Positions 1 through 40,747 of a stretch of DNA of 40,747 nt are shown here, piece by piece (the stretch's first letter is position 1; every line of letters starts with the position of its first letter). The DNA is taken from positions 1 to 40,747 of the forward strand of contig JAITOE010000250.1 in assembly GCA_031290135.1 (NCBI GenBank), written 5' to 3'. The notes under the pieces were generated by a model, which had not been told where the DNA came from, did no database searches, and worked only from the letters and a program-made list of their open reading frames with translations. This stretch comes from Eubacteriales Family XIII. Incertae Sedis bacterium (GTDB lineage Bacteria; Bacillota; Clostridia; Peptostreptococcales; Anaerovoracaceae). The translations under genes and the position numbers were made by a program.

Positions 1-1
1 G

Positions 2-2095
2 TTCTATGTGATAGACGACGGCGCCCCGGAGGAAGAATCCGCCGCGCCCGAAACGCCCGAATGGACCGGAACGCCGGATGAAACCCAGAAGGTCGCCAGG
101 GACGGCGGCGAAGCGGCGCAGACCATCGCCGAAATGAAAAAAACGGAGCTTGAAGCGGCGGCGGCGGTTACAGTCGTAAAGGAGACCCTGTATGCGCCCG
201 ACGGGACGAAACAGCGGTTTTTCGACACAAAAACGGGGGAGGAAAGGGACATCGGGCTGCGGGACGTCGTGCTCCTGCTCCGGGGCGCGAAAACACAGGC
301 GGAGGTCTTCCGGCAGGTCTTTTCCGAACAGGGCATCGATGCCTATGTGGAAGCGGGGGAGGGCTATTTCGATACCGTCGAGATCGAAACGTTCATGAAC
401 CTGCTGCGCGTGATCGACAACAGGCGGCGGGACGTCCCCCTGATCAGCGTCATGTATGCCCCCATATTCGATTTTTCCACGGAAGAACTGATGGACGTCC
501 GGCTCGCTTTTCCAAAAGGCGCCTACCACGAAGCGGTTTTTGCCTGCGCCGCCGCAGATGCTGACGCCGGTGCCGATGCTTGCACGGCGTCTCCCCGGCT
601 GCGCGAAAAAATCAGCGCCATGCTGGCGCGCCTCGAAGGCTGGAGGGAAAACGCCGCGTTCATGCCCTTGGATGAATTCGTCTGGGAATTAATGAAAGAA
701 AGCGGATATTACACCTACGCCGGCGCCCTGCCCGGCGGCGGGCAGCGGCAGGCCAACCTGCGCGCGTTGGCGGACAAGGCGCTGGACTTCCAAAGCACGC
801 ACATGAAGGGCCTGCAAGGCTTCATCACCTACGCGGAGCATGTGAAAAGGCGGGTGGACACGGCCCCGGCAAAGCTTATAGGCGAAAGCGAAGAGGTTTT
901 GCGCATCATGACCATCCATAAAAGCAAGGGGCTGGAATTTCCCGTCGTCATCGTCGCCGGGCTGGGCAAGCGCTTTCGGTCGGATTCGTCCCGCAGCGTC
1001 GCCATACACAAGGACATCGGCCTGGCGCTGCGCTGGACGGACCCCGCCGAGGGGCTTTACCGGAAGACGCTGCTGCAGAGCATGATCGAACGAAAAAAAG
1101 CACGGGAGGATCTGGCGGAAGAAATACGTATTTTATACGTAGCGTGTACGCGGGCCATGGACAGGCTGATCCTGCTGGGAAGCATACGGGGCGGGACAAA
1201 GAATCTCGGCCGTCCGGACATGTCCATAGAAGGCCGCTCCTACATGGAGCTTCTGCTGCCGGCGGTCCGGGACACGAAACTGCGCATAGAGGGTCTTTCC
1301 AAGGCGGACCTGCTTCGCGCGGCCGGACGTGAAAGCAGCCGGGACGTGTATTTCAGCTCGCTTTTGGCTGCGGAGCCGGAGGGTTGCGGCCCGGAATCCG
1401 GCCGGGAGATATGGCGGAGGCTATCTTTTTCTTATCCGTACAAGGACGCCGCGTCGCGCAAGTCCAAATACGCGGCCACCGAAATGGCGGACACGTCCTT
1501 CGCGTCCGCTGCGGACCGCTTGCCCCCTGCCGCCGTCCCGCGTTTCATGGAGGCGGAAACCGTCCTGGGCGCGGCAGAAAAAGGGAGCATCCTGCATAAG
1601 GCAATGGAGCTTCTGGACTTTCACGCGGCCGCGGAACAGGCCGGCCGGACCGCCTATTTCAGCGCCTTCCTGCGCGATCTCGTGGAACGCGGCCTGTTCA
1701 CGCCTGCGGAGGCGGAAACCGTGGACACGGAAAAACTGCGCGCCTTTCTCAGGTCGGACGTGGGCAGGCGGGCGGCGCAGGCGGCCGAGCTTCAAAAAGA
1801 GGCGCCTTTCGTCCTGAAAAAAATCCAGGACGGGGAAGAAATCCTGGTGCAGGGCGTGATAGACTGCTATTTCATGGAAAGCGACGGCTGCGTGCTGTTA
1901 GACTATAAATCAGGGCATCTTTATCGGGCGGCCGGCGAGAGCCGGGAGGCGGCGAAGGCCCGTCTGGCGGAACGCTACCGCCCGCAGCTGGAAATCTACG
2001 GCGAAGCCCTGGAAAAAATAAAGGGGATCCCTGTGAAAGCCGCCTGCCTTTACCTGCTGGGCGAGGGGGAAAGCCTGTGGATGGAGCCGCGCTGA
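2..2095 (+). CDS. addA: AddA helicase-nuclease subunit, 3' part only
   Basis: C-terminal part of the UvrD-like helicase/nuclease subunit of AddAB, which processes double-strand breaks for recombination. The reading frame is open from base 2, so the start and the Walker A half lie upstream of the window. Visible are helicase motif V (TIHKSKGLEFPVV, about 300 residues in), motif VI (LYVACTRAMDRLIL), and a C-terminal PD-(D/E)XK nuclease with GSILHKAMELLDF, GVIDCYF and LLDYKSGHL, where the D and DYK residues are the expected metal ligands and catalytic lysine. AddB would be expected just upstream. GC-rich like the core genes here. The family assignment is firm; only the N-terminus is missing. Confidence 0.93.
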   Translation, partial: FYVIDDGAPEEESAAPETPEWTGTPDETQKVARDGGEAAQTIAEMKKTELEAAAAVTVVKETLYAPDGTKQRFFDTKTGEERDIGLRDVVLLLRGAKTQAEVFRQVFSEQGIDAYVEAGEGYFDTVEIETFMNLLRVIDNRRRDVPLISVMYAPIFDFSTEELMDVRLAFPKGAYHEAVFACAAADADAGADACTASPRLREKISAMLARLEGWRENAAFMPLDEFVWELMKESGYYTYAGALPGGGQRQANLRALADKALDFQSTHMKGLQGFITYAEHVKRRVDTAPAKLIGESEEVLRIMTIHKSKGLEFPVVIVAGLGKRFRSDSSRSVAIHKDIGLALRWTDPAEGLYRKTLLQSMIERKKAREDLAEEIRILYVACTRAMDRLILLGSIRGGTKNLGRPDMSIEGRSYMELLLPAVRDTKLRIEGLSKADLLRAAGRESSRDVYFSSLLAAEPEGCGPESGREIWRRLSFSYPYKDAASRKSKYAATEMADTSFASAADRLPPAAVPRFMEAETVLGAAEKGSILHKAMELLDFHAAAEQAGRTAYFSAFLRDLVERGLFTPAEAETVDTEKLRAFLRSDVGRRAAQAAELQKEAPFVLKKIQDGEEILVQGVIDCYFMESDGCVLLDYKSGHLYRAAGESREAAKARLAERYRPQLEIYGEALEKIKGIPVKAACLYLLGEGESLWMEPR

Positions 2096-2120
2096 CGGCC
2101 TCCGCGAGACGGCGTTATTC

Positions 2121-2141
2121 TGTAGGCCCAACGGGCCTACA
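2121..2141 (+). terminator. Hairpin downstream of addA
   Basis: A perfect 9-bp stem (TGTAGGCCC / GGGCCTACA) with a 3-nt AAC loop lies 25 bp after the addA stop. A second, imperfect GC-rich hairpin (GTGGGC / GCCCGC) follows at about 2154-2171. There is no U-tract, so it may be a weak terminator, an RNA-stabilising stem or a small palindromic repeat. Confidence 0.45.
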
Positions 2142-2269
2142 TCCGGAGTGCCGGGTGGGCTAAAGCCCGCACGGCCGGGGCGCAGGGACACTTTCGACCT
2201 GCGTTGAATCGTTGAAAAATAGCGAAATTTCTGACATTTTCGGTTTGGGAAAAATCTTCTTCGTTTCTG

Positions 2270-2297
2270 TTGACATCGGGTTTAAAGCCTGTATAAT
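2270..2297 (+). promoter_or_regulatory. Promoter of gdhA
   Basis: Perfect consensus boxes: TTGACA at 2270-2275 and TATAAT at 2292-2297 with a 16-bp spacer. It implies a start near 2304 and a leader of about 165 nt before gdhA, consistent with high expression. Confidence 0.85.
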
Positions 2298-3806
<1,509 letters not shown>

Positions 3807-3847
3807 GGGACACAAAATTTTGGGTGGGGTTTTATATAGATACGGAC

Positions 3848-3875
3848 AAAACGGCGGCAACCGGCCGCCGTTTTT
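3848..3875 (+). terminator. Rho-independent terminator of gdhA
   Basis: An 11-bp stem (AAAACGGCGGC at 3848-3858, GCCGCCGTTTT at 3864-3874), 5-nt loop AACCG, and a run of five T (3871-3875). It begins 42 bp after the gdhA stop. Confidence 0.9.
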
Positions 3876-3888
3876 GCGTGTACGGGGG

Positions 3889-4005
3889 TTCCGTCATTGC
3901 GAGCGAAGCTTCCGTCATTGCGAGCGAAGCTTCCGTCATTGCGAGCGAAGCGAAGCAATCCACAGGCACTGGATTGCTTCGTCGCTTTGCTCCTCGCAAC
4001 GACAA
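3889..4005 (+). repeat. Palindromic repeat element with three tandem 21-bp units
   Basis: Three head-to-tail 21-bp units (TTCCGTCATTGCGAGCGAAGC type) start at 3889, 3910 and 3931. The third runs into a long imperfect palindrome of form GCGAAGCAATCCA...TGGATTGCTTCG ending CTCCTCGCAACGAC. A near-identical copy of the palindrome (one mismatch seen) is at 33319-33390 and an expanded relative is at 29711-29940. Dispersed intergenic palindromes of this GTCATTGCGAG type are widespread in bacterial genomes. Non-coding. Confidence 0.85.
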
Positions 4006-4031
4006 TGCGTCGGCATCCCTGCATGTATATA

Positions 4032-4060
4032 TTGACAATCCAAGCAGATTGACATAAAAT
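4032..4060 (+). promoter_or_regulatory. Promoter of the OPT transporter operon
   Basis: TTGACA (4032-4037), 17-bp spacer, TAAAAT (4055-4060). A second TTGACA begins at 4049. The implied leader is about 105 nt; an AAGGAAGG-type RBS precedes the ATG at 4175. Confidence 0.7.
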
Positions 4061-4174
4061 GAACATAGAATACAGGCTGGGAATCACACGCGCAAACGGA
4101 ACCGTGAAACCGGACTTGATTACAGAGCGCTGATTGGATCAGGGCTTCCTTCATGGGAAAGGAAGGTGTAAATC

Positions 4175-5848
4175 ATGTCCGGTGAAACGAAAAACGTCAG
4201 ATACGCGGCGTCCTTTAAAGAGCAGTTTACGCCGAGGGGGATCGTCGTCGGCGTCCTGGGCTGCGTCGTGCTGACCATGAGCTCCATGTACGTGGCGCTG
4301 AAATTAGGCGCGCTGCCCTGGCCCATTCTCTTCGTGGCAATCGTGTCCATGTTCTTTTTGCGCCTGCTGGGGCGGCATAACGTGAACGAAATCAATGTCA
4401 CCCATACCATCATGTCGGCGGGCGCCATGACTGCCGGAGGCCTTGCTTTTACGCTTCCGGGCCTTTACATGCTGAACCCGGACGCGGTTTTAGACTTTTC
4501 GCGCCTGTTTTTCGTGATTTTGGGCGGCGTCATCCTGGGGCTGGTCTTCACGGCGCTGATCCGCGGTTATTTCGTGGTTTCCGGGGAGCTGCCGTATCCG
4601 ATGGGCCAGGCGGCGGCCGAAACCTTGGTCGCCGGGGACGAGGGCGGCAAAAAATCCGTCACGCTGTTCACCTCTTTCGGGCTCGCGGGGCTGTTCACTT
4701 TCCTGCGGGACGGCGTCCCCGCGTTGTTCGGGCCTGCCGCGGCGCTGTTCCCGGCGTCCTTTTCCAGCGCGAGAATGGCGGCGTATGGGTCTTTGGCAGG
4801 GATCTGGCTGTCCCCGATGCTGATTTCCGTAGGCTATATCGTCGGGCCCGTCGCCATCGGCGTCTGGTTTCTCGGCGCCTTGATAGGGGACGCGGGCATA
4901 CTCGTCGGCGGCGTTGAAATGGGATGGCTCGACAGCGGTTTGGCGGCTGCGGTCAAACAGTCCTTGGGCATCGGCCTCATGGTGGGGACCGGGCTGGGGA
5001 TTGTCCTGAAAGGCATCCTGCCCAGGGCGAAAGAGATGTTCGGCCCCTTGTTCGCAAAATCGTCGCTGTCCGGGGGCTTTGTCAGCCTCCGCTGGGCGCC
5101 CGCCGTCATGGTCCTGCTGGCCGCGCTGTTCGCCACCCTTTGCGGCATGGGGCCCGTCCCCGCCGTCATCACCCTATTGGGCGTGTGGGTGACGACCGCC
5201 ATGTCCGCGCAGATCGTGGGGCAGTCGGGAATCAACCCCATGGAGATATTCGGCGTCATCGTGCTTTTGGCGGCAAAGGCGGTTTCCGCCGTCGGGCAGA
5301 CGGAAGCGTTTTTCGTGGCGGCGGTCGTCGCCATTGCCTGCGGCCTTGTGGGCGACGTGATGAACGATTTTAAATCGGGATATCTGTTAAAAACGGACCC
5401 GAAGGCGCAGTGGTTCGGGGAATGTATCGGCGGGCTTGTGGGGGCGGTTGTCTCCTTGGGCGTTTTTTATGTGATCGTCAGGGCTTACGGCCCCTCGGCG
5501 TTCGGCGGCGCAGCCCTGTTCCCCGCGCCGCAGGCGGGCATGGTGGCCGCCATGGTGGGCGGCGTCCCCCACGCGCCCTCATTCGTCGTCGGGCTTGTGG
5601 CGGCCTGCCTGCTCTATATCGTGAATTTCCCGGTCATGACACTGGGCTTGGGCGTTTATCTGCCGTTTTATCTCTCCGCCACGGCGCTTGCGGGCGGCGT
5701 TCTCAAATGCGCCGCAAAGGGGATTGCCCCGGAATGGGAGAAGCGGGGAACGGGGCTGGTCATAGCCTCCGGACTTTTGGGCGGGGACGCGGTCATCGGC
5801 GTCATCATCGCCATCGGGCAAGCAATTTCGGGCTTTGCCAGCCTTTGA
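4175..5848 (+). CDS. OPT-family oligopeptide transporter
   Basis: Integral membrane proton-coupled transporter of the OPT superfamily, 557 aa with about 14 hydrophobic segments throughout. The N-terminal core (LTMSSMYVALKLGALPWPILF, MFFLRLLGR, NVNEINVTHTIMSAGA) and the ELPYPMGQAAAETL and QIVGQSGINPMEIFG stretches are typical of the bacterial oligopeptide branch. The P1-family aminopeptidase starts 30 bp downstream, so uptake and intracellular hydrolysis of peptides are probably coupled in one transcript. Substrate is inferred from family and neighbour; metal-siderophore (YSL-like) substrates are possible but less likely in this context. Confidence 0.88.
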   Translation: MSGETKNVRYAASFKEQFTPRGIVVGVLGCVVLTMSSMYVALKLGALPWPILFVAIVSMFFLRLLGRHNVNEINVTHTIMSAGAMTAGGLAFTLPGLYMLNPDAVLDFSRLFFVILGGVILGLVFTALIRGYFVVSGELPYPMGQAAAETLVAGDEGGKKSVTLFTSFGLAGLFTFLRDGVPALFGPAAALFPASFSSARMAAYGSLAGIWLSPMLISVGYIVGPVAIGVWFLGALIGDAGILVGGVEMGWLDSGLAAAVKQSLGIGLMVGTGLGIVLKGILPRAKEMFGPLFAKSSLSGGFVSLRWAPAVMVLLAALFATLCGMGPVPAVITLLGVWVTTAMSAQIVGQSGINPMEIFGVIVLLAAKAVSAVGQTEAFFVAAVVAIACGLVGDVMNDFKSGYLLKTDPKAQWFGECIGGLVGAVVSLGVFYVIVRAYGPSAFGGAALFPAPQAGMVAAMVGGVPHAPSFVVGLVAACLLYIVNFPVMTLGLGVYLPFYLSATALAGGVLKCAAKGIAPEWEKRGTGLVIASGLLGGDAVIGVIIAIGQAISGFASL

Positions 5849-5878
5849 GCATTGACAGTGACTAAGAGGAGGACGGGA

Positions 5879-6877
5879 ATGAAAGAGATCAAAATCAACG
5901 AAATTGAGGGTTTCAAAATCGGCAGTGCGCAGGACGTGCAGGCGGCCACGGGCTGTACCGTCATCCTCTGCGAGGAAGGGGCCGTCGCCGCCGTCGATGT
6001 GCGCGGCAGCGCGCCCGCCACAAGGGAAACGGCGATTCTCAGGCCGGTCAACACGATGGACAGGATCCACGCGGTCATGCTCTCCGGCGGCAGCGCCTTC
6101 GGCTTGGACGCCGCTTCGGGCGCCATGGCATATCTGGAAGAGAGAGGAATCGGGTTCCCGATGGACAACCTGACAATCCCCCTCGTCTGCGCCGCGTCCC
6201 TGTATGACCTGGCCGTGGGCGACCCCTTTGTCAGGCCCGACAAGGCCATGGGCTACTTGGCTTGCCAGAACGCAGGAAACGGCCCCGTGGAAGAAGGGAA
6301 CGCGGGCGCGGGAACCGGTGCTTCCGTAGGCAAATTTTTCGGAACGGACCGTATGATGAAATCCGGGCTTGGGACCTGCGCCGCCCAAGTGGGCAGCCTG
6401 AAATGCGGCGTGATCGTCGCGGTCAACGCGCTGGGCGACATATTGGACGCGGACACGGGCCAGCCGGTCGCCGGAATCCTGAATCCGGAGGGAACCGCAT
6501 TGGACAACACGCTGCGGCTCATGTACGAAGAGATAGACAGGCCCAGGGATCTGTTTAAGGGGAACACGACGATAGGATGCGTGCTGACGAACGCAAAGCT
6601 CACCAAAACCCAGGCGACCGCCCTGGCGTCCCTGACCCATAACGGCATGGCGAGGACGATACGCCCGGTGCATACCTCCGTCGATGGCGACAGCATTTTC
6701 ATCATGAGCTACGGCGAAGAAGAGGCGGCGCCCGACGCGCTCGGCGCTTTGGCGGCGGAGATGATGGGACGCGCCATAAACCGAGCGGTCCGCGCGGCGA
6801 AATCCGCTTACGGGCTGATCTGCGCCGGGGATCTCCGCCAGGCGCAGGTTTCCGCCAAATGGATTGAGAAAGAGTAG
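5879..6877 (+). CDS. P1-family (S58) peptidase, DmpA/L-aminopeptidase-like
   Basis: 332-aa N-terminal-nucleophile hydrolase of the DmpA / L-aminopeptidase D-esterase family. Seen: SGGSAFGLDAASGAM with YLEERGIGF, the N-terminal half signature, and FKGNTTIGCVLTNAKLTKTQATALA, where this family autocleaves just before a Thr/Ser nucleophile in the GNTT region (exact residue inferred). HNGMARTIRPVHTSVDGD is also characteristic. The ATG at 5879 is chosen because GAGGAGG lies 7-13 bp upstream; an upstream TTG at 5852 would include that RBS in the protein. Second gene of the OPT operon. Predicted cytosolic; likely trims imported peptides. Confidence 0.88.
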   Translation: MKEIKINEIEGFKIGSAQDVQAATGCTVILCEEGAVAAVDVRGSAPATRETAILRPVNTMDRIHAVMLSGGSAFGLDAASGAMAYLEERGIGFPMDNLTIPLVCAASLYDLAVGDPFVRPDKAMGYLACQNAGNGPVEEGNAGAGTGASVGKFFGTDRMMKSGLGTCAAQVGSLKCGVIVAVNALGDILDADTGQPVAGILNPEGTALDNTLRLMYEEIDRPRDLFKGNTTIGCVLTNAKLTKTQATALASLTHNGMARTIRPVHTSVDGDSIFIMSYGEEEAAPDALGALAAEMMGRAINRAVRAAKSAYGLICAGDLRQAQVSAKWIEKE

Positions 6878-6901
6878 GCTGGCGGCTGGCTGCGCCGCCC
6901 G

Positions 6902-6976
6902 TCAATGGCGTCACCCGTACCCAGATAATTGATGTTGGAGACGATGCCGTCCGCCTGGTTGACGTGTAAGACTTCG
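6902..6976 (-). pseudogene. Scar of a second alcohol dehydrogenase copy, internally deleted
   Basis: Bases 6902-6949 match 7772-7819 of the intact dehydrogenase with two mismatches, and 6950-6976 match 8207-8233 with one. The missing 387 bp equal exactly 129 codons and the junction falls on a shared TGCCG, so the minus-strand reading stays in frame: HVNQADG joined to IVSNINYLGTGDAI. There is no start, no zinc-ligand region and no further homology on either side. It is a remnant of a paralogue or an earlier duplication. Confidence 0.85.
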
Positions 6977-7027
6977 GCAACCGCATCGTCTATTCGTCTG
7001 TTCAGTCTTTGCTTCGAATTTATGAGC

Positions 7028-7453
7028 TTACCATGATAAACCGGAAACGTATTCTTCCTTCGTATTGTCGAGAAATTGCTTCGCGTCCACCGTGTTCAGC
7101 GCGATCTGATAACCGGGGATCGTGGCTGTATAAACGCTTTTGTTCGGACTCGCCGTTTTGTATAGATTCAGTTCGGTCGCGGCATTTTCGGCAATCCCGA
7201 CAAACAGCGCGCGCATACGCGCGTTTTCGTGCCAATTCGCTTTCAGCTTCAGGAAACGCGCGTAGTCGTAGGCCATAGGAAAGTACGTAATGTTCCTGTA
7301 TACGAGCAACGGATATTGGTTGTACGTGTTCTCCATCTGCTGACCGTTCAGGACGACGGGAAAAGTCGGAATGGCGGCCTTCACATCCATCGCCCACGCC
7401 GATGATGGAACGAGGACGCAAAGCAAGGCTGTTAAAAAAAAATGTTTCTTCAT
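7028..7453 (-). pseudogene. Truncated secreted stalk-domain protein
   Basis: 141 aa from the ATG at 7453 (GGGGG just upstream) with a signal peptide (MKKHFFLTALLCVLVPSSAWA). One full stalk repeat (the domain often annotated as copper amine oxidase N-terminal-like) follows: IPTFPVVLNGQQMEN, YPLLVYRNITYFPMAYDYARFL. A second repeat begins at IPGYQIALNTVDAKQ and stops abruptly after NTKEEY, exactly where YPLL-like sequence is expected, ending in VSGLSW. Family members are usually several hundred residues. The break abuts the dehydrogenase scar, so I infer truncation by rearrangement. It lies downstream of the dehydrogenase terminator on the same strand. Confidence 0.72.
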
Positions 7454-7477
7454 GGTACCCCCGTTTGCCATCTGTTC

Positions 7478-7511
7478 AAAAGGTCACGCCGTAGCTTCCG
7501 GCGTGACCTTT
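7478..7511 (-). terminator. Terminator of the alcohol dehydrogenase
   Basis: A 12-bp stem (AAAGGTCACGCC / GGCGTGACCTTT) with a 9-10 nt loop. A/T runs on both sides make it potentially bidirectional. A diverged inverted copy sits at 10810-10843. Confidence 0.85.
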
Positions 7512-7539
7512 CTTGTGCTGCATTCAGTTAATGAGACGC

Positions 7540-8604
7540 TTAGAGCGTTATGACCGGCTTGATTAAATCGCGCGGCTTGTCTTTCATGAGCAGCAGCCCT
7601 TCTTCCAGATCCTCCAGCTTGTTGAAGCGATGCGTGAGGAGCGGGCTGACGTCGAGCCTTTTGTTGATCAGCACCTGCGCAAGATATTCCATGTTCTTTC
7701 TTCCGCCGGGCATGAGCCCGCCGATAATGCGGATGTGTCCCATTCCAAGGCCCCATTCGATCCTTGGGATTTCAATGGCGTCGCCCGTGCCCAGATAATT
7801 GATGTTGGAGACGATGCCGCCCGGCCTTATTAATTTGACGGCCTGCCCGAAGGTTTCCAGCCCGCCTCCCGCGATAATGACCTTATCCACGGGTTTTCCG
7901 CCGGTGGCGTCTTTTATCTGGTCAACGATGTCCCCGTCCTTGTAGTTGACAAGATCCGTCGCGCCGTAGTATTTCGCGACTTCCTGGCATTTTTTCCGGG
8001 AACCGACGGCAAACACCCTGCCTGCGCCGCGAAGAACGGATCCGGCCACGGCCATCAGCCCCACAGGCCCGATGCCGATGACGACAACCGTTTCGCCATA
8101 GGCGACTTCCGCGTTGTTCGCGCCGTGAAAACCGGTAGGCACCATGTCCGAAAGCATGACGGCGTCTTCGATGTTGATGCTGTCCGGCAGATGCGCCAGA
8201 TTGCCGTCCGCCTGGTTGACGTGGAAGACTTCGCCGAACGTGCCGTCCTTTTCATTTGAGAATTTCCAGCCGTTGAGCATGCCGTGCGAGTGCTGCGAAA
8301 ATCCCGCCTGGGACTCCACGGCCTCCCAGTCCGGCGTGATTGCGGGCACGATGACCTTGTCGCCGACTTTAAAATCTTTGACGAGCGCGCCGACTTCGAC
8401 GACCTTGGCGGAAGCCTCATGCCCCAGAATCAGATCATGCCTGTCTCCCAGCGCGCGTTCCCATACGGTATGCACGTCTGAAGTGCAGGGCGATATGGAC
8501 AGCGGTTCACATAAAGCATCCGTCGGCCCCACCTTTGGAACCTCCTTTTCGATCCAGCCGATTTTGTCAAATCCGAGCATTGCCAAGCCTTTGAATTTTT
8601 TCAT
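7540..8604 (-). CDS. adh: Secondary alcohol dehydrogenase, NADP(H)-type (zinc)
   Basis: 354 aa, colinear over its length with the Thermoanaerobacter/clostridial NADP-dependent isopropanol dehydrogenases that interconvert secondary alcohols and ketones. Catalytic zinc ligands are visible: Cys in PCTSDVHTV, His-Glu in GHEAS, and Asp in the HVNQAD region. The nucleotide-binding GIGPVGLMAVAG is followed by AVGSRKKCQE with Tyr in KYYGATD, the G-S-R...Y pattern that favours NADP in this family. The four-Cys structural-zinc lobe is absent, as usual for this branch. Start at 8604 (MKKFKGLAML) because AAAGGGGG lies just upstream; longer starts lack an RBS. Divergent from ilvD with a shared promoter motif; terminator at 7478. 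Confidence 0.92.
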   Translation of the reverse strand: MKKFKGLAMLGFDKIGWIEKEVPKVGPTDALCEPLSISPCTSDVHTVWERALGDRHDLILGHEASAKVVEVGALVKDFKVGDKVIVPAITPDWEAVESQAGFSQHSHGMLNGWKFSNEKDGTFGEVFHVNQADGNLAHLPDSINIEDAVMLSDMVPTGFHGANNAEVAYGETVVVIGIGPVGLMAVAGSVLRGAGRVFAVGSRKKCQEVAKYYGATDLVNYKDGDIVDQIKDATGGKPVDKVIIAGGGLETFGQAVKLIRPGGIVSNINYLGTGDAIEIPRIEWGLGMGHIRIIGGLMPGGRKNMEYLAQVLINKRLDVSPLLTHRFNKLEDLEEGLLLMKDKPRDLIKPVITL

Positions 8605-8685
8605 TTTTCCCCCTTTCAATATTATACGAGTTTCTGTCTGGATACCACTGGCGCTTCTTTTCATCGGGTAAAATCATCGGCATCT

Positions 8686-8721
8686 TGTGGTTATTATAAA
8701 GCCAAACGCTTCAAAAGTAAA
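8686..8721 (-). promoter_or_regulatory. Promoter of the alcohol dehydrogenase with operator half-site
   Basis: On the minus strand: TTTACT (8721-8716), 17-bp spacer, TATAAT (8698-8693). The 13-mer TATAATAACCACA (8698-8686), spanning the -10 box and the following 7 bases, is identical to the ilvD promoter at 8795-8807, suggesting a shared regulator. Confidence 0.7.
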
Positions 8722-8771
8722 GAGTGTTTACGTTTGTATTTGTACCTAAAATGTTTCGTTTTTCATTTTTT

Positions 8772-8800
8772 TTGACTATCTCCATTTTTTACAGTATAAT
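8772..8800 (+). promoter_or_regulatory. Promoter of ilvD
   Basis: TTGACT (8772-8777), 17-bp spacer, TATAAT (8795-8800). Transcription would start near 8807, inside the operator-like dyad. Confidence 0.8.
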
Positions 8801-8821
8801 AACCACAGGTCGGTTATTATA
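8795..8821 (+). promoter_or_regulatory. 27-bp operator-like perfect dyad over the ilvD -10 box
   Basis: TATAATAACC (8795-8804) and GGTTATTATA (8812-8821) form a perfect 10-bp inverted repeat around a 7-bp centre (ACAGGTC). It covers the -10 box and start site, the usual place for a repressor operator. A shorter copy (AACC-N7-GGTT) is at 8891-8905 and a half-site lies in the divergent dehydrogenase promoter. The cognate regulator is not in the window. Confidence 0.7.
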
Positions 8822-8920
8822 CAGATTGGAATGCCCTCCGGCCCTGCCGGAGATGGCTGTGCCATAAATGCAGGCATTTATGGCACAATGAACCACAGGT
8901 CGGTTATTATCCGGATTGGA
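8801..8920 (+). repeat. 30-bp direct repeats flanking a two-hairpin leader insert
   Basis: 8801-8830 and 8891-8920 are 30-bp direct repeats differing at two positions; the second supplies the ilvD RBS. Between them lie a 7-bp hairpin (CTCCGGC / GCCGGAG, 8836-8852) and a near-perfect palindrome (TGTGCCATAAATGC 8858-8871 / GCATTTATGGCACA 8874-8887). It looks like a small inserted or duplicated module in the ilvD leader; it could also act as a transcript structure. Confidence 0.7.
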
Positions 8921-8930
8921 GGAGAAATTT

Positions 8931-10595
8931 ATGGACATGAAAAGCGACAAGATCAAAAAAGGCCCCGGCGGCGCTTCGGTGCGCGCGCTTTTTTACGGCA
9001 TGGGCTATGTACGGGAGGAAATTGACAGGCCGATCATCGGGATCGTCAATTCACAGAACGAGATCGTGCCCGGCCACATGCTCCTGGGCCGCATTGCGGA
9101 CGCCGCCAAGACGGGCGTGCTGATGGCAGGCGGCACCCCGGCCGAATTTCCCGCCATCGGCATCTGCGACGGCATCGCCATGGGACATGAGGGCATGAAA
9201 TACCCCTTGGCCAGCCGCGAGCTCATCTGCGATTCCATCGAAGCCATGGCCGTCGCGCACCAGTTCGACGGGCTTGTGCTCATTCCCAACTGCGATAAGA
9301 TCGTGCCCGGCATGCTCATGGCCGCCGCGCGCCTGAACATCCCCTCCGTCGTCGTCAGCGGCGGTCCCATGCGCGCCGGTTTCTCCGACGGCAAGGCGCT
9401 GGATTTCAACAGCATCATGGAACAGATCGGCATTTACAAAAACGGCGGCTGCACGGAAGAAGAACTGGAAGAGATAGCGGAACGCGCCTGCCCCGGATGC
9501 GGCTCCTGCTCCGGCCTGTTCACCGCCAACAGCATGAACTGCCTGACCGAAGCGCTGGGCATGGGGCTGCCCTACAACGGCACCGCCCTCTGCGACAGCG
9601 GCGAGCGGATCCGCATCGCGAAGACCGCCGGCATGAAAGTCATGGAACTCGTGCGGAAAAACATACGCCCCCGCGACATCCTCACGGAAAAAGCCTTTGA
9701 AAACGCCATTACGGTGGACATGGCCATGGCCGGTTCCACCAACACCGTGCTGCACCTCCCCGCCATCGCGCACGAAGCCGGTCTTGCGCTGGATCTCTCC
9801 CTTTTCGACAAGCTGAGCGAAAAAACCCCCTACATCGCCAAACTGAGCCCCAGCGGCGGCCACCACCTTGAAGACCTGCACAGGGCGGGCGGCATCCCCT
9901 CCATCATCCACGAGCTGACGAAAAAAGGGCTGATCCATAAAGACTGCGTAACCGTCACCGCCGCGACCTTGGGCGAAAACACCGCAAACACGCCCGTCGC
10001 CGACAGCACGGTCATCCTGCCGATAGACAAGCCTTACCGCAACCGCGGCGGCCTTGCCATCCTTCGGGGCAACCTCGCGCCCGACGGCGCCGTCGTGAAA
10101 GAATCTGCGGTCGCGGAGGAAATGCTGCGGCACACGGGTCCTGCCGTGGTCTTCGATTCGGAGGAAGAAGCCAGCGCCGCCATCTGGGACAAAAAAATCA
10201 AAAAGGGAGACGTCATCGTGATCCGCTATGAGGGACCGCGCGGCGGCCCCGGCATGCTGGAGATGCTCTCCCCCACTTCTTCCATCGCGGGCATGGGCTT
10301 AGACAAAGACGTCGCGCTTCTCACCGATGGCAGGTTTTCCGGCGCCTCAAGAGGCGCGTCCATCGGCCACGTCTCCCCGGAAGCCATGAACGGCGGCCTG
10401 ATCGCGTTCCTGCGGGACGGCGACGTCATCCGCATTGACATCCCCGGCAGAAGCCTGTCCGTAGAACTGGACGAAGCGGAAATCGCAAAACGGAAAGCCG
10501 CTTTCACCCAGCCCGAACCCAAGGTGAACAGCGGTTATCTGGCGCGTTACGCGCGGTTGGTGACCTCCGCCAACACCGGTGCCGTGCTGCGATGA
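8931..10595 (+). CDS. ilvD: Dihydroxy-acid dehydratase
   Basis: 554-aa Fe-S enzyme of the IlvD/Edd family that dehydrates 2,3-dihydroxy-isovalerate and its C6 homologue in valine, leucine and isoleucine synthesis. Cluster ligands at the family positions: C121 in [14 protein letters not shown] and C193 in [16 protein letters not shown]. The third ligand position near residue 48 reads [11 protein letters not shown], without the TPCN cysteine of the mycobacterial type, as is normal for the clostridial/archaeal clade. The ATG at 8931 is preceded by GGAGGAG; an in-frame TTG at 8916 would place the RBS inside the gene. No other ilv gene is nearby, so it is an orphan under its own operator, divergent from the alcohol dehydrogenase. 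Confidence 0.93.
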
Positions 10596-10744
10596 ACGTT
10601 TCAACAAACGCGGCCGTTCCGCGCACGCCGCGTACAATTTTCGCCGCCGCTTTCGCCGTGCTCGCGGTGAGCCTGACGCTTGGAACCGCAGGCCAGCCCG
10701 TCTGCGCGGCCGATGCCGCCGGAACGGAACCCATAACGCTCTAA
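10592..10744 (+). pseudogene. 50-aa signal-peptide stub fused to a dehydrogenase tail
   Basis: Overlaps the ilvD stop by ATGA. It encodes a basic N-terminus, a hydrophobic segment (IFAAAFAVLAVSLTLG) and an AADAA-type cleavage region, then ends EPITL. The last codons and everything after are the inverted copy of the dehydrogenase 3' end (which ends VITL), so a secreted-protein gene appears cut just after its signal peptide. It could still be expressed through coupling to ilvD, but no mature domain remains. Confidence 0.5.
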
Positions 10745-10843
10745 GCGTCTCATTGGGTCAGTGTGTTGATGGCCAAAAAAGAATGCAGGCCAACTGAGTA
10801 CAGCATAAGAAAGGTCACGCCGGAAGCCACGGCGTGACCTTTT
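10731..10843. repeat. Inverted copy of the dehydrogenase 3' end and terminator
   Basis: Homologous in inverse orientation to 7478-7548: CATAACGCTCTAAGCG then TCTCATT, a 37-bp insert, then AACTGA...AAGAAAGG and the terminator stem AAAGGTCACGCC (10810-10821) / GGCGTGACCTTT (10831-10842). The two copies bracket the dehydrogenase-ilvD unit as inverted repeats. The copy here probably terminates ilvD and is capable of acting in both directions. Confidence 0.8.
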
Positions 10844-10908
10844 GAATATAAGACATGATTTTATGTGATATCGCGGGGTCGCGGCTCACAGGAAATCACC
10901 TCCATCTC

Positions 10909-13053
10909 TTACAGCGGGCGATCCCCGGTCCTGCCTCCGTGTCCGCCGCCAGCGCCGCCCGGCACTCCGCCAGCGCCGCCCGGCACTCCGCCCGGCGCGC
11001 CGCCTGTCCCTCCGGGCGCACCGCCGCCCGCCGTGCCCGGCCGGCCTCCCATGCCTGCGCCGCCGCCCGTTCCCGCCGTAGCGGTGGAAATCAGGGCGGA
11101 GCCGTTGTAAATCCCGTAGCTCTGTCCGCTCTTAATGTCCGGCGACGACAGGGCCATCACACGGATATCGGCATCCGGCGTATAGGTGATCAGCGTCTTG
11201 CCGTCCTGCTTCACGGTGATGACGCTGCCCGCCGTTATGTTCGCCGAGGCGTACACATAGCTTTGCGTGGAACTGCCGGAGGGGTTGCCGCCCGTGCTCA
11301 GCGTCCCGGCGTAGACGACGGTGCCGCCGGTGAACGTGATCGTGCCGTCCGCGTCAAATGCGTCGCCGTCCCGCGCCGCGATGGCCTGCGCAATGACCGT
11401 GCCGCCGCTGACGGCAATGCTTCCGTTGGAATCCAGCCCGTCGCTGCCCGCGACCACCTTCACGGTGCCGCCGCTGATATCAATGATGCGTGAGGAACCG
11501 CCTGACGAAAAGCTGTCGCCGCCGAAGTGTCCCGCAGCGTTCGAGCCAGTTGTCGCGCCGTCCGCGATAGGCGCCGCGCCGTCCGGCGCACCGCCAGCCG
11601 GTCCGCCCGGTCCGCCCGCCGTAAGGTTATCCGTCTTCTCTGCCCCTGCTGCCGCGCCGTTCGCAGCTCCTGCCGCCGCGCCGTTCGCAGCCCCTGCCGC
11701 TGGGCCGACCGTACCTGCCGGCGGACCACCCGTACCTGCCGGCGCACCGTTCGTACCTCCTGTCGCCGGCGGACCGCCCGTACCCGCCGGGCCGGGCATC
11801 CTCCCTGCGCCCGTGCTGCCGCCCGCGGAGTTGATGCCGTCATCGGAGGAAACGACGCTGACGTCGCCGCCGCTGATGTAGACATTGTTGCCCTCAAGAC
11901 CCTCGTAGGATTTCGTGACCGTAATCTTTCTGGCCTTGACGGTCAAGTCGCCGTCCGCGTGGATGCCGTCGTCGCCCGTGGCAATCGTAAGATCGCCGCC
12001 GCTGACGGTGACGCCCCCGTTCGCGTGGATGCCGTCGTCCGCGCTGTCAATCTTGAACGTGCCGCCGGAGATGTTGACGTCGCCGCCGGCTTTCAAGCCC
12101 TTGTAGCTTTCCGTGGAAACCGCGCCGGAAACCTTGGCCGCGCCGCCCCCGGCGGTGATGCCGAACGTCCCGCCGCTGACGATGAGGGTAGTGTCGGCCT
12201 GTATGCCGTCGCGGGCGGCCTCAATCGTAAACGTGCCGCCCTGAAGGATCGCCCAGCCCTTCTCCGCGTCCTCTTCGTTATTCGTCTGTATGCCGTCGCT
12301 GCCCGCTGTCAGGGTGAACGTCCCGCCCAATATCGTAACGGAGTCGTTGCCCCGGATGGCGTGGTTCGCGGCGTTGACGGTGATGTTCCCGCTTGCGACA
12401 ATCAGGTCGTCCTTGGTCGTGATGCCGTTATTGAAGCCCGCGTTCACCGTAAGCGATCCGTTGCCGTTGACCGTCAGGTCGTCCTTGCTGAAAAGGGCGG
12501 CGTTCGGCTCCTCGTCGGTTTCATTTGCGTATGCAAATTTGGCGCCGCCATCCGTGAGCGTGTTCACCGTGCCGTCCGCCAGCGTGACAATCAGCTTGTC
12601 GCACTGGGAGGCGTAAATCGGCGCACCGGTCGGGTTGGTTATGTCCGCGCCGTTCAGGACGATCCGCACGGCGTCTTTGTTCGTCGCGGCGACGGCGATC
12701 TGCCCGTTCGTCAGTTTGCCGCTGATGACATACGTCCCCGCTGTGCTGATTGTGACGATGCCGCCCTTTGCTGCCGCGCCCGTCCCGCTGACGGTGGCGC
12801 CGGCGCCGTTTAACGTGATTTTCGTCGCGGCGGACGCGTCCCAGGCCGCAGCGGTGTCCTCCGCCTTGACGTTCGTCTGCGGCACGGCTGCCGCCGCCGT
12901 GTCGGAAACGGCGGATGTCTGCGCGGCCGCGGCGGCGTTTGCTGCGGCATCCGGCAGCTGTGCGGCGGAGTCTGCCGCGGAGGCGCAGCCCGTGAACGTC
13001 AGCACGGCGGCGAGCGCCAGCCCCATCGCTTTCAATGGTAGATGTTTTTTCAT
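10909..13053 (-). CDS. Cthe_2159-type beta-helix carbohydrate-binding lipoprotein
   Basis: 714 aa. The lipoprotein signal peptide ends in LTFTGC, so it is anchored outside the membrane. The body is a right-handed parallel beta-helix with repeated rungs (SGGTFTI..GSDGIQT, SGGDLTIATGDDGIHADG, ISGGDVSVVSSDDGINSAGG), matching the Cthe_2159 family, whose founder binds cellulose and pectic acid. Two low-complexity blocks interrupt it: a Gly/Ala/Pro/Thr-rich linker in the middle and a Gly-Pro-rich C-terminal tail of about 60 residues. Start at 13053 because AAAGGAG lies 9 bp upstream. Third gene of the minus-strand cluster with HtrA and the VTC polymerase; pairing with a VTC protein is a known clostridial association. 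Confidence 0.85.
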   Translation of the reverse strand: MKKHLPLKAMGLALAAVLTFTGCASAADSAAQLPDAAANAAAAAQTSAVSDTAAAAVPQTNVKAEDTAAAWDASAATKITLNGAGATVSGTGAAAKGGIVTISTAGTYVISGKLTNGQIAVAATNKDAVRIVLNGADITNPTGAPIYASQCDKLIVTLADGTVNTLTDGGAKFAYANETDEEPNAALFSKDDLTVNGNGSLTVNAGFNNGITTKDDLIVASGNITVNAANHAIRGNDSVTILGGTFTLTAGSDGIQTNNEEDAEKGWAILQGGTFTIEAARDGIQADTTLIVSGGTFGITAGGGAAKVSGAVSTESYKGLKAGGDVNISGGTFKIDSADDGIHANGGVTVSGGDLTIATGDDGIHADGDLTVKARKITVTKSYEGLEGNNVYISGGDVSVVSSDDGINSAGGSTGAGRMPGPAGTGGPPATGGTNGAPAGTGGPPAGTVGPAAGAANGAAAGAANGAAAGAEKTDNLTAGGPGGPAGGAPDGAAPIADGATTGSNAAGHFGGDSFSSGGSSRIIDISGGTVKVVAGSDGLDSNGSIAVSGGTVIAQAIAARDGDAFDADGTITFTGGTVVYAGTLSTGGNPSGSSTQSYVYASANITAGSVITVKQDGKTLITYTPDADIRVMALSSPDIKSGQSYGIYNGSALISTATAGTGGGAGMGGRPGTAGGGAPGGTGGAPGGVPGGAGGVPGGAGGGHGGRTGDRPL

Positions 13054-13216
13054 GAAATTCTCCTTTGGCTTGTCTTTTTTCCGCCGGGCGCATGATTTTG
13101 AGGTCGTCGTTGGCTTTGCGTACTGTTTGTACGCAGCGCCGCCTCCTTTGCTCAAAATCCCGCACCAGGCGAAAAAAATCCTGCGCCGATTCCTTTATAA
13201 GATAGGTGATTTGTTC

Positions 13217-14071
13217 TCAAAACAGGCGGCCGTTCCCGGCAGCCATCTCCCCGGCAGACCGCCATTGCGCGATTGCCGGCAACGGGAAGCCTGTCTCCAA
13301 GCGTTGCGTCTGGGCGGGTTCCTGGCGCACCTGCGGCACGAAGGCGTATATCCGGTCTTGCGCGCAAGCGAGCCTTTGTTTGTACTCGGTTCCGTACTTG
13401 GAGAAGCTGGCCGGGTAAATCCCATGTTCCGAGAGCAGCCGGCAGAGCCAGAGCGGGATGCTCCGCGCCACCTTTATTTCCATCAGCCACAAATCTTCGT
13501 CCAGAAGCGGTTCCCCGTAGATGCCCGCTTCCAGCCGCAAATCATAACGCCGCGTCCGGATGTTCGTGTCAAAGGAAACCCGCAGGTCGTGCTGCCCGAT
13601 CCCGAAATACGCGCGCCTGTCGTAGGAGAGGCAGACCGACGGGCTCAAATCATGCGTCCGGAGGAAATATTCAATCTCGCCGACGACCTGACGGTTCATG
13701 GCGGGGCGCAGCTTGGGCGCTTCCCCGCTTTGCAGGAAGCTGTACGCCTCGTCCAGCGTCATGGCGCTGCGCCGTTTGTTCACAAGTCCGTTCACTTTCT
13801 TTTTGATCTCCGCGTAGACCTTTGAACCGCCGCCCGGCACGCCATACGCCCGCAGCCGCAGCTTTTCCTTGTACTTGGGTTTCGCCAGCGAGGTGCGTAT
13901 CAGGTGGCTGTCCTCCGTGTCGTAATAAAGGTTGGCGATGGTATAGGTTTCGCGCCGCTTGTTGTATTCGTCAAGCTCCATATGTTCAGACAGCGCGGCC
14001 TGAATCTGCGGGATGATTTTTCCGCTGACGATGTATTTCTTTTCATATCTGTTGAAGATTTCGATTGCCAT
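13217..14071 (-). CDS. VTC-domain polyphosphate polymerase
   Basis: 284 aa, a single VTC domain as in the catalytic tunnel of yeast Vtc4, which makes inorganic polyphosphate from nucleotide. Tunnel signatures: FNRYEKKYIV at the N-terminus, IANLYYDTEDSHLIRTSL, KEKLRLRAYG, VYAEIKKKVNG, LSYDRRAYF, and LMEIKVARSIPLWL near the C-terminus, giving the alternating Arg/Lys/Glu set typical of the family. It starts 12 bp after the HtrA stop with GGAGG overlapping that stop, so the two are co-transcribed. The DUF4956 membrane partner often found with VTC and Cthe_2159 genes is absent here. The last about 60 residues are weakly conserved. Confidence 0.86.
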   Translation of the reverse strand: MAIEIFNRYEKKYIVSGKIIPQIQAALSEHMELDEYNKRRETYTIANLYYDTEDSHLIRTSLAKPKYKEKLRLRAYGVPGGGSKVYAEIKKKVNGLVNKRRSAMTLDEAYSFLQSGEAPKLRPAMNRQVVGEIEYFLRTHDLSPSVCLSYDRRAYFGIGQHDLRVSFDTNIRTRRYDLRLEAGIYGEPLLDEDLWLMEIKVARSIPLWLCRLLSEHGIYPASFSKYGTEYKQRLACAQDRIYAFVPQVRQEPAQTQRLETGFPLPAIAQWRSAGEMAAGNGRLF

Positions 14072-14082
14072 GAGGTGGCCTC

Positions 14083-15177
14083 CTATATTTCTTCCCGCAG
14101 GGTGATCGTGAGCGAAATGTCCCGGCCGTCCCTGCTGACCACGATGGCGAGCCGGTCGCCGGGCGCATGTTTTTCCTTGACGGCCTTGATTTCCGCGGCG
14201 GCGGTGATCGCCTGCCCGTCAAGGGACACAATCCGGTCGCCGGTCCTGATGCCCGCCAGCTCCGCCGCGCCGCCGGGGGTCAGCGAAGCCGCGTACACCC
14301 CCGCTTTCGTCCGGAAAAACGCGGCGGTCTGGCTGGTAACTTCCTGCACGGACAGCCCCAGGGACGCCCTGCCGGACACGTAGCCCTTTTCGATGAGTTC
14401 AGCGGCGACTTTCCCCGCGTCGTTGATGGGAATCGCGAAGCCCAGCCCCTCCACGCCCAGGGCGGACGTTTTCGCGTTGACCACGCCGATGACCTCGCCG
14501 TACTGGTTGCAGAGCGCGCCGCCGGAATTGCCGGGGTTGATGGCCGCGTCGGTCTGGATCAGGTTCATGGTCTCGCCCTCGATGGTGATTTCCCTGTCCG
14601 TGGCGCTGATGATTCCGGCTGTCACCGTGCCGCCCAGTTCACCCAGCGGGTTCCCGATGGCCACCGCCAGATCCCCCGTCCGGAGGCTTGCCGAATCGCC
14701 CAGGGTCGCGAAGGGCAGGGATGTTTCGGCGATTTTCAGCACCGCCAGATCGGTCTGGCTGTCCGCGCCCACAAGGGCCGCCGTATACGTCTGGCCGGTG
14801 GAAAGCATCACCGTGACGCCGGTGGCGCCCTCGACCACATGGCCGTTGGTGAGGATGTAGCCGTTCTCCGTGAGTATGACGCCGGATCCGCTGCCGGTCG
14901 TCGTCGCCGTCCTGCCGAACCGGTCGGAGCTTGTGGCGGTCACGTTGACGCTGACGACGGCGGGGCTGACGATGGCGGAAATTTCCGTGACGCTGCGCGC
15001 CGTGCCCGTCGCCGTCTGGACCGCTTCGATGTACGCGGCGTTCTGCGTGACGGCCGAAGCCTTGGCGATGTCGCTGTTTGCGCCTATCAGCGCCGTGAAA
15101 CCGCTGCCTGCGGCGCCGGAAATCAGGCAGCAGGCGAGCATGGCGGCGGCGATGCCGGCCTTACATTTTGCATTCAT
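14083..15177 (-). CDS. HtrA/DegP-like serine protease with PDZ domain
   Basis: 364 aa. One N-terminal membrane or signal segment (residues 6-31), a trypsin-like domain with the full triad H113 (ILTNGHVV), D143 (SQTDLAVLKI) and S218 (NPGNSGGALCN), and one PDZ domain (GVYAASLTPGGAAELAGIRTGDRI). Expected to work outside the membrane on misfolded or surface proteins. Start at 15177 (MNAKCKAG) with GGGAGG upstream; longer starts run into the promoter region. First gene of the minus-strand cluster, so it may help mature the beta-helix lipoprotein encoded two genes on (inference). Confidence 0.92.
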   Translation of the reverse strand: MNAKCKAGIAAAMLACCLISGAAGSGFTALIGANSDIAKASAVTQNAAYIEAVQTATGTARSVTEISAIVSPAVVSVNVTATSSDRFGRTATTTGSGSGVILTENGYILTNGHVVEGATGVTVMLSTGQTYTAALVGADSQTDLAVLKIAETSLPFATLGDSASLRTGDLAVAIGNPLGELGGTVTAGIISATDREITIEGETMNLIQTDAAINPGNSGGALCNQYGEVIGVVNAKTSALGVEGLGFAIPINDAGKVAAELIEKGYVSGRASLGLSVQEVTSQTAAFFRTKAGVYAASLTPGGAAELAGIRTGDRIVSLDGQAITAAAEIKAVKEKHAPGDRLAIVVSRDGRDISLTITLREEI

Positions 15178-15330
15178 CTTCTTTTCCTCCCAATGTCGTT
15201 CGAATTTTCGCTGCGTTTGCCTTACTTTTGCCAGTCTACACAAAGATTGTGGCGGAAAAAGGGAACGGCGGTGGCGAAAACAGGGAACAATGAGGCGAAA
15301 CCCCCCGCGACCCGGCGCGGCCTGCGCTGA

Positions 15331-15361
15331 ATTATGGCGCAATTGTGAACCAATGTGTCAA
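15331..15361 (-). promoter_or_regulatory. Candidate promoter of the HtrA-VTC-lipoprotein cluster
   Basis: On the minus strand TTGACA (15361-15356) and CATAAT (15336-15331) with a 19-bp spacer, longer than optimal. It is back-to-back with the two-component promoter at 15376. Confidence 0.45.
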
Positions 15362-15375
15362 ATGCGGCGTTCCCA

Positions 15376-15404
15376 TTGAACCGGCGCGGGATAGGGGGTA
15401 TAAT
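15376..15404 (+). promoter_or_regulatory. Promoter of the two-component operon
   Basis: TTGAAC (15376-15381), 17-bp spacer, TATAAT (15399-15404). The response regulator starts about 275 nt after the inferred start site, leaving a long structured leader. Confidence 0.7.
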
Positions 15405-15465
15405 AGCCGTAGCTGGGGCGCGAATTACCCGGCTGCGGGGCGGGCGTCACCCAGAGGCGGGATTG

Positions 15466-15618
15466 CGGGCATAATGGTCTCGCTCTATTTCCTGCCGCAG
15501 GCATGAAATAGCTAAGCGAACCTTATGCGGTAGCTCTGCTGCCGTATTCCAGCGGAGTGAGCGCAGCGAATGGAGCGCCCGCACAAGCGTCAGCGACCCG
15601 ACCGGCGGGTTATGCCCG
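15466..15618 (+). repeat. Structured palindromic element in the two-component leader
   Basis: Outer arms CGGGCATAA (15466-15474) and TTATGCCCG (15610-15618) enclose a hairpin TCGCT-CTATTTC...GAAATAG-CTA-AGCGA (about 15479-15518), a second hairpin around TGCGGTAG / CTGCCGTA, and a GCGGAGTGAGCGCAGCG segment. The nested arrangement suggests either an inserted palindromic repeat element or a folded 5' leader. It is open on the minus strand but has no RBS and no recognisable protein. Confidence 0.55.
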
Positions 15619-15640
15619 TCCCGTAGCGATGGTTCTACAC

Positions 15641-15663
15641 ACCCAAGATTCATAACAGCAACC
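15641..15663 (+). repeat. 23-bp dispersed motif, copy 1
   Basis: ACCCAAGATTCATAACAGCA followed by ACC. Copies with one to three changes are at 17850-17872 and 33412-33434, always at the edge of a repeat or rearranged block. Significance unknown. Confidence 0.7.
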
Positions 15664-15684
15664 ACCATTACAAAGGAGCGGAGG

Positions 15685-16377
15685 ATGGCAGATACCGTCA
15701 AAATACTGATCTGCGACGACCAGCGGATGATCCACGAGACCCTTTGCGAATATATGGAAGCAGAGGGCTTTTCCTGCGTTTCCGCGTTCGACGGCGAAGA
15801 AGCGACGGATAAATTCCGGTCGGAAAAGCCGGATTTGGTCGTGCTGGATCTGATGATGCCCAAAAAGAGCGGCATCGACGTCTGCCGCGAGATCCGCAGG
15901 GAATCCGGCGTCCCGATCATCATGCTCACCGCCAAGGGCGAGGAAATAGACCGGATTCTGGGTCTGGAACTGGGCGCGGACGATTACATCGTCAAGCCGT
16001 TCAGCCCCAGGGAAGTCGTGGCGCGGATAAAAGCCATATTCCGGCGCGTTTCGGAAAAACCCGCGGACGCGGACGAACAGACGCTCAGCTTCCCGCGCCT
16101 GCAAGTCAGCCTGAGCAATTACGAGGTGCGCGTGGACGGCGAAGCGGTCGCGTGTACGCCGAAGGAAGTGGAGCTGCTGTATAAGCTATGCTCCGCGCCC
16201 GGCAGGGTATGGAACCGGGAACAGCTTCTCGCCGACGTGTGGGGCTATGATTTTTACGGCGACACCCGCGTGGTGGACACGCAGATAAAGCGCATACGCC
16301 AGAAGCTGCCGGAAAACGAACAATGGGGCATACGGAGCATATACGGCGTGGGCTACAAATTCGAGGCGAAGCCATGA
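15685..16377 (+). CDS. OmpR/PhoB-family response regulator
   Basis: 230 aa. The receiver domain has acidic pocket D11-D12, phospho-acceptor D55 (VVLDLMMP), the threonine in MLTA and the lysine in IVKPFSP. The C-terminal winged helix carries the CTPKEVELLYKL, NREQLLADVWGYDFYGDTRVVDTQIKRIRQKL and YGVGYKFE signatures. RBS AAGGAGCGGAGG precedes the ATG. Its stop overlaps the kinase start (ATGA), so the two are translationally coupled. Targets are unknown; the divergent HtrA/lipoprotein cluster is an obvious candidate by position only. Confidence 0.95.
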   Translation: MADTVKILICDDQRMIHETLCEYMEAEGFSCVSAFDGEEATDKFRSEKPDLVVLDLMMPKKSGIDVCREIRRESGVPIIMLTAKGEEIDRILGLELGADDYIVKPFSPREVVARIKAIFRRVSEKPADADEQTLSFPRLQVSLSNYEVRVDGEAVACTPKEVELLYKLCSAPGRVWNREQLLADVWGYDFYGDTRVVDTQIKRIRQKLPENEQWGIRSIYGVGYKFEAKP

Positions 16378-17807
16378 GGAAAAGCGTCCTGCTCCGCCGG
16401 ATCATCCTCCTGCTGCTGTCCGCCGTGCTGCTGTCCGGCGTGCTGTCGGCGGGGATTTACATCCTCGTGACCCAGCAGATGTACGTGTGCATAAAAGCGG
16501 ACGAACTCATGCCCATCGCCCGCACGGTGGCGGACATGCTGGCCAACGCCCAGCAAGGCGGAACGGCGGGCCAGCGCGGCGTCTGGCCCTTGCTCGACCG
16601 CGAAAACAGGAATTTCCTGGGAGCCTCCCTGCATATCTACAACAGCAACAGGGAGTCCATCATGAACCCGGTGAACGGGATGCGCGGCGGAGCCGGCGCA
16701 ACGGCGGACGAAGCGGAGATAAACGCCGCGATCCAGGACGACCTGTCCGCCGCCCTGTCCGGCAAAGAGGTTTCCGGCATCCGGAAAACAGGGGACGGCC
16801 ACTCCTTTCTGGCCGTGTGCGTCCCCATCCGGAACAACGGATTCGTGGTCGGCGCGGTGATTTTCACGAATCCCATGAGCGAGCTGAACGATACCCGTGG
16901 CGGGCTGAACCTGACCTTGCTCATCAGCACGCTGGTCGCTTTTTTGGTCATGCTGATACCGGGATATTTCGCGGCGAAACGCCTTGTGGTGCCCATCCGG
17001 CAGATGGGGGAAGTGGCGCGCGCCATGGCGAAAGGGGATTTTTCGGGACGCGCGGACGAAAACCAGAAAGGCGAAATCGGCGAACTCGGCCGCGCCATGA
17101 ACCATTTCGCGGAGGAATCGGGACGGCTGGAGCAAACCCGGCAGGGCTATGTGGCCAACGTGTCCCACGAACTGCGGACGCCGGTCGCCGCCATCCGCGC
17201 CATGGGGGAGACCCTGCGGGACGGCATGGCAAAAACGCCGGAGAAACAGAACCTGTTTTACGAGAACATCGTGCGGGAGTCCCTGCGGCTGTCAAGGCTG
17301 ATCGACGACCTGCTGGAGCTGTCCCGCCTGCAGTCCGGCGCGGAGGCCATGCAAAAGCGTTCGTTCAGCCTGCGGGAAATCCTGCAGAACGCGGCGGACA
17401 TGTACGGGCACATGGCGGCGGAGGCGGGGCTGCGCTTCGTGCCGCCGGACCCGGAGACGCCCCTCCGGGCGTTCGGCAACCCGGACCGGATCGAACAGAC
17501 GCTGGTAATCCTCCTCGACAACGCCATGAAGCACAGCGGCGGGGAAATTTCCCTGACGGCAGCGGACCGGGGCGGCCACGTTGACGTCTGCGTCGCCAAC
17601 ACGGGCGGGGGGATCCCCGGCGAGGATCTGCCCTATATATTCGACCGCTTCTACAAGGCGGACAAGTCACATTCGGGCGGCGGCTCCGGCCTGGGCCTGT
17701 CCATCGCGAAAGAAATCATGAACCGCCTCGGCGAAAACATCCGGGCGGAAAGCGGGGACGGCATGACGCGGTTCATATTCACCGTGCGCAAAGACAAGGG
17801 AGAATGA
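16374..17807 (+). CDS. Membrane sensor histidine kinase
   Basis: 477 aa. TM1 (residues about 9-33), an extracellular sensor of roughly 130 residues, TM2 (LLISTLVAFLVMLIPGYFA), HAMP, a HisKA box with phospho-acceptor H265 (NVSHELRTPVAAIRAMGETL), and a HATPase domain with N box DNAMKHSGGEI, G1 ANTGGGIPGEDLPYIFDRFYKAD and G2 GSGLGLSIAKEIM. This is the PhoR/ResE-like architecture. The start at 16374 overlaps the regulator stop; an upstream in-frame start would overlap the regulator by 50 bp without an RBS. A 31-bp piece of its 3' end recurs at 30053-30083. Confidence 0.94.
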   Translation: MRKSVLLRRIILLLLSAVLLSGVLSAGIYILVTQQMYVCIKADELMPIARTVADMLANAQQGGTAGQRGVWPLLDRENRNFLGASLHIYNSNRESIMNPVNGMRGGAGATADEAEINAAIQDDLSAALSGKEVSGIRKTGDGHSFLAVCVPIRNNGFVVGAVIFTNPMSELNDTRGGLNLTLLISTLVAFLVMLIPGYFAAKRLVVPIRQMGEVARAMAKGDFSGRADENQKGEIGELGRAMNHFAEESGRLEQTRQGYVANVSHELRTPVAAIRAMGETLRDGMAKTPEKQNLFYENIVRESLRLSRLIDDLLELSRLQSGAEAMQKRSFSLREILQNAADMYGHMAAEAGLRFVPPDPETPLRAFGNPDRIEQTLVILLDNAMKHSGGEISLTAADRGGHVDVCVANTGGGIPGEDLPYIFDRFYKADKSHSGGGSGLGLSIAKEIMNRLGENIRAESGDGMTRFIFTVRKDKGE

Positions 17808-17849
17808 AAGGCGCCACGGCGGGACTGCCCCCCGGCGGCGATCCTACAT

Positions 17850-17872
17850 ACCTAAGATTCATAATAGTAACC
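17850..17872 (+). repeat. 23-bp dispersed motif, copy 2
   Basis: ACCTAAGATTCATAATAGTA followed by ACC, between the convergent kinase and ATPase genes. It differs from copy 1 at three positions. Nothing else is recognisable in the 87-bp gap. Confidence 0.65.
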
Positions 17873-17894
17873 TTTCATACAGCCCTTACGCCGC

Positions 17895-19205
17895 TTACAA
17901 AAACATGGCCATATATAAAGGCAGCGTTTCGATTTTGCCGTCAACCCCCACATTTTTACTTGCCAATTTAACGGCCCGTGCCATTCCGTGCCTGTTTACC
18001 ATAATGTCAACCGACTTTGCTTTTGTGTTATCTCCCGCCTTGACCTCAATGACAGTCGCCATGTCGTCTATCCTTACGACAAAATCTATCTCAAAACGGT
18101 TATCCCTCGCATAATAAAACAGCTGTTTGCCGGACTTTCTAAATATGTCAGCGATGATGTTTTCATATATCGCACCCTTATAAATGCCTAAATCGCCGTT
18201 GATTATGTTTTTCTGGGAACCGTCTTCCAGCATCGCGACAAGCAGCCCCGTATCCCGCATGTATATCTTAAACTCGCCCTCAATGACATTTCCCGCAAGG
18301 GGGAGTTCGGGCACGGAAAGATTGTCAGATTTTGAAACAATCCCTGCGTCAATTAACCATATGACGCTATCTTTGTATTTCCGTGACGAGCTGTTTTTCT
18401 CGACGACATTCCATTGGAATTTCTTGTATTTTTTCGCAAGCTGGTTGGGAATGGAGAGAAAACAGGCCCTTACTTTGCTTTTTCCCATGCCTTCCGCATA
18501 TTGGGAAATATCCTCTTTGTATTCTTGTAAAATATCACGTTGCAATTTTAACACATTGCCAAAATTGCGGTTATTGACGAAATCCTGTACGACGTTCGGC
18601 ATGCCCCCGACAACAATATATTCCCTGAATAATTCCAGCATTTTTGTGTGCATTGCGGGTAATACGGGGGATTTATCAACGAAAAAAGTTTTAATTTCAC
18701 GGATGGTTTCCACGGGAATTTTGTTTGCCCAAAGAAATTCCTCAAAGTCAAGCGAGTGCATTTCTAAATGCTCTACGTACCCGACAGGGACGCTTGACGG
18801 CTGATTTTCCCTGCTCCGCTTATAGGTTATGCCCAGCAGCGAGCCTGATGCGATAACATCAAACCGTTTATCGCGCGCCAAAAACTTCAGGGCGGTTATG
18901 GCACGGGGACAGTCCTGGATTTCGTCTAAAAAAATCACGGTTTCGTTCGGAATGAATTGCATGTCCGGAAAATACAGCGTGATTTGTTTCAAAACATTCT
19001 CTTTTTCCAGGCTGCCTGCAAATATTTCCGTGTAGCCCTCATTGGCAACAAAGTTCATTTCGGCGTAATATCTGTAATTTGTCTTACAAAACTCCATAAT
19101 GATTGTGGACTTCCCAACTTGCCTTGCGCCCTTAACCATAAGGCATAATTTGTCGGGATTGTTTTTCCACGCAATCAGGTCGTTGACAATTTTCCGCTCC
19201 AGCAT
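17895..19205 (-). CDS. AAA ATPase with C-terminal DUF4143 domain
   Basis: 436 aa, soluble. Walker A GARQVGKST (26-34), Walker B VIFLDEIQ (90-97), a sensor-like IASGSLLG strand, then the family block HLEMHSLDFEEFLWA and YIVVGGMP. The C-terminal DUF4143 part contains EIDFVV...VIEVKAG, the restriction-endonuclease-like strand pair of this family. Molecular function is not established; such genes are common in accessory DNA. Start at 19205 (MLERK) because GAGGTG lies about 8 bp upstream; an ATG at 19211 sits too close. AT-rich compared with the neighbouring two-component genes, suggesting transfer. Its promoter carries three 33-bp-spaced repeats upstream. Confidence 0.85.
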   Translation of the reverse strand: MLERKIVNDLIAWKNNPDKLCLMVKGARQVGKSTIIMEFCKTNYRYYAEMNFVANEGYTEIFAGSLEKENVLKQITLYFPDMQFIPNETVIFLDEIQDCPRAITALKFLARDKRFDVIASGSLLGITYKRSRENQPSSVPVGYVEHLEMHSLDFEEFLWANKIPVETIREIKTFFVDKSPVLPAMHTKMLELFREYIVVGGMPNVVQDFVNNRNFGNVLKLQRDILQEYKEDISQYAEGMGKSKVRACFLSIPNQLAKKYKKFQWNVVEKNSSSRKYKDSVIWLIDAGIVSKSDNLSVPELPLAGNVIEGEFKIYMRDTGLLVAMLEDGSQKNIINGDLGIYKGAIYENIIADIFRKSGKQLFYYARDNRFEIDFVVRIDDMATVIEVKAGDNTKAKSVDIMVNRHGMARAVKLASKNVGVDGKIETLPLYMAMFL

Positions 19206-19228
19206 GTTCATTCACCTCGCTTACGGTA

Positions 19229-19258
19229 AGTATAGCAGAATCCAAAACCCTGCGTCAA
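19229..19258 (-). promoter_or_regulatory. Promoter of the DUF4143 ATPase at 17.9 kb
   Basis: On the minus strand TTGACG (19258-19253), 18-bp spacer, TATACT (19234-19229). The triple repeats lie immediately upstream of the -35 box. Confidence 0.72.
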
Positions 19259-19265
19259 GCATTTT

Positions 19266-19350
19266 TGCAGATTTTATGCGCCAAAAAACCATATGATTTG
19301 CAAGTTTTATGCGCCAATAAATTGTTTGAACTGCAAGTTTTATGCGTTAA
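19266..19350 (-). repeat. Three direct repeats, 33-bp period, upstream of an ATPase promoter
   Basis: Read on the plus strand: TGCAGATTTTATGCGCCAA at 19266, TGCAAGTTTTATGCGCCAA at 19299, TGCAAGTTTTATGCGTTAA at 19332. The period is exactly 33 bp, about three helical turns, placing the copies on one face of the DNA. The spacers of about 14 bp are unrelated. The arrangement resembles iterons or a cooperative operator. Confidence 0.85.
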
Positions 19351-19353
19351 AGC

Positions 19354-19484
19354 GTTCTCAGGCCAAGCTGCGATTTCGTGTAAAAAAGCGACCTGATCAT
19401 TGCTTTTTCGTGAATAATTCCGACTATCTTACTTGCTTTTTCGTGCGGCATATACTATGAACTGAAACGAAAAACGAAAAAATA
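19354..19484 (+). repeat. Orphan copy of the 30.6-kb ATPase promoter array
   Basis: Homologous to 30519-30613: CCAAGCTGCGATTTCGTG, then two TTGCTTTTTCGTG copies (TTCGTG cores at 19375, 19407 and 19440; spacing 32 and 33) and TATACTATGA, but no ATPase gene follows. Next come CGAAAAA tandem motifs and the inverted-repeat element. A shorter copy with one repeat unit lost is at 33435-33490. Displaced regulatory DNA. Confidence 0.75.
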
Positions 19485-19636
19485 GGTTACTATTCACAGC
19501 ATTCACAGCCCCCCGTCATCCTGCGGCCCGCGCAGCGGGATCGCAGGATCCATGCACAAGTGATAAAGAATGGATTCTGGGACTAGCCCAGAATGACGGA
19601 AGATTCGCGAGCCGCAATGGGGCTGTGAATAGTAAC
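19485..19636. mobile_element. 152-bp inverted-repeat element (MITE-like) with target duplication
   Basis: Terminal inverted repeats GTTACTATTCACAG (19486-19499) and CTGTGAATAGTAAC (19623-19636), with a palindromic GTCATCCTGCG...CCAGAATGACGG core inside. It is flanked by 7-bp direct repeats AAAAATA at 19478-19484 and 19637-19643. The related sequence at 33434-33636 has the same flanks without the element and with one AAAAATA, an empty site within this window. No coding capacity, so mobilisation in trans is inferred. Confidence 0.82.
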
Positions 19637-19665
19637 AAAAATAGCAGAACACGCGTACTAAAATC

Positions 19666-19694
19666 TTGTTTTCTATGTGCGGCTATGCTATACT
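19666..19694 (+). promoter_or_regulatory. Promoter of the restriction-modification operon
   Basis: TTGTTT (19666-19671), 17-bp spacer, TATACT (19689-19694). It was duplicated with the start of the methylase gene at 33.5 kb. Because it overlaps an in-frame upstream extension of the methylase, translation must begin downstream. Confidence 0.7.
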
Positions 19695-19746
19695 GAATTT
19701 GCTGATAAACATTATTAAGAAAGCGTTGGGAGAGGTTAATTATTCA

Positions 19747-20808
19747 GTGAAAACGGTGAGAAAAAAACCAAAAGCAATAGAGCTGTTTGCAGGCGCAGGC
19801 GGTTTGGCGCTTGGCATTGAGCGTGCAGGCATTGAAACGCTCGGTTTGGTTGAATACGACAAAGACGCCGCCGACACGCTGAAAAAAAACAGGCCAACCT
19901 GGAACGTTATCCATGATGACGTTGCCAACATTTCGCCGCTGAATCTAAATGAGTATTTCGGCATAAAATCGGGTGAGTTAGATTTACTGTCGGGCGGCGC
20001 GCCTTGCCAATCTTTCTCTTACGCAGGAAAGCGGCTGGGTTTGGAGGACGCAAGAGGAACGCTGTTCTACCATTATGCAGTGTTCTTAAAAAAGTTACGG
20101 CCAAAAGTGTTTTTGTTTGAAAACGTGCGCGGCTTGCTGACGCATAACAACGGGCATACGTACCAAACGATTCTTGATATTTTCTCAGAGGCGGGATACG
20201 CAATTCAAAAGAAAATTATGAACGCATGGGATTATGGCGTACCTCAAAAAAGAGAACGGCTTATTACCATTGGCATCCGTGATGATTTAGTAAATGAATT
20301 GGAGATAACGTTCCCTGCAAAGCATGATTACAAACCCGTTTTGCGCGATATTTTGGCGGATGTGCCTAAAAGTGAGGGTACACGGTATTCCGATTACAAG
20401 CGAAAGATATTTGAGTTGGTTCCCCCGGGTGGATATTGGCGCGATATTCCCGAAGAAATTGCCCGCGAATACATGAAAAGCTGTTGGGACATGGAGGGCG
20501 GCAGAACAGGAATATTAAGGCGGCTTAGCCTTGATGAGCCGTCACTTGCGGTTCTTACTTCTCCGTCACAAAAGCAGACTGACCGTTGTCACCCGACGGA
20601 AGCCAGACCCTTTACCATCCGGGAAAATGCACGTGTGCAATGCTTCCCTGATGAATGGGTTTTTTGCGGCCGGGTAGGCAGTCAATACAAGCAGGTCGGG
20701 AATGCTGTTCCTGTCGGGCTGGCGTTTGAAATCGCAAAAGAGATATTCATCGGATTGGAGAATTATTCATGTGGCAATTATCATTCATTTCAAAGCAAGA
20801 TCTCATAA
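19747..20808 (+). CDS. DNA (cytosine-5-)-methyltransferase of a type II R-M system
   Basis: 353 aa from a GTG start (RBS GGGAGAGG at 19728-19735). C5-methylase motifs in order: I AIELFAGAGGLALGIE (10-25), IV GGAPCQSFSYAGKR with catalytic C87, VI FLFENVRGL (ENV), VIII YGVPQKRERLITIGIR, then the target-recognition region, and X QVGNAVPVGLAFEIAKEI. It overlaps the endonuclease gene by 40 bp. GGNCC specificity is inferred from the partner, since the recognition domain cannot be read by eye. AT-rich and embedded in repeats, consistent with acquisition. A 13-codon duplicate of its start survives at 33597. Confidence 0.92.
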   Translation: MKTVRKKPKAIELFAGAGGLALGIERAGIETLGLVEYDKDAADTLKKNRPTWNVIHDDVANISPLNLNEYFGIKSGELDLLSGGAPCQSFSYAGKRLGLEDARGTLFYHYAVFLKKLRPKVFLFENVRGLLTHNNGHTYQTILDIFSEAGYAIQKKIMNAWDYGVPQKRERLITIGIRDDLVNELEITFPAKHDYKPVLRDILADVPKSEGTRYSDYKRKIFELVPPGGYWRDIPEEIAREYMKSCWDMEGGRTGILRRLSLDEPSLAVLTSPSQKQTDRCHPTEARPFTIRENARVQCFPDEWVFCGRVGSQYKQVGNAVPVGLAFEIAKEIFIGLENYSCGNYHSFQSKIS

Positions 20809-21557
20809 AGCACATCGGACTGACAATCACCCAGTATGGCGACAAACTTGCGCCATATGATTTGAATGTGTTTAACAGCAACATTATTGACCCGGTCAAA
20901 CTGATTTTTGATAAGACGGTTTACAATTTTTCGTGGGAGGAAATAATAAAAAACGAGATTTTTCGGCAACGTGACAAATCAAACAACAACGACATCGGAT
21001 ATTTTCATCAACGTTTGTTTGAATACATCAAAGATTGTACTATTCCGCAAACAGGATGGGATATAGTGTTCAAAAATGATCCGGGCATCTTGCTCCCTGA
21101 CGGAGACAAGGTAAGCACCGTGTACGTTGAAATGAAAAACAAACACAACACAATGAACTCTGCGGCAGCGGGCAAAACTTATATTAAAATGCAGGGGCAA
21201 TTACTTAGTGACGATGATTGCGCTTGTTTCCTTGTGGAAGTAATTGCCCGGAAATCGCAGAACATTTCTTGGGCGGTAACTGTCGATGGAACGAAGCAAA
21301 AGCATCGAAAAATCAGGCGCGTGAGCATAGATGAGTTTTACGCGCTTGTGACAGGGCAAAAGGACGCGTTTTATCAAATGTGCATGGCACTGCCGGATGT
21401 CATTGAAGAAGTCGTCGAGAATTTTGCCGCTACCGCAACGCCAAAGGATACGGTATACAAAGACTTGACGAAAATTGCCGATACGAAAGGCGGTTCATTT
21501 GCCTTGGCTTTATATTTGCTCGGCTTTAACAGTTACATAGGATTTAATTCAAAATGA
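20769..21557 (+). CDS. Eco47II-family type II restriction endonuclease
   Basis: 262 aa. The stretch TVYVEMKNKHNTMNSAAAG (117-135) with KTYIKMQGQ just after is the signature of the Eco47II (Sau96I-type) family; E121 and K123 supply the E-x-K half of the PD-(D/E)XK site, with an upstream Asp in GWDIVF a candidate first ligand. Characterised members cut GGNCC; the same site is inferred here. It overlaps the methylase by 40 bp in another frame, so expression is coupled behind protective methylation. Its stop overlaps the start of a HipA-like fragment (ATGA). Confidence 0.88.
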   Translation: MWQLSFISKQDLIKHIGLTITQYGDKLAPYDLNVFNSNIIDPVKLIFDKTVYNFSWEEIIKNEIFRQRDKSNNNDIGYFHQRLFEYIKDCTIPQTGWDIVFKNDPGILLPDGDKVSTVYVEMKNKHNTMNSAAAGKTYIKMQGQLLSDDDCACFLVEVIARKSQNISWAVTVDGTKQKHRKIRRVSIDEFYALVTGQKDAFYQMCMALPDVIEEVVENFAATATPKDTVYKDLTKIADTKGGSFALALYLLGFNSYIGFNSK

Positions 21558-21846
21558 GAAGCGGAAAACGTCAAGGGTATTACGACGCCCACGGCCAAGA
21601 ATTCAAGGACAACATTAACGATATGCTCGTTTTCGACGCGCTCATCTACAATACCGACAGGCACTATGGGAATTTTGGCGTGCTCCGCGATAATTCAGAC
21701 GGAAAAATAATAGCGCCCGCGCCAATTTTCGACAACTGCTTTTACGATTGCTTCAAATGATACTCTCCCTGTTGCCGGGGAACGAGTTGCTGCGTATTCG
21801 TCAAGATTTTTGATTTCGTCTTTCATGGCATAATTAAACAGCGAAG
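21554..21846. pseudogene. HipA-like kinase fragment with an internal inversion
   Basis: Plus strand 21554-21735 encodes the HipA catalytic-loop region INDMLVFDALIYNTDRHYGNFG and then IIAPAPIFDN, after which the frame ends in nonsense at 21760. The expected continuation (SLFNYAMKDEIKNLDEYA and TRSPATG, then FEAIVKAV) is present immediately next to it but on the minus strand, 21846 down to about 21740. The tail has been inverted in place. The 5' two thirds of the gene are missing, replaced by the endonuclease gene. Not functional. Confidence 0.78.
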
Positions 21847-22160
21847 CTCCAAGCTCAAAAGGAAGCTGACCGAAGCAACCACGAGATTTAGTGATTGACA
21901 TAGTTGCGAAGCCCTGAAGATATTTTCCCATTAAATCCAAAATATGGGGCGAAATCTGCCGTAAAAACAACGTAAGCCGTATTTGAGCGGGAAACCGGCC
22001 TTACGTGCAAGTCTAAGGCGCATCTGCCTGGGAGAACACTACTTTTTTTCGCGAATGTAAAATTTTGGAAAACGAAAAGCCGTGATTTTGCAAGGGTTTC
22101 GCATTTTTTGTAACAAAAAAAAATGAATGTTTTAAAAAGTTTCGAAAAGTGATGGATATC
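21847..22160. other. Gene-free stretch with unassigned minus-strand relic
   Basis: The minus-strand frame that carries the inverted HipA tail continues upstream as ISPHILDLMGKYLQGF and MSITKSRGCFGQL, which I do not recognise; it has no clear start. A hairpin with ACGTAAG / CTTACGT-type arms lies around 21971-22008. The remainder is AT-rich with homopolymer runs and nothing assignable. Confidence 0.4.
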
Positions 22161-22187
22161 CGACAACATTTTTTTGACTTTTGTGTT

Positions 22188-22499
22188 ATGCTATACCAGA
22201 CACATGAATCCGCGCAAGCAAAAATGGCTGCACGCAATACAGACATTGCCGTAAAAAAAGGAAGGAGGCGAGCCGCCGGCAGGCTCATTGCCCAGAAGCC
22301 TGAATGCCTACAGCGAAAGCCATGGCAGCGGGCCGCGGCGCGGCAGGAAACGGCCGTGTTTCCCGTCAGTTGGAATGGAGGACCTCAAAAAACCCCGCAG
22401 GAAGGGAGGGCCTGCGCAAAGGGGAAGAACGGCGTCAGGACATATAAATAAAAGTTGTTTTTAAAGCCAAGAACGTTTTCATGAAAGGGAAATAAGAAC
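22188..22499 (+). promoter_or_regulatory. Extended -10 promoter and long GC-rich leader of the surface-protein genes
   Basis: TGCTATACC at about 22189-22197 is an extended -10 (TG-N-TATACC) after a T-rich -35 region. The following about 300 nt is purine- and GC-rich with several potential stems, for example CCCCGCAGG...GCCTGC, before the ATG at 22500. A structured leader or riboswitch is plausible, but I could match no known consensus, including those for cyclic di-GMP and cobalamin. Confidence 0.45.
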
Positions 22500-24482
22500 A
22501 TGCAGAACTTAAAAAATTATCATTTAGACCGAAAGCTTCTTTCTATTATCGTGGCCGTGGCCATGGTCATCTCCATGTTCGCGTGGACGGCCGGCACGGC
22601 GAACGCGGCGCAAACGGGCGCGAACGACATCAACATCAACACGGCGCAGGATCTTGCCGATTTTGCGGCGGACGTCAACAACGGCAACACCTATCTGGGA
22701 AGCACCGTCACATTGACAGCGAGCATTGATCTCAGATCTCTCGGCGTTGACTGGACGCCCATCGGGCTTGCCACGATAGGGTCAGATCCCGGCACAAACA
22801 GCCCGGTCATTCTTGTCGGAGGCGGATTTGCCGGGACCTTTGAAGGCGGCGGCAATACCATTTCCAATCTCACAATCAACACCGACGTGAGCGGGTACGG
22901 CCTGTTCGGCTACCTTGCACCCGCCGGCACAATTCAGAACCTGACAGTGTCCGGCACGGTTACCGCGACCGCCGCTGCCACTGATGCCATAGGCGGCGTG
23001 GTTGCCTACAACAGCGGCATCATCAATCATGTGACCAACAACGCTTCCGTAGCTGCGGCAAACAGCCACAACGTCGGCGGCATCGCAGGCTTCAACAACG
23101 GCTACTACGGTAACAACCTCCCCAACGGCATCATCACCAACTGCCAAAACACGGGCGCAATTACCGGATTGTCCAAAGCGGGCGGCATCACCGGCGAGAA
23201 CGCGGGCGTCATCAATTCCTGCTCCAACGCCATTACCGGCGTCGTCACAAACCCAGGCTCCGGCAAAAACGGCGCGGGCGGCATCGCCGGCCGCAACGGC
23301 AACAACGACACCGCATTGGAAGCGGGAGAGATTTTTGACTGTTATAACGCGGCTCCCGTCAGCACGTCAGACGGCAGATGGGGCGGAGGGATTGTAGGCT
23401 TCGAGAACGCGCTGTCCACGACCATAAACTGCTACGACGTCGGCGCGGTGACGGGATATGAGGATGATTACCCGATCATCGGCAGCAATGAAAACCCGGC
23501 GGTAACGGTGCTTGACAATTACTCGCTAGATAGCATCCCCCCCACTACCGTCGAAGATGACAGAACCGGGACGCGCAAGGATCAGATTTACATGCAATCC
23601 GTTGCTTTCGCCGAATTGCTGGAAACCAAAGCTTACGGCGACAATGTCTGGGCGGGCGCCGCCGGCGTGTACCCCGCGCTGACTTACACGGCCCCCGTGC
23701 CCCCGCCCTCCGGCGGCGGCACCCACAATGACTACGCGGTGATTTATTTAAGCCATGACGGAGACGACGAAAGCCTCGCGCCGGATGCCCCGGCGACGCC
23801 CGTCGCCACCCTCGGCAAAGCCGTGGCGCTTGCGGACCAGTCGTCGGTTGCCGGCGTATACGTCAATGTGCTGGACACCATTGACTTCGCTGCCACGCAG
23901 AGCATATTCGGCAACGGCATATCCGTACAATGGCACGGCAGTGACGACACGATGTTCACCGTTGTAGCGCACAGCACGACCCCGGTCAACCTCACCCTTG
24001 GCGGGTTAAAAATCGACGGCGAAGACGTTGACACGGTGTTCGCCGTGGAAGGCAACGCAAGCGCGGCTGCCGGGCTGACGCTGCGCAACAACACATCCAT
24101 CGATGAATGCGGCACGGCGATAGACATGGTCGCATACGGCAATCTGACGCTGAACCAAAGCACCATAGGCGGCACGAATTACAGCGTGAGGCTGGAAGAT
24201 TCCACGGACACGATGACAATCTTCACCGGACCCGGCCAGAGTCTGGATGTCGATAGCGTGGTGTATCTGGCGGACGGTGATGTCATCACGCTCAACAGCG
24301 CGCTGACGAGCGACCTTACAGTTGAGACGGAGGATGACCCCGCTGATGGTGAAGTGCTTGTCGCGGTTGCGGCAGACAGCGATATTGCGGATGCCAGCGT
24401 TCCTTTCCTGCAATTTTTTGGGAGCGGCGTTGACTTCGTTGCAGACGGCACCGATATTTACGCAGTGTCGGCAAGTAGATAA
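22500..24482 (+). CDS. Secreted GLUG-repeat / beta-helix surface protein
   Basis: 660 aa with a clear signal peptide (LLSIIVAVAMVISMFAWTAGTANAA). Residues about 45-390 are GLUG-type repeats (VGGIAGFNNG, AGGITGENAG, AGGIAGRNG, GGGIVGFENA) as in M26/adhesin-like clostridial exoproteins, with WTPIG and LFGYL motifs. Residues about 410-650 look like a pectin-lyase-type beta-helix (LTLGGLKIDGEDV, LTLRNNTSIDECG). No LPXTG, SLH or dockerin anchor is visible, so the protein is secreted or held by partners. GAAAGGGA precedes the ATG. The next gene shares the GLUG plus beta-helix make-up. Role in adhesion or glycan binding is inferred. Confidence 0.8.
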   Translation: MQNLKNYHLDRKLLSIIVAVAMVISMFAWTAGTANAAQTGANDININTAQDLADFAADVNNGNTYLGSTVTLTASIDLRSLGVDWTPIGLATIGSDPGTNSPVILVGGGFAGTFEGGGNTISNLTINTDVSGYGLFGYLAPAGTIQNLTVSGTVTATAAATDAIGGVVAYNSGIINHVTNNASVAAANSHNVGGIAGFNNGYYGNNLPNGIITNCQNTGAITGLSKAGGITGENAGVINSCSNAITGVVTNPGSGKNGAGGIAGRNGNNDTALEAGEIFDCYNAAPVSTSDGRWGGGIVGFENALSTTINCYDVGAVTGYEDDYPIIGSNENPAVTVLDNYSLDSIPPTTVEDDRTGTRKDQIYMQSVAFAELLETKAYGDNVWAGAAGVYPALTYTAPVPPPSGGGTHNDYAVIYLSHDGDDESLAPDAPATPVATLGKAVALADQSSVAGVYVNVLDTIDFAATQSIFGNGISVQWHGSDDTMFTVVAHSTTPVNLTLGGLKIDGEDVDTVFAVEGNASAAAGLTLRNNTSIDECGTAIDMVAYGNLTLNQSTIGGTNYSVRLEDSTDTMTIFTGPGQSLDVDSVVYLADGDVITLNSALTSDLTVETEDDPADGEVLVAVAADSDIADASVPFLQFFGSGVDFVADGTDIYAVSASR

Positions 24483-24504
24483 GTCGGAATTTTCATCAAT
24501 ACAG

Positions 24505-24547
24505 TGACAGAACGAGTGCGGAGCAAAGCTTCGTACTCGTTCTGTCA
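24505..24547 (+). terminator. Long hairpin between the two surface-protein genes
   Basis: A 16-bp stem (TGACAGAACGAGTGCG at 24505-24520, CGTACTCGTTCTGTCA at 24532-24547) with one G-U pair and an 11-nt loop. An AT-rich but not poly-T stretch follows, so it may be a partial terminator that reduces readthrough into the 5.1-kb gene 23 bp later. Confidence 0.65.
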
Positions 24548-24570
24548 AATAATTCAGCGGAGGGTAATTT

Positions 24571-27500
24571 ATGTTGAAGAAGTCAAATCATCGCCGTGCG
24601 CTGTCAAGCTTGTTGGCAGTTGTTTTTATGATAACCATCTTCACTGCACCCGGAATTTCAAATGTTTCGGCTGCCGATATTAGCGGCACGATTTCAGAAA
24701 GCTCCACATGGAGCAACGGCGATATCGTAAGCGCCGATCTGACAATTGCCGGCGGGATGGCCGAAGAATCCCCCGTGGTAATAACCGTAACAGGCACGGT
24801 GGAGGTCAAGGCTAAAATCACAATAGCAAGCGGCTATGTCAAGATAGCCGGCGGCGGCACCTTGATAAAAACAGGTTCCGGAACCAAAGAATTCCTGCAG
24901 ATGACAGGAGGTTGCTTGACACTTGAAAATATCATACTGGACGGCAATAACATAACGGGTGCCACGAAGTCTTTGGTAGACATAAATGCCGGAACCAGTG
25001 CAACATTGATCATGAACGAAGGAACCGTTTTGCGGAACAACATAAATACATCTGCTTCGATGACAGCGGGAACGGTGCTTCTTCGCGGAAAAACAAGCGA
25101 ATTCATAATGAACGGGGGCGAAATCAAAGATAACACGCTCGGCTTTGGCGGGGCAGTACATATACATGCAAACACTACGAATTTTACCATGAACGGCGGT
25201 TCAATATCAAATAACGCCAATACAAACGCAGATCACAAAGATAACATCGCTATTTCCAGCAATGTTGAAAATCCAAATATCAACATTACGCCAAAAGCAA
25301 CAATCAGCATATCCGGAGGCTTTGATACAGCTAAAGTGCTACAAGTTAAAAGCATCCCGCTTTCCGTGACTCCGGCCGAGGGATTCCCAGTATCTTCCAT
25401 AACCATCAACGGCGAACCGCAAACCCCCGTAGACGGCGTGTATCCCTTCAACATGCGTGACGTGAACACGGGCCTCGTGGTCACGATGGGCGATCCGGGC
25501 GGCGACCCTGACCCTGATCCCGGCGACCCGGTGTACGACGGCGGCAGTTACGCTGCCACGGGACACGCGGGCTACGGAGGGACAATTTCCGCAGATGCCG
25601 CAACGGGCGAATTTACCGTAACCGCCACGGAGGGCGGCTATGTCATCGATGAAATCCTCATCGACGGCGTACCGCTTGCCGGCGTGCAGGGGGAAACCGG
25701 CGCGGGTTACATCTTCCCCGGCGCCACCCAGGGCGGCTACCACAGCATAGTCGCCACTTTCGCGTACACCGTAAATTTTAACAGCCCGGCTAACGGCACG
25801 CTCTCCGTCAGCCGGGGAGACACTACCCTGCAGAGCGGAGACATCGTGCGCGGCGGCGAAATCCTGACGGTCACCGCCACGCCGGACAACGGTTACGAGA
25901 TTGATACTTTCATCATGGTCGGACTGACAAGAATCGACGGCACGGACACCTACACGGTAACGGCGCAGCGAGGCGAACCGGCGCCAAGCATCACGGCGGC
26001 CTTCGCCCCCTCGGCTCAGGCAAAAACCCGGCTTGCCCCGCCGGCGCTGTCTGCGGCGGCGGCCGGCATCACGGCGGATTCCGTCACGTTGGCGATACCC
26101 GCGCTTTCAGCGCAGGATCCGTCCGCAGCGGCGGAATACCAGATAAGCGGCGACCACGGCGCCACCTACGGCGCGTGGCAGACAAGCCCGGCGTTCACCG
26201 GCCTCGCGGCGGGCACGATGTACCACTTCAGGGCGCGCTACGCCGCGGGGGACACGGTAAACTTCACCGACTCCGAGGCAGGAAGCAGCGTGTCCTTTTA
26301 CACGAGTGCTGGCGGCACGCAAACGACAAAGCTTGACCCGCCCGTGCTGTCCGCGGTCCCGGCGGCCGTGACGGCGAACTCCGTCACGCTGGCGGCTCCG
26401 GCGCCCTCCGCGCAGGAACCGGGCGCAACGCTGCTTTACCGCGTGTCGCCTGACGGCACGGCTTACGGGTCTTCCCAGACCGGCCCGTCGTTCAGCAACC
26501 TGACGGCGGACACGGCCTATTATTTCCAGGCCTGCTACCAGTCCACAGGCACCGGTGACTTCACCCACTCCGACTACGGCGCGGCGGTGCAGATCCGGAC
26601 TGCGGAAGACCTGCGCCCTGACCTCCCCGCGCCGCCGGCGGACACGGACGGTTACTATCTGCTTAGCACGGCCGATCACCTGCGCTGGTACCGCGATGAG
26701 GTGAACTTCGGCAACTATGGGGCCAGCGCCCGGCTGACGGCGGACATTGACCTGTCCGGAACCGGGAACTGGACGCCGATAGGAAAGACCTACGACACGT
26801 ACACCGGCAGCTTCGACGGCAACGGCAAGGGCATAAGCGGCCTGGGCATCACCGCCGCCGATACCAGTTACATCGGCCTCTTCGGCTATGTCAAGGGCGG
26901 CGAGGTCAAGGATTTGACGGTGCGCGGGAGCATCGTCTGTGGTGGTGTTGTCTATATCGGAGGCATCGCGGGCGCCGCGGGCAGCGGCGCAAAATTCACG
27001 GGCTGCGTAAGCTACGTGGACATCACCGGCGAGCACAACGCGGGCGGCATTGTCTGCGATGCCACTTCCGGCGGCGCACAGATCGAAAACTGCCTGAATT
27101 ACGGCAACATCTCCGTTGCCGGGACGGCGGGCGGCATCACCTACAGGCTCTCATCCTCGCTGGGCGAACACAACAGCATCACCGGCTGCGGCAACTACGG
27201 CGACATTTCAGGCGTCAACGCCGCAGGCATAGCCGGCCAGTTCGGCGGCGGCGAAATAAGAGGCTGCTTCAACAAGGGAAGCGTGGCCGCAAGCGCCGTC
27301 ACAGTCTCGCCGATCCGGGTGGCGGGCATCGTGATGGCAGTCAGCAGCAACGACGTAACGATAACCGACTGCTACAACACCGGCGCGGTTTCGGGACACT
27401 TCGGCGAAGGCAAGCAGGACGCGGAGCCTTACGTGGCGGGCATTTTCAGCGGGTACCGCATGGGCCTCCACACCGGCATCGTCATAAGCAACTGCTACAA

Positions 27501-29700
27501 CACCGGCGTCCTGTCCAAAACGGGAGCCTGGCCCAGCAAGGAAACACGTTACGGGGAAATCACCCCCGCGGTCATCCTTGCCGGAAACAACTTCAGCGGC
27601 TGGACGCCGGATCCCGTGCCTGCGTCCACCTGCAAACAGGTCAACTGCTACACGCGCGCCCAGATCACCGCCCTCACGCCGGAAGGCGCGGCGGCGGTTC
27701 TCGGCGCGGGCTACAAGGCGGACGTGAACGGCGTCAACGGCGGTTCCACGCCGTTGCTGGCCTGGGAGGGCGGCACGGCCGACACGGCGGCATACGGCGT
27801 GTCGTTCAGCGTCACGGGTGCGGCGGATTACGCCGTGGCGGTCTACACGGACAGCGCACGGACGCAGACTGCGGAGGCGGACGCGCCGGGCCTGTACACG
27901 CTGACTTCGGGGACGTATTACTACGCGGTCTCCGCGCCGGGCTGCGTGACGGAACGCGGCACGGTTGCGGTCAACCGGCCTGACATCACCGTGACGGTGG
28001 CGCTCCGCGCGGCGGCGGCAGTCACCTTCCGCGTAACGCCCGCGGACGCGGCTCTCACGGTTACGGGCGGCGCAAAGACGGCGGCGCCGGACAGCGCAGA
28101 GGGAGGCGTGTACGCCTTCAGCCTCTATGCGGGCGACAGCTACGTCTATTCCGCCTACGCGCCGGGACACAACGGGGCGACCCTTGAGTTCGCGGCGGCG
28201 GAGGGCGGCAGCATCGAAGTCGCGCTCACCGCGTCCGGCCACCCGGAAAACGGGGGCGGCGGCGACGCGGACAGCTTAATCTACGGGACGGGCAACCCCG
28301 GCAAAACCAGCACGGTCACGGAGGGCGGCACCTACTACGTCGGCAAAGGCGCCACGGGCACCCTGACCATAACGGCGGCGTCTGAGGTCATCCTCGTGGG
28401 CACGGGCGTCGGCGTCAGCGACAAGTATGAAAACCTGTACGTAAACTGCACCGAACCGGGCACGGATCTGGTCCTCAAGGACATCTACGTCAGCAACACG
28501 GTCGGCGCGGCAAACATGATAGGCTTCCGGGGCGACGGCAACGTGCTGCGGTTCAGCGGCACGAGCGTCCTTGACCAGAACACGGGCGCGACCGGCTACG
28601 CGATGATACACGTCAACACGGCCGCGTCGCTGGCCGTCGGCGGCGTCACAGCCGGAGACAGGCTGTACTTCTACAAGAGCGAACAGGGCGCGGGCATCGG
28701 CGGCAACACCGGCGAATACAATGGCAACATCACCATAACCGGCGGCAACCTGTTCATGAAGAACAGCAAACAGGGCGCGCTGATCGGCTCCGGCAGCACC
28801 ATCAATTCCGCAAGCACGGGCAGCCCCGGCAGCATAACCGTCAGCAGAGGCACGCTGAACCTCATCGCGGTCTCCCGCAGCGCGGCCATAGGCGGCAGCG
28901 CGGGCGGCAGCGGGGCCGCGGGCGGGACGGACGTCTACATCGGGCCGGACGCGAACGTGAACGTCAACGTGGACTATTCCGGCGCGGCCATAGGCGGCGG
29001 CGGGTACGCCGAGGGCAACGACTCGAACGGCGGCGCCCTGCATTACACGGGCGGCTCCATCAGGACGTACCTTGACGTCAACGCCGTCGAAGGCGACGGG
29101 GTTTCTCTGTGGGGCGGCATCACGACGCCCGGCGTACACGGCAACGCCGCGATCACGGCGGCAATAGTGGATGGGGACGGCGCGCCGGTTTACCTGCTGA
29201 CTTTTGACACGGGAATTTTGCAAGCCCCGGCGGGTGCTTTCACCGTTAAGGACGGCGGCACGGTCATTTATAGCGGCGACCTGCACAGGTATAAATTCGT
29301 CAACGAAACTCTGCAGAAACAGCAGCAAATCAGCGTCATCTACACGATAGGCAACTGGGCGCCCTTAGACGACCCGAACCTGTATCTCTATCTGACGGCG
29401 GGGAACCACGCGCTGACGGTCAACGGCGAGGCGTTCACGGCCGCATGGGACGCGGAAACGGAGACGTTCACGGTCACGGCCGGCGCGGATCCCGGCACGG
29501 GCGAACCCGGCGAAGCCGGTTCCGGCGACCTTGACGGCGACGGAACCGTGACCGTAACCGACGCCCTGCTCACGGCGGGCGCGGTCCTCAGCATAGGGAA
29601 CCTGACGCCCGCCCAGATCCTGGCGGCCGACATGGACGACGACGGACACATTACAATGAAAGACGTGATCCTCATCGCCCGGAAGGCGGCGGGTCTGTAA
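24571..29700 (+). CDS. 1709-aa multidomain exoprotein with C-terminal dockerin
   Basis: Signal peptide (residues 1-34, ending NVSAA). Then a beta-helix (about 40-250), InlB/Flg-like bacterial repeats (about 275-480), two fibronectin III-like modules beginning LAPPALSAAAAGI and LDPPVLSAVPAAV, a GLUG-rich region (about 690-1060: IGLFGYVKGG, IGGIAGAAGS, AAGIAGQFGGG), a PEGA-like segment, and a second beta-helix (about 1245-1510). The C-terminus (1652-1708) is a type I dockerin: DLDGDGTVTVTD and DMDDDGHITMKD are the duplicated calcium loops. A dockerin docks onto a cohesin, so the protein is probably displayed on a scaffoldin or cell surface. No cohesin is in the window. RBS GGAGGG lies 9 bp upstream. 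Confidence 0.85.
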   Translation: MLKKSNHRRALSSLLAVVFMITIFTAPGISNVSAADISGTISESSTWSNGDIVSADLTIAGGMAEESPVVITVTGTVEVKAKITIASGYVKIAGGGTLIKTGSGTKEFLQMTGGCLTLENIILDGNNITGATKSLVDINAGTSATLIMNEGTVLRNNINTSASMTAGTVLLRGKTSEFIMNGGEIKDNTLGFGGAVHIHANTTNFTMNGGSISNNANTNADHKDNIAISSNVENPNINITPKATISISGGFDTAKVLQVKSIPLSVTPAEGFPVSSITINGEPQTPVDGVYPFNMRDVNTGLVVTMGDPGGDPDPDPGDPVYDGGSYAATGHAGYGGTISADAATGEFTVTATEGGYVIDEILIDGVPLAGVQGETGAGYIFPGATQGGYHSIVATFAYTVNFNSPANGTLSVSRGDTTLQSGDIVRGGEILTVTATPDNGYEIDTFIMVGLTRIDGTDTYTVTAQRGEPAPSITAAFAPSAQAKTRLAPPALSAAAAGITADSVTLAIPALSAQDPSAAAEYQISGDHGATYGAWQTSPAFTGLAAGTMYHFRARYAAGDTVNFTDSEAGSSVSFYTSAGGTQTTKLDPPVLSAVPAAVTANSVTLAAPAPSAQEPGATLLYRVSPDGTAYGSSQTGPSFSNLTADTAYYFQACYQSTGTGDFTHSDYGAAVQIRTAEDLRPDLPAPPADTDGYYLLSTADHLRWYRDEVNFGNYGASARLTADIDLSGTGNWTPIGKTYDTYTGSFDGNGKGISGLGITAADTSYIGLFGYVKGGEVKDLTVRGSIVCGGVVYIGGIAGAAGSGAKFTGCVSYVDITGEHNAGGIVCDATSGGAQIENCLNYGNISVAGTAGGITYRLSSSLGEHNSITGCGNYGDISGVNAAGIAGQFGGGEIRGCFNKGSVAASAVTVSPIRVAGIVMAVSSNDVTITDCYNTGAVSGHFGEGKQDAEPYVAGIFSGYRMGLHTGIVISNCYNTGVLSKTGAWPSKETRYGEITPAVILAGNNFSGWTPDPVPASTCKQVNCYTRAQITALTPEGAAAVLGAGYKADVNGVNGGSTPLLAWEGGTADTAAYGVSFSVTGAADYAVAVYTDSARTQTAEADAPGLYTLTSGTYYYAVSAPGCVTERGTVAVNRPDITVTVALRAAAAVTFRVTPADAALTVTGGAKTAAPDSAEGGVYAFSLYAGDSYVYSAYAPGHNGATLEFAAAEGGSIEVALTASGHPENGGGGDADSLIYGTGNPGKTSTVTEGGTYYVGKGATGTLTITAASEVILVGTGVGVSDKYENLYVNCTEPGTDLVLKDIYVSNTVGAANMIGFRGDGNVLRFSGTSVLDQNTGATGYAMIHVNTAASLAVGGVTAGDRLYFYKSEQGAGIGGNTGEYNGNITITGGNLFMKNSKQGALIGSGSTINSASTGSPGSITVSRGTLNLIAVSRSAAIGGSAGGSGAAGGTDVYIGPDANVNVNVDYSGAAIGGGGYAEGNDSNGGALHYTGGSIRTYLDVNAVEGDGVSLWGGITTPGVHGNAAITAAIVDGDGAPVYLLTFDTGILQAPAGAFTVKDGGTVIYSGDLHRYKFVNETLQKQQQISVIYTIGNWAPLDDPNLYLYLTAGNHALTVNGEAFTAAWDAETETFTVTAGADPGTGEPGEAGSGDLDGDGTVTVTDALLTAGAVLSIGNLTPAQILAADMDDDGHITMKDVILIARKAAGL

Positions 29701-29710
29701 GGACGGAAGG

Positions 29711-29945
29711 ACGCTGGATTGCTTCGCTCCGCTCGCAAAGACAGGCATTCCGTCATTGCGGGGAACGAAGCGATATCCGTCATTGCGGGGAGCGAAGCGA
29801 TATCCGTCTTTGCGAGGAACGCAGCGATATCCGTCATTGCGAGGAGCGAAGCGACGAAGCAACCCAGGTGCAAGAACAGGCACTGGATTGCTTCGCTCCG
29901 CTCGCAAAGACAGGCATTCCGTCATTGCGGGGAACGCAAAGACAT
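29711..29945. repeat. Expanded GTCATTGCGAG-type palindromic repeat with 27-bp tandem units
   Basis: Four 27-bp units (CCGTCATTGCGGGGA... type) start at 29750, 29777, 29804 and 29831, flanked on both sides by the sequence GGATTGCTTCGCTCCGCTCG (29715 and 29884). It is related to the elements at 3889 and 33319 but amplified. The unit is nine codons long, so all frames stay open; these are not genes. Confidence 0.8.
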
Positions 29946-29950
29946 ATGCA

Positions 29951-29983
29951 AGAACGCCCGCCAAACCCGGCGGGCGTTCTTTT
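29951..29983 (+). terminator. Terminator after the dockerin protein gene and repeat block
   Basis: A 12-bp stem (AGAACGCCCGCC / GGCGGGCGTTCT), loop AAACCC, and a T-rich tail TTTGTTT. A copy is at 32004-32032, and a half-copy is at 33295-33308. Confidence 0.85.
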
Positions 29984-30007
29984 GTTTCCCCGGAAATTGA
30001 GGAATAG

Positions 30008-30083
30008 CCCGTTCTCAAGCCAAGCTGCTATTTCGTGCAAGAAAAGACGACCTGACGCGGTTCATATTCACCGTGCGCAAAGA
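30008..30083. repeat. Mosaic: ATPase-promoter fragment joined to a kinase-gene fragment
   Basis: 30011-30053 resembles the start of the ATPase promoter array (GCCAAGCTGCTATTTCGTG, compare 19363 and 30518). It joins directly to 31 bp identical to 17764-17794, the end of the histidine-kinase gene (TGACGCGGTTCATATTCACC and onward). Non-coding junction scar. Confidence 0.8.
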
Positions 30084-30089
30084 GGAGAG

Positions 30090-30148
30090 CCAAAGTTCAT
30101 AGCAATGATGCGCCAAAGTTCATAGCAAACCCTTGACAAAGTTCATAG
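30090..30148 (+). repeat. Three direct repeats, 23-bp period, at an ATPase-remnant promoter
   Basis: CCAAAGTTCATAG at 30090 and 30113, and ACAAAGTTCATAG at 30136; the period is exactly 23 bp. The third copy overlaps a TTGACA -35 box (30133-30138); no convincing -10 box is at optimal spacing. They precede the truncated ATPase at 30178. Confidence 0.82.
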
Positions 30149-30177
30149 TTTGAGGCATTCTGATACAGGGTGATAAA

Positions 30178-30342
30178 ATGAATCCGAATTATTTGAAGCG
30201 AATTTCAGATGAAAAACTGGATCTTTTGCTCCGCGCAAAGGGCGCGGTTTTAATTGAGGGCCCAAAATGGTGCGGCAAAACAAGCACCGGAGAGGAGATG
30301 GCGAAGAGCGTCCTGTATATGCAAGACCCGGACATTCCGTGA
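30178..30342 (+). pseudogene. 5' stub of another DUF4143-type ATPase
   Basis: 54 codons: start, LKRISDEKLDLLL, Walker A region VLIEGPKWCGKTSTGEE, and SVLYMQDPD, then a stop at the junction with a minus-strand toxin fragment. This is the first fifth of a DUF4143 ATPase from a different subfamily than the other genes here. Everything after the MQDPD motif is gone. Its promoter array is intact. Confidence 0.8.
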
Positions 30343-30484
30343 AACCATTGAAATTTCCAATCAAGCGGTGTTCGCGGCATTTGGACGGCAGAGGATTTTC
30401 GCATATCAGGTCAAACATGACGGCTTTAATCTTGAAGATCTCCTTTCCGCGCCTGTTCATACGGTTCCTTGCTGTTTTGCTCAT
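30334..30484 (-). pseudogene. Fragment of a YafQ-family (RelE/ParE superfamily) toxin
   Basis: The minus strand encodes NRMNRRGKEIFKIKAV and then ENPLPSKCREHRLIGNFNGF-TEC, matching the core of YafQ-type mRNA interferases (PLPxKYRDHxLxGNYxGxREC). Homology stops at the TEC junction with the ATPase stub, losing the catalytic C-terminal half (IEPDWLLIY-like), and at the N-terminal side it meets an ATPase 3'-end fragment. No antitoxin gene is adjacent. Dead fragment. Confidence 0.7.
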
Positions 30485-30516
30485 GCCGTCAGGCAGAACA
30501 TTGCATAGAGCGGAAT
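30483..30516. repeat. 34-bp copy of an ATPase 3' end
   Basis: Identical to 32053-32086, the last codons of the minus-strand ATPase at 32.1 kb. With the shared terminator copies at 29951 and 32004, it suggests that the block between them was inserted into a duplicate of the same terminator/ATPase-end sequence. Confidence 0.85.
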
Positions 30517-30522
30517 AGCCAA

Positions 30523-30613
30523 GCTGCGATTTCGTGTAAAAAATGCGACCTGATTATTGCTTTTTCGTGAATAATTCAGATTATTTTACTTGCTTTTTCG
30601 TGCGATATATACT
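30523..30613 (+). promoter_or_regulatory. Promoter with three 33-bp-spaced TTCGTG repeats, ATPase at 30.6 kb
   Basis: Repeat cores TTCGTG at 30531, 30564 and 30597, exactly 33 bp apart, within CTGCGATTTCGTG, TTGCTTTTTCGTG and TTGCTTTTTCGTG. The last copy lies between a weak -35 TTACTT (30586-30591) and -10 TATACT (30608-30613, 16-bp spacer), so a protein bound there would directly affect polymerase. Confidence 0.78.
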
Positions 30614-30643
30614 ATGATAAGAAGCATGAAAGAAGGGCGCGAC

Positions 30644-31987
30644 ATGAATTTGAAACGGAAAATTTACGCGGAGATGCTGAAATGGAAAGCCGGAAGCGAC
30701 GGGACGACCGCCCTGCTGATAAACGGCGCCCGCCGCACCGGAAAAAGCTATATTTGCGAAAGCTTTGCTCGGAACGAGTACAGGAGCCATATAACAATTG
30801 ATTTCGGCAACGCGCCGAAAGAGATACCGGATCTTTTTTTGAACGAAAGCGCCGACCTCGACCTGTTTTTCCTGAAGCTCTCCGCGTTTTATTCAACCGC
30901 GCTGCACAGGCGCCAGTCGGTCATTATTTTCGATGAAGTGCAGCAATGCCCGCGGGCGCGCCAGCTAATCAAATATCTGGTCGCCGACGGCCGGTATGAT
31001 TACATAGAGACCGGTTCGCTCATCGGGCTGAAAAAGAACGTAAAGGACATTATCATTCCGTCGGAAGAGGAACACATGGAGATGTTCCCGCTTGATTTTG
31101 AAGAATTCCTCTGGGCGACGGGGGACGAAACGGCAGTCCCGCTGTTAAAACAATGTTTCGCTTCAAAAACACCGCTCGGCCAGCCCCTGCACAGAAAAAT
31201 CATGAACGATTTCCGGCAATATGCTTTAGTCGGCGGGATGCCGCAGGCCGTTCTGGAGTACGCAAAATCCAAAGATTTCGGGGCGGTCGATGCCGTCAAA
31301 CGGCGCATCCTCCGGCTTTACCGTGATGATGTTTCAAAATTTGCCGAAGGCTACGAAGACAAGGTGTTTGCTATTTTTGACGGGATTCCGGGGCAGCTTT
31401 CCAAAAAAGAAAAAAAATACAAGCTGTCGTCGCTGGCAAAGGAGGCCCGTTTCCGCAGCCATGAAGACTCCTTTGTCTGGCTGAACGAAGCCATGATTGT
31501 CAACGCCTGCTTCAACGCGACGGATCCGACAATCGGGCTGGCGCTGAACATGGACCGCCTGACGCAAAAATGCTATATGGCCGACACCGGGCTTTTGGTC
31601 ACGCTTGCTTTTTGGGATTTGCCTTTTGCGGAAAACGATCTGTACAAGGCTGTTTTGTTTGACAGGCTGGACGTTAACGAAGGCATGATCATGGAAAACA
31701 TAGTGGCGCAGATGCTGAGGTTTAACCGCCACAGACTGTATTTCTACTCCCGCAGCGACGCCCTGAAACGTGAAAACCACATGGAGATCGACTTTTTGGT
31801 CGCCCGCGGGAAAAAGATTTCGCCGGTTGAAGTCAAGTCAGGAAACTACAGATCCCATTCATCCCTTGACAAGTTCAAAAAGAAATTCTCGTCCCGCCTG
31901 GGCGATTCCTTTATCCTATATGCCAAAGATGTTGCCGTGAAAGATGACATTGTCCACCTGCCGCTGTACATGGCCATGTTCCTTTGA
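30644..31987 (+). CDS. AAA ATPase with C-terminal DUF4143 domain
   Basis: 447 aa from the ATG at 30644 (AAGAAGG 7 bp upstream; an ATG at 30626 is possible). Walker A GARRTGKS (28-35), Walker B SVIIFDEVQQC (92-102), sensor-like YIETGSLIGL, MEMFPLDFEEFLWA, and YALVGGMPQAVLEYA. The DUF4143 part ends with HMEIDFLVARG and ISPVEVKSGN (nuclease-fold strand pair) and the family C-terminus LPLYMAMFL, identical to that of the 17.9-kb ATPase. All expected motifs are intact, so it is probably functional; the activity is unknown. Upstream: triple-repeat promoter. Downstream: a bidirectional terminator shared with a convergent, defective relative. Confidence 0.87.
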   Translation: MNLKRKIYAEMLKWKAGSDGTTALLINGARRTGKSYICESFARNEYRSHITIDFGNAPKEIPDLFLNESADLDLFFLKLSAFYSTALHRRQSVIIFDEVQQCPRARQLIKYLVADGRYDYIETGSLIGLKKNVKDIIIPSEEEHMEMFPLDFEEFLWATGDETAVPLLKQCFASKTPLGQPLHRKIMNDFRQYALVGGMPQAVLEYAKSKDFGAVDAVKRRILRLYRDDVSKFAEGYEDKVFAIFDGIPGQLSKKEKKYKLSSLAKEARFRSHEDSFVWLNEAMIVNACFNATDPTIGLALNMDRLTQKCYMADTGLLVTLAFWDLPFAENDLYKAVLFDRLDVNEGMIMENIVAQMLRFNRHRLYFYSRSDALKRENHMEIDFLVARGKKISPVEVKSGNYRSHSSLDKFKKKFSSRLGDSFILYAKDVAVKDDIVHLPLYMAMFL

Positions 31988-32003
31988 GCCTTTTATAAGC
32001 CGG

Positions 32004-32032
32004 CGCCCGCCAAACCCGGCGGGCGTTCTTTT
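32004..32032. terminator. Bidirectional terminator between two convergent ATPase genes
   Basis: An 8-bp GC stem (CGCCCGCC / GGCGGGCG), loop AAACCC, followed by TTCTTTT; copy of the one at 29951. Confidence 0.82.
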
Positions 32033-32050
32033 GCGGTTCTCCGGAAATTA

Positions 32051-33232
32051 TTATGCCGTCAGGCAGAACATTGCATAGAGCGGAATGCTTTTTATGCCGT
32101 TTTCAAAGCCGAAGTTTTTGGCCGACACCCGTATGGAATAAACGGGCTTGTAAATGTCCCGGTAAGCCCGCAGGCTTTTGGAGCGCACGTTCTCGGCCGA
32201 CTTCGCTTCCAGTGGGATGATGTCGCCGGATTTTTCCTGAAAGACAAAATCCACCTTGGCTTTGCCCTGCGAAGCCCAGTAGTACGGCGTGACGTCGGCC
32301 GCCACAAGCGCCTGGCAGATATAGTTTTCCGCAAGCGCGCCCTTGAACCCGTCAAAGGTGTGGGCAGCATGAAGAACCGCGCCGGGGGGGATGCCGAACT
32401 TGGAACACAGCAGCCCCGTGTCCGCCATGTAGACCTTGAACGTTTCGTTTTCGGCGTATGCGGACAGCGGCAGTTTGCCCTCCGTCACATGGACGCACGT
32501 GTGGATCATGCCCGCCGCCTTCAGCCAGTCCAGCGCGACGGCGTAATCGCCCGCCCGCGCCCCGGACCGAATGACCTTGTACTGGAATTTATGGTTTTCC
32601 TTGGCAAGCTGCGCCGGAACCGAAGCCCATGCCGCCATGATGCGGTTTGTTTCCTGCGGCGTGGCGTATTTCGCCATGTCCGCGATGTAGGAATCGTTCA
32701 GCGTCCGCTGCAGGGCCGCGACAAAGTCAAAATCCCGCTTGCCGGCGTATTCCTGCACGGCGCGGGGCATGCCGCCGACGACAAGATAGGTCTTGTACCA
32801 GTCCATCGCCGTATCATGAAGCGACAAGGGCGTGAAACCGTCATAGGCTTCGCGGATGAGGCCGCATAGCGCGTTTTGGCCGACAGCCCACAAAAATTCC
32901 TCAAAGTCCATTGGGAAGAGCCGGAGCATGTCCACCTTGCCGACGGGGAAAGAGAAATTTTCGCGCTTCATGGCGACGCCGAGCAGGATGGTCTGGCCGC
33001 TCCGGGCGGCAAGCTCCCGGACAATGCGCACGGGGTTCAGGTCGCGCGCAAAGACGGCGGGGGTCTCCATGGAGTCCTCCATGCTGAAATACGCGACGTT
33101 TTTATAATGCTGTTTCCCGAAAGAAAGCAAGGTGTACGTCTTGCCCACCTGCCGCGCCCCCTGCAGGAGCAAAGGCAGCTTGTCGGGTTTGTTTTTCCAC
33201 GCCAGCAGCGATTTTACAATTTTACGTTCCAT
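32051..33232 (-). CDS. DUF4143 ATPase lacking Walker B (internal deletion)
   Basis: 393 aa. Walker A GARQVGKTY (25-33) is intact, and so are MLRLFPMDFEEFLWAVG, YLVVGGMPRAVQEYA and the DUF4143 end (KVDFVFQ, IIPLEAKSAEN). Between TI (81-82) and LLGVAMKRENFSF (83 on), the whole stretch that in relatives carries Walker B (LIFLDEIQ), the following CP...LKYF helix and the sensor strand is absent, about 35-45 residues, without a frameshift. ATP hydrolysis should be lost. Start at 33232 with AGGTGA 9 bp upstream. No triple repeat precedes it. Either a decaying gene or a regulatory paralogue; the former is more likely among so many scars. Confidence 0.82.
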   Translation of the reverse strand: MERKIVKSLLAWKNKPDKLPLLLQGARQVGKTYTLLSFGKQHYKNVAYFSMEDSMETPAVFARDLNPVRIVRELAARSGQTILLGVAMKRENFSFPVGKVDMLRLFPMDFEEFLWAVGQNALCGLIREAYDGFTPLSLHDTAMDWYKTYLVVGGMPRAVQEYAGKRDFDFVAALQRTLNDSYIADMAKYATPQETNRIMAAWASVPAQLAKENHKFQYKVIRSGARAGDYAVALDWLKAAGMIHTCVHVTEGKLPLSAYAENETFKVYMADTGLLCSKFGIPPGAVLHAAHTFDGFKGALAENYICQALVAADVTPYYWASQGKAKVDFVFQEKSGDIIPLEAKSAENVRSKSLRAYRDIYKPVYSIRVSAKNFGFENGIKSIPLYAMFCLTA

Positions 33233-33254
33233 AAAGTGTCATCACCTCGCGTTT

Positions 33255-33283
33255 ATCGTAACATAAAGACGAAAGGAAGTCAA
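33255..33283 (-). promoter_or_regulatory. Promoter of the Walker B-less ATPase
   Basis: On the minus strand TTGACT (33283-33278), 17-bp spacer, TACGAT (33260-33255). Just upstream is a half-copy of the AAACCCGGCGGGCG terminator and then the palindromic repeat, which may have replaced any repeat array. Confidence 0.65.
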
Positions 33284-33318
33284 GGGCGGAGGGCAAACCC
33301 GGCGGGCGTAACCCCTCC

Positions 33319-33390
33319 GTCATTGCGAGCGAAGCGAAGCAATCCACAGGCACTGGATTGCTTCGTCGCTTCGCTCCTCGCAACGACAAA
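33319..33390. repeat. GTCATTGCGAG-type palindromic element, second copy
   Basis: CGTCATTGCGAGCGAAGC then GAAGCAATCCACAGG-CACTGGATTGCTTCG and CTCCTCGCAACGAC; it matches 3938-4005 with one mismatch seen in the core. Confidence 0.85.
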
Positions 33391-33411
33391 TGGCGCAGCG
33401 GCGCCGTTCAT

Positions 33412-33596
33412 ACCCAAGATTCATAACAGTAACCCGATCATTGCTTTTTCGTGCGGCATACAATATGAACTGAAACGAAAAAACGAAAAAATAACAGAAC
33501 ACGCGTCCTAAAATCTTGTTTTCTGTGTGCGGCTATGCTATACTGAATTTGCCGATAAGCAGTATTAAGAAAGCGTCGGGAGAGGTTGATTATTCA
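33412..33596 (+). repeat. Second copy of ATPase-array remnant plus R-M promoter
   Basis: Starts with the 23-bp dispersed motif (33412-33434), then GATCATTGCTTTTTCGTG, CGGCATACAATATGAACTG, the CGAAAAA motifs, and the whole methylase promoter and RBS. Relative to 19.4-19.75 kb it lacks one 33-bp repeat unit and the 152-bp inverted-repeat element, so it preserves the pre-insertion order. Confidence 0.85.
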
Positions 33597-33638
33597 GTGA
33601 AAATGGCGAGCAAAAAACCAAAAGCAATAGAGCCTTGA
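33597..33638 (+). pseudogene. 13-codon stub of a duplicated cytosine methylase
   Basis: A GTG start with the same RBS, then KMASKKPKAIEP and a stop. The true gene at 19747 reads KTVRKKPKAIELFAG, so the copy breaks at motif I. Nothing of the methylase follows. Confidence 0.85.
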
Positions 33639-33654
33639 AAGGACGTTACGCTTC

Positions 33655-34032
33655 TCATCTGGCGGCATAGATATGGAATTTGACCTTGACCGGGTTGCCG
33701 AGAGTCGCTTTAATCGCATCGTGCAGTTCCGCACAAATGTCCGGGCGGGTCTTGTGCAGGCGGTTTTTGGGGATGGCATCCGCAGTGACGAATAGTTTTC
33801 CGCAGTCTATCAGGGTAATTCTGTCAAACGGGTTCCGCGAAATGTCTGGTTGTTCTATCAGATATTTTGATGTCTGCCCGATAACTCCGAATTTGTAAGA
33901 CTGGCATTTTACCAGTCTTTTTGTGGCGGAAACTTTTTCGGCACAAATGTACATATGCGCAATTTTTGACAAAGCCGAGCTTGCTTCCGGGTACGGTACC
34001 GTGAGGTAGACCACGTTTCTTTCGTCAATCAA
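33655..34032 (-). CDS. 125-aa protein, putative toxin partner of a Panacea-like antitoxin
   Basis: I do not recognise the family. The sequence is basic and soluble (VVYLTVPYPEASSALSKIAH, KSYKF-like KCQSYKFGVIG, DRITLIDCGKLFVTADAIP, VKVKFHIYAAR), with no signal peptide or membrane helix. The TTG start at 34032 has a GAGGGG RBS 8 bp upstream and overlaps the stop of the upstream gene by 8 bp, so the two are coupled. The small size, tight overlap and partner suggest a toxin of a toxin-antitoxin pair; this rests on context only. The alternative is a structural or regulatory accessory protein. Confidence 0.5.
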   Translation of the reverse strand: MIDERNVVYLTVPYPEASSALSKIAHMYICAEKVSATKRLVKCQSYKFGVIGQTSKYLIEQPDISRNPFDRITLIDCGKLFVTADAIPKNRLHKTRPDICAELHDAIKATLGNPVKVKFHIYAAR

Positions 34033-34678
34033 AAACCAAAACCCCTCTTTCGTCGATATATGAATATACAGGGTTTTCGAAGCCGCCGAAACTGTCCAGG
34101 CGGCAAAGCTCCTCCTTGTGGGATTCCGTGAGCCTCGCCGCGTCTTCCGCGTCGAACAGGTATCGCGTCCCGCCTGACCTTACGACGCGTTTTCTTTCAA
34201 TGAAACTTGGCGGAAACGCCATGGCGAATTCCCGTACCAGATCAGCATCGCTTTCCGAAAAATCCGAAGCCGAAAGCTGCACGTGCGGCTCCCCTGACTC
34301 GATCCGCTCCTTTCCGGCTTTCCAGATGTCCATCCGGTGCGTAATGTCCGAAAGCTCGTCTTCCGTGAATGCGTTGCAGACGAATTCGGCAAGCGCAACA
34401 TATCGCTCAGGGACAGGGAGTCCGTTTTCCATGTACGCCGCAAGCGCGCTTTTTTTCAGCGCATCTTTTTCCCTTGTGTAGTCTTTCCATATGGCTCCGA
34501 ACACAGGACCTTTTCTGTACCCCTTCAGTCCGCCGAACTCGTAAGGCTCCCCCTCTGCCGCGCAAATGGACTCGCAAAAGAAGAGGAACTTTTGATACCG
34601 CAGGGAGCTGCGGAAAGTTTCGGGCTTGTTTTCCAGAAGCCATCCGGTGATGGCCAGTTTTCTTTTGCTTGCATGCAT
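34025..34678 (-). CDS. Panacea/SocA (DUF4065)-like putative antitoxin
   Basis: 217 aa. The N-terminal half fits the Panacea domain layout: ITGWLLENKP, LRYQKFLFFCESICAAEGEPY (the LQKLLYF-like helix), YRKGPVFGAIWKDYT (the Y-GPV-YEAF-like motif) and DELSDITHRMDIWK. This domain is used by diverse antitoxins (PanA, SocA). The C-terminal half is unassigned. Start at 34678, with GGAAGG about 10 bp upstream; longer starts enter the leader. The downstream small gene overlaps it by 8 bp, giving antitoxin-first order. Its strong promoter has TCAAAAA repeats upstream, which would suit autoregulation. The domain call is by pattern and moderately sure. Confidence 0.6.
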   Translation of the reverse strand: MHASKRKLAITGWLLENKPETFRSSLRYQKFLFFCESICAAEGEPYEFGGLKGYRKGPVFGAIWKDYTREKDALKKSALAAYMENGLPVPERYVALAEFVCNAFTEDELSDITHRMDIWKAGKERIESGEPHVQLSASDFSESDADLVREFAMAFPPSFIERKRVVRSGGTRYLFDAEDAARLTESHKEELCRLDSFGGFENPVYSYIDERGVLVFD

Positions 34679-34747
34679 CACTGACGGCACCTTCCGTTTC
34701 GTGCAAAGGGGTTCTTTGTTCTGTTGCCATGGGCGCTTGTTGCCTTT

Positions 34748-34825
34748 ATTATATCCACCCGCATGCCAAAATGCAAGCGCTTTCAAAAACTCATCAAAAA
34801 CTCATGGCAAAGCATCAAAAAACAT
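34748..34825 (-). promoter_or_regulatory. Promoter of the Panacea pair with upstream TCAAAAA repeats
   Basis: On the minus strand TTGCAT (34776-34771), 17-bp spacer, TATAAT (34753-34748). Plus-strand TCAAAAA copies begin at 34783, 34794 and 34815 (steps of 11 and 21 bp), between this promoter and pnuC. They could be operators for the divergent genes. The pnuC promoter itself is unclear, with GATAAAAT near 34826 a possible -10. Confidence 0.68.
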
Positions 34826-34869
34826 GATAAAATGTAACACAATAGGCGACAGGAAAGGGGCGCGCTGCC

Positions 34870-35550
34870 ATGAAAAAGATGCTGGCATACTGGAAAGCCT
34901 GGGAACTGGCATGGCTTTTGGTTTTCGGCCTGACGGCGCTTTGGATCACGCTGGTCACGGGCGACAACCTGTTCGGCTTCGTCGTTTTCCTGTCCGGGGT
35001 GCTTTGCGTGGTGCTCGTCGCGAAAGGCAGCATCCTGAACTATCCTGCCGGCGTGGTCAACACGCTCGGCTACGCGTGGATCGCGCTTCACAACGGCCTG
35101 TACGGGGAAGCGGGGCTGAACCTGATCTTTTATTTCCCCATGAACTTCGTCGGATTCTTCCTGTGGCGGCGCCATACGGCGGGCGGGATTGTCAAAATGC
35201 GCGCGCTGCGGCCCGGAACGGCCCTGATTTTTGCCATTGGCTGTGCCGTGCTGGTCGCCGCCCTCGGATTCGGCCTGTCCCTGATACCCTCCCAGAACAC
35301 CCCGTACATAGACGCGGCCACGAACGTCCTGTCGGTCGCCGCGACCCTGCTGATGGTGCGGCGCTACCGCGAACAGTGGATCTGTTACATCGCGCTGAAC
35401 GTCCTGACCGTGACCATGTGGGCCGTCCGCATGGCGAACGGAAGCCCGGACGGGCTGCTGATGATCGTCATGTGGTCGGCGTATCTGGTCAATTCCGTTT
35501 ACGGCTGGCTGAACTGGAGCAAGGGCGCGAGGGAGGCGGGGCGGCAATGA
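34870..35550 (+). CDS. pnuC: PnuC-type nicotinamide riboside transporter
   Basis: 226-aa membrane protein with about 7-8 hydrophobic segments in the PnuC fold. Signatures: SGVLCVVLVAKGSILNYPAGVVN, the substrate-region pattern YAWIALHNGLYGE, NLIFYFPMNFVGFFLWRRH, and a C-terminal VRMANGSPDGLLMIVMW with YLVNSVYGWLNW. Facilitates uptake of nicotinamide riboside, trapped by phosphorylation inside the cell. The stop overlaps the nadR start (ATGA), placing transporter and kinase in one operon. Confidence 0.93.
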   Translation: MKKMLAYWKAWELAWLLVFGLTALWITLVTGDNLFGFVVFLSGVLCVVLVAKGSILNYPAGVVNTLGYAWIALHNGLYGEAGLNLIFYFPMNFVGFFLWRRHTAGGIVKMRALRPGTALIFAIGCAVLVAALGFGLSLIPSQNTPYIDAATNVLSVAATLLMVRRYREQWICYIALNVLTVTMWAVRMANGSPDGLLMIVMWSAYLVNSVYGWLNWSKGAREAGRQ

Positions 35551-36569
35551 GCGGAAAAAAAACCGGGCTGACGCTCGGCAAATTCGCGCCGTTCCACAAA
35601 GGGCACGAATGGATAGTCGAGACGATGCTTGCCGAAATGGACGAAGCGGTCGTCATCATTTACGACAGCGGCCTCACGCCCGTGCCGCTGCCCGTCCGGG
35701 CGGGCTGGATCCGGACGCTTTATCCGCAGGTCCGCGTCCTGGAAGCCTGGGACGGCCCTTCGCGCTGGTCAAGCGAACGGGAACATGAGCGCCTGGAGGA
35801 GGAATATGTCAAGAGCCTGCTCGGCGGCGTGAAGGTGGACGCGTTTTATTCCAGCGAACACTACGGCGCCCACATGTCCTCCGCCCTGGGCTGCGCGGAC
35901 AGGCGGGTGGACGAGGCGCGGGAAAGGGTTCCCGTCTCCGGGACGATGCTGCGCGGCGACCCGTACCGCTGGCGGGCGTATGTCAGCGGCGCCGTATACC
36001 GCGACCTCATCGTGAAGGCCGTGTTCGTCGGAGCCATGTCAACCGGGAAATCCACCATCACGCGCGCGCTCGCCGAACGCTTCCACACGACTTGCGCCGA
36101 CGAGTACGGGCGCGAATACTGGGAAAAGCACCAGGTTGGCAGGCGCATCGGCCTTTCGGATTTTGACAGCATCGCAGTCGGCCACATCGAACGCGAGGAT
36201 GCCGCGATACGCGGGGCGAACCGCTATTTTTTCGTCGATACGAACGCGATCACGACGTATATGTTCGCCCTGGACTACCACGGGCGGGCGCCCGGCCTGC
36301 TGACGCGGCTCGCCCTGGAAAACGCCACCCGCTACGACTTGTTCTTCCTGTGCGGGGACGAGATGCCCTATGACGACACCTGGGACAGGAGCGGCGACGC
36401 GAAACGGCACGTGTTCCAGAAGCAGATCATAGCGGACCTGAAGACGCGGAAAATCCCGTACATCCCCCTCGCCGGGAACCTCGCGGAGCGGATGGCGAAG
36501 GTGGAGGCGGTGCTTGCGAAATTCTCCCCCTTCGGGAATTTCTATGGGCTGGCGGGCGGGTCGCTGTGA
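35547..36569 (+). CDS. nadR: NadR-type NMN adenylyltransferase / ribosylnicotinamide kinase
   Basis: 340 aa, bifunctional and cytosolic. N-terminal nucleotidyltransferase: GKFAPFHKGH (11-20) and the second motif VSGTMLRGDP (130-139). C-terminal kinase: P-loop GAMSTGKST (162-170), DEYGREYWEKH, and FVDTNAITTYMFALDYHG. It lacks the N-terminal helix-turn-helix repressor domain of enterobacterial NadR, so it is purely enzymatic. With PnuC it converts imported nicotinamide riboside to NMN and then NAD. ATGA overlap with pnuC. No terminator is obvious; the next 110 bp are unremarkable. Confidence 0.93.
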   Translation: MSGKKTGLTLGKFAPFHKGHEWIVETMLAEMDEAVVIIYDSGLTPVPLPVRAGWIRTLYPQVRVLEAWDGPSRWSSEREHERLEEEYVKSLLGGVKVDAFYSSEHYGAHMSSALGCADRRVDEARERVPVSGTMLRGDPYRWRAYVSGAVYRDLIVKAVFVGAMSTGKSTITRALAERFHTTCADEYGREYWEKHQVGRRIGLSDFDSIAVGHIEREDAAIRGANRYFFVDTNAITTYMFALDYHGRAPGLLTRLALENATRYDLFFLCGDEMPYDDTWDRSGDAKRHVFQKQIIADLKTRKIPYIPLAGNLAERMAKVEAVLAKFSPFGNFYGLAGGSL

Positions 36570-36680
36570 TTTCAAGGGGTTTTCGACGGCAATGTGCGTT
36601 TTATCCGGCGGCGGCCGCTACAAGGACAGTGACAACGTGATTTTTCTCCGTTTCCGAATTTACAGGTTTTCAAATAAACG

Positions 36681-36709
36681 TTGACAACCGTTCGGCTTTT
36701 AATTATAAT
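36681..36709 (+). promoter_or_regulatory. Perfect consensus promoter of the DUF234-type ATPase
   Basis: TTGACA (36681-36686), 17-bp spacer, TATAAT (36704-36709). The inferred start is near 36716, right before the tandem repeats. Confidence 0.88.
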
Positions 36710-36717
36710 ATAATCGT

Positions 36718-36756
36718 GATTAAGTTAAACAAGATTAAGTTAAACAAGATTAAGTA
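36718..36756 (+). repeat. Three direct repeats, 15-bp period, in the ATPase leader
   Basis: GATTAAGTTAAACAA at 36718 and 36733, and GATTAAG at 36748 followed by divergent sequence. They sit just downstream of the -10 box in the untranslated leader. Translated in frame they would read IKLNK repeats, but the RBS and family alignment put the start at 36779. Confidence 0.8.
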
Positions 36757-36778
36757 TTTTGCGTTTGAGGCGAACGGG

Positions 36779-38167
36779 ATGTTTATCGGAAGAAACGAAG
36801 AGTTAAAAAGTTTGACCGGATATTACAATAGCGGCAAATATGAATGCGCCGTTATTTATGGGCGCAGACGCGTTGGTAAAACCGAACTGATTACAGAGTT
36901 TGTCAAAGACAAAAAACATATATACTTCACGGCAGTCGAAGGAACATATCAAAAAAACCTCGACATGCTCAGCAAGGCTGTGTTCAACGGGCTGGACGGC
37001 GGAATCCACGTCAGCAGCCCGACGTTTGCTGATTTTGCCGATTGCCTTGATCATATCTATAATCACTCGCAGGAAAAACTGGTTGTAATAATAGATGAGT
37101 ATCCGTACTTTGCGCAAAGCGAGCAGTCGGTTTCCTCGGTTTTACAACAGTACATCGACCATAAATTTCAGCGGAGGGACATAATGTTTATCCTTTGCGG
37201 CTCGTCTATGTCGTTTATGGAAAAGCAGGTTATGGGCAATAAAAGTCCGCTCTACGGGCGGCGAACCTGTCAATATAAGCTCCAGCCATTTGATTTCAAG
37301 ACCTCAATGGAGTTTCACGGCGGATTCGACAAGCGAGAGCAAGCAGTCGTGTACGCGATAACCGGCGGGATACCGAAGTATTTATTGCAGATTGACGGCA
37401 GTAAATCGCCAAAAGAAAATATTGTAAAGAACTTTTTTTCGCCCAACGGCCTGCTTTTTGAGGAACCGAATAATTTGTTGAAACAAGAGCTTCGTGAGCC
37501 TGCGGTGTACAACGCGATTATCACGGCTATCGCGACGGGAAGCTCCAAGCTCAATGAAATAGCCACCAAAGCGCATATGACTACATCCGCTTGCAGTAAT
37601 TATTTGAAGTCGCTGATTTCGCTGAACATCGTCCGGAAGGAACTGCCAATTCTCGCAAAGGCGAACGCACGGAACACGATTTATCGCCTGAACGATGGCA
37701 TGTTTCGGTTTTGGTACAAGTTTGTGTACGACAACGTTTCGGAAATATCTATGCATCAGGGCGAAGCGATTTACACGGAAATCGAGCAGCAAATCTCTGA
37801 CTTTATGGGCGAGGCGTTTGAGGATATTTGCAAGCAGTGGATGTGGCGGGAAAATTTTGCGGGTCGGTTGCCTTTCCGTTTCAAGGACTGCGGACGCTGG
37901 TGGGGAACGAATCCACGCCGCCGGGCCGAGCAGGAGATTGATTTGCTTGCGTACAACAGGGACAAAACCGGCGCGATATTCTGTGAATGCAAGTGGACAA
38001 ATGAGAAAATATCCGACGGTATCATAGTTGAATTGATAGATAAAAGTGAAATGTTCGGATATGGGAAAAAGCATTATTATTTATTTTCCAAGAGCGGATT
38101 CACCCCGGCGGCGCTGAAAAGGGCGAACGATGATGTTCGGCTGATTAGCTTTGACGATATGTATTGA
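36779..38167 (+). CDS. Archaeal-type ATPase with DUF234-like nuclease-fold domain
   Basis: 462 aa from the ATG at 36779 (MFIGRNEELKSL, the canonical family start; GAGG 9 bp upstream). Walker A GRRRVGKT (28-35), Walker B VVIIDEYPY (102-110), sensor-like FILCGSSMSFME, GGIPKYLLQI, a winged-helix region (KLNEIATKAHMTTSACSNYLKSL), and a C-terminal DUF234-type domain with EIDLLAYN and AIFCECKW, a PD-(D/E)XK-like strand pair. It belongs to the AAA ATPase_2/DUF234 branch, distinct from the DUF4143 genes but of similar domain logic (P-loop ATPase plus nuclease fold). Function not established. AT-rich against its neighbours nadR and cysK, suggesting acquisition. Confidence 0.85.
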   Translation: MFIGRNEELKSLTGYYNSGKYECAVIYGRRRVGKTELITEFVKDKKHIYFTAVEGTYQKNLDMLSKAVFNGLDGGIHVSSPTFADFADCLDHIYNHSQEKLVVIIDEYPYFAQSEQSVSSVLQQYIDHKFQRRDIMFILCGSSMSFMEKQVMGNKSPLYGRRTCQYKLQPFDFKTSMEFHGGFDKREQAVVYAITGGIPKYLLQIDGSKSPKENIVKNFFSPNGLLFEEPNNLLKQELREPAVYNAIITAIATGSSKLNEIATKAHMTTSACSNYLKSLISLNIVRKELPILAKANARNTIYRLNDGMFRFWYKFVYDNVSEISMHQGEAIYTEIEQQISDFMGEAFEDICKQWMWRENFAGRLPFRFKDCGRWWGTNPRRRAEQEIDLLAYNRDKTGAIFCECKWTNEKISDGIIVELIDKSEMFGYGKKHYYLFSKSGFTPAALKRANDDVRLISFDDMY

Positions 38168-38233
38168 CGAGTTACGAATCCCGCCTACAGGGAAATCATC
38201 GACAGGAAATTTTCCGAAACAACCTAAAACCTA

Positions 38234-38262
38234 TTGACATAGTAGGAAACAAGGCTTATACT
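38234..38262 (+). promoter_or_regulatory. Promoter of the sulfur-carrier cysteine operon
   Basis: TTGACA (38234-38239), 17-bp spacer, TATACT (38257-38262), followed by an AT-rich stretch (TATAGTAAACATATTAG) that could bind a regulator of the Rrf2 type; no clear operator consensus is recognisable. GGAGA at 38329-38333 is the RBS for the ATG at 38346. Confidence 0.78.
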
Positions 38263-38345
38263 ATAGTAAACATATTAGTTATATATGTTATGCTGTGGCG
38301 GACGCCGCCGCAGCGGAATTCGGAATCTGGAGAATGGAAAATGCC

Positions 38346-39272
38346 ATGCGGATTTTAGATTTGGTGGGGAACACGCCCCTTATAGAATTGGTCAAGATCG
38401 CGCGGGACGCGCCGGGCGTCCGCCTGCTGGCGAAAGCGGAATTCTGCAACCCCAGCGGGTCGGTCAAAGACAGGGCCGCCAAGGCGATGCTGCTGGACGG
38501 GATGGAAAAGGGCGCTTTGGCCGGCGAAAAGATCATCATCGACGCGACCAGCGGCAATACCGGCATCGCATATGCCATGATGGGCGCGGCGCTGGGCTTC
38601 GCCGTGAAGCTGTACATGCCGGCGAACACCAGCATCGAACGGAAGCAGATCATACGCAGCTTCGGCGCCGTGATTGAGGAAACCAGCCCGCTGGAGGGAT
38701 CGGACGGGGCGTTTCTCGCCGTGCAGGCGGAAGTCGCGGCCCGGCCCGGCCTCTACTTCTACCCGGACCAGTACAACAACGCCGCAAACCCAAGGGCGCA
38801 TTTTGAAAGCACCGGCCCTGAAATATGGAAGCAGACAGAGGGCGCCGTCACGCATTTCATCACGGGCATGGGCACGACGGGCACCTTTGTCGGCGTGTCG
38901 CGCCGCCTGAAGGCGGAGAATCCGGCGGTGCGCACCATCGCGGTCCAACCCTCTTCGCCTTTTCACGGCATCGAGGGGACGAAGCACATGGGTTCGACGA
39001 TTCTGCCGGGCATTTTCGACAAGAGCCTGCAGGACGGCGTCGCCCCGGTGTCCACGGAGGACGCTTACGCGATGACGCGCAGGCTGGCGAGGGAAGAGGG
39101 CGTTTTCGCGGGGATTTCTTCCGGCGGCAACGTGGCGGCCGCCCTGGCGCTGGCAAAGGGGCTTCCGGCGGGTTCGGTCGTGGTCACGGTGCTTTGCGAC
39201 AGCGGGTCGCGCTACATTTCGGACGTGTTCTGGGAAAACGAAACGGTGCACAGCGACGGAGGCGGGATATGA
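38346..39272 (+). CDS. Cysteine synthase family enzyme (CysK/CysM-like)
   Basis: 308-aa fold-type II PLP enzyme. The PLP lysine is K41 in NPSGSVKDRAA; the substrate loop is ATSGNTGIAYA (67-77), phosphate binding GMGTTGTFVG, and the PLP-pyridine serine region is SSGGNVAAAL. The family makes cysteine from O-acetyl- or O-phosphoserine. The neighbours (JAMM protease, MoaD-like carrier, MoeB-like E1) match the mycobacterial CysM-CysO-Mec arrangement, so the sulfur donor is probably a protein thiocarboxylate and not free sulfide. The start at 38346 gives the family N-terminus MRILDLVGNTP; an ATG at 38334 is too near the RBS. Overlaps the next gene by ATGA. Confidence 0.88.
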   Translation: MRILDLVGNTPLIELVKIARDAPGVRLLAKAEFCNPSGSVKDRAAKAMLLDGMEKGALAGEKIIIDATSGNTGIAYAMMGAALGFAVKLYMPANTSIERKQIIRSFGAVIEETSPLEGSDGAFLAVQAEVAARPGLYFYPDQYNNAANPRAHFESTGPEIWKQTEGAVTHFITGMGTTGTFVGVSRRLKAENPAVRTIAVQPSSPFHGIEGTKHMGSTILPGIFDKSLQDGVAPVSTEDAYAMTRRLAREEGVFAGISSGGNVAAALALAKGLPAGSVVVTVLCDSGSRYISDVFWENETVHSDGGGI

Positions 39273-39715
39273 TCACTTTTGCGGCTGGCGCGGCGGACGC
39301 GATCCGCGCGGAGGGGGAAAAAACCTATCCGCATGAATGTTGCGGCGCGATCCTCGGCAGGGTGACGGATCCGGGCATTTCCGGCGGTTTCGGCCTGCGG
39401 GAGGCGGAAGCCGTCGTCCCCGTCGAAAACGCGCGTGAGCCGGAAGCGCAATACCACCGCTTTGTCATAGAAGCCGACGACGTCATGCGCGTGGAGCTGG
39501 CGGCGCGCAGGCAGGGGCTGGACGTGCTGGGTTTTTACCATTCGCACCCGGACCACCCCGCGCGCCCCTCGGAATACGACCACGAACACGCGCTGCCGTT
39601 TTATTCCTACGTCATCGTGGCGGTGGAGAAGGGCAGGGCGGCGGCGCTGACAAGCTGGAGGCTCACGGCGGACCGCAGCGGGTTCATAGAGGAAGAAACC
39701 GAAGCACGAGGATAA
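39269..39715 (+). CDS. JAMM/MPN+ (M67) zinc metalloprotease, Mec-like
   Basis: 148 aa. Complete JAMM motif: E23 (PHECCG), then H91-S-H93-P, S101 and D104 in GFYHSHPDHPARPSEYD, the HxH-x7-S-x2-D zinc site. Small prokaryotic members hydrolyse the bond between a Gly-Gly sulfur carrier and its cargo or C-terminal mask. In the mycobacterial system the homologue (Mec) releases cysteine from CysO-cysteine. The next gene here encodes a carrier with residues after its Gly-Gly, so this enzyme may both unmask the carrier and release product (inference). Coupled to cysK by ATGA; the next start is 12 bp on with AAAGGAGG. Confidence 0.88.
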   Translation: MITFAAGAADAIRAEGEKTYPHECCGAILGRVTDPGISGGFGLREAEAVVPVENAREPEAQYHRFVIEADDVMRVELAARRQGLDVLGFYHSHPDHPARPSEYDHEHALPFYSYVIVAVEKGRAAALTSWRLTADRSGFIEEETEARG

Positions 39716-39726
39716 AGGAGGTACTT

Positions 39727-40053
39727 ATGGCAGTGGATTTGTTAATCCCGACGGCGCTCAGGGCGTTCACCGACGGGAAATCGGAGGCGTCGCTGGAGGG
39801 AAAGACCGCCGGCGAAGTGGTCGCGGCGCTGGCGGACGCGTACCCGGACATCCGCCAGCATCTATATGAAGAGGATGCTTCGCTGCGTTCGTTCATCAAT
39901 GTGTATGTGGGCGAGACGAACATCAAAAATGCCGGCGGCTTGGACACGCCCGTGCCGGACGGCGGAACCGTCATGCTGGTGCCCGCCATCGCGGGCGGGG
40001 CGGGCGCGCGGCAGGCGGACATGCCCTTTTGCGGCGGAGGAGGGCGTCCATGA
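39727..40053 (+). CDS. MoaD/ThiS-like sulfur carrier with a masked C-terminus
   Basis: 108 aa, beta-grasp fold: VDLLIPTALRAFTDG at the start, VAALADAYPDIRQHLY, and FINVYVGETNIKNAGGLDT-PVPDGGTVMLVPAIAGG. The functional Gly-Gly is G90-G91. Unlike a mature carrier the chain continues for 17 residues (AGARQADMPFCGGGGRP), so it must be cleaved after G91 before an E1 can adenylate it. The JAMM gene directly upstream is the obvious processor, as for quinolobactin QbsE/QbsD. Start at 39727 with AAAGGAGG 7 bp upstream; its stop overlaps the E1 start. Confidence 0.85.
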   Translation: MAVDLLIPTALRAFTDGKSEASLEGKTAGEVVAALADAYPDIRQHLYEEDASLRSFINVYVGETNIKNAGGLDTPVPDGGTVMLVPAIAGGAGARQADMPFCGGGGRP

Positions 40054-40747
40054 GCATCGTGACGGACGACAGGCTGCAAGAGCTTTCGAACGAAGAAATC
40101 GCGCGGTACAGCCGCCACCTGCTGCTGCCGGAGATCGGGCTGGAGGGGCAGAAACGCCTGCGGGCGGCGAAAGTGCTGATTGTCGGGACGGGCGGGCTGG
40201 GGGCGCCCCTGGCGCTGTATCTGGCGGCCGCCGGCGTCGGGACGCTGGGAATCGTGGATTTTGACTTTGTGGAAGCCTCGAACCTGCAGCGGCAGATCAT
40301 CCACAGCACAAAAGACATAGACCGCCCCAAGGTGGCATCGGCCCATGACCGCATCCGGGGCCTGAACCCGGACGTCAAGGTCATCGAGTACAACACCATG
40401 CTGACCGGCAAAAACGCGATGGACATCGTAAAAGACTACGACCTGGTGGCGGACGGCACCGACAACTACCAGACGCGCTACCTCGTGAACGATGTCTGCG
40501 TGCTGCTGGGCAAGCCGAACGTCTACGGATCCATCTACCAGTTCGAGGGGCAGGCCAGCGTATTTTACGCAAAGGAGGGGCCCTGTTACAGGTGCCTGTA
40601 TCCCGCGCCGCCGCCGCCAGGCTTGGTGCCGTCCTGCGCCGAAGGCGGGGTCATGGGCGTGCTGCCCGGCATCGTGGGCACGCTGCAGGCCAACGAGGTG
40701 ATCAAGCTCATCGTGGGCGGCGGAAGCAGCCTTGTGGGGCGGCTCCT
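40050..40747 (+). CDS. MoeB/ThiF/HesA-family E1-like adenylyltransferase, 3' end missing
   Basis: Open to the window edge; 232 codons are visible from the ATG at 40050 (ATGA overlap with the carrier gene). ATP-binding VLIVGTGGLGAPLALYLAAAGVG, the arginine region NLQRQIIH, catalytic-Asp region ADGTDNYQTRYLVND, and one zinc-binding CYRC pair. It should adenylate the exposed Gly-Gly of the carrier for conversion to thiocarboxylate; the sulfur donor enzyme probably lies downstream. A C-terminal rhodanese domain (MoeZ-like) cannot be excluded because the end is not present. Confidence 0.92.
   Translation, partial: MSIVTDDRLQELSNEEIARYSRHLLLPEIGLEGQKRLRAAKVLIVGTGGLGAPLALYLAAAGVGTLGIVDFDFVEASNLQRQIIHSTKDIDRPKVASAHDRIRGLNPDVKVIEYNTMLTGKNAMDIVKDYDLVADGTDNYQTRYLVNDVCVLLGKPNVYGSIYQFEGQASVFYAKEGPCYRCLYPAPPPPGLVPSCAEGGVMGVLPGIVGTLQANEVIKLIVGGGSSLVGRL

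What the first reader, a model, noticed from the sequence alone, without database searches (positions are those of the whole stretch)
19229..36779. Four ATPase promoters, four different three-copy repeat arrays
Each array has exactly three direct repeats at a constant period beside or over the promoter of a P-loop ATPase with a nuclease-fold C-terminus: TGCAAGTTTTATGCGCC at 33 bp (gene at 17895), TTGCTTTTTCGTG at 33 bp (30644), CAAAGTTCATAG at 23 bp (stub 30178), and GATTAAGTTAAACAA at 15 bp (36779). The sequences differ between loci and the ATPases belong to at least three subfamilies, yet the copy number and layout persist. The one ATPase without an array (32051) has lost Walker B. This suggests that each ATPase, or a partner, reads its own repeats: autoregulation, plasmid-like iteron control, or a selfish maintenance device. 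I know of no description of it.
Basis: partly seen in the sequence, partly recalled or inferred. Interest (0 to 1): 0.85.

Follow-up and report, generated by a model that had tools for sequence, protein, structure and literature searches.

The report
ATPases that read their own promoter repeats
Two very common bacterial and archaeal gene families, both suspected phage-defence ATPases, often carry evenly spaced DNA repeats in their own promoters, and the evidence suggests each protein recognises its own repeats and so controls itself.

Summary
The arrays are real and general. Each window array beats 1,000 shuffles, though only two have three full copies.

Repeat pitch tracks ATPase clade. GARQVGK-type DUF4143: top lag 32/33 bp in 92 of 141 genes. 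GPKWCGK-type: 23 bp in 14 of 16, the other two 46. Controls: 28 and 5 of 382. Genes fetched later: 61 of 107 at 32/33. DUF234: 15 bp in 17 of 30, haloarchaea included. The comparison family PF09820 shows no shared lag in 8 rows.

The 17895 gene's 17-bp repeat occurs three times in its 2.76-Mb genome, all at its own promoter. Two residues of the predicted recognition helix track two bases of the repeat (R-x-R with G-T-G; S-x-R with T-T-G; R-x-K mostly G-T-A/T). This held in the later set, without correction for relatedness.

Best reading: the ATPase binds its own phased operator and autoregulates, probably as a repressor. PADLOC names these families PDC-S01 and PDC-S27, defence candidates. Binding, direction and trigger are inferred.

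The parts
17895..19211 (-). DUF4143 ATPase, GARQVGKS type (P0001): AAA, predicted winged helix (about 241-330), PD-(D/E)XK-like C-terminus
   Evidence: Pfam AAA_14 1.1e-19, DUF4143 3e-27; PADLOC PDC-S01 4.8e-143; AlphaFold2 model pLDDT 93.2, pTM 0.92
19266..19348 (-). its array: three copies of TGCAAGTTTTATGCGCC (read on +) at 33 bp
   Evidence: the only three matches (up to 2 mismatches) in the whole genome assembly; 0 of 1,000 shuffles
19229..19258 (-). promoter-like TTGACG-18-TATACT of the 17895 gene, just downstream of its array
   Evidence: -35 at 19253-19258, -10 at 19229-19234, minus strand; consensus match only
19367..19445 (+). orphan array of the 30644 type (exact copies at 19400 and 19433, degenerate copy near 19368), with no ATPase of its own
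30091..30148 (+). array of the stub: CAAAGTTCATAG x3 at 23 bp
   Evidence: the same unit at 23 bp before an intact GPKWCGKT ATPase in another genus (L081)
30178..30342 (+). 54-codon stub, N-terminal remnant of a GPKWCGKT-type DUF4143 ATPase
   Evidence: translation; no Pfam hit; Walker A GPKWCGKT
30524..30602 (+). array of the 30644 gene: TTGCTTTTTCGTG x2 plus one 10/13 copy, at 33 bp
   Evidence: exact unit found 5 times in the genome assembly, all in this window
30644..31987 (+). DUF4143 ATPase (P0002, GARRTGKS), helix positions 275/277 = R/R, repeat ends CGTG
32051..33232 (-). decayed DUF4143 ATPase lacking Walker B, no array
33441..33453 (+). single stray copy of TTGCTTTTTCGTG
36681..36709 (+). 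perfect-consensus promoter-like TTGACA-17-TATAAT of the DUF234 ATPase
   Evidence: consensus match only
36718..36755 (+). array GATTAAGTTAAACAA, 2.5 copies at 15 bp, 8 bp beyond the -10 box and before the ATG at 36779
36779..38167 (+). ATPase_2/DUF234 protein (P0004 is the same frame from the GTG at 36716)
   Evidence: Pfam 6.2e-31 and 6.4e-29; PADLOC PDC-S27 1.2e-64

Best explanation
Each array is a phased operator for the ATPase that it precedes. The protein is a STAND/ORC-like AAA+ ATPase with a winged-helix domain and a PD-(D/E)XK-like C-terminus. Several protomers bind, one per repeat, with their recognition helices on the same DNA face and at a pitch set by how that clade's protomers pack. 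They thereby control their own promoter, most likely repressing it in the resting cell. Loss of binding (a trigger such as a change of nucleotide state or phage takeover) would release expression of a suspected defence nuclease.

Shown by sequence data here: the arrays, clade-specific pitch, orientation in the 33-bp clade, uniqueness of the 17895 repeat in its genome assembly, and covariation of two recognition-helix residues with two bases of the repeat (not corrected for relatedness).

Inferred: physical binding, cooperativity, one protomer per repeat, repression rather than activation, the trigger, and the antiviral role.
For: - Pitch by clade against controls. GARQVGK type: 92 of 141 at 32/33 bp, against 28 of 382 control upstreams. 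GPKWCGK type: 14 of 16 at 23, the other two at 46, against 5 of 382. Of the 11 controls at 32/33 with score 10 or more, 8 overlap a target's own upstream and one (L201) is itself a missed DUF4143 gene.
- Later-fetched genes: 61 of 107 at 32/33 and 12 more at 64-66.
- DUF234: 18 of 31 at 15 bp, 17 of 30 with a shared array counted once; among 8 named plasmid loci that I chose from 157 records, 5 have top lag 15 (one tied with lag 24), three of the five haloarchaeal.
- DUF4143 on plasmids: of 6 loci chosen from 61 records, top lag 32 or 33 in four and 66 in two, from four phyla. A Bacteroides GPKWCGK-type relative has 23 (L438).
- Tree labels (score 8.5 or more, multiples pooled) cluster: 33-bp label 24 changes against a shuffled mean of 58.3; 23-bp label 3 against 17.4; 0 of 500 shuffles as low for either.
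- DNA phasing: motif copies lie mainly 32/33 and 64-66 bp apart in one sub-clade, and 32/33, 44/45 and 77/78 in the other, near multiples of 11. Forward 153 and reverse 19 in one, 74 and 4 in the other.
- Self-specificity: the 17895 repeat occurs 3 times in 2.76 Mb, all at its own promoter.
- Who reads it: residue 277 R goes with G in 170 of 176 copies, K in 8 of 29. Residue 275 R goes with G in 129 of 158, S/T/D in 0 of 16. In the later set a sole GTG call occurs in 15 of 21 RR genes and 0 of 18 others.
- Repeat similarity follows protein identity in the 33-bp clade: rho 0.445, permutation maximum 0.16.
- Operator geometry: in the GVRQVGKT sub-clade 14 of 22 arrays begin at or after the predicted -10 box; the window DUF234 array lies 8 bp beyond the -10 of a perfect-consensus promoter.
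Against: - No binding or expression data exist here.
- Not every gene has an array. In the first GARQVGK-type set 49 of 141 have another top lag, some of them multiples. The GIRRCGK type (17 genes, 5 at 39-41 bp) is not settled. A Thermus member has none. In the window's own genome, the lag-32/33 matches of L006, L008 and L021 are within shuffle range.
- Tree-aware tests of the residue-base link are underpowered: 2 independent pairs on supported branches, median p 1; a looser version had 4 or 7 pairs, median p 0.5. Relatedness inflates the Fisher values, and the later set comes from the same order and phylum, fetched with two query proteins.
- The scoring rule was loosened, in the script that scored the later set. 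68 of 107 later genes gave no motif call. Of the 21 RR genes with a call, 4 lack GTG. In the first set rescored by the same rule, 3 of 18 R-x-nonR genes call GTG alone, and 3 of 11 R-x-K genes have mostly G. L007 and L073 do not fit.
- A sliding-window scan did not single out the winged helix; AAA windows correlated with the repeat as well or better.
- In the window's 17895 gene the array lies upstream of the -35 box, which would also suit an activator.
- For the GPKWCGK type, repeat similarity did not significantly follow protein identity (rho 0.18, permutation maximum 0.37, 16 genes).
Confidence: 0.72

Rival explanations
1. A host-encoded regulator, not the ATPase, binds the arrays.
For: Many 33-bp-clade arrays across phyla share an A-tract followed by TGTG, which one conserved factor might read.
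Against: Paralogues in one genome carry different units at the same pitch. The pitch follows ATPase clade; in the 33-bp clade the units follow protein identity and two helix residues. The 17895 unit has no other site in the genome assembly.
Confidence: 0.1
2. The repeats are transcribed and act as RNA, as in type III toxin-antitoxin systems, where tandem repeats before the toxin gene make the antitoxin RNA (family description recalled).
For: Tandem repeats of about 33 nt just before a putative nuclease; in the GVRQVGKT sub-clade most arrays are probably transcribed.
Against: Only part of each period is conserved. Pitch mixes 32 and 33, and copies also lie 44/45 and 77/78 bp apart, which suits DNA faces. 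With predicted promoters, 13 of 56 arrays in the GARQVGK sub-clade lie wholly upstream of the -35 box, 36 overlap the promoter and 7 begin at or after the -10. Pitches of 15 and 23 bp occur in related groups. No Rfam match at the gathering score in the window.
Confidence: 0.05
3. The arrays are iteron-like elements for replication, mobility or maintenance of a selfish gene.
For: Many copies, some of them fragments, in one genome (22 matches). An orphan array beside unrelated genes. Relatives on plasmids and viral contigs. Distant structural similarity to Cdc6/Orc1.
Against: Arrays sit at predicted promoters close to the gene start; I did not look for origins, insertion boundaries or transfer genes, so this is weakly tested.
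Confidence: 0.1
4. Chance or AT-rich low complexity.
For: Upstream regions are AT-rich and short repeats are common in them; several single arrays are within shuffle range.
Against: 0 of 1,000 shuffles for each window array; shuffles of the target upstreams give 109 of 3,600 at 32/33; the comparison family PF09820 shows no shared lag.
Confidence: 0.02

Closest known systems
RptR repressor of a phage-defence island (PMC12255303; start of abstract in a listing, and search passages)
   Same: A defence locus whose own promoter holds three direct repeats overlapping the -10 box, read by a protein encoded there, which represses it.
   Different: RptR is a separate 9-kDa homodimeric repressor with 9-bp repeats and a 6-bp palindrome conserved across genomes.
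PDC-S01 and PDC-S27 (PADLOC; discussed in PMC12988326, search passages read)
   Same: The window proteins match these models. That paper describes both as ATPases fused to PD-(D/E)XK domains and calls PDC-S01 the fourth most common defence across prokaryotes, with validation pending for most PDCs.
   Different: No promoter array or autoregulation is mentioned in the passages read. The founding preprint (10.1101/2024.01.29.577857) was not read: the library holds no preprints.
Archaeal AAA+ ATPases SSO1545 (2fna) and PABY2304 (2qen)
   Same: Closest solved folds to the P0001 model (Z 15.3, rmsd 4.1 over 269 residues; Z 16.8, rmsd 4.3 over 262).
   Different: The alignments stop near residue 329, before the C-terminal nuclease-like part. 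The SSO1545 paper (PMC2692486) is not held and was not read.
Iteron-bound plasmid initiators and Orc1/Cdc6 (recalled)
   Same: Phased direct repeats next to the gene of an ATPase or winged-helix protein that binds them.
   Different: No replication origin is shown here; the arrays lie at the gene's own predicted promoter.
Type III toxin-antitoxin loci (recalled)
   Same: Tandem repeats of similar length before a nuclease gene.
   Different: Position, partial conservation and phasing here argue for DNA rather than RNA.

Membership tests
PDC-S01 (DUF4143 candidate defence ATPase) | match to the PADLOC model over most of the protein | tested here: met
   P0001 4.8e-143 over residues 3-437; P0002 1.4e-108
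PDC-S01 (DUF4143 candidate defence ATPase) | protects against phage | not testable with these tools
   validation pending for most PDCs according to PMC12988326
PDC-S27 (DUF234 candidate defence ATPase) | match to the PADLOC model | tested here: met
   P0004 1.2e-64 over residues 23-448
STAND/ORC-like AAA+ ATPase with winged helix | fold of the AAA core and winged helix | tested here: met
   2qen Z 16.8, rmsd 4.3, 262 aligned; 2fna Z 15.3, rmsd 4.1, 269 aligned; helix/strand order
PD-(D/E)XK nuclease | conserved acidic and E-x-K active-site residues (motif recalled) | tested here: met
   E350, D376, E389, K391 invariant in 61 sequences
PD-(D/E)XK nuclease | fold of the isolated C-terminal domain | tested here: inconclusive
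   list includes Bax1, DdmD, Can2 and Hjc but best E 0.0065, none at 0.001; weak UPF0102 hit 0.003, below its cut-off
PD-(D/E)XK nuclease | nuclease activity | not testable with these tools
   no assay
Autoregulated operator | repeats at the gene's own promoter | tested here: met
   (promoters are consensus predictions)
Autoregulated operator | the gene product recognises them | tested here: inconclusive
   residue-base covariation in two gene sets, but too few phylogenetically independent pairs and no binding assay
Iteron-controlled replicon | repeats within a functional origin | not tested
   no origin looked for or assayed
Type III toxin-antitoxin | repeat array transcribed between promoter and toxin gene | tested here: inconclusive
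   14 of 22 GVRQVGKT-type arrays begin at or after the -10, but 13 of 56 GARQVGK-type arrays lie upstream of the -35, with predicted promoters
Type III toxin-antitoxin | match to a curated RNA family | tested here: inconclusive
   no Rfam family reached its gathering score in the window

The most novel reading that the evidence does not exclude
The array is not just an operator but the resting place and sensor of the system. In each clade the ATPases assemble at fixed pitch on their own promoter as an inactive store. Infection changes nucleotide state, DNA topology or transcription, strips the assembly off, and at once frees both the promoter and the active ATPase-nuclease. Pitch is then the footprint of the oligomer, and the R-x-R/G-T-G code keeps the many co-resident paralogues from silencing or activating one another.
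Probability: 0.2. Interest if true: 0.92.

Novelty: new variant of a known kind. Interest (0 to 1): 0.82.

Why it matters
PDC-S01 is described as the fourth most common defence across prokaryotes (PMC12988326, passages), yet I found no mechanism for it in the searches made. This result gives both PDC-S01 and PDC-S27 a concrete handle: a short DNA target that can often be read off the promoter, a pitch that may show how protomers pack, and, in the 33-bp clade, two helix positions that go with two bases. Purification, binding and induction experiments can be designed directly from it. It could also explain how many paralogues coexist in one genome without cross-talk. The same lag scan could reveal self-reading regulators in other uncharacterised families.

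Tried and rejected
Exactly three copies as the conserved trait: rejected. Motif counts in the 33-bp clade run from 0 to 5 per 200 bp, and one 23-bp array has about nine copies (L092).

Arrays as a property of other ATPases with a nuclease-like partner domain (domain fusion of PF09820 recalled): PF09820 gave 8 rows with genes (7 distinct, since L262 and L270 are one gene) and no shared lag; 10 of its 18 loci gave no gene by the Walker pattern used.

Localising the DNA reader by sliding windows: inconclusive. Two AAA stretches correlated as well as or better than the winged helix, so I turned to specific helix positions.

Tree-aware sign tests of the code: too few independent pairs to conclude.

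A hunt for further three-copy arrays covered 219,945 bases of own-genome sequence: two arrays with first lag 23 and two with first lag 33 at score 10 or more. The ATPase arrays at 30091 and 19266 are among them; the other two are a 33-bp repeat that looks coding (L041) and a REP-like stretch (L034).

Thermus thermophilus HB8 member (L439): no array at 15 or 23 bp and no strong lag.

Rows dropped before counts; 11 loci without a recognised gene, 3 duplicates, 3 with short upstream; L009 picked the neighbouring gene there and was replaced. L201, L125 and L147 without a gene, L126 short; its 34 viral rows include near-duplicates, of which identical ones were removed. One search removed proteins identical over 120 residues, not near-copies; 14 of 45 loci without a gene; L271 and L272 share one array; 13 of 120 loci dropped (7 already used or duplicate, 4 without intact gene, 2 short). 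The gene sets were chosen by a Walker pattern that also admits some GIRRCGK-type proteins. One search counts only genes whose array and promoter scores passed thresholds (56, 22 and 10 genes).

A Fisher value for G4 used 17 of 25; the right count is 20 of 25 (recomputed).

Literature. Ten searches of an open-licence library without preprints listed no paper that, from what I saw, describes promoter repeats for DUF4143, DUF234, PDC-S01 or PDC-S27; the longer result lists were capped and not opened. DUF4143 itself occurs in one paper (PMC4406477, one passage read). Papers opened: PMC5760070, PMC4406477, PMC12988326, PMC13356809 and PMC12255303, each as search passages only; the rest seen as listing lines and abstract starts. 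A paper outside this library, or the founding preprint, may hold it.

Full report
1. What was checked. All four are in the sequence. For each, 0 of 1,000 dinucleotide shuffles of its own upstream region score as high at any lag from 10 to 89 bp. Two arrays have three full copies (19266-19348 at 33 bp; 30091-30148 at 23 bp), one has two exact and one 10/13 copy (30524-30602 at 33 bp), and one has two and a half copies (36718-36755 at 15 bp). The ATPase at 32051 lacks the Walker B stretch and has no array.

2. The genome. The window's genome (2.76 Mb, 274 contigs, 89% complete) has 22 DUF4143 matches, several of them fragments, and 7 DUF234 matches. Of 16 DUF4143 genes with usable upstream DNA, the best self-match lag is 32 or 33 bp in nine (L004, L006, L007, L008, L010, L014, L015, L017, L021) and the second best in one more (L011), although the repeated sequences differ; one gene has a strong 23-bp array (L012). 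Taken alone, L006, L008 and L021 are within shuffle range.

3. General survey. I collected upstream regions from relatives, named genome contigs, viral contigs and plasmids. After removing proteins identical over 120 residues, 180 genes were scored, plasmid loci not included. GARQVGK-type: 92 of 141 have top lag 32/33. GPKWCGK-type: 14 of 16 have 23 and the other two 46. GIRRCGK-type: 5 of 17 have 39-41. GPRQ-type: 2 of 6 have 23. Controls, the upstreams of other genes in the same loci and genome: 28 of 382 at 32/33, 5 of 382 at 23 and 23 of 382 at 39-41. Of the 11 controls at 32/33 with score 10 or more, 8 overlap a target's own upstream and one (L201) is itself a DUF4143 gene that the Walker pattern missed. 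Shuffled targets give 109 of 3,600 at 32/33. Fisher values are 7e-41 and 6e-20; they ignore relatedness. On a FastTree tree of 176 proteins the 33-bp label (multiples pooled) needs 24 changes (shuffled mean 58.3) and the 23-bp label 3 (17.4); 0 of 500 shuffles were as low.

4. DUF234. In 45 loci, 31 gave a usable gene; 18 have top lag 15 and 2 have 30. L271 and L272 share one array, so 17 of 30 is the fairer count (Fisher 1e-15 against 10 of 382 controls). In eight named plasmid loci that I chose from 157 records, five have top lag 15 (L433 tied with lag 24; L436 weak), three of these five haloarchaeal. Thus 15 bp marks this family in both domains. PF09820, another ATPase family used for comparison, shows no shared lag in its 8 rows (7 distinct genes). 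Among six DUF4143 plasmid loci chosen from 61 records, four have top lag 32/33 and two 66; one GPKWCGK-type plasmid relative has 23 (L438) and a Thermus member has no array (L439).

5. DNA face and orientation. In the 33-bp clade many units share an A-tract followed by (T/C)GTG: two or more copies in 44 of 112 GARQVGK-type and 26 of 29 GVRQVGKT-type genes. They point the same way relative to the gene (153 forward to 19 reverse, and 74 to 4), and copies lie mainly 32/33 and 64-66 bp apart in the first, 32/33, 44/45 and 77/78 bp in the second. These are near multiples of 11 bp, as expected for sites on one face of the helix (inference). Among genes whose array and predicted sigma-70-type promoter passed thresholds, 14 of 22 GVRQVGKT-type arrays begin at or after the -10 box, 5 overlap the promoter and 3 lie upstream; for the other sub-clade 36 of 56 overlap, 13 lie upstream and 7 begin at or after the -10; for the 23-bp type 6 of 10 overlap and 4 lie upstream. 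In the window, the DUF234 gene has a perfect TTGACA-17-TATAAT with the array 8 bp beyond the -10 box, while the 17895 array ends just upstream of TTGACG-18-TATACT. Promoters are consensus matches, not mapped starts.

6. Who reads the repeats. The 17895 unit occurs three times in the whole genome assembly, all at its own promoter (up to 2 mismatches). The 30644 unit occurs exactly five times, all in the window: two at its promoter, two in an orphan array at 19400/19433, one at 33441; one-mismatch matches elsewhere (5) equal the reversed-pattern background (5). Repeat similarity in the 33-bp clade follows protein identity (rho 0.445, permutation maximum 0.16, same strand; opposite strand -0.08); in the 16 GPKWCGK-type genes it did not reach significance.

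7. A recognition code. The AlphaFold2 model of P0001 (pLDDT 93.2, pTM 0.92) has a winged-helix-like region around residues 241-330, with a helix at 276-288 in the position of a recognition helix (my reading). Two positions at its start track two bases of the core AAA-N-N-[G2]-T-[G4]. Residue 277: R goes with G4 in 170 of 176 copies, K in 8 of 29; with a looser register, R 118 of 128 and all others 13 of 48. Residue 275: R goes with G2 in 129 of 158 copies, S/T/D in 0 of 16, one G protein in 2 of 2. The two separate: S275/R277 proteins such as the window's 17895 gene have T-T-G or A-T-G; R275/K277 proteins mostly have G-T-A or G-T-T, but 3 of 11 have mostly G-T-G; R275/G277 (L014) has G-T-T. 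Paralogues in the window's own genome fit this individually (L015, L011, L014, L010, L006, L017); L007 does not fit and L008 is weak. L006 was listed as an exception because of the register chosen there; L073 remains one.

8. Later set. The code was written down before 120 further loci were fetched, with P0001 and L226 as queries, and scored. The scoring rule itself was loosened in the script. 107 genes were new and usable: 61 have top lag 32/33 and 12 more 64-66. Motif calls were possible in 39. GTG was the sole best register in 15 of 21 RR genes (2 more shared, 4 without GTG) and 0 of 18 others (1 shared) (p 2e-6); G4 in 20 of 25 with R277 and 0 of 14 without (p 8e-7, correcting); G2 in 22 of 34 with R275 and 0 of 5 without (p 0.011). 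The first set rescored by the same rule: sole GTG in 57 of 65 RR genes with a call, 0 of 5 nonR-x-R, 3 of 18 R-x-nonR, 0 of 4 others. These tests do not correct for relatedness. On the first set, tree-based pairs were too few to decide, and a sliding-window scan did not favour the winged helix over the AAA domain.

9. What the protein is. P0001 and P0002 match PADLOC PDC-S01 and P0004 matches PDC-S27. The closest solved folds are 2qen and 2fna, followed by CED-4/NLR and Orc1/Cdc6 chains. The C-terminal residues E350, D376, E389 and K391 are invariant in 61 sequences. The isolated C-terminal model (pLDDT 88.6) has several nucleases in its Foldseek list, best E 0.0065, so the nuclease assignment is likely but not proven.

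10. Mechanism. Best reading: several ATPase protomers bind the array on one DNA face and control their own promoter, most likely repressing it. A trigger would release the suspected effector. Repression is preferred because many arrays overlap the predicted promoter or start and because a perfect promoter in front of the DUF234 gene would need restraint; arrays upstream of the -35 box leave activation possible. RptR, a repressor of a defence island that binds three direct repeats in its own promoter (PMC12255303, passages), is a working precedent for the layout.

11. Novelty. Within the searches made I saw nothing that describes these arrays. The library has no preprints, and the founding PDC preprint was not read. 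Autoregulation by operator repeats is a known kind.

Noticed in passing
window 19367-19445 and 19666-21557: An orphan 33-bp array of the 30644 type sits beside Eco47II-type restriction-modification genes, with no ATPase of its own; the block GCCAAGCTGC that begins such arrays recurs at 19362, 30019 and 30518.
   Followed up: partly
L012 (G000:C91), upstream of its ATPase: Read by eye: a second set of phased copies (CCGCTAAA type, 23 bp apart) lies upstream of its own 23-bp array, as if one array had been left behind by another gene.
   Followed up: no
window 3889-3951, 29749-29854, about 33320-33385: REP-like CGTCATTGCGAG repeats in several places.
   Followed up: no
GIRRCGK-type genes, e.g. 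L068, L107, L114: Instead of simple direct repeats, some show palindromic sites repeated at about 41, 65 or 76 bp; the clade's consensus also has an invariant Q where the other clades have the E of E-x-K (my reading), hinting at a changed nuclease site.
   Followed up: no
window 32051-33232: An ATPase gene that keeps an open frame but has lost Walker B and has no array.
   Followed up: partly
L309 (Acinetobacter towneri plasmid): A 33-bp-type ATPase lies head to head with a GVRRSGKS-type ATPase gene, so two such genes share one intergenic region.
   Followed up: partly
L041:3653: A long 33-bp direct repeat of more than three units that looks coding, unrelated to the arrays.
   Followed up: no

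What the first reader, a model, noticed from the sequence alone, without database searches (positions are those of the whole stretch)
33655..34825. Candidate Panacea-type toxin-antitoxin pair with an unrecognised 125-aa partner
A Panacea/SocA-like 217-aa gene overlaps by 8 bp a small basic gene of no family I recognise, under a strong promoter with TCAAAAA repeats. Panacea antitoxins pair with very diverse toxins, so the partner may be a new toxin type.
Basis: inference. Interest (0 to 1): 0.65.

Follow-up and report, generated by a model that had tools for sequence, protein, structure and literature searches.

The report
Panacea antitoxin with MazF-fold toxin
Two overlapping genes form a widespread but unannotated toxin-antitoxin pair, carried mostly by prophages and other mobile DNA of Firmicutes: a divergent Panacea antitoxin plus a small protein predicted to have the fold of the RNA-cutting toxin MazF but lacking its usual catalytic arginine.

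Summary
In detail: a 217-aa gene (34678-34025, minus) overlaps a 125-aa gene (34032-33655, minus) by 8 bp. No Pfam, NCBIfam or PADLOC model hits either one. Neither is an orphan. Relatives of the 217-aa protein lie in about 45 loci, and every intact locus carries a relative of the 125-aa protein immediately downstream, nearly always with the same 8-bp overlap (TTGATTRR), a TTG start and a Shine-Dalgarno-like sequence inside the antitoxin gene.

The 217-aa protein is a divergent Panacea antitoxin: 25 of 36 relatives hit PF13274; profile comparison E 1.3e-7. The 125-aa protein (phrog_29631, function unknown) is predicted (pLDDT 90) to have the MazF/PemK/CcdB fold (Z 11.1 to S. aureus MazF). The family lacks a conserved arginine at the MazF catalytic position; His26 and Tyr28 are invariant. 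A relative of the antitoxin (L004) is a Pfam-level Panacea paired with a Pfam-level PemK toxin. Five loci keep the antitoxin but have a disrupted toxin; one shows the opposite.

I read it as a type II toxin-antitoxin pair whose toxin is probably a MazF-fold RNase with an altered active site. Toxicity is untested. MazF-like Panacea partners are already reported, so it is a new variant of a known kind.

The parts
34025..34678 (-). 217-aa divergent Panacea (SocA/PanA-like) antitoxin. Panacea core about residues 22-127; conserved C-terminal extension about residues 128-217.
   Evidence: No direct Pfam hit; 25 of 36 relatives hit PF13274; hhalign to Panacea 94%, E 1.3e-7; phrog_1281 E 1.3e-9; AF2 pLDDT 96.4; full-length match to a Pfam-level Panacea protein in L004.
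33655..34032 (-). 125-aa basic partner protein (phrog_29631 family), TTG start; predicted MazF/PemK-fold toxin. Lacks the C-terminal tail (about 10-17 aa) of most relatives, as does L034.
   Evidence: phrog_29631 E 1e-23; AF2 pLDDT 90, pTM 0.84; Foldseek and VIA-align to MazF.
34025..34032 (-). 8-bp overlap TTGATTGA: end of antitoxin gene and start of toxin gene
   Evidence: Read directly; same overlap in nearly all relatives.
34042..34047 (-). Shine-Dalgarno-like GAGGGG inside the antitoxin 3' end, 9 nt before the toxin TTG
   Evidence: Such a motif within 18 nt upstream in 31 of 34 loci, against 0-5 of 33 at control offsets.
34748..34776 (-). Candidate promoter: TTGCAT, 17 bp, TATAAT
   Evidence: Sequence only; not listed by the consensus scan.
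34783..34804 (.).

Best explanation
The two genes are a type II toxin-antitoxin pair (PanAT type). The 217-aa Panacea protein is made first; translation of the toxin is coupled to it through the 8-bp overlap, an embedded Shine-Dalgarno-like sequence and a weak TTG start, so antitoxin is made in excess. The 125-aa protein folds like MazF/PemK. It most likely inhibits growth by cutting RNA and so stopping translation, using a site built around invariant His26, Tyr28 and the conserved K-C-Q-[TS]-x-K segment instead of the canonical Arg/Thr pair. The antitoxin binds it directly, perhaps with the conserved C-terminal extension. The pair spreads as cargo of prophages, satellite phages, integrative elements and plasmids, where it probably stabilises the element or blocks competing phages. 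Shown here: the conserved pairing, overlap, Panacea membership, predicted fold and mobile context. Inferred: toxicity, RNase activity, active-site residues, neutralisation mode and biological role.
For: Pairing: 24 of 25 genomes holding the antitoxin have exactly one partner match, beside it. Toxin-first searches, independent of the antitoxin: 2 of 398 phylum genomes, 2 of 344 relatives of L020 and 2 of 348 relatives of L015 have the partner; apart from already known loci they gave L058 and L134, both beside an antitoxin or its remnant. Overlap, TTG start and embedded SD conserved. Antitoxin and toxin distances are correlated, Mantel r 0.65, 0 of 5000 permutations. Nonsynonymous divergence is well below (saturated) synonymous divergence in both genes. 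Antitoxin is Panacea. Partner has MazF fold: Foldseek probability 1.00, VIA-align Z 11.1 over 102 residues, rmsd 2.8. Bridge locus L004: antitoxin homologous over residues 13-215 (BLASTP 5e-8), Pfam Panacea 3.2e-12, partner Pfam PemK 1.7e-6. Five loci keep an intact antitoxin beside a disrupted toxin (L016, L018, L019, L037, L134). Mobile context: directly downstream of the endolysin in six prophages, in a streptococcal satellite phage next to paratox, and near a phage integrase.
Against: No growth, binding or RNase data. Sequence-level link of the partner to PemK/MazF is not significant (hhalign probability 3-6%, E 0.013 local or 0.002 global; no Pfam hit). Foldseek E-values are only about 1e-3. 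No conserved arginine at the MazF catalytic position. CcdB, a gyrase poison, shares the fold (Z about 8.9). One locus (L058) has an intact partner gene with only a 35-aa remnant of the antitoxin, which a strongly expressed toxin should not tolerate. The window protein lacks the C-terminal tail of most relatives, so this copy could be weakened.
Confidence: 0.72

Rival explanations
1. It is a Panacea toxin-antitoxin pair, but the MazF-fold toxin is not an RNase: it acts like CcdB on DNA gyrase, or on another target.
For: CcdB structures share the fold and appear in the match lists (Z about 8.7-8.9). The catalytic Arg of MazF is not conserved.
Against: MazF structures rank clearly first (Z 11.1). 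A homologous antitoxin is paired with a Pfam-level PemK toxin. The family has no conserved C-terminal tryptophan, which from general knowledge is needed for gyrase poisoning by CcdB.
Confidence: 0.15
2. The pair is not a growth-arresting toxin-antitoxin module but a two-subunit accessory complex of mobile elements (for example a phage-specific regulator or superinfection factor) whose small subunit is harmless by itself.
For: L058 keeps the small gene intact with only an antitoxin remnant. No toxicity data exist. Ten candidate systems of the NetFlax set showed no toxicity in E. coli (PMC10440598).
Against: Disruptions hit the small gene while the Panacea gene stays intact in five loci, against one reverse case. 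Panacea proteins are established antitoxins and the MazF fold is an established toxin fold.
Confidence: 0.1
3. The module is a toxin-antitoxin pair in its relatives, but the window copy itself is a decayed, non-functional remnant.
For: The window toxin is 125 aa and lacks the C-terminal tail with the LN motif found in most relatives; Asp78 is Gly and Pro48 is Phe here.
Against: Both frames are open, invariant residues His26, Tyr28 and Pro68 are kept, the predicted fold is complete to residue 115, and L034 has the same short form.
Confidence: 0.15

Closest known systems
PanAT toxin-antitoxin systems with MazF-like PanT (PanT of Pseudomonas moraviensis and of Bifidobacterium ruminantium; Kurata 2022, PMC8832971)
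   Same: Panacea antitoxin paired with a small protein predicted to have the EndoA/PemK/MazF fold that domain databases miss by sequence.
   Different: I could not compare the sequences, so it is unknown whether these toxins belong to the same family as the window protein. Theirs are tested; this one is not.
SocAB (SocA, which gives its name to PF13274 SocA_Panacea)
   Same: Panacea antitoxin domain.
   Different: From general knowledge SocB targets the replication clamp and is degraded with SocA as adaptor; nothing here suggests a SocB-like partner.
MazEF / PemIK (PF02452)
   Same: Predicted toxin fold; small toxin gene next to and downstream of the antitoxin gene.
   Different: Antitoxin is Panacea, not a MazE-type DNA-binding protein; the canonical catalytic Arg is not conserved; no significant sequence match.
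Panacea-PemK pair of L004 (G024:C14, same bacterial family as the window)
   Same: Antitoxin homologous along its whole length including the C-terminal extension; toxin follows with an overlap.
   Different: Its toxin is a Pfam-level PemK with an RPF segment at the usual place; the window toxin is not alignable with it by BLASTP.

Membership tests
Panacea antitoxins (PF13274, PanA) | Match to the SocA_Panacea profile | tested here: met
   Window protein alone: no hit. Family: 25 of 36 members hit, best 6.4e-5. Profile-profile 94%, E 1.3e-7. Bridge protein in L004 over the Pfam cut-off, BLASTP 5e-8 to the window.
Panacea antitoxins (PF13274, PanA) | Core of helices alpha1-alpha7 with strands beta1 and beta2 (PMC10440598) | tested here: inconclusive
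   AF2 model (pLDDT 96) has helices, two short strands at 51-54 and 57-60, then helices, which fits by order. No solved Panacea structure turned up in the fold search, so there was no superposition.
Panacea antitoxins (PF13274, PanA) | Two-gene operon with a small partner | tested here: met
Panacea antitoxins (PF13274, PanA) | Neutralises and binds the cognate toxin | not testable with these tools
MazF/PemK toxins (PF02452) | PemK-like fold | tested here: met
   Predicted model only: Z 11.1 to SaMazF 4mzp, 102 residues, rmsd 2.8; Foldseek probability 1.00. CcdB shares the fold.
MazF/PemK toxins (PF02452) | Significant sequence-profile match to PF02452 | tested here: not met
   0 of 33 members hit Pfam PemK; hhalign probability 3-6%.
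MazF/PemK toxins (PF02452) | Catalytic Arg25 (Lys in some) and Thr48 (Ser in some), PMC7354611 | tested here: not met
   No conserved Arg or Lys at residues 16-30 of the family; invariant residues there are His26 and Tyr28. A Thr/Ser is at 45 in 31 of 33. Residue-level registration is uncertain by about one position.
MazF/PemK toxins (PF02452) | Sequence-specific endoribonuclease activity and growth inhibition | not testable with these tools
   Needs expression and RNA cleavage assays.
CcdB gyrase poisons | Same fold, C-terminal Trp-Gly-Ile needed against gyrase (general knowledge) | tested here: not met
   No conserved Trp or WGI in the alignment; CcdB structures rank below MazF.

The most novel reading that the evidence does not exclude
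phrog_29631 is a new toxin family: a MazF-fold protein that has replaced the Arg/Thr catalysis of MazF by a His26-centred site (HMYIC and KCQTxK motifs), with different chemistry or a different target, neutralised by a Panacea antitoxin through a C-terminal extension beyond the Pfam Panacea domain.
Probability: 0.3. Interest if true: 0.6.

Novelty: new variant of a known kind. Interest (0 to 1): 0.42.

Why it matters
It gives a likely function to two protein families with none assigned (phrog_29631, phrog_1281) that sit as cargo in prophages and related elements of streptococci, paenibacilli, Lachnospiraceae and mycoplasmas. It adds a Panacea partner whose MazF fold lacks the conserved catalytic arginine, so it tests directly how far that fold can change its active site and how Panacea re-targets to new toxins. 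The naturally broken toxins beside intact antitoxins offer ready inactive controls.

Tried and rejected
Direct Pfam, NCBIfam, PADLOC and PDB sequence searches of both window proteins gave nothing useful; PDB hits such as phycobilisome linker or thymidylate kinase are chance. BLASTP of the window toxin with the L004 PemK: no alignment. Toxin profile against PDB sequences: nothing. Weak NCBIfam ICE_Mbov_0400 hits in three relatives (E 0.038) were not resolved; no paper found. Regulatory RNA near the pair or the pnuC-like gene: none. 'Homologues of the small protein occur alone' was tested in about 1,100 genomes and rejected, apart from L058 with its antitoxin remnant. The antitoxin model found no PDB match and only weak viral matches, best A0A6G5XX43, E 0.018. 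The repeats and promoter were considered as an operator and set aside for lack of any supporting evidence; the antitoxin has no recognised DNA-binding domain.

Full report
What is there. On the minus strand a 217-aa ORF (34678-34025) is followed by a 125-aa ORF (34032-33655) that starts with TTG inside the last eight bases of the first gene, TTGATTGA. The pair lies between a divergent pnuC-like transporter gene (34870-35550, PF04973) and a DUF4143 ATPase gene (32051-33232). It is slightly lower in G+C (0.53 and 0.48) than the window (0.57). Neither protein hits Pfam, NCBIfam or PADLOC.

It is a conserved pair. tblastn found both genes side by side, 29-34% identical, in Streptococcus satellite phage Javan216, where the second gene is not annotated. 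A profile of the first protein found 26 loci in bacterial genomes and 19 in viral contigs: Lachnospiraceae and other Clostridia, paenibacilli, Gemella, Streptococcus, Mycoplasma, a Spirochaetaceae MAG and prophages. In essentially every locus with both genes intact the partner follows directly. Searching whole genomes with the partner profile, 24 of 25 antitoxin-bearing genomes have exactly one match and it is beside the antitoxin. Partner-first searches of 398, 344 and 348 genomes found it in only two genomes each. These were loci already known, L058 (intact partner, antitoxin reduced to its last 35 codons, overlap kept) and L134 (intact antitoxin, partner with an internal deletion). The module is therefore rare and patchy, and the partner was not found in unrelated contexts.

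Anatomy of the junction. Nearly all loci share the 8-bp overlap TTGATTRR and TTG is the likely start. A Shine-Dalgarno-like motif lies within 18 nt upstream in 31 of 34 loci, against 0-5 of 33 at control offsets inside the same genes. I infer translational coupling with limited toxin output. Because the motif sits in a conserved Gly-containing part of the antitoxin, some of this conservation may be protein-level.

The antitoxin. The window protein alone misses PF13274, but 25 of 36 relatives hit it (best 6.4e-5) and profile comparison with 18 Panacea proteins gives 94% and E 1.3e-7, with the LQKFLFFYE, GPVF and LTHxxxxW signatures aligned. A relative from the same bacterial family, L004, aligns over residues 13-215 (BLASTP 5e-8) and exceeds the Pfam Panacea cut-off (3.2e-12). 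The model (pLDDT 96) has a helix-strand order that fits the description of Panacea (PMC10440598). Conserved Tyr54 and His114 sit where, by description, Y56 and H120 of B. choladocola PanA were needed for neutralisation (PMC10440598); this correspondence is inferred. Residues 128-217 are a conserved extension beyond the Pfam domain.

The partner. All 33 relatives belong to phrog_29631, function unknown. The AF2 model (pLDDT 90) matches MazF toxins first (Foldseek probability 1.00, E 1.2e-3; VIA-align Z 11.1 with SaMazF over 102 residues), then CcdB (Z about 8.9). Sequence similarity to PemK is not significant, though the profile alignment is collinear over 103 columns (E 0.013; swapped-family controls 0.19-0.38 over at most 37 columns). 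The L004 bridge pairs a homologous antitoxin with a Pfam PemK toxin (1.7e-6). In MazF, Arg25 and Thr48 (Lys or Ser in some) are catalytic (PMC7354611). In this family no Arg or Lys is conserved at residues 16-30. His26, Tyr28 and Pro68 are invariant, and K-C-Q-[TS]-x-K (42-47) and IDCDK (75-79) are strongly conserved. So it is placed with MazF by fold, not by sequence or by the known active site.

Evidence that the partner is the harmful one. In L016, L018, L019, L037 and L134 the antitoxin is intact while the partner is disrupted: a rearrangement after residue 21, a deletion of about residues 19-44 with a stop, a stop at codon 4 and a break at residue 26, a stop after residue 31, and an in-frame deletion of about residues 27-56. 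All five touch the segment that would hold the active site. The reverse case is L058 alone. Several of these are draft or MAG assemblies, so single cases could be artefacts. Both genes show amino-acid-level constraint, with low dN and near-saturated dS, and their distances correlate (Mantel r 0.65, 0 of 5000 permutations).

Context. In six prophages the pair lies directly downstream of the endolysin gene (amidase or GH25), the usual place of accessory cargo. In Javan216 it is between the virulence-associated protein E gene and paratox, in L134 close to a phage integrase gene, and in L058 near genes that look conjugative (my reading). In the window no phage gene adjoins the pair in the part I examined, so it is probably a chromosomal copy of a mobile module.

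Literature. PMC8832971 shows Panacea antitoxins with many unrelated toxins, including two (P. moraviensis, B. ruminantium) predicted by HHpred to be MazF-like and shown to block translation. PMC10440598 lists MazF/PemK among the commonest toxin folds of its network. This pair is therefore a new variant of a known kind. Whether it is already one of the 41 clusters without a domain hit in that dataset could not be checked.

Noticed in passing
window 33327-33383: Palindromic repeat (TGGATTGCTTCGTCGCTTCGCTCCTCGCAA and its mirror arm) just downstream of the pair; 128 matches with up to 3 mismatches in this 2.76-Mb draft genome, 0 for the reversed control pattern. A REP-like dispersed element, also at 3970 and 29837 of the window.
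   Followed up: partly
L004:1327-2453: In a genome of the same family, a Panacea antitoxin homologous to the window one is paired with a Pfam-level PemK toxin: a possible case of toxin divergence or replacement with the antitoxin kept.
   Followed up: partly
L134:1492-1854: Natural in-frame deletion of about residues 27-56 of the toxin beside an intact antitoxin; a ready inactive variant.
   Followed up: yes
L058:627-1229: 200-aa gene beginning YHGTLAENAKKI near the orphan toxin, possibly ADP-ribosyltransferase-like by eye; no Pfam hit.
   Followed up: no
window 30590-31987, 32051-33232, 36716-38167: Three AAA ATPase genes with DUF4143 or DUF234 domains within 8 kb, around the pair.
   Followed up: no
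window 34870-36569: pnuC-like transporter gene followed by a NadR-like gene (AAA_28 kinase domain; adenylyltransferase-like N-terminus by eye), probably NAD precursor salvage; no known riboswitch upstream.
   Followed up: no
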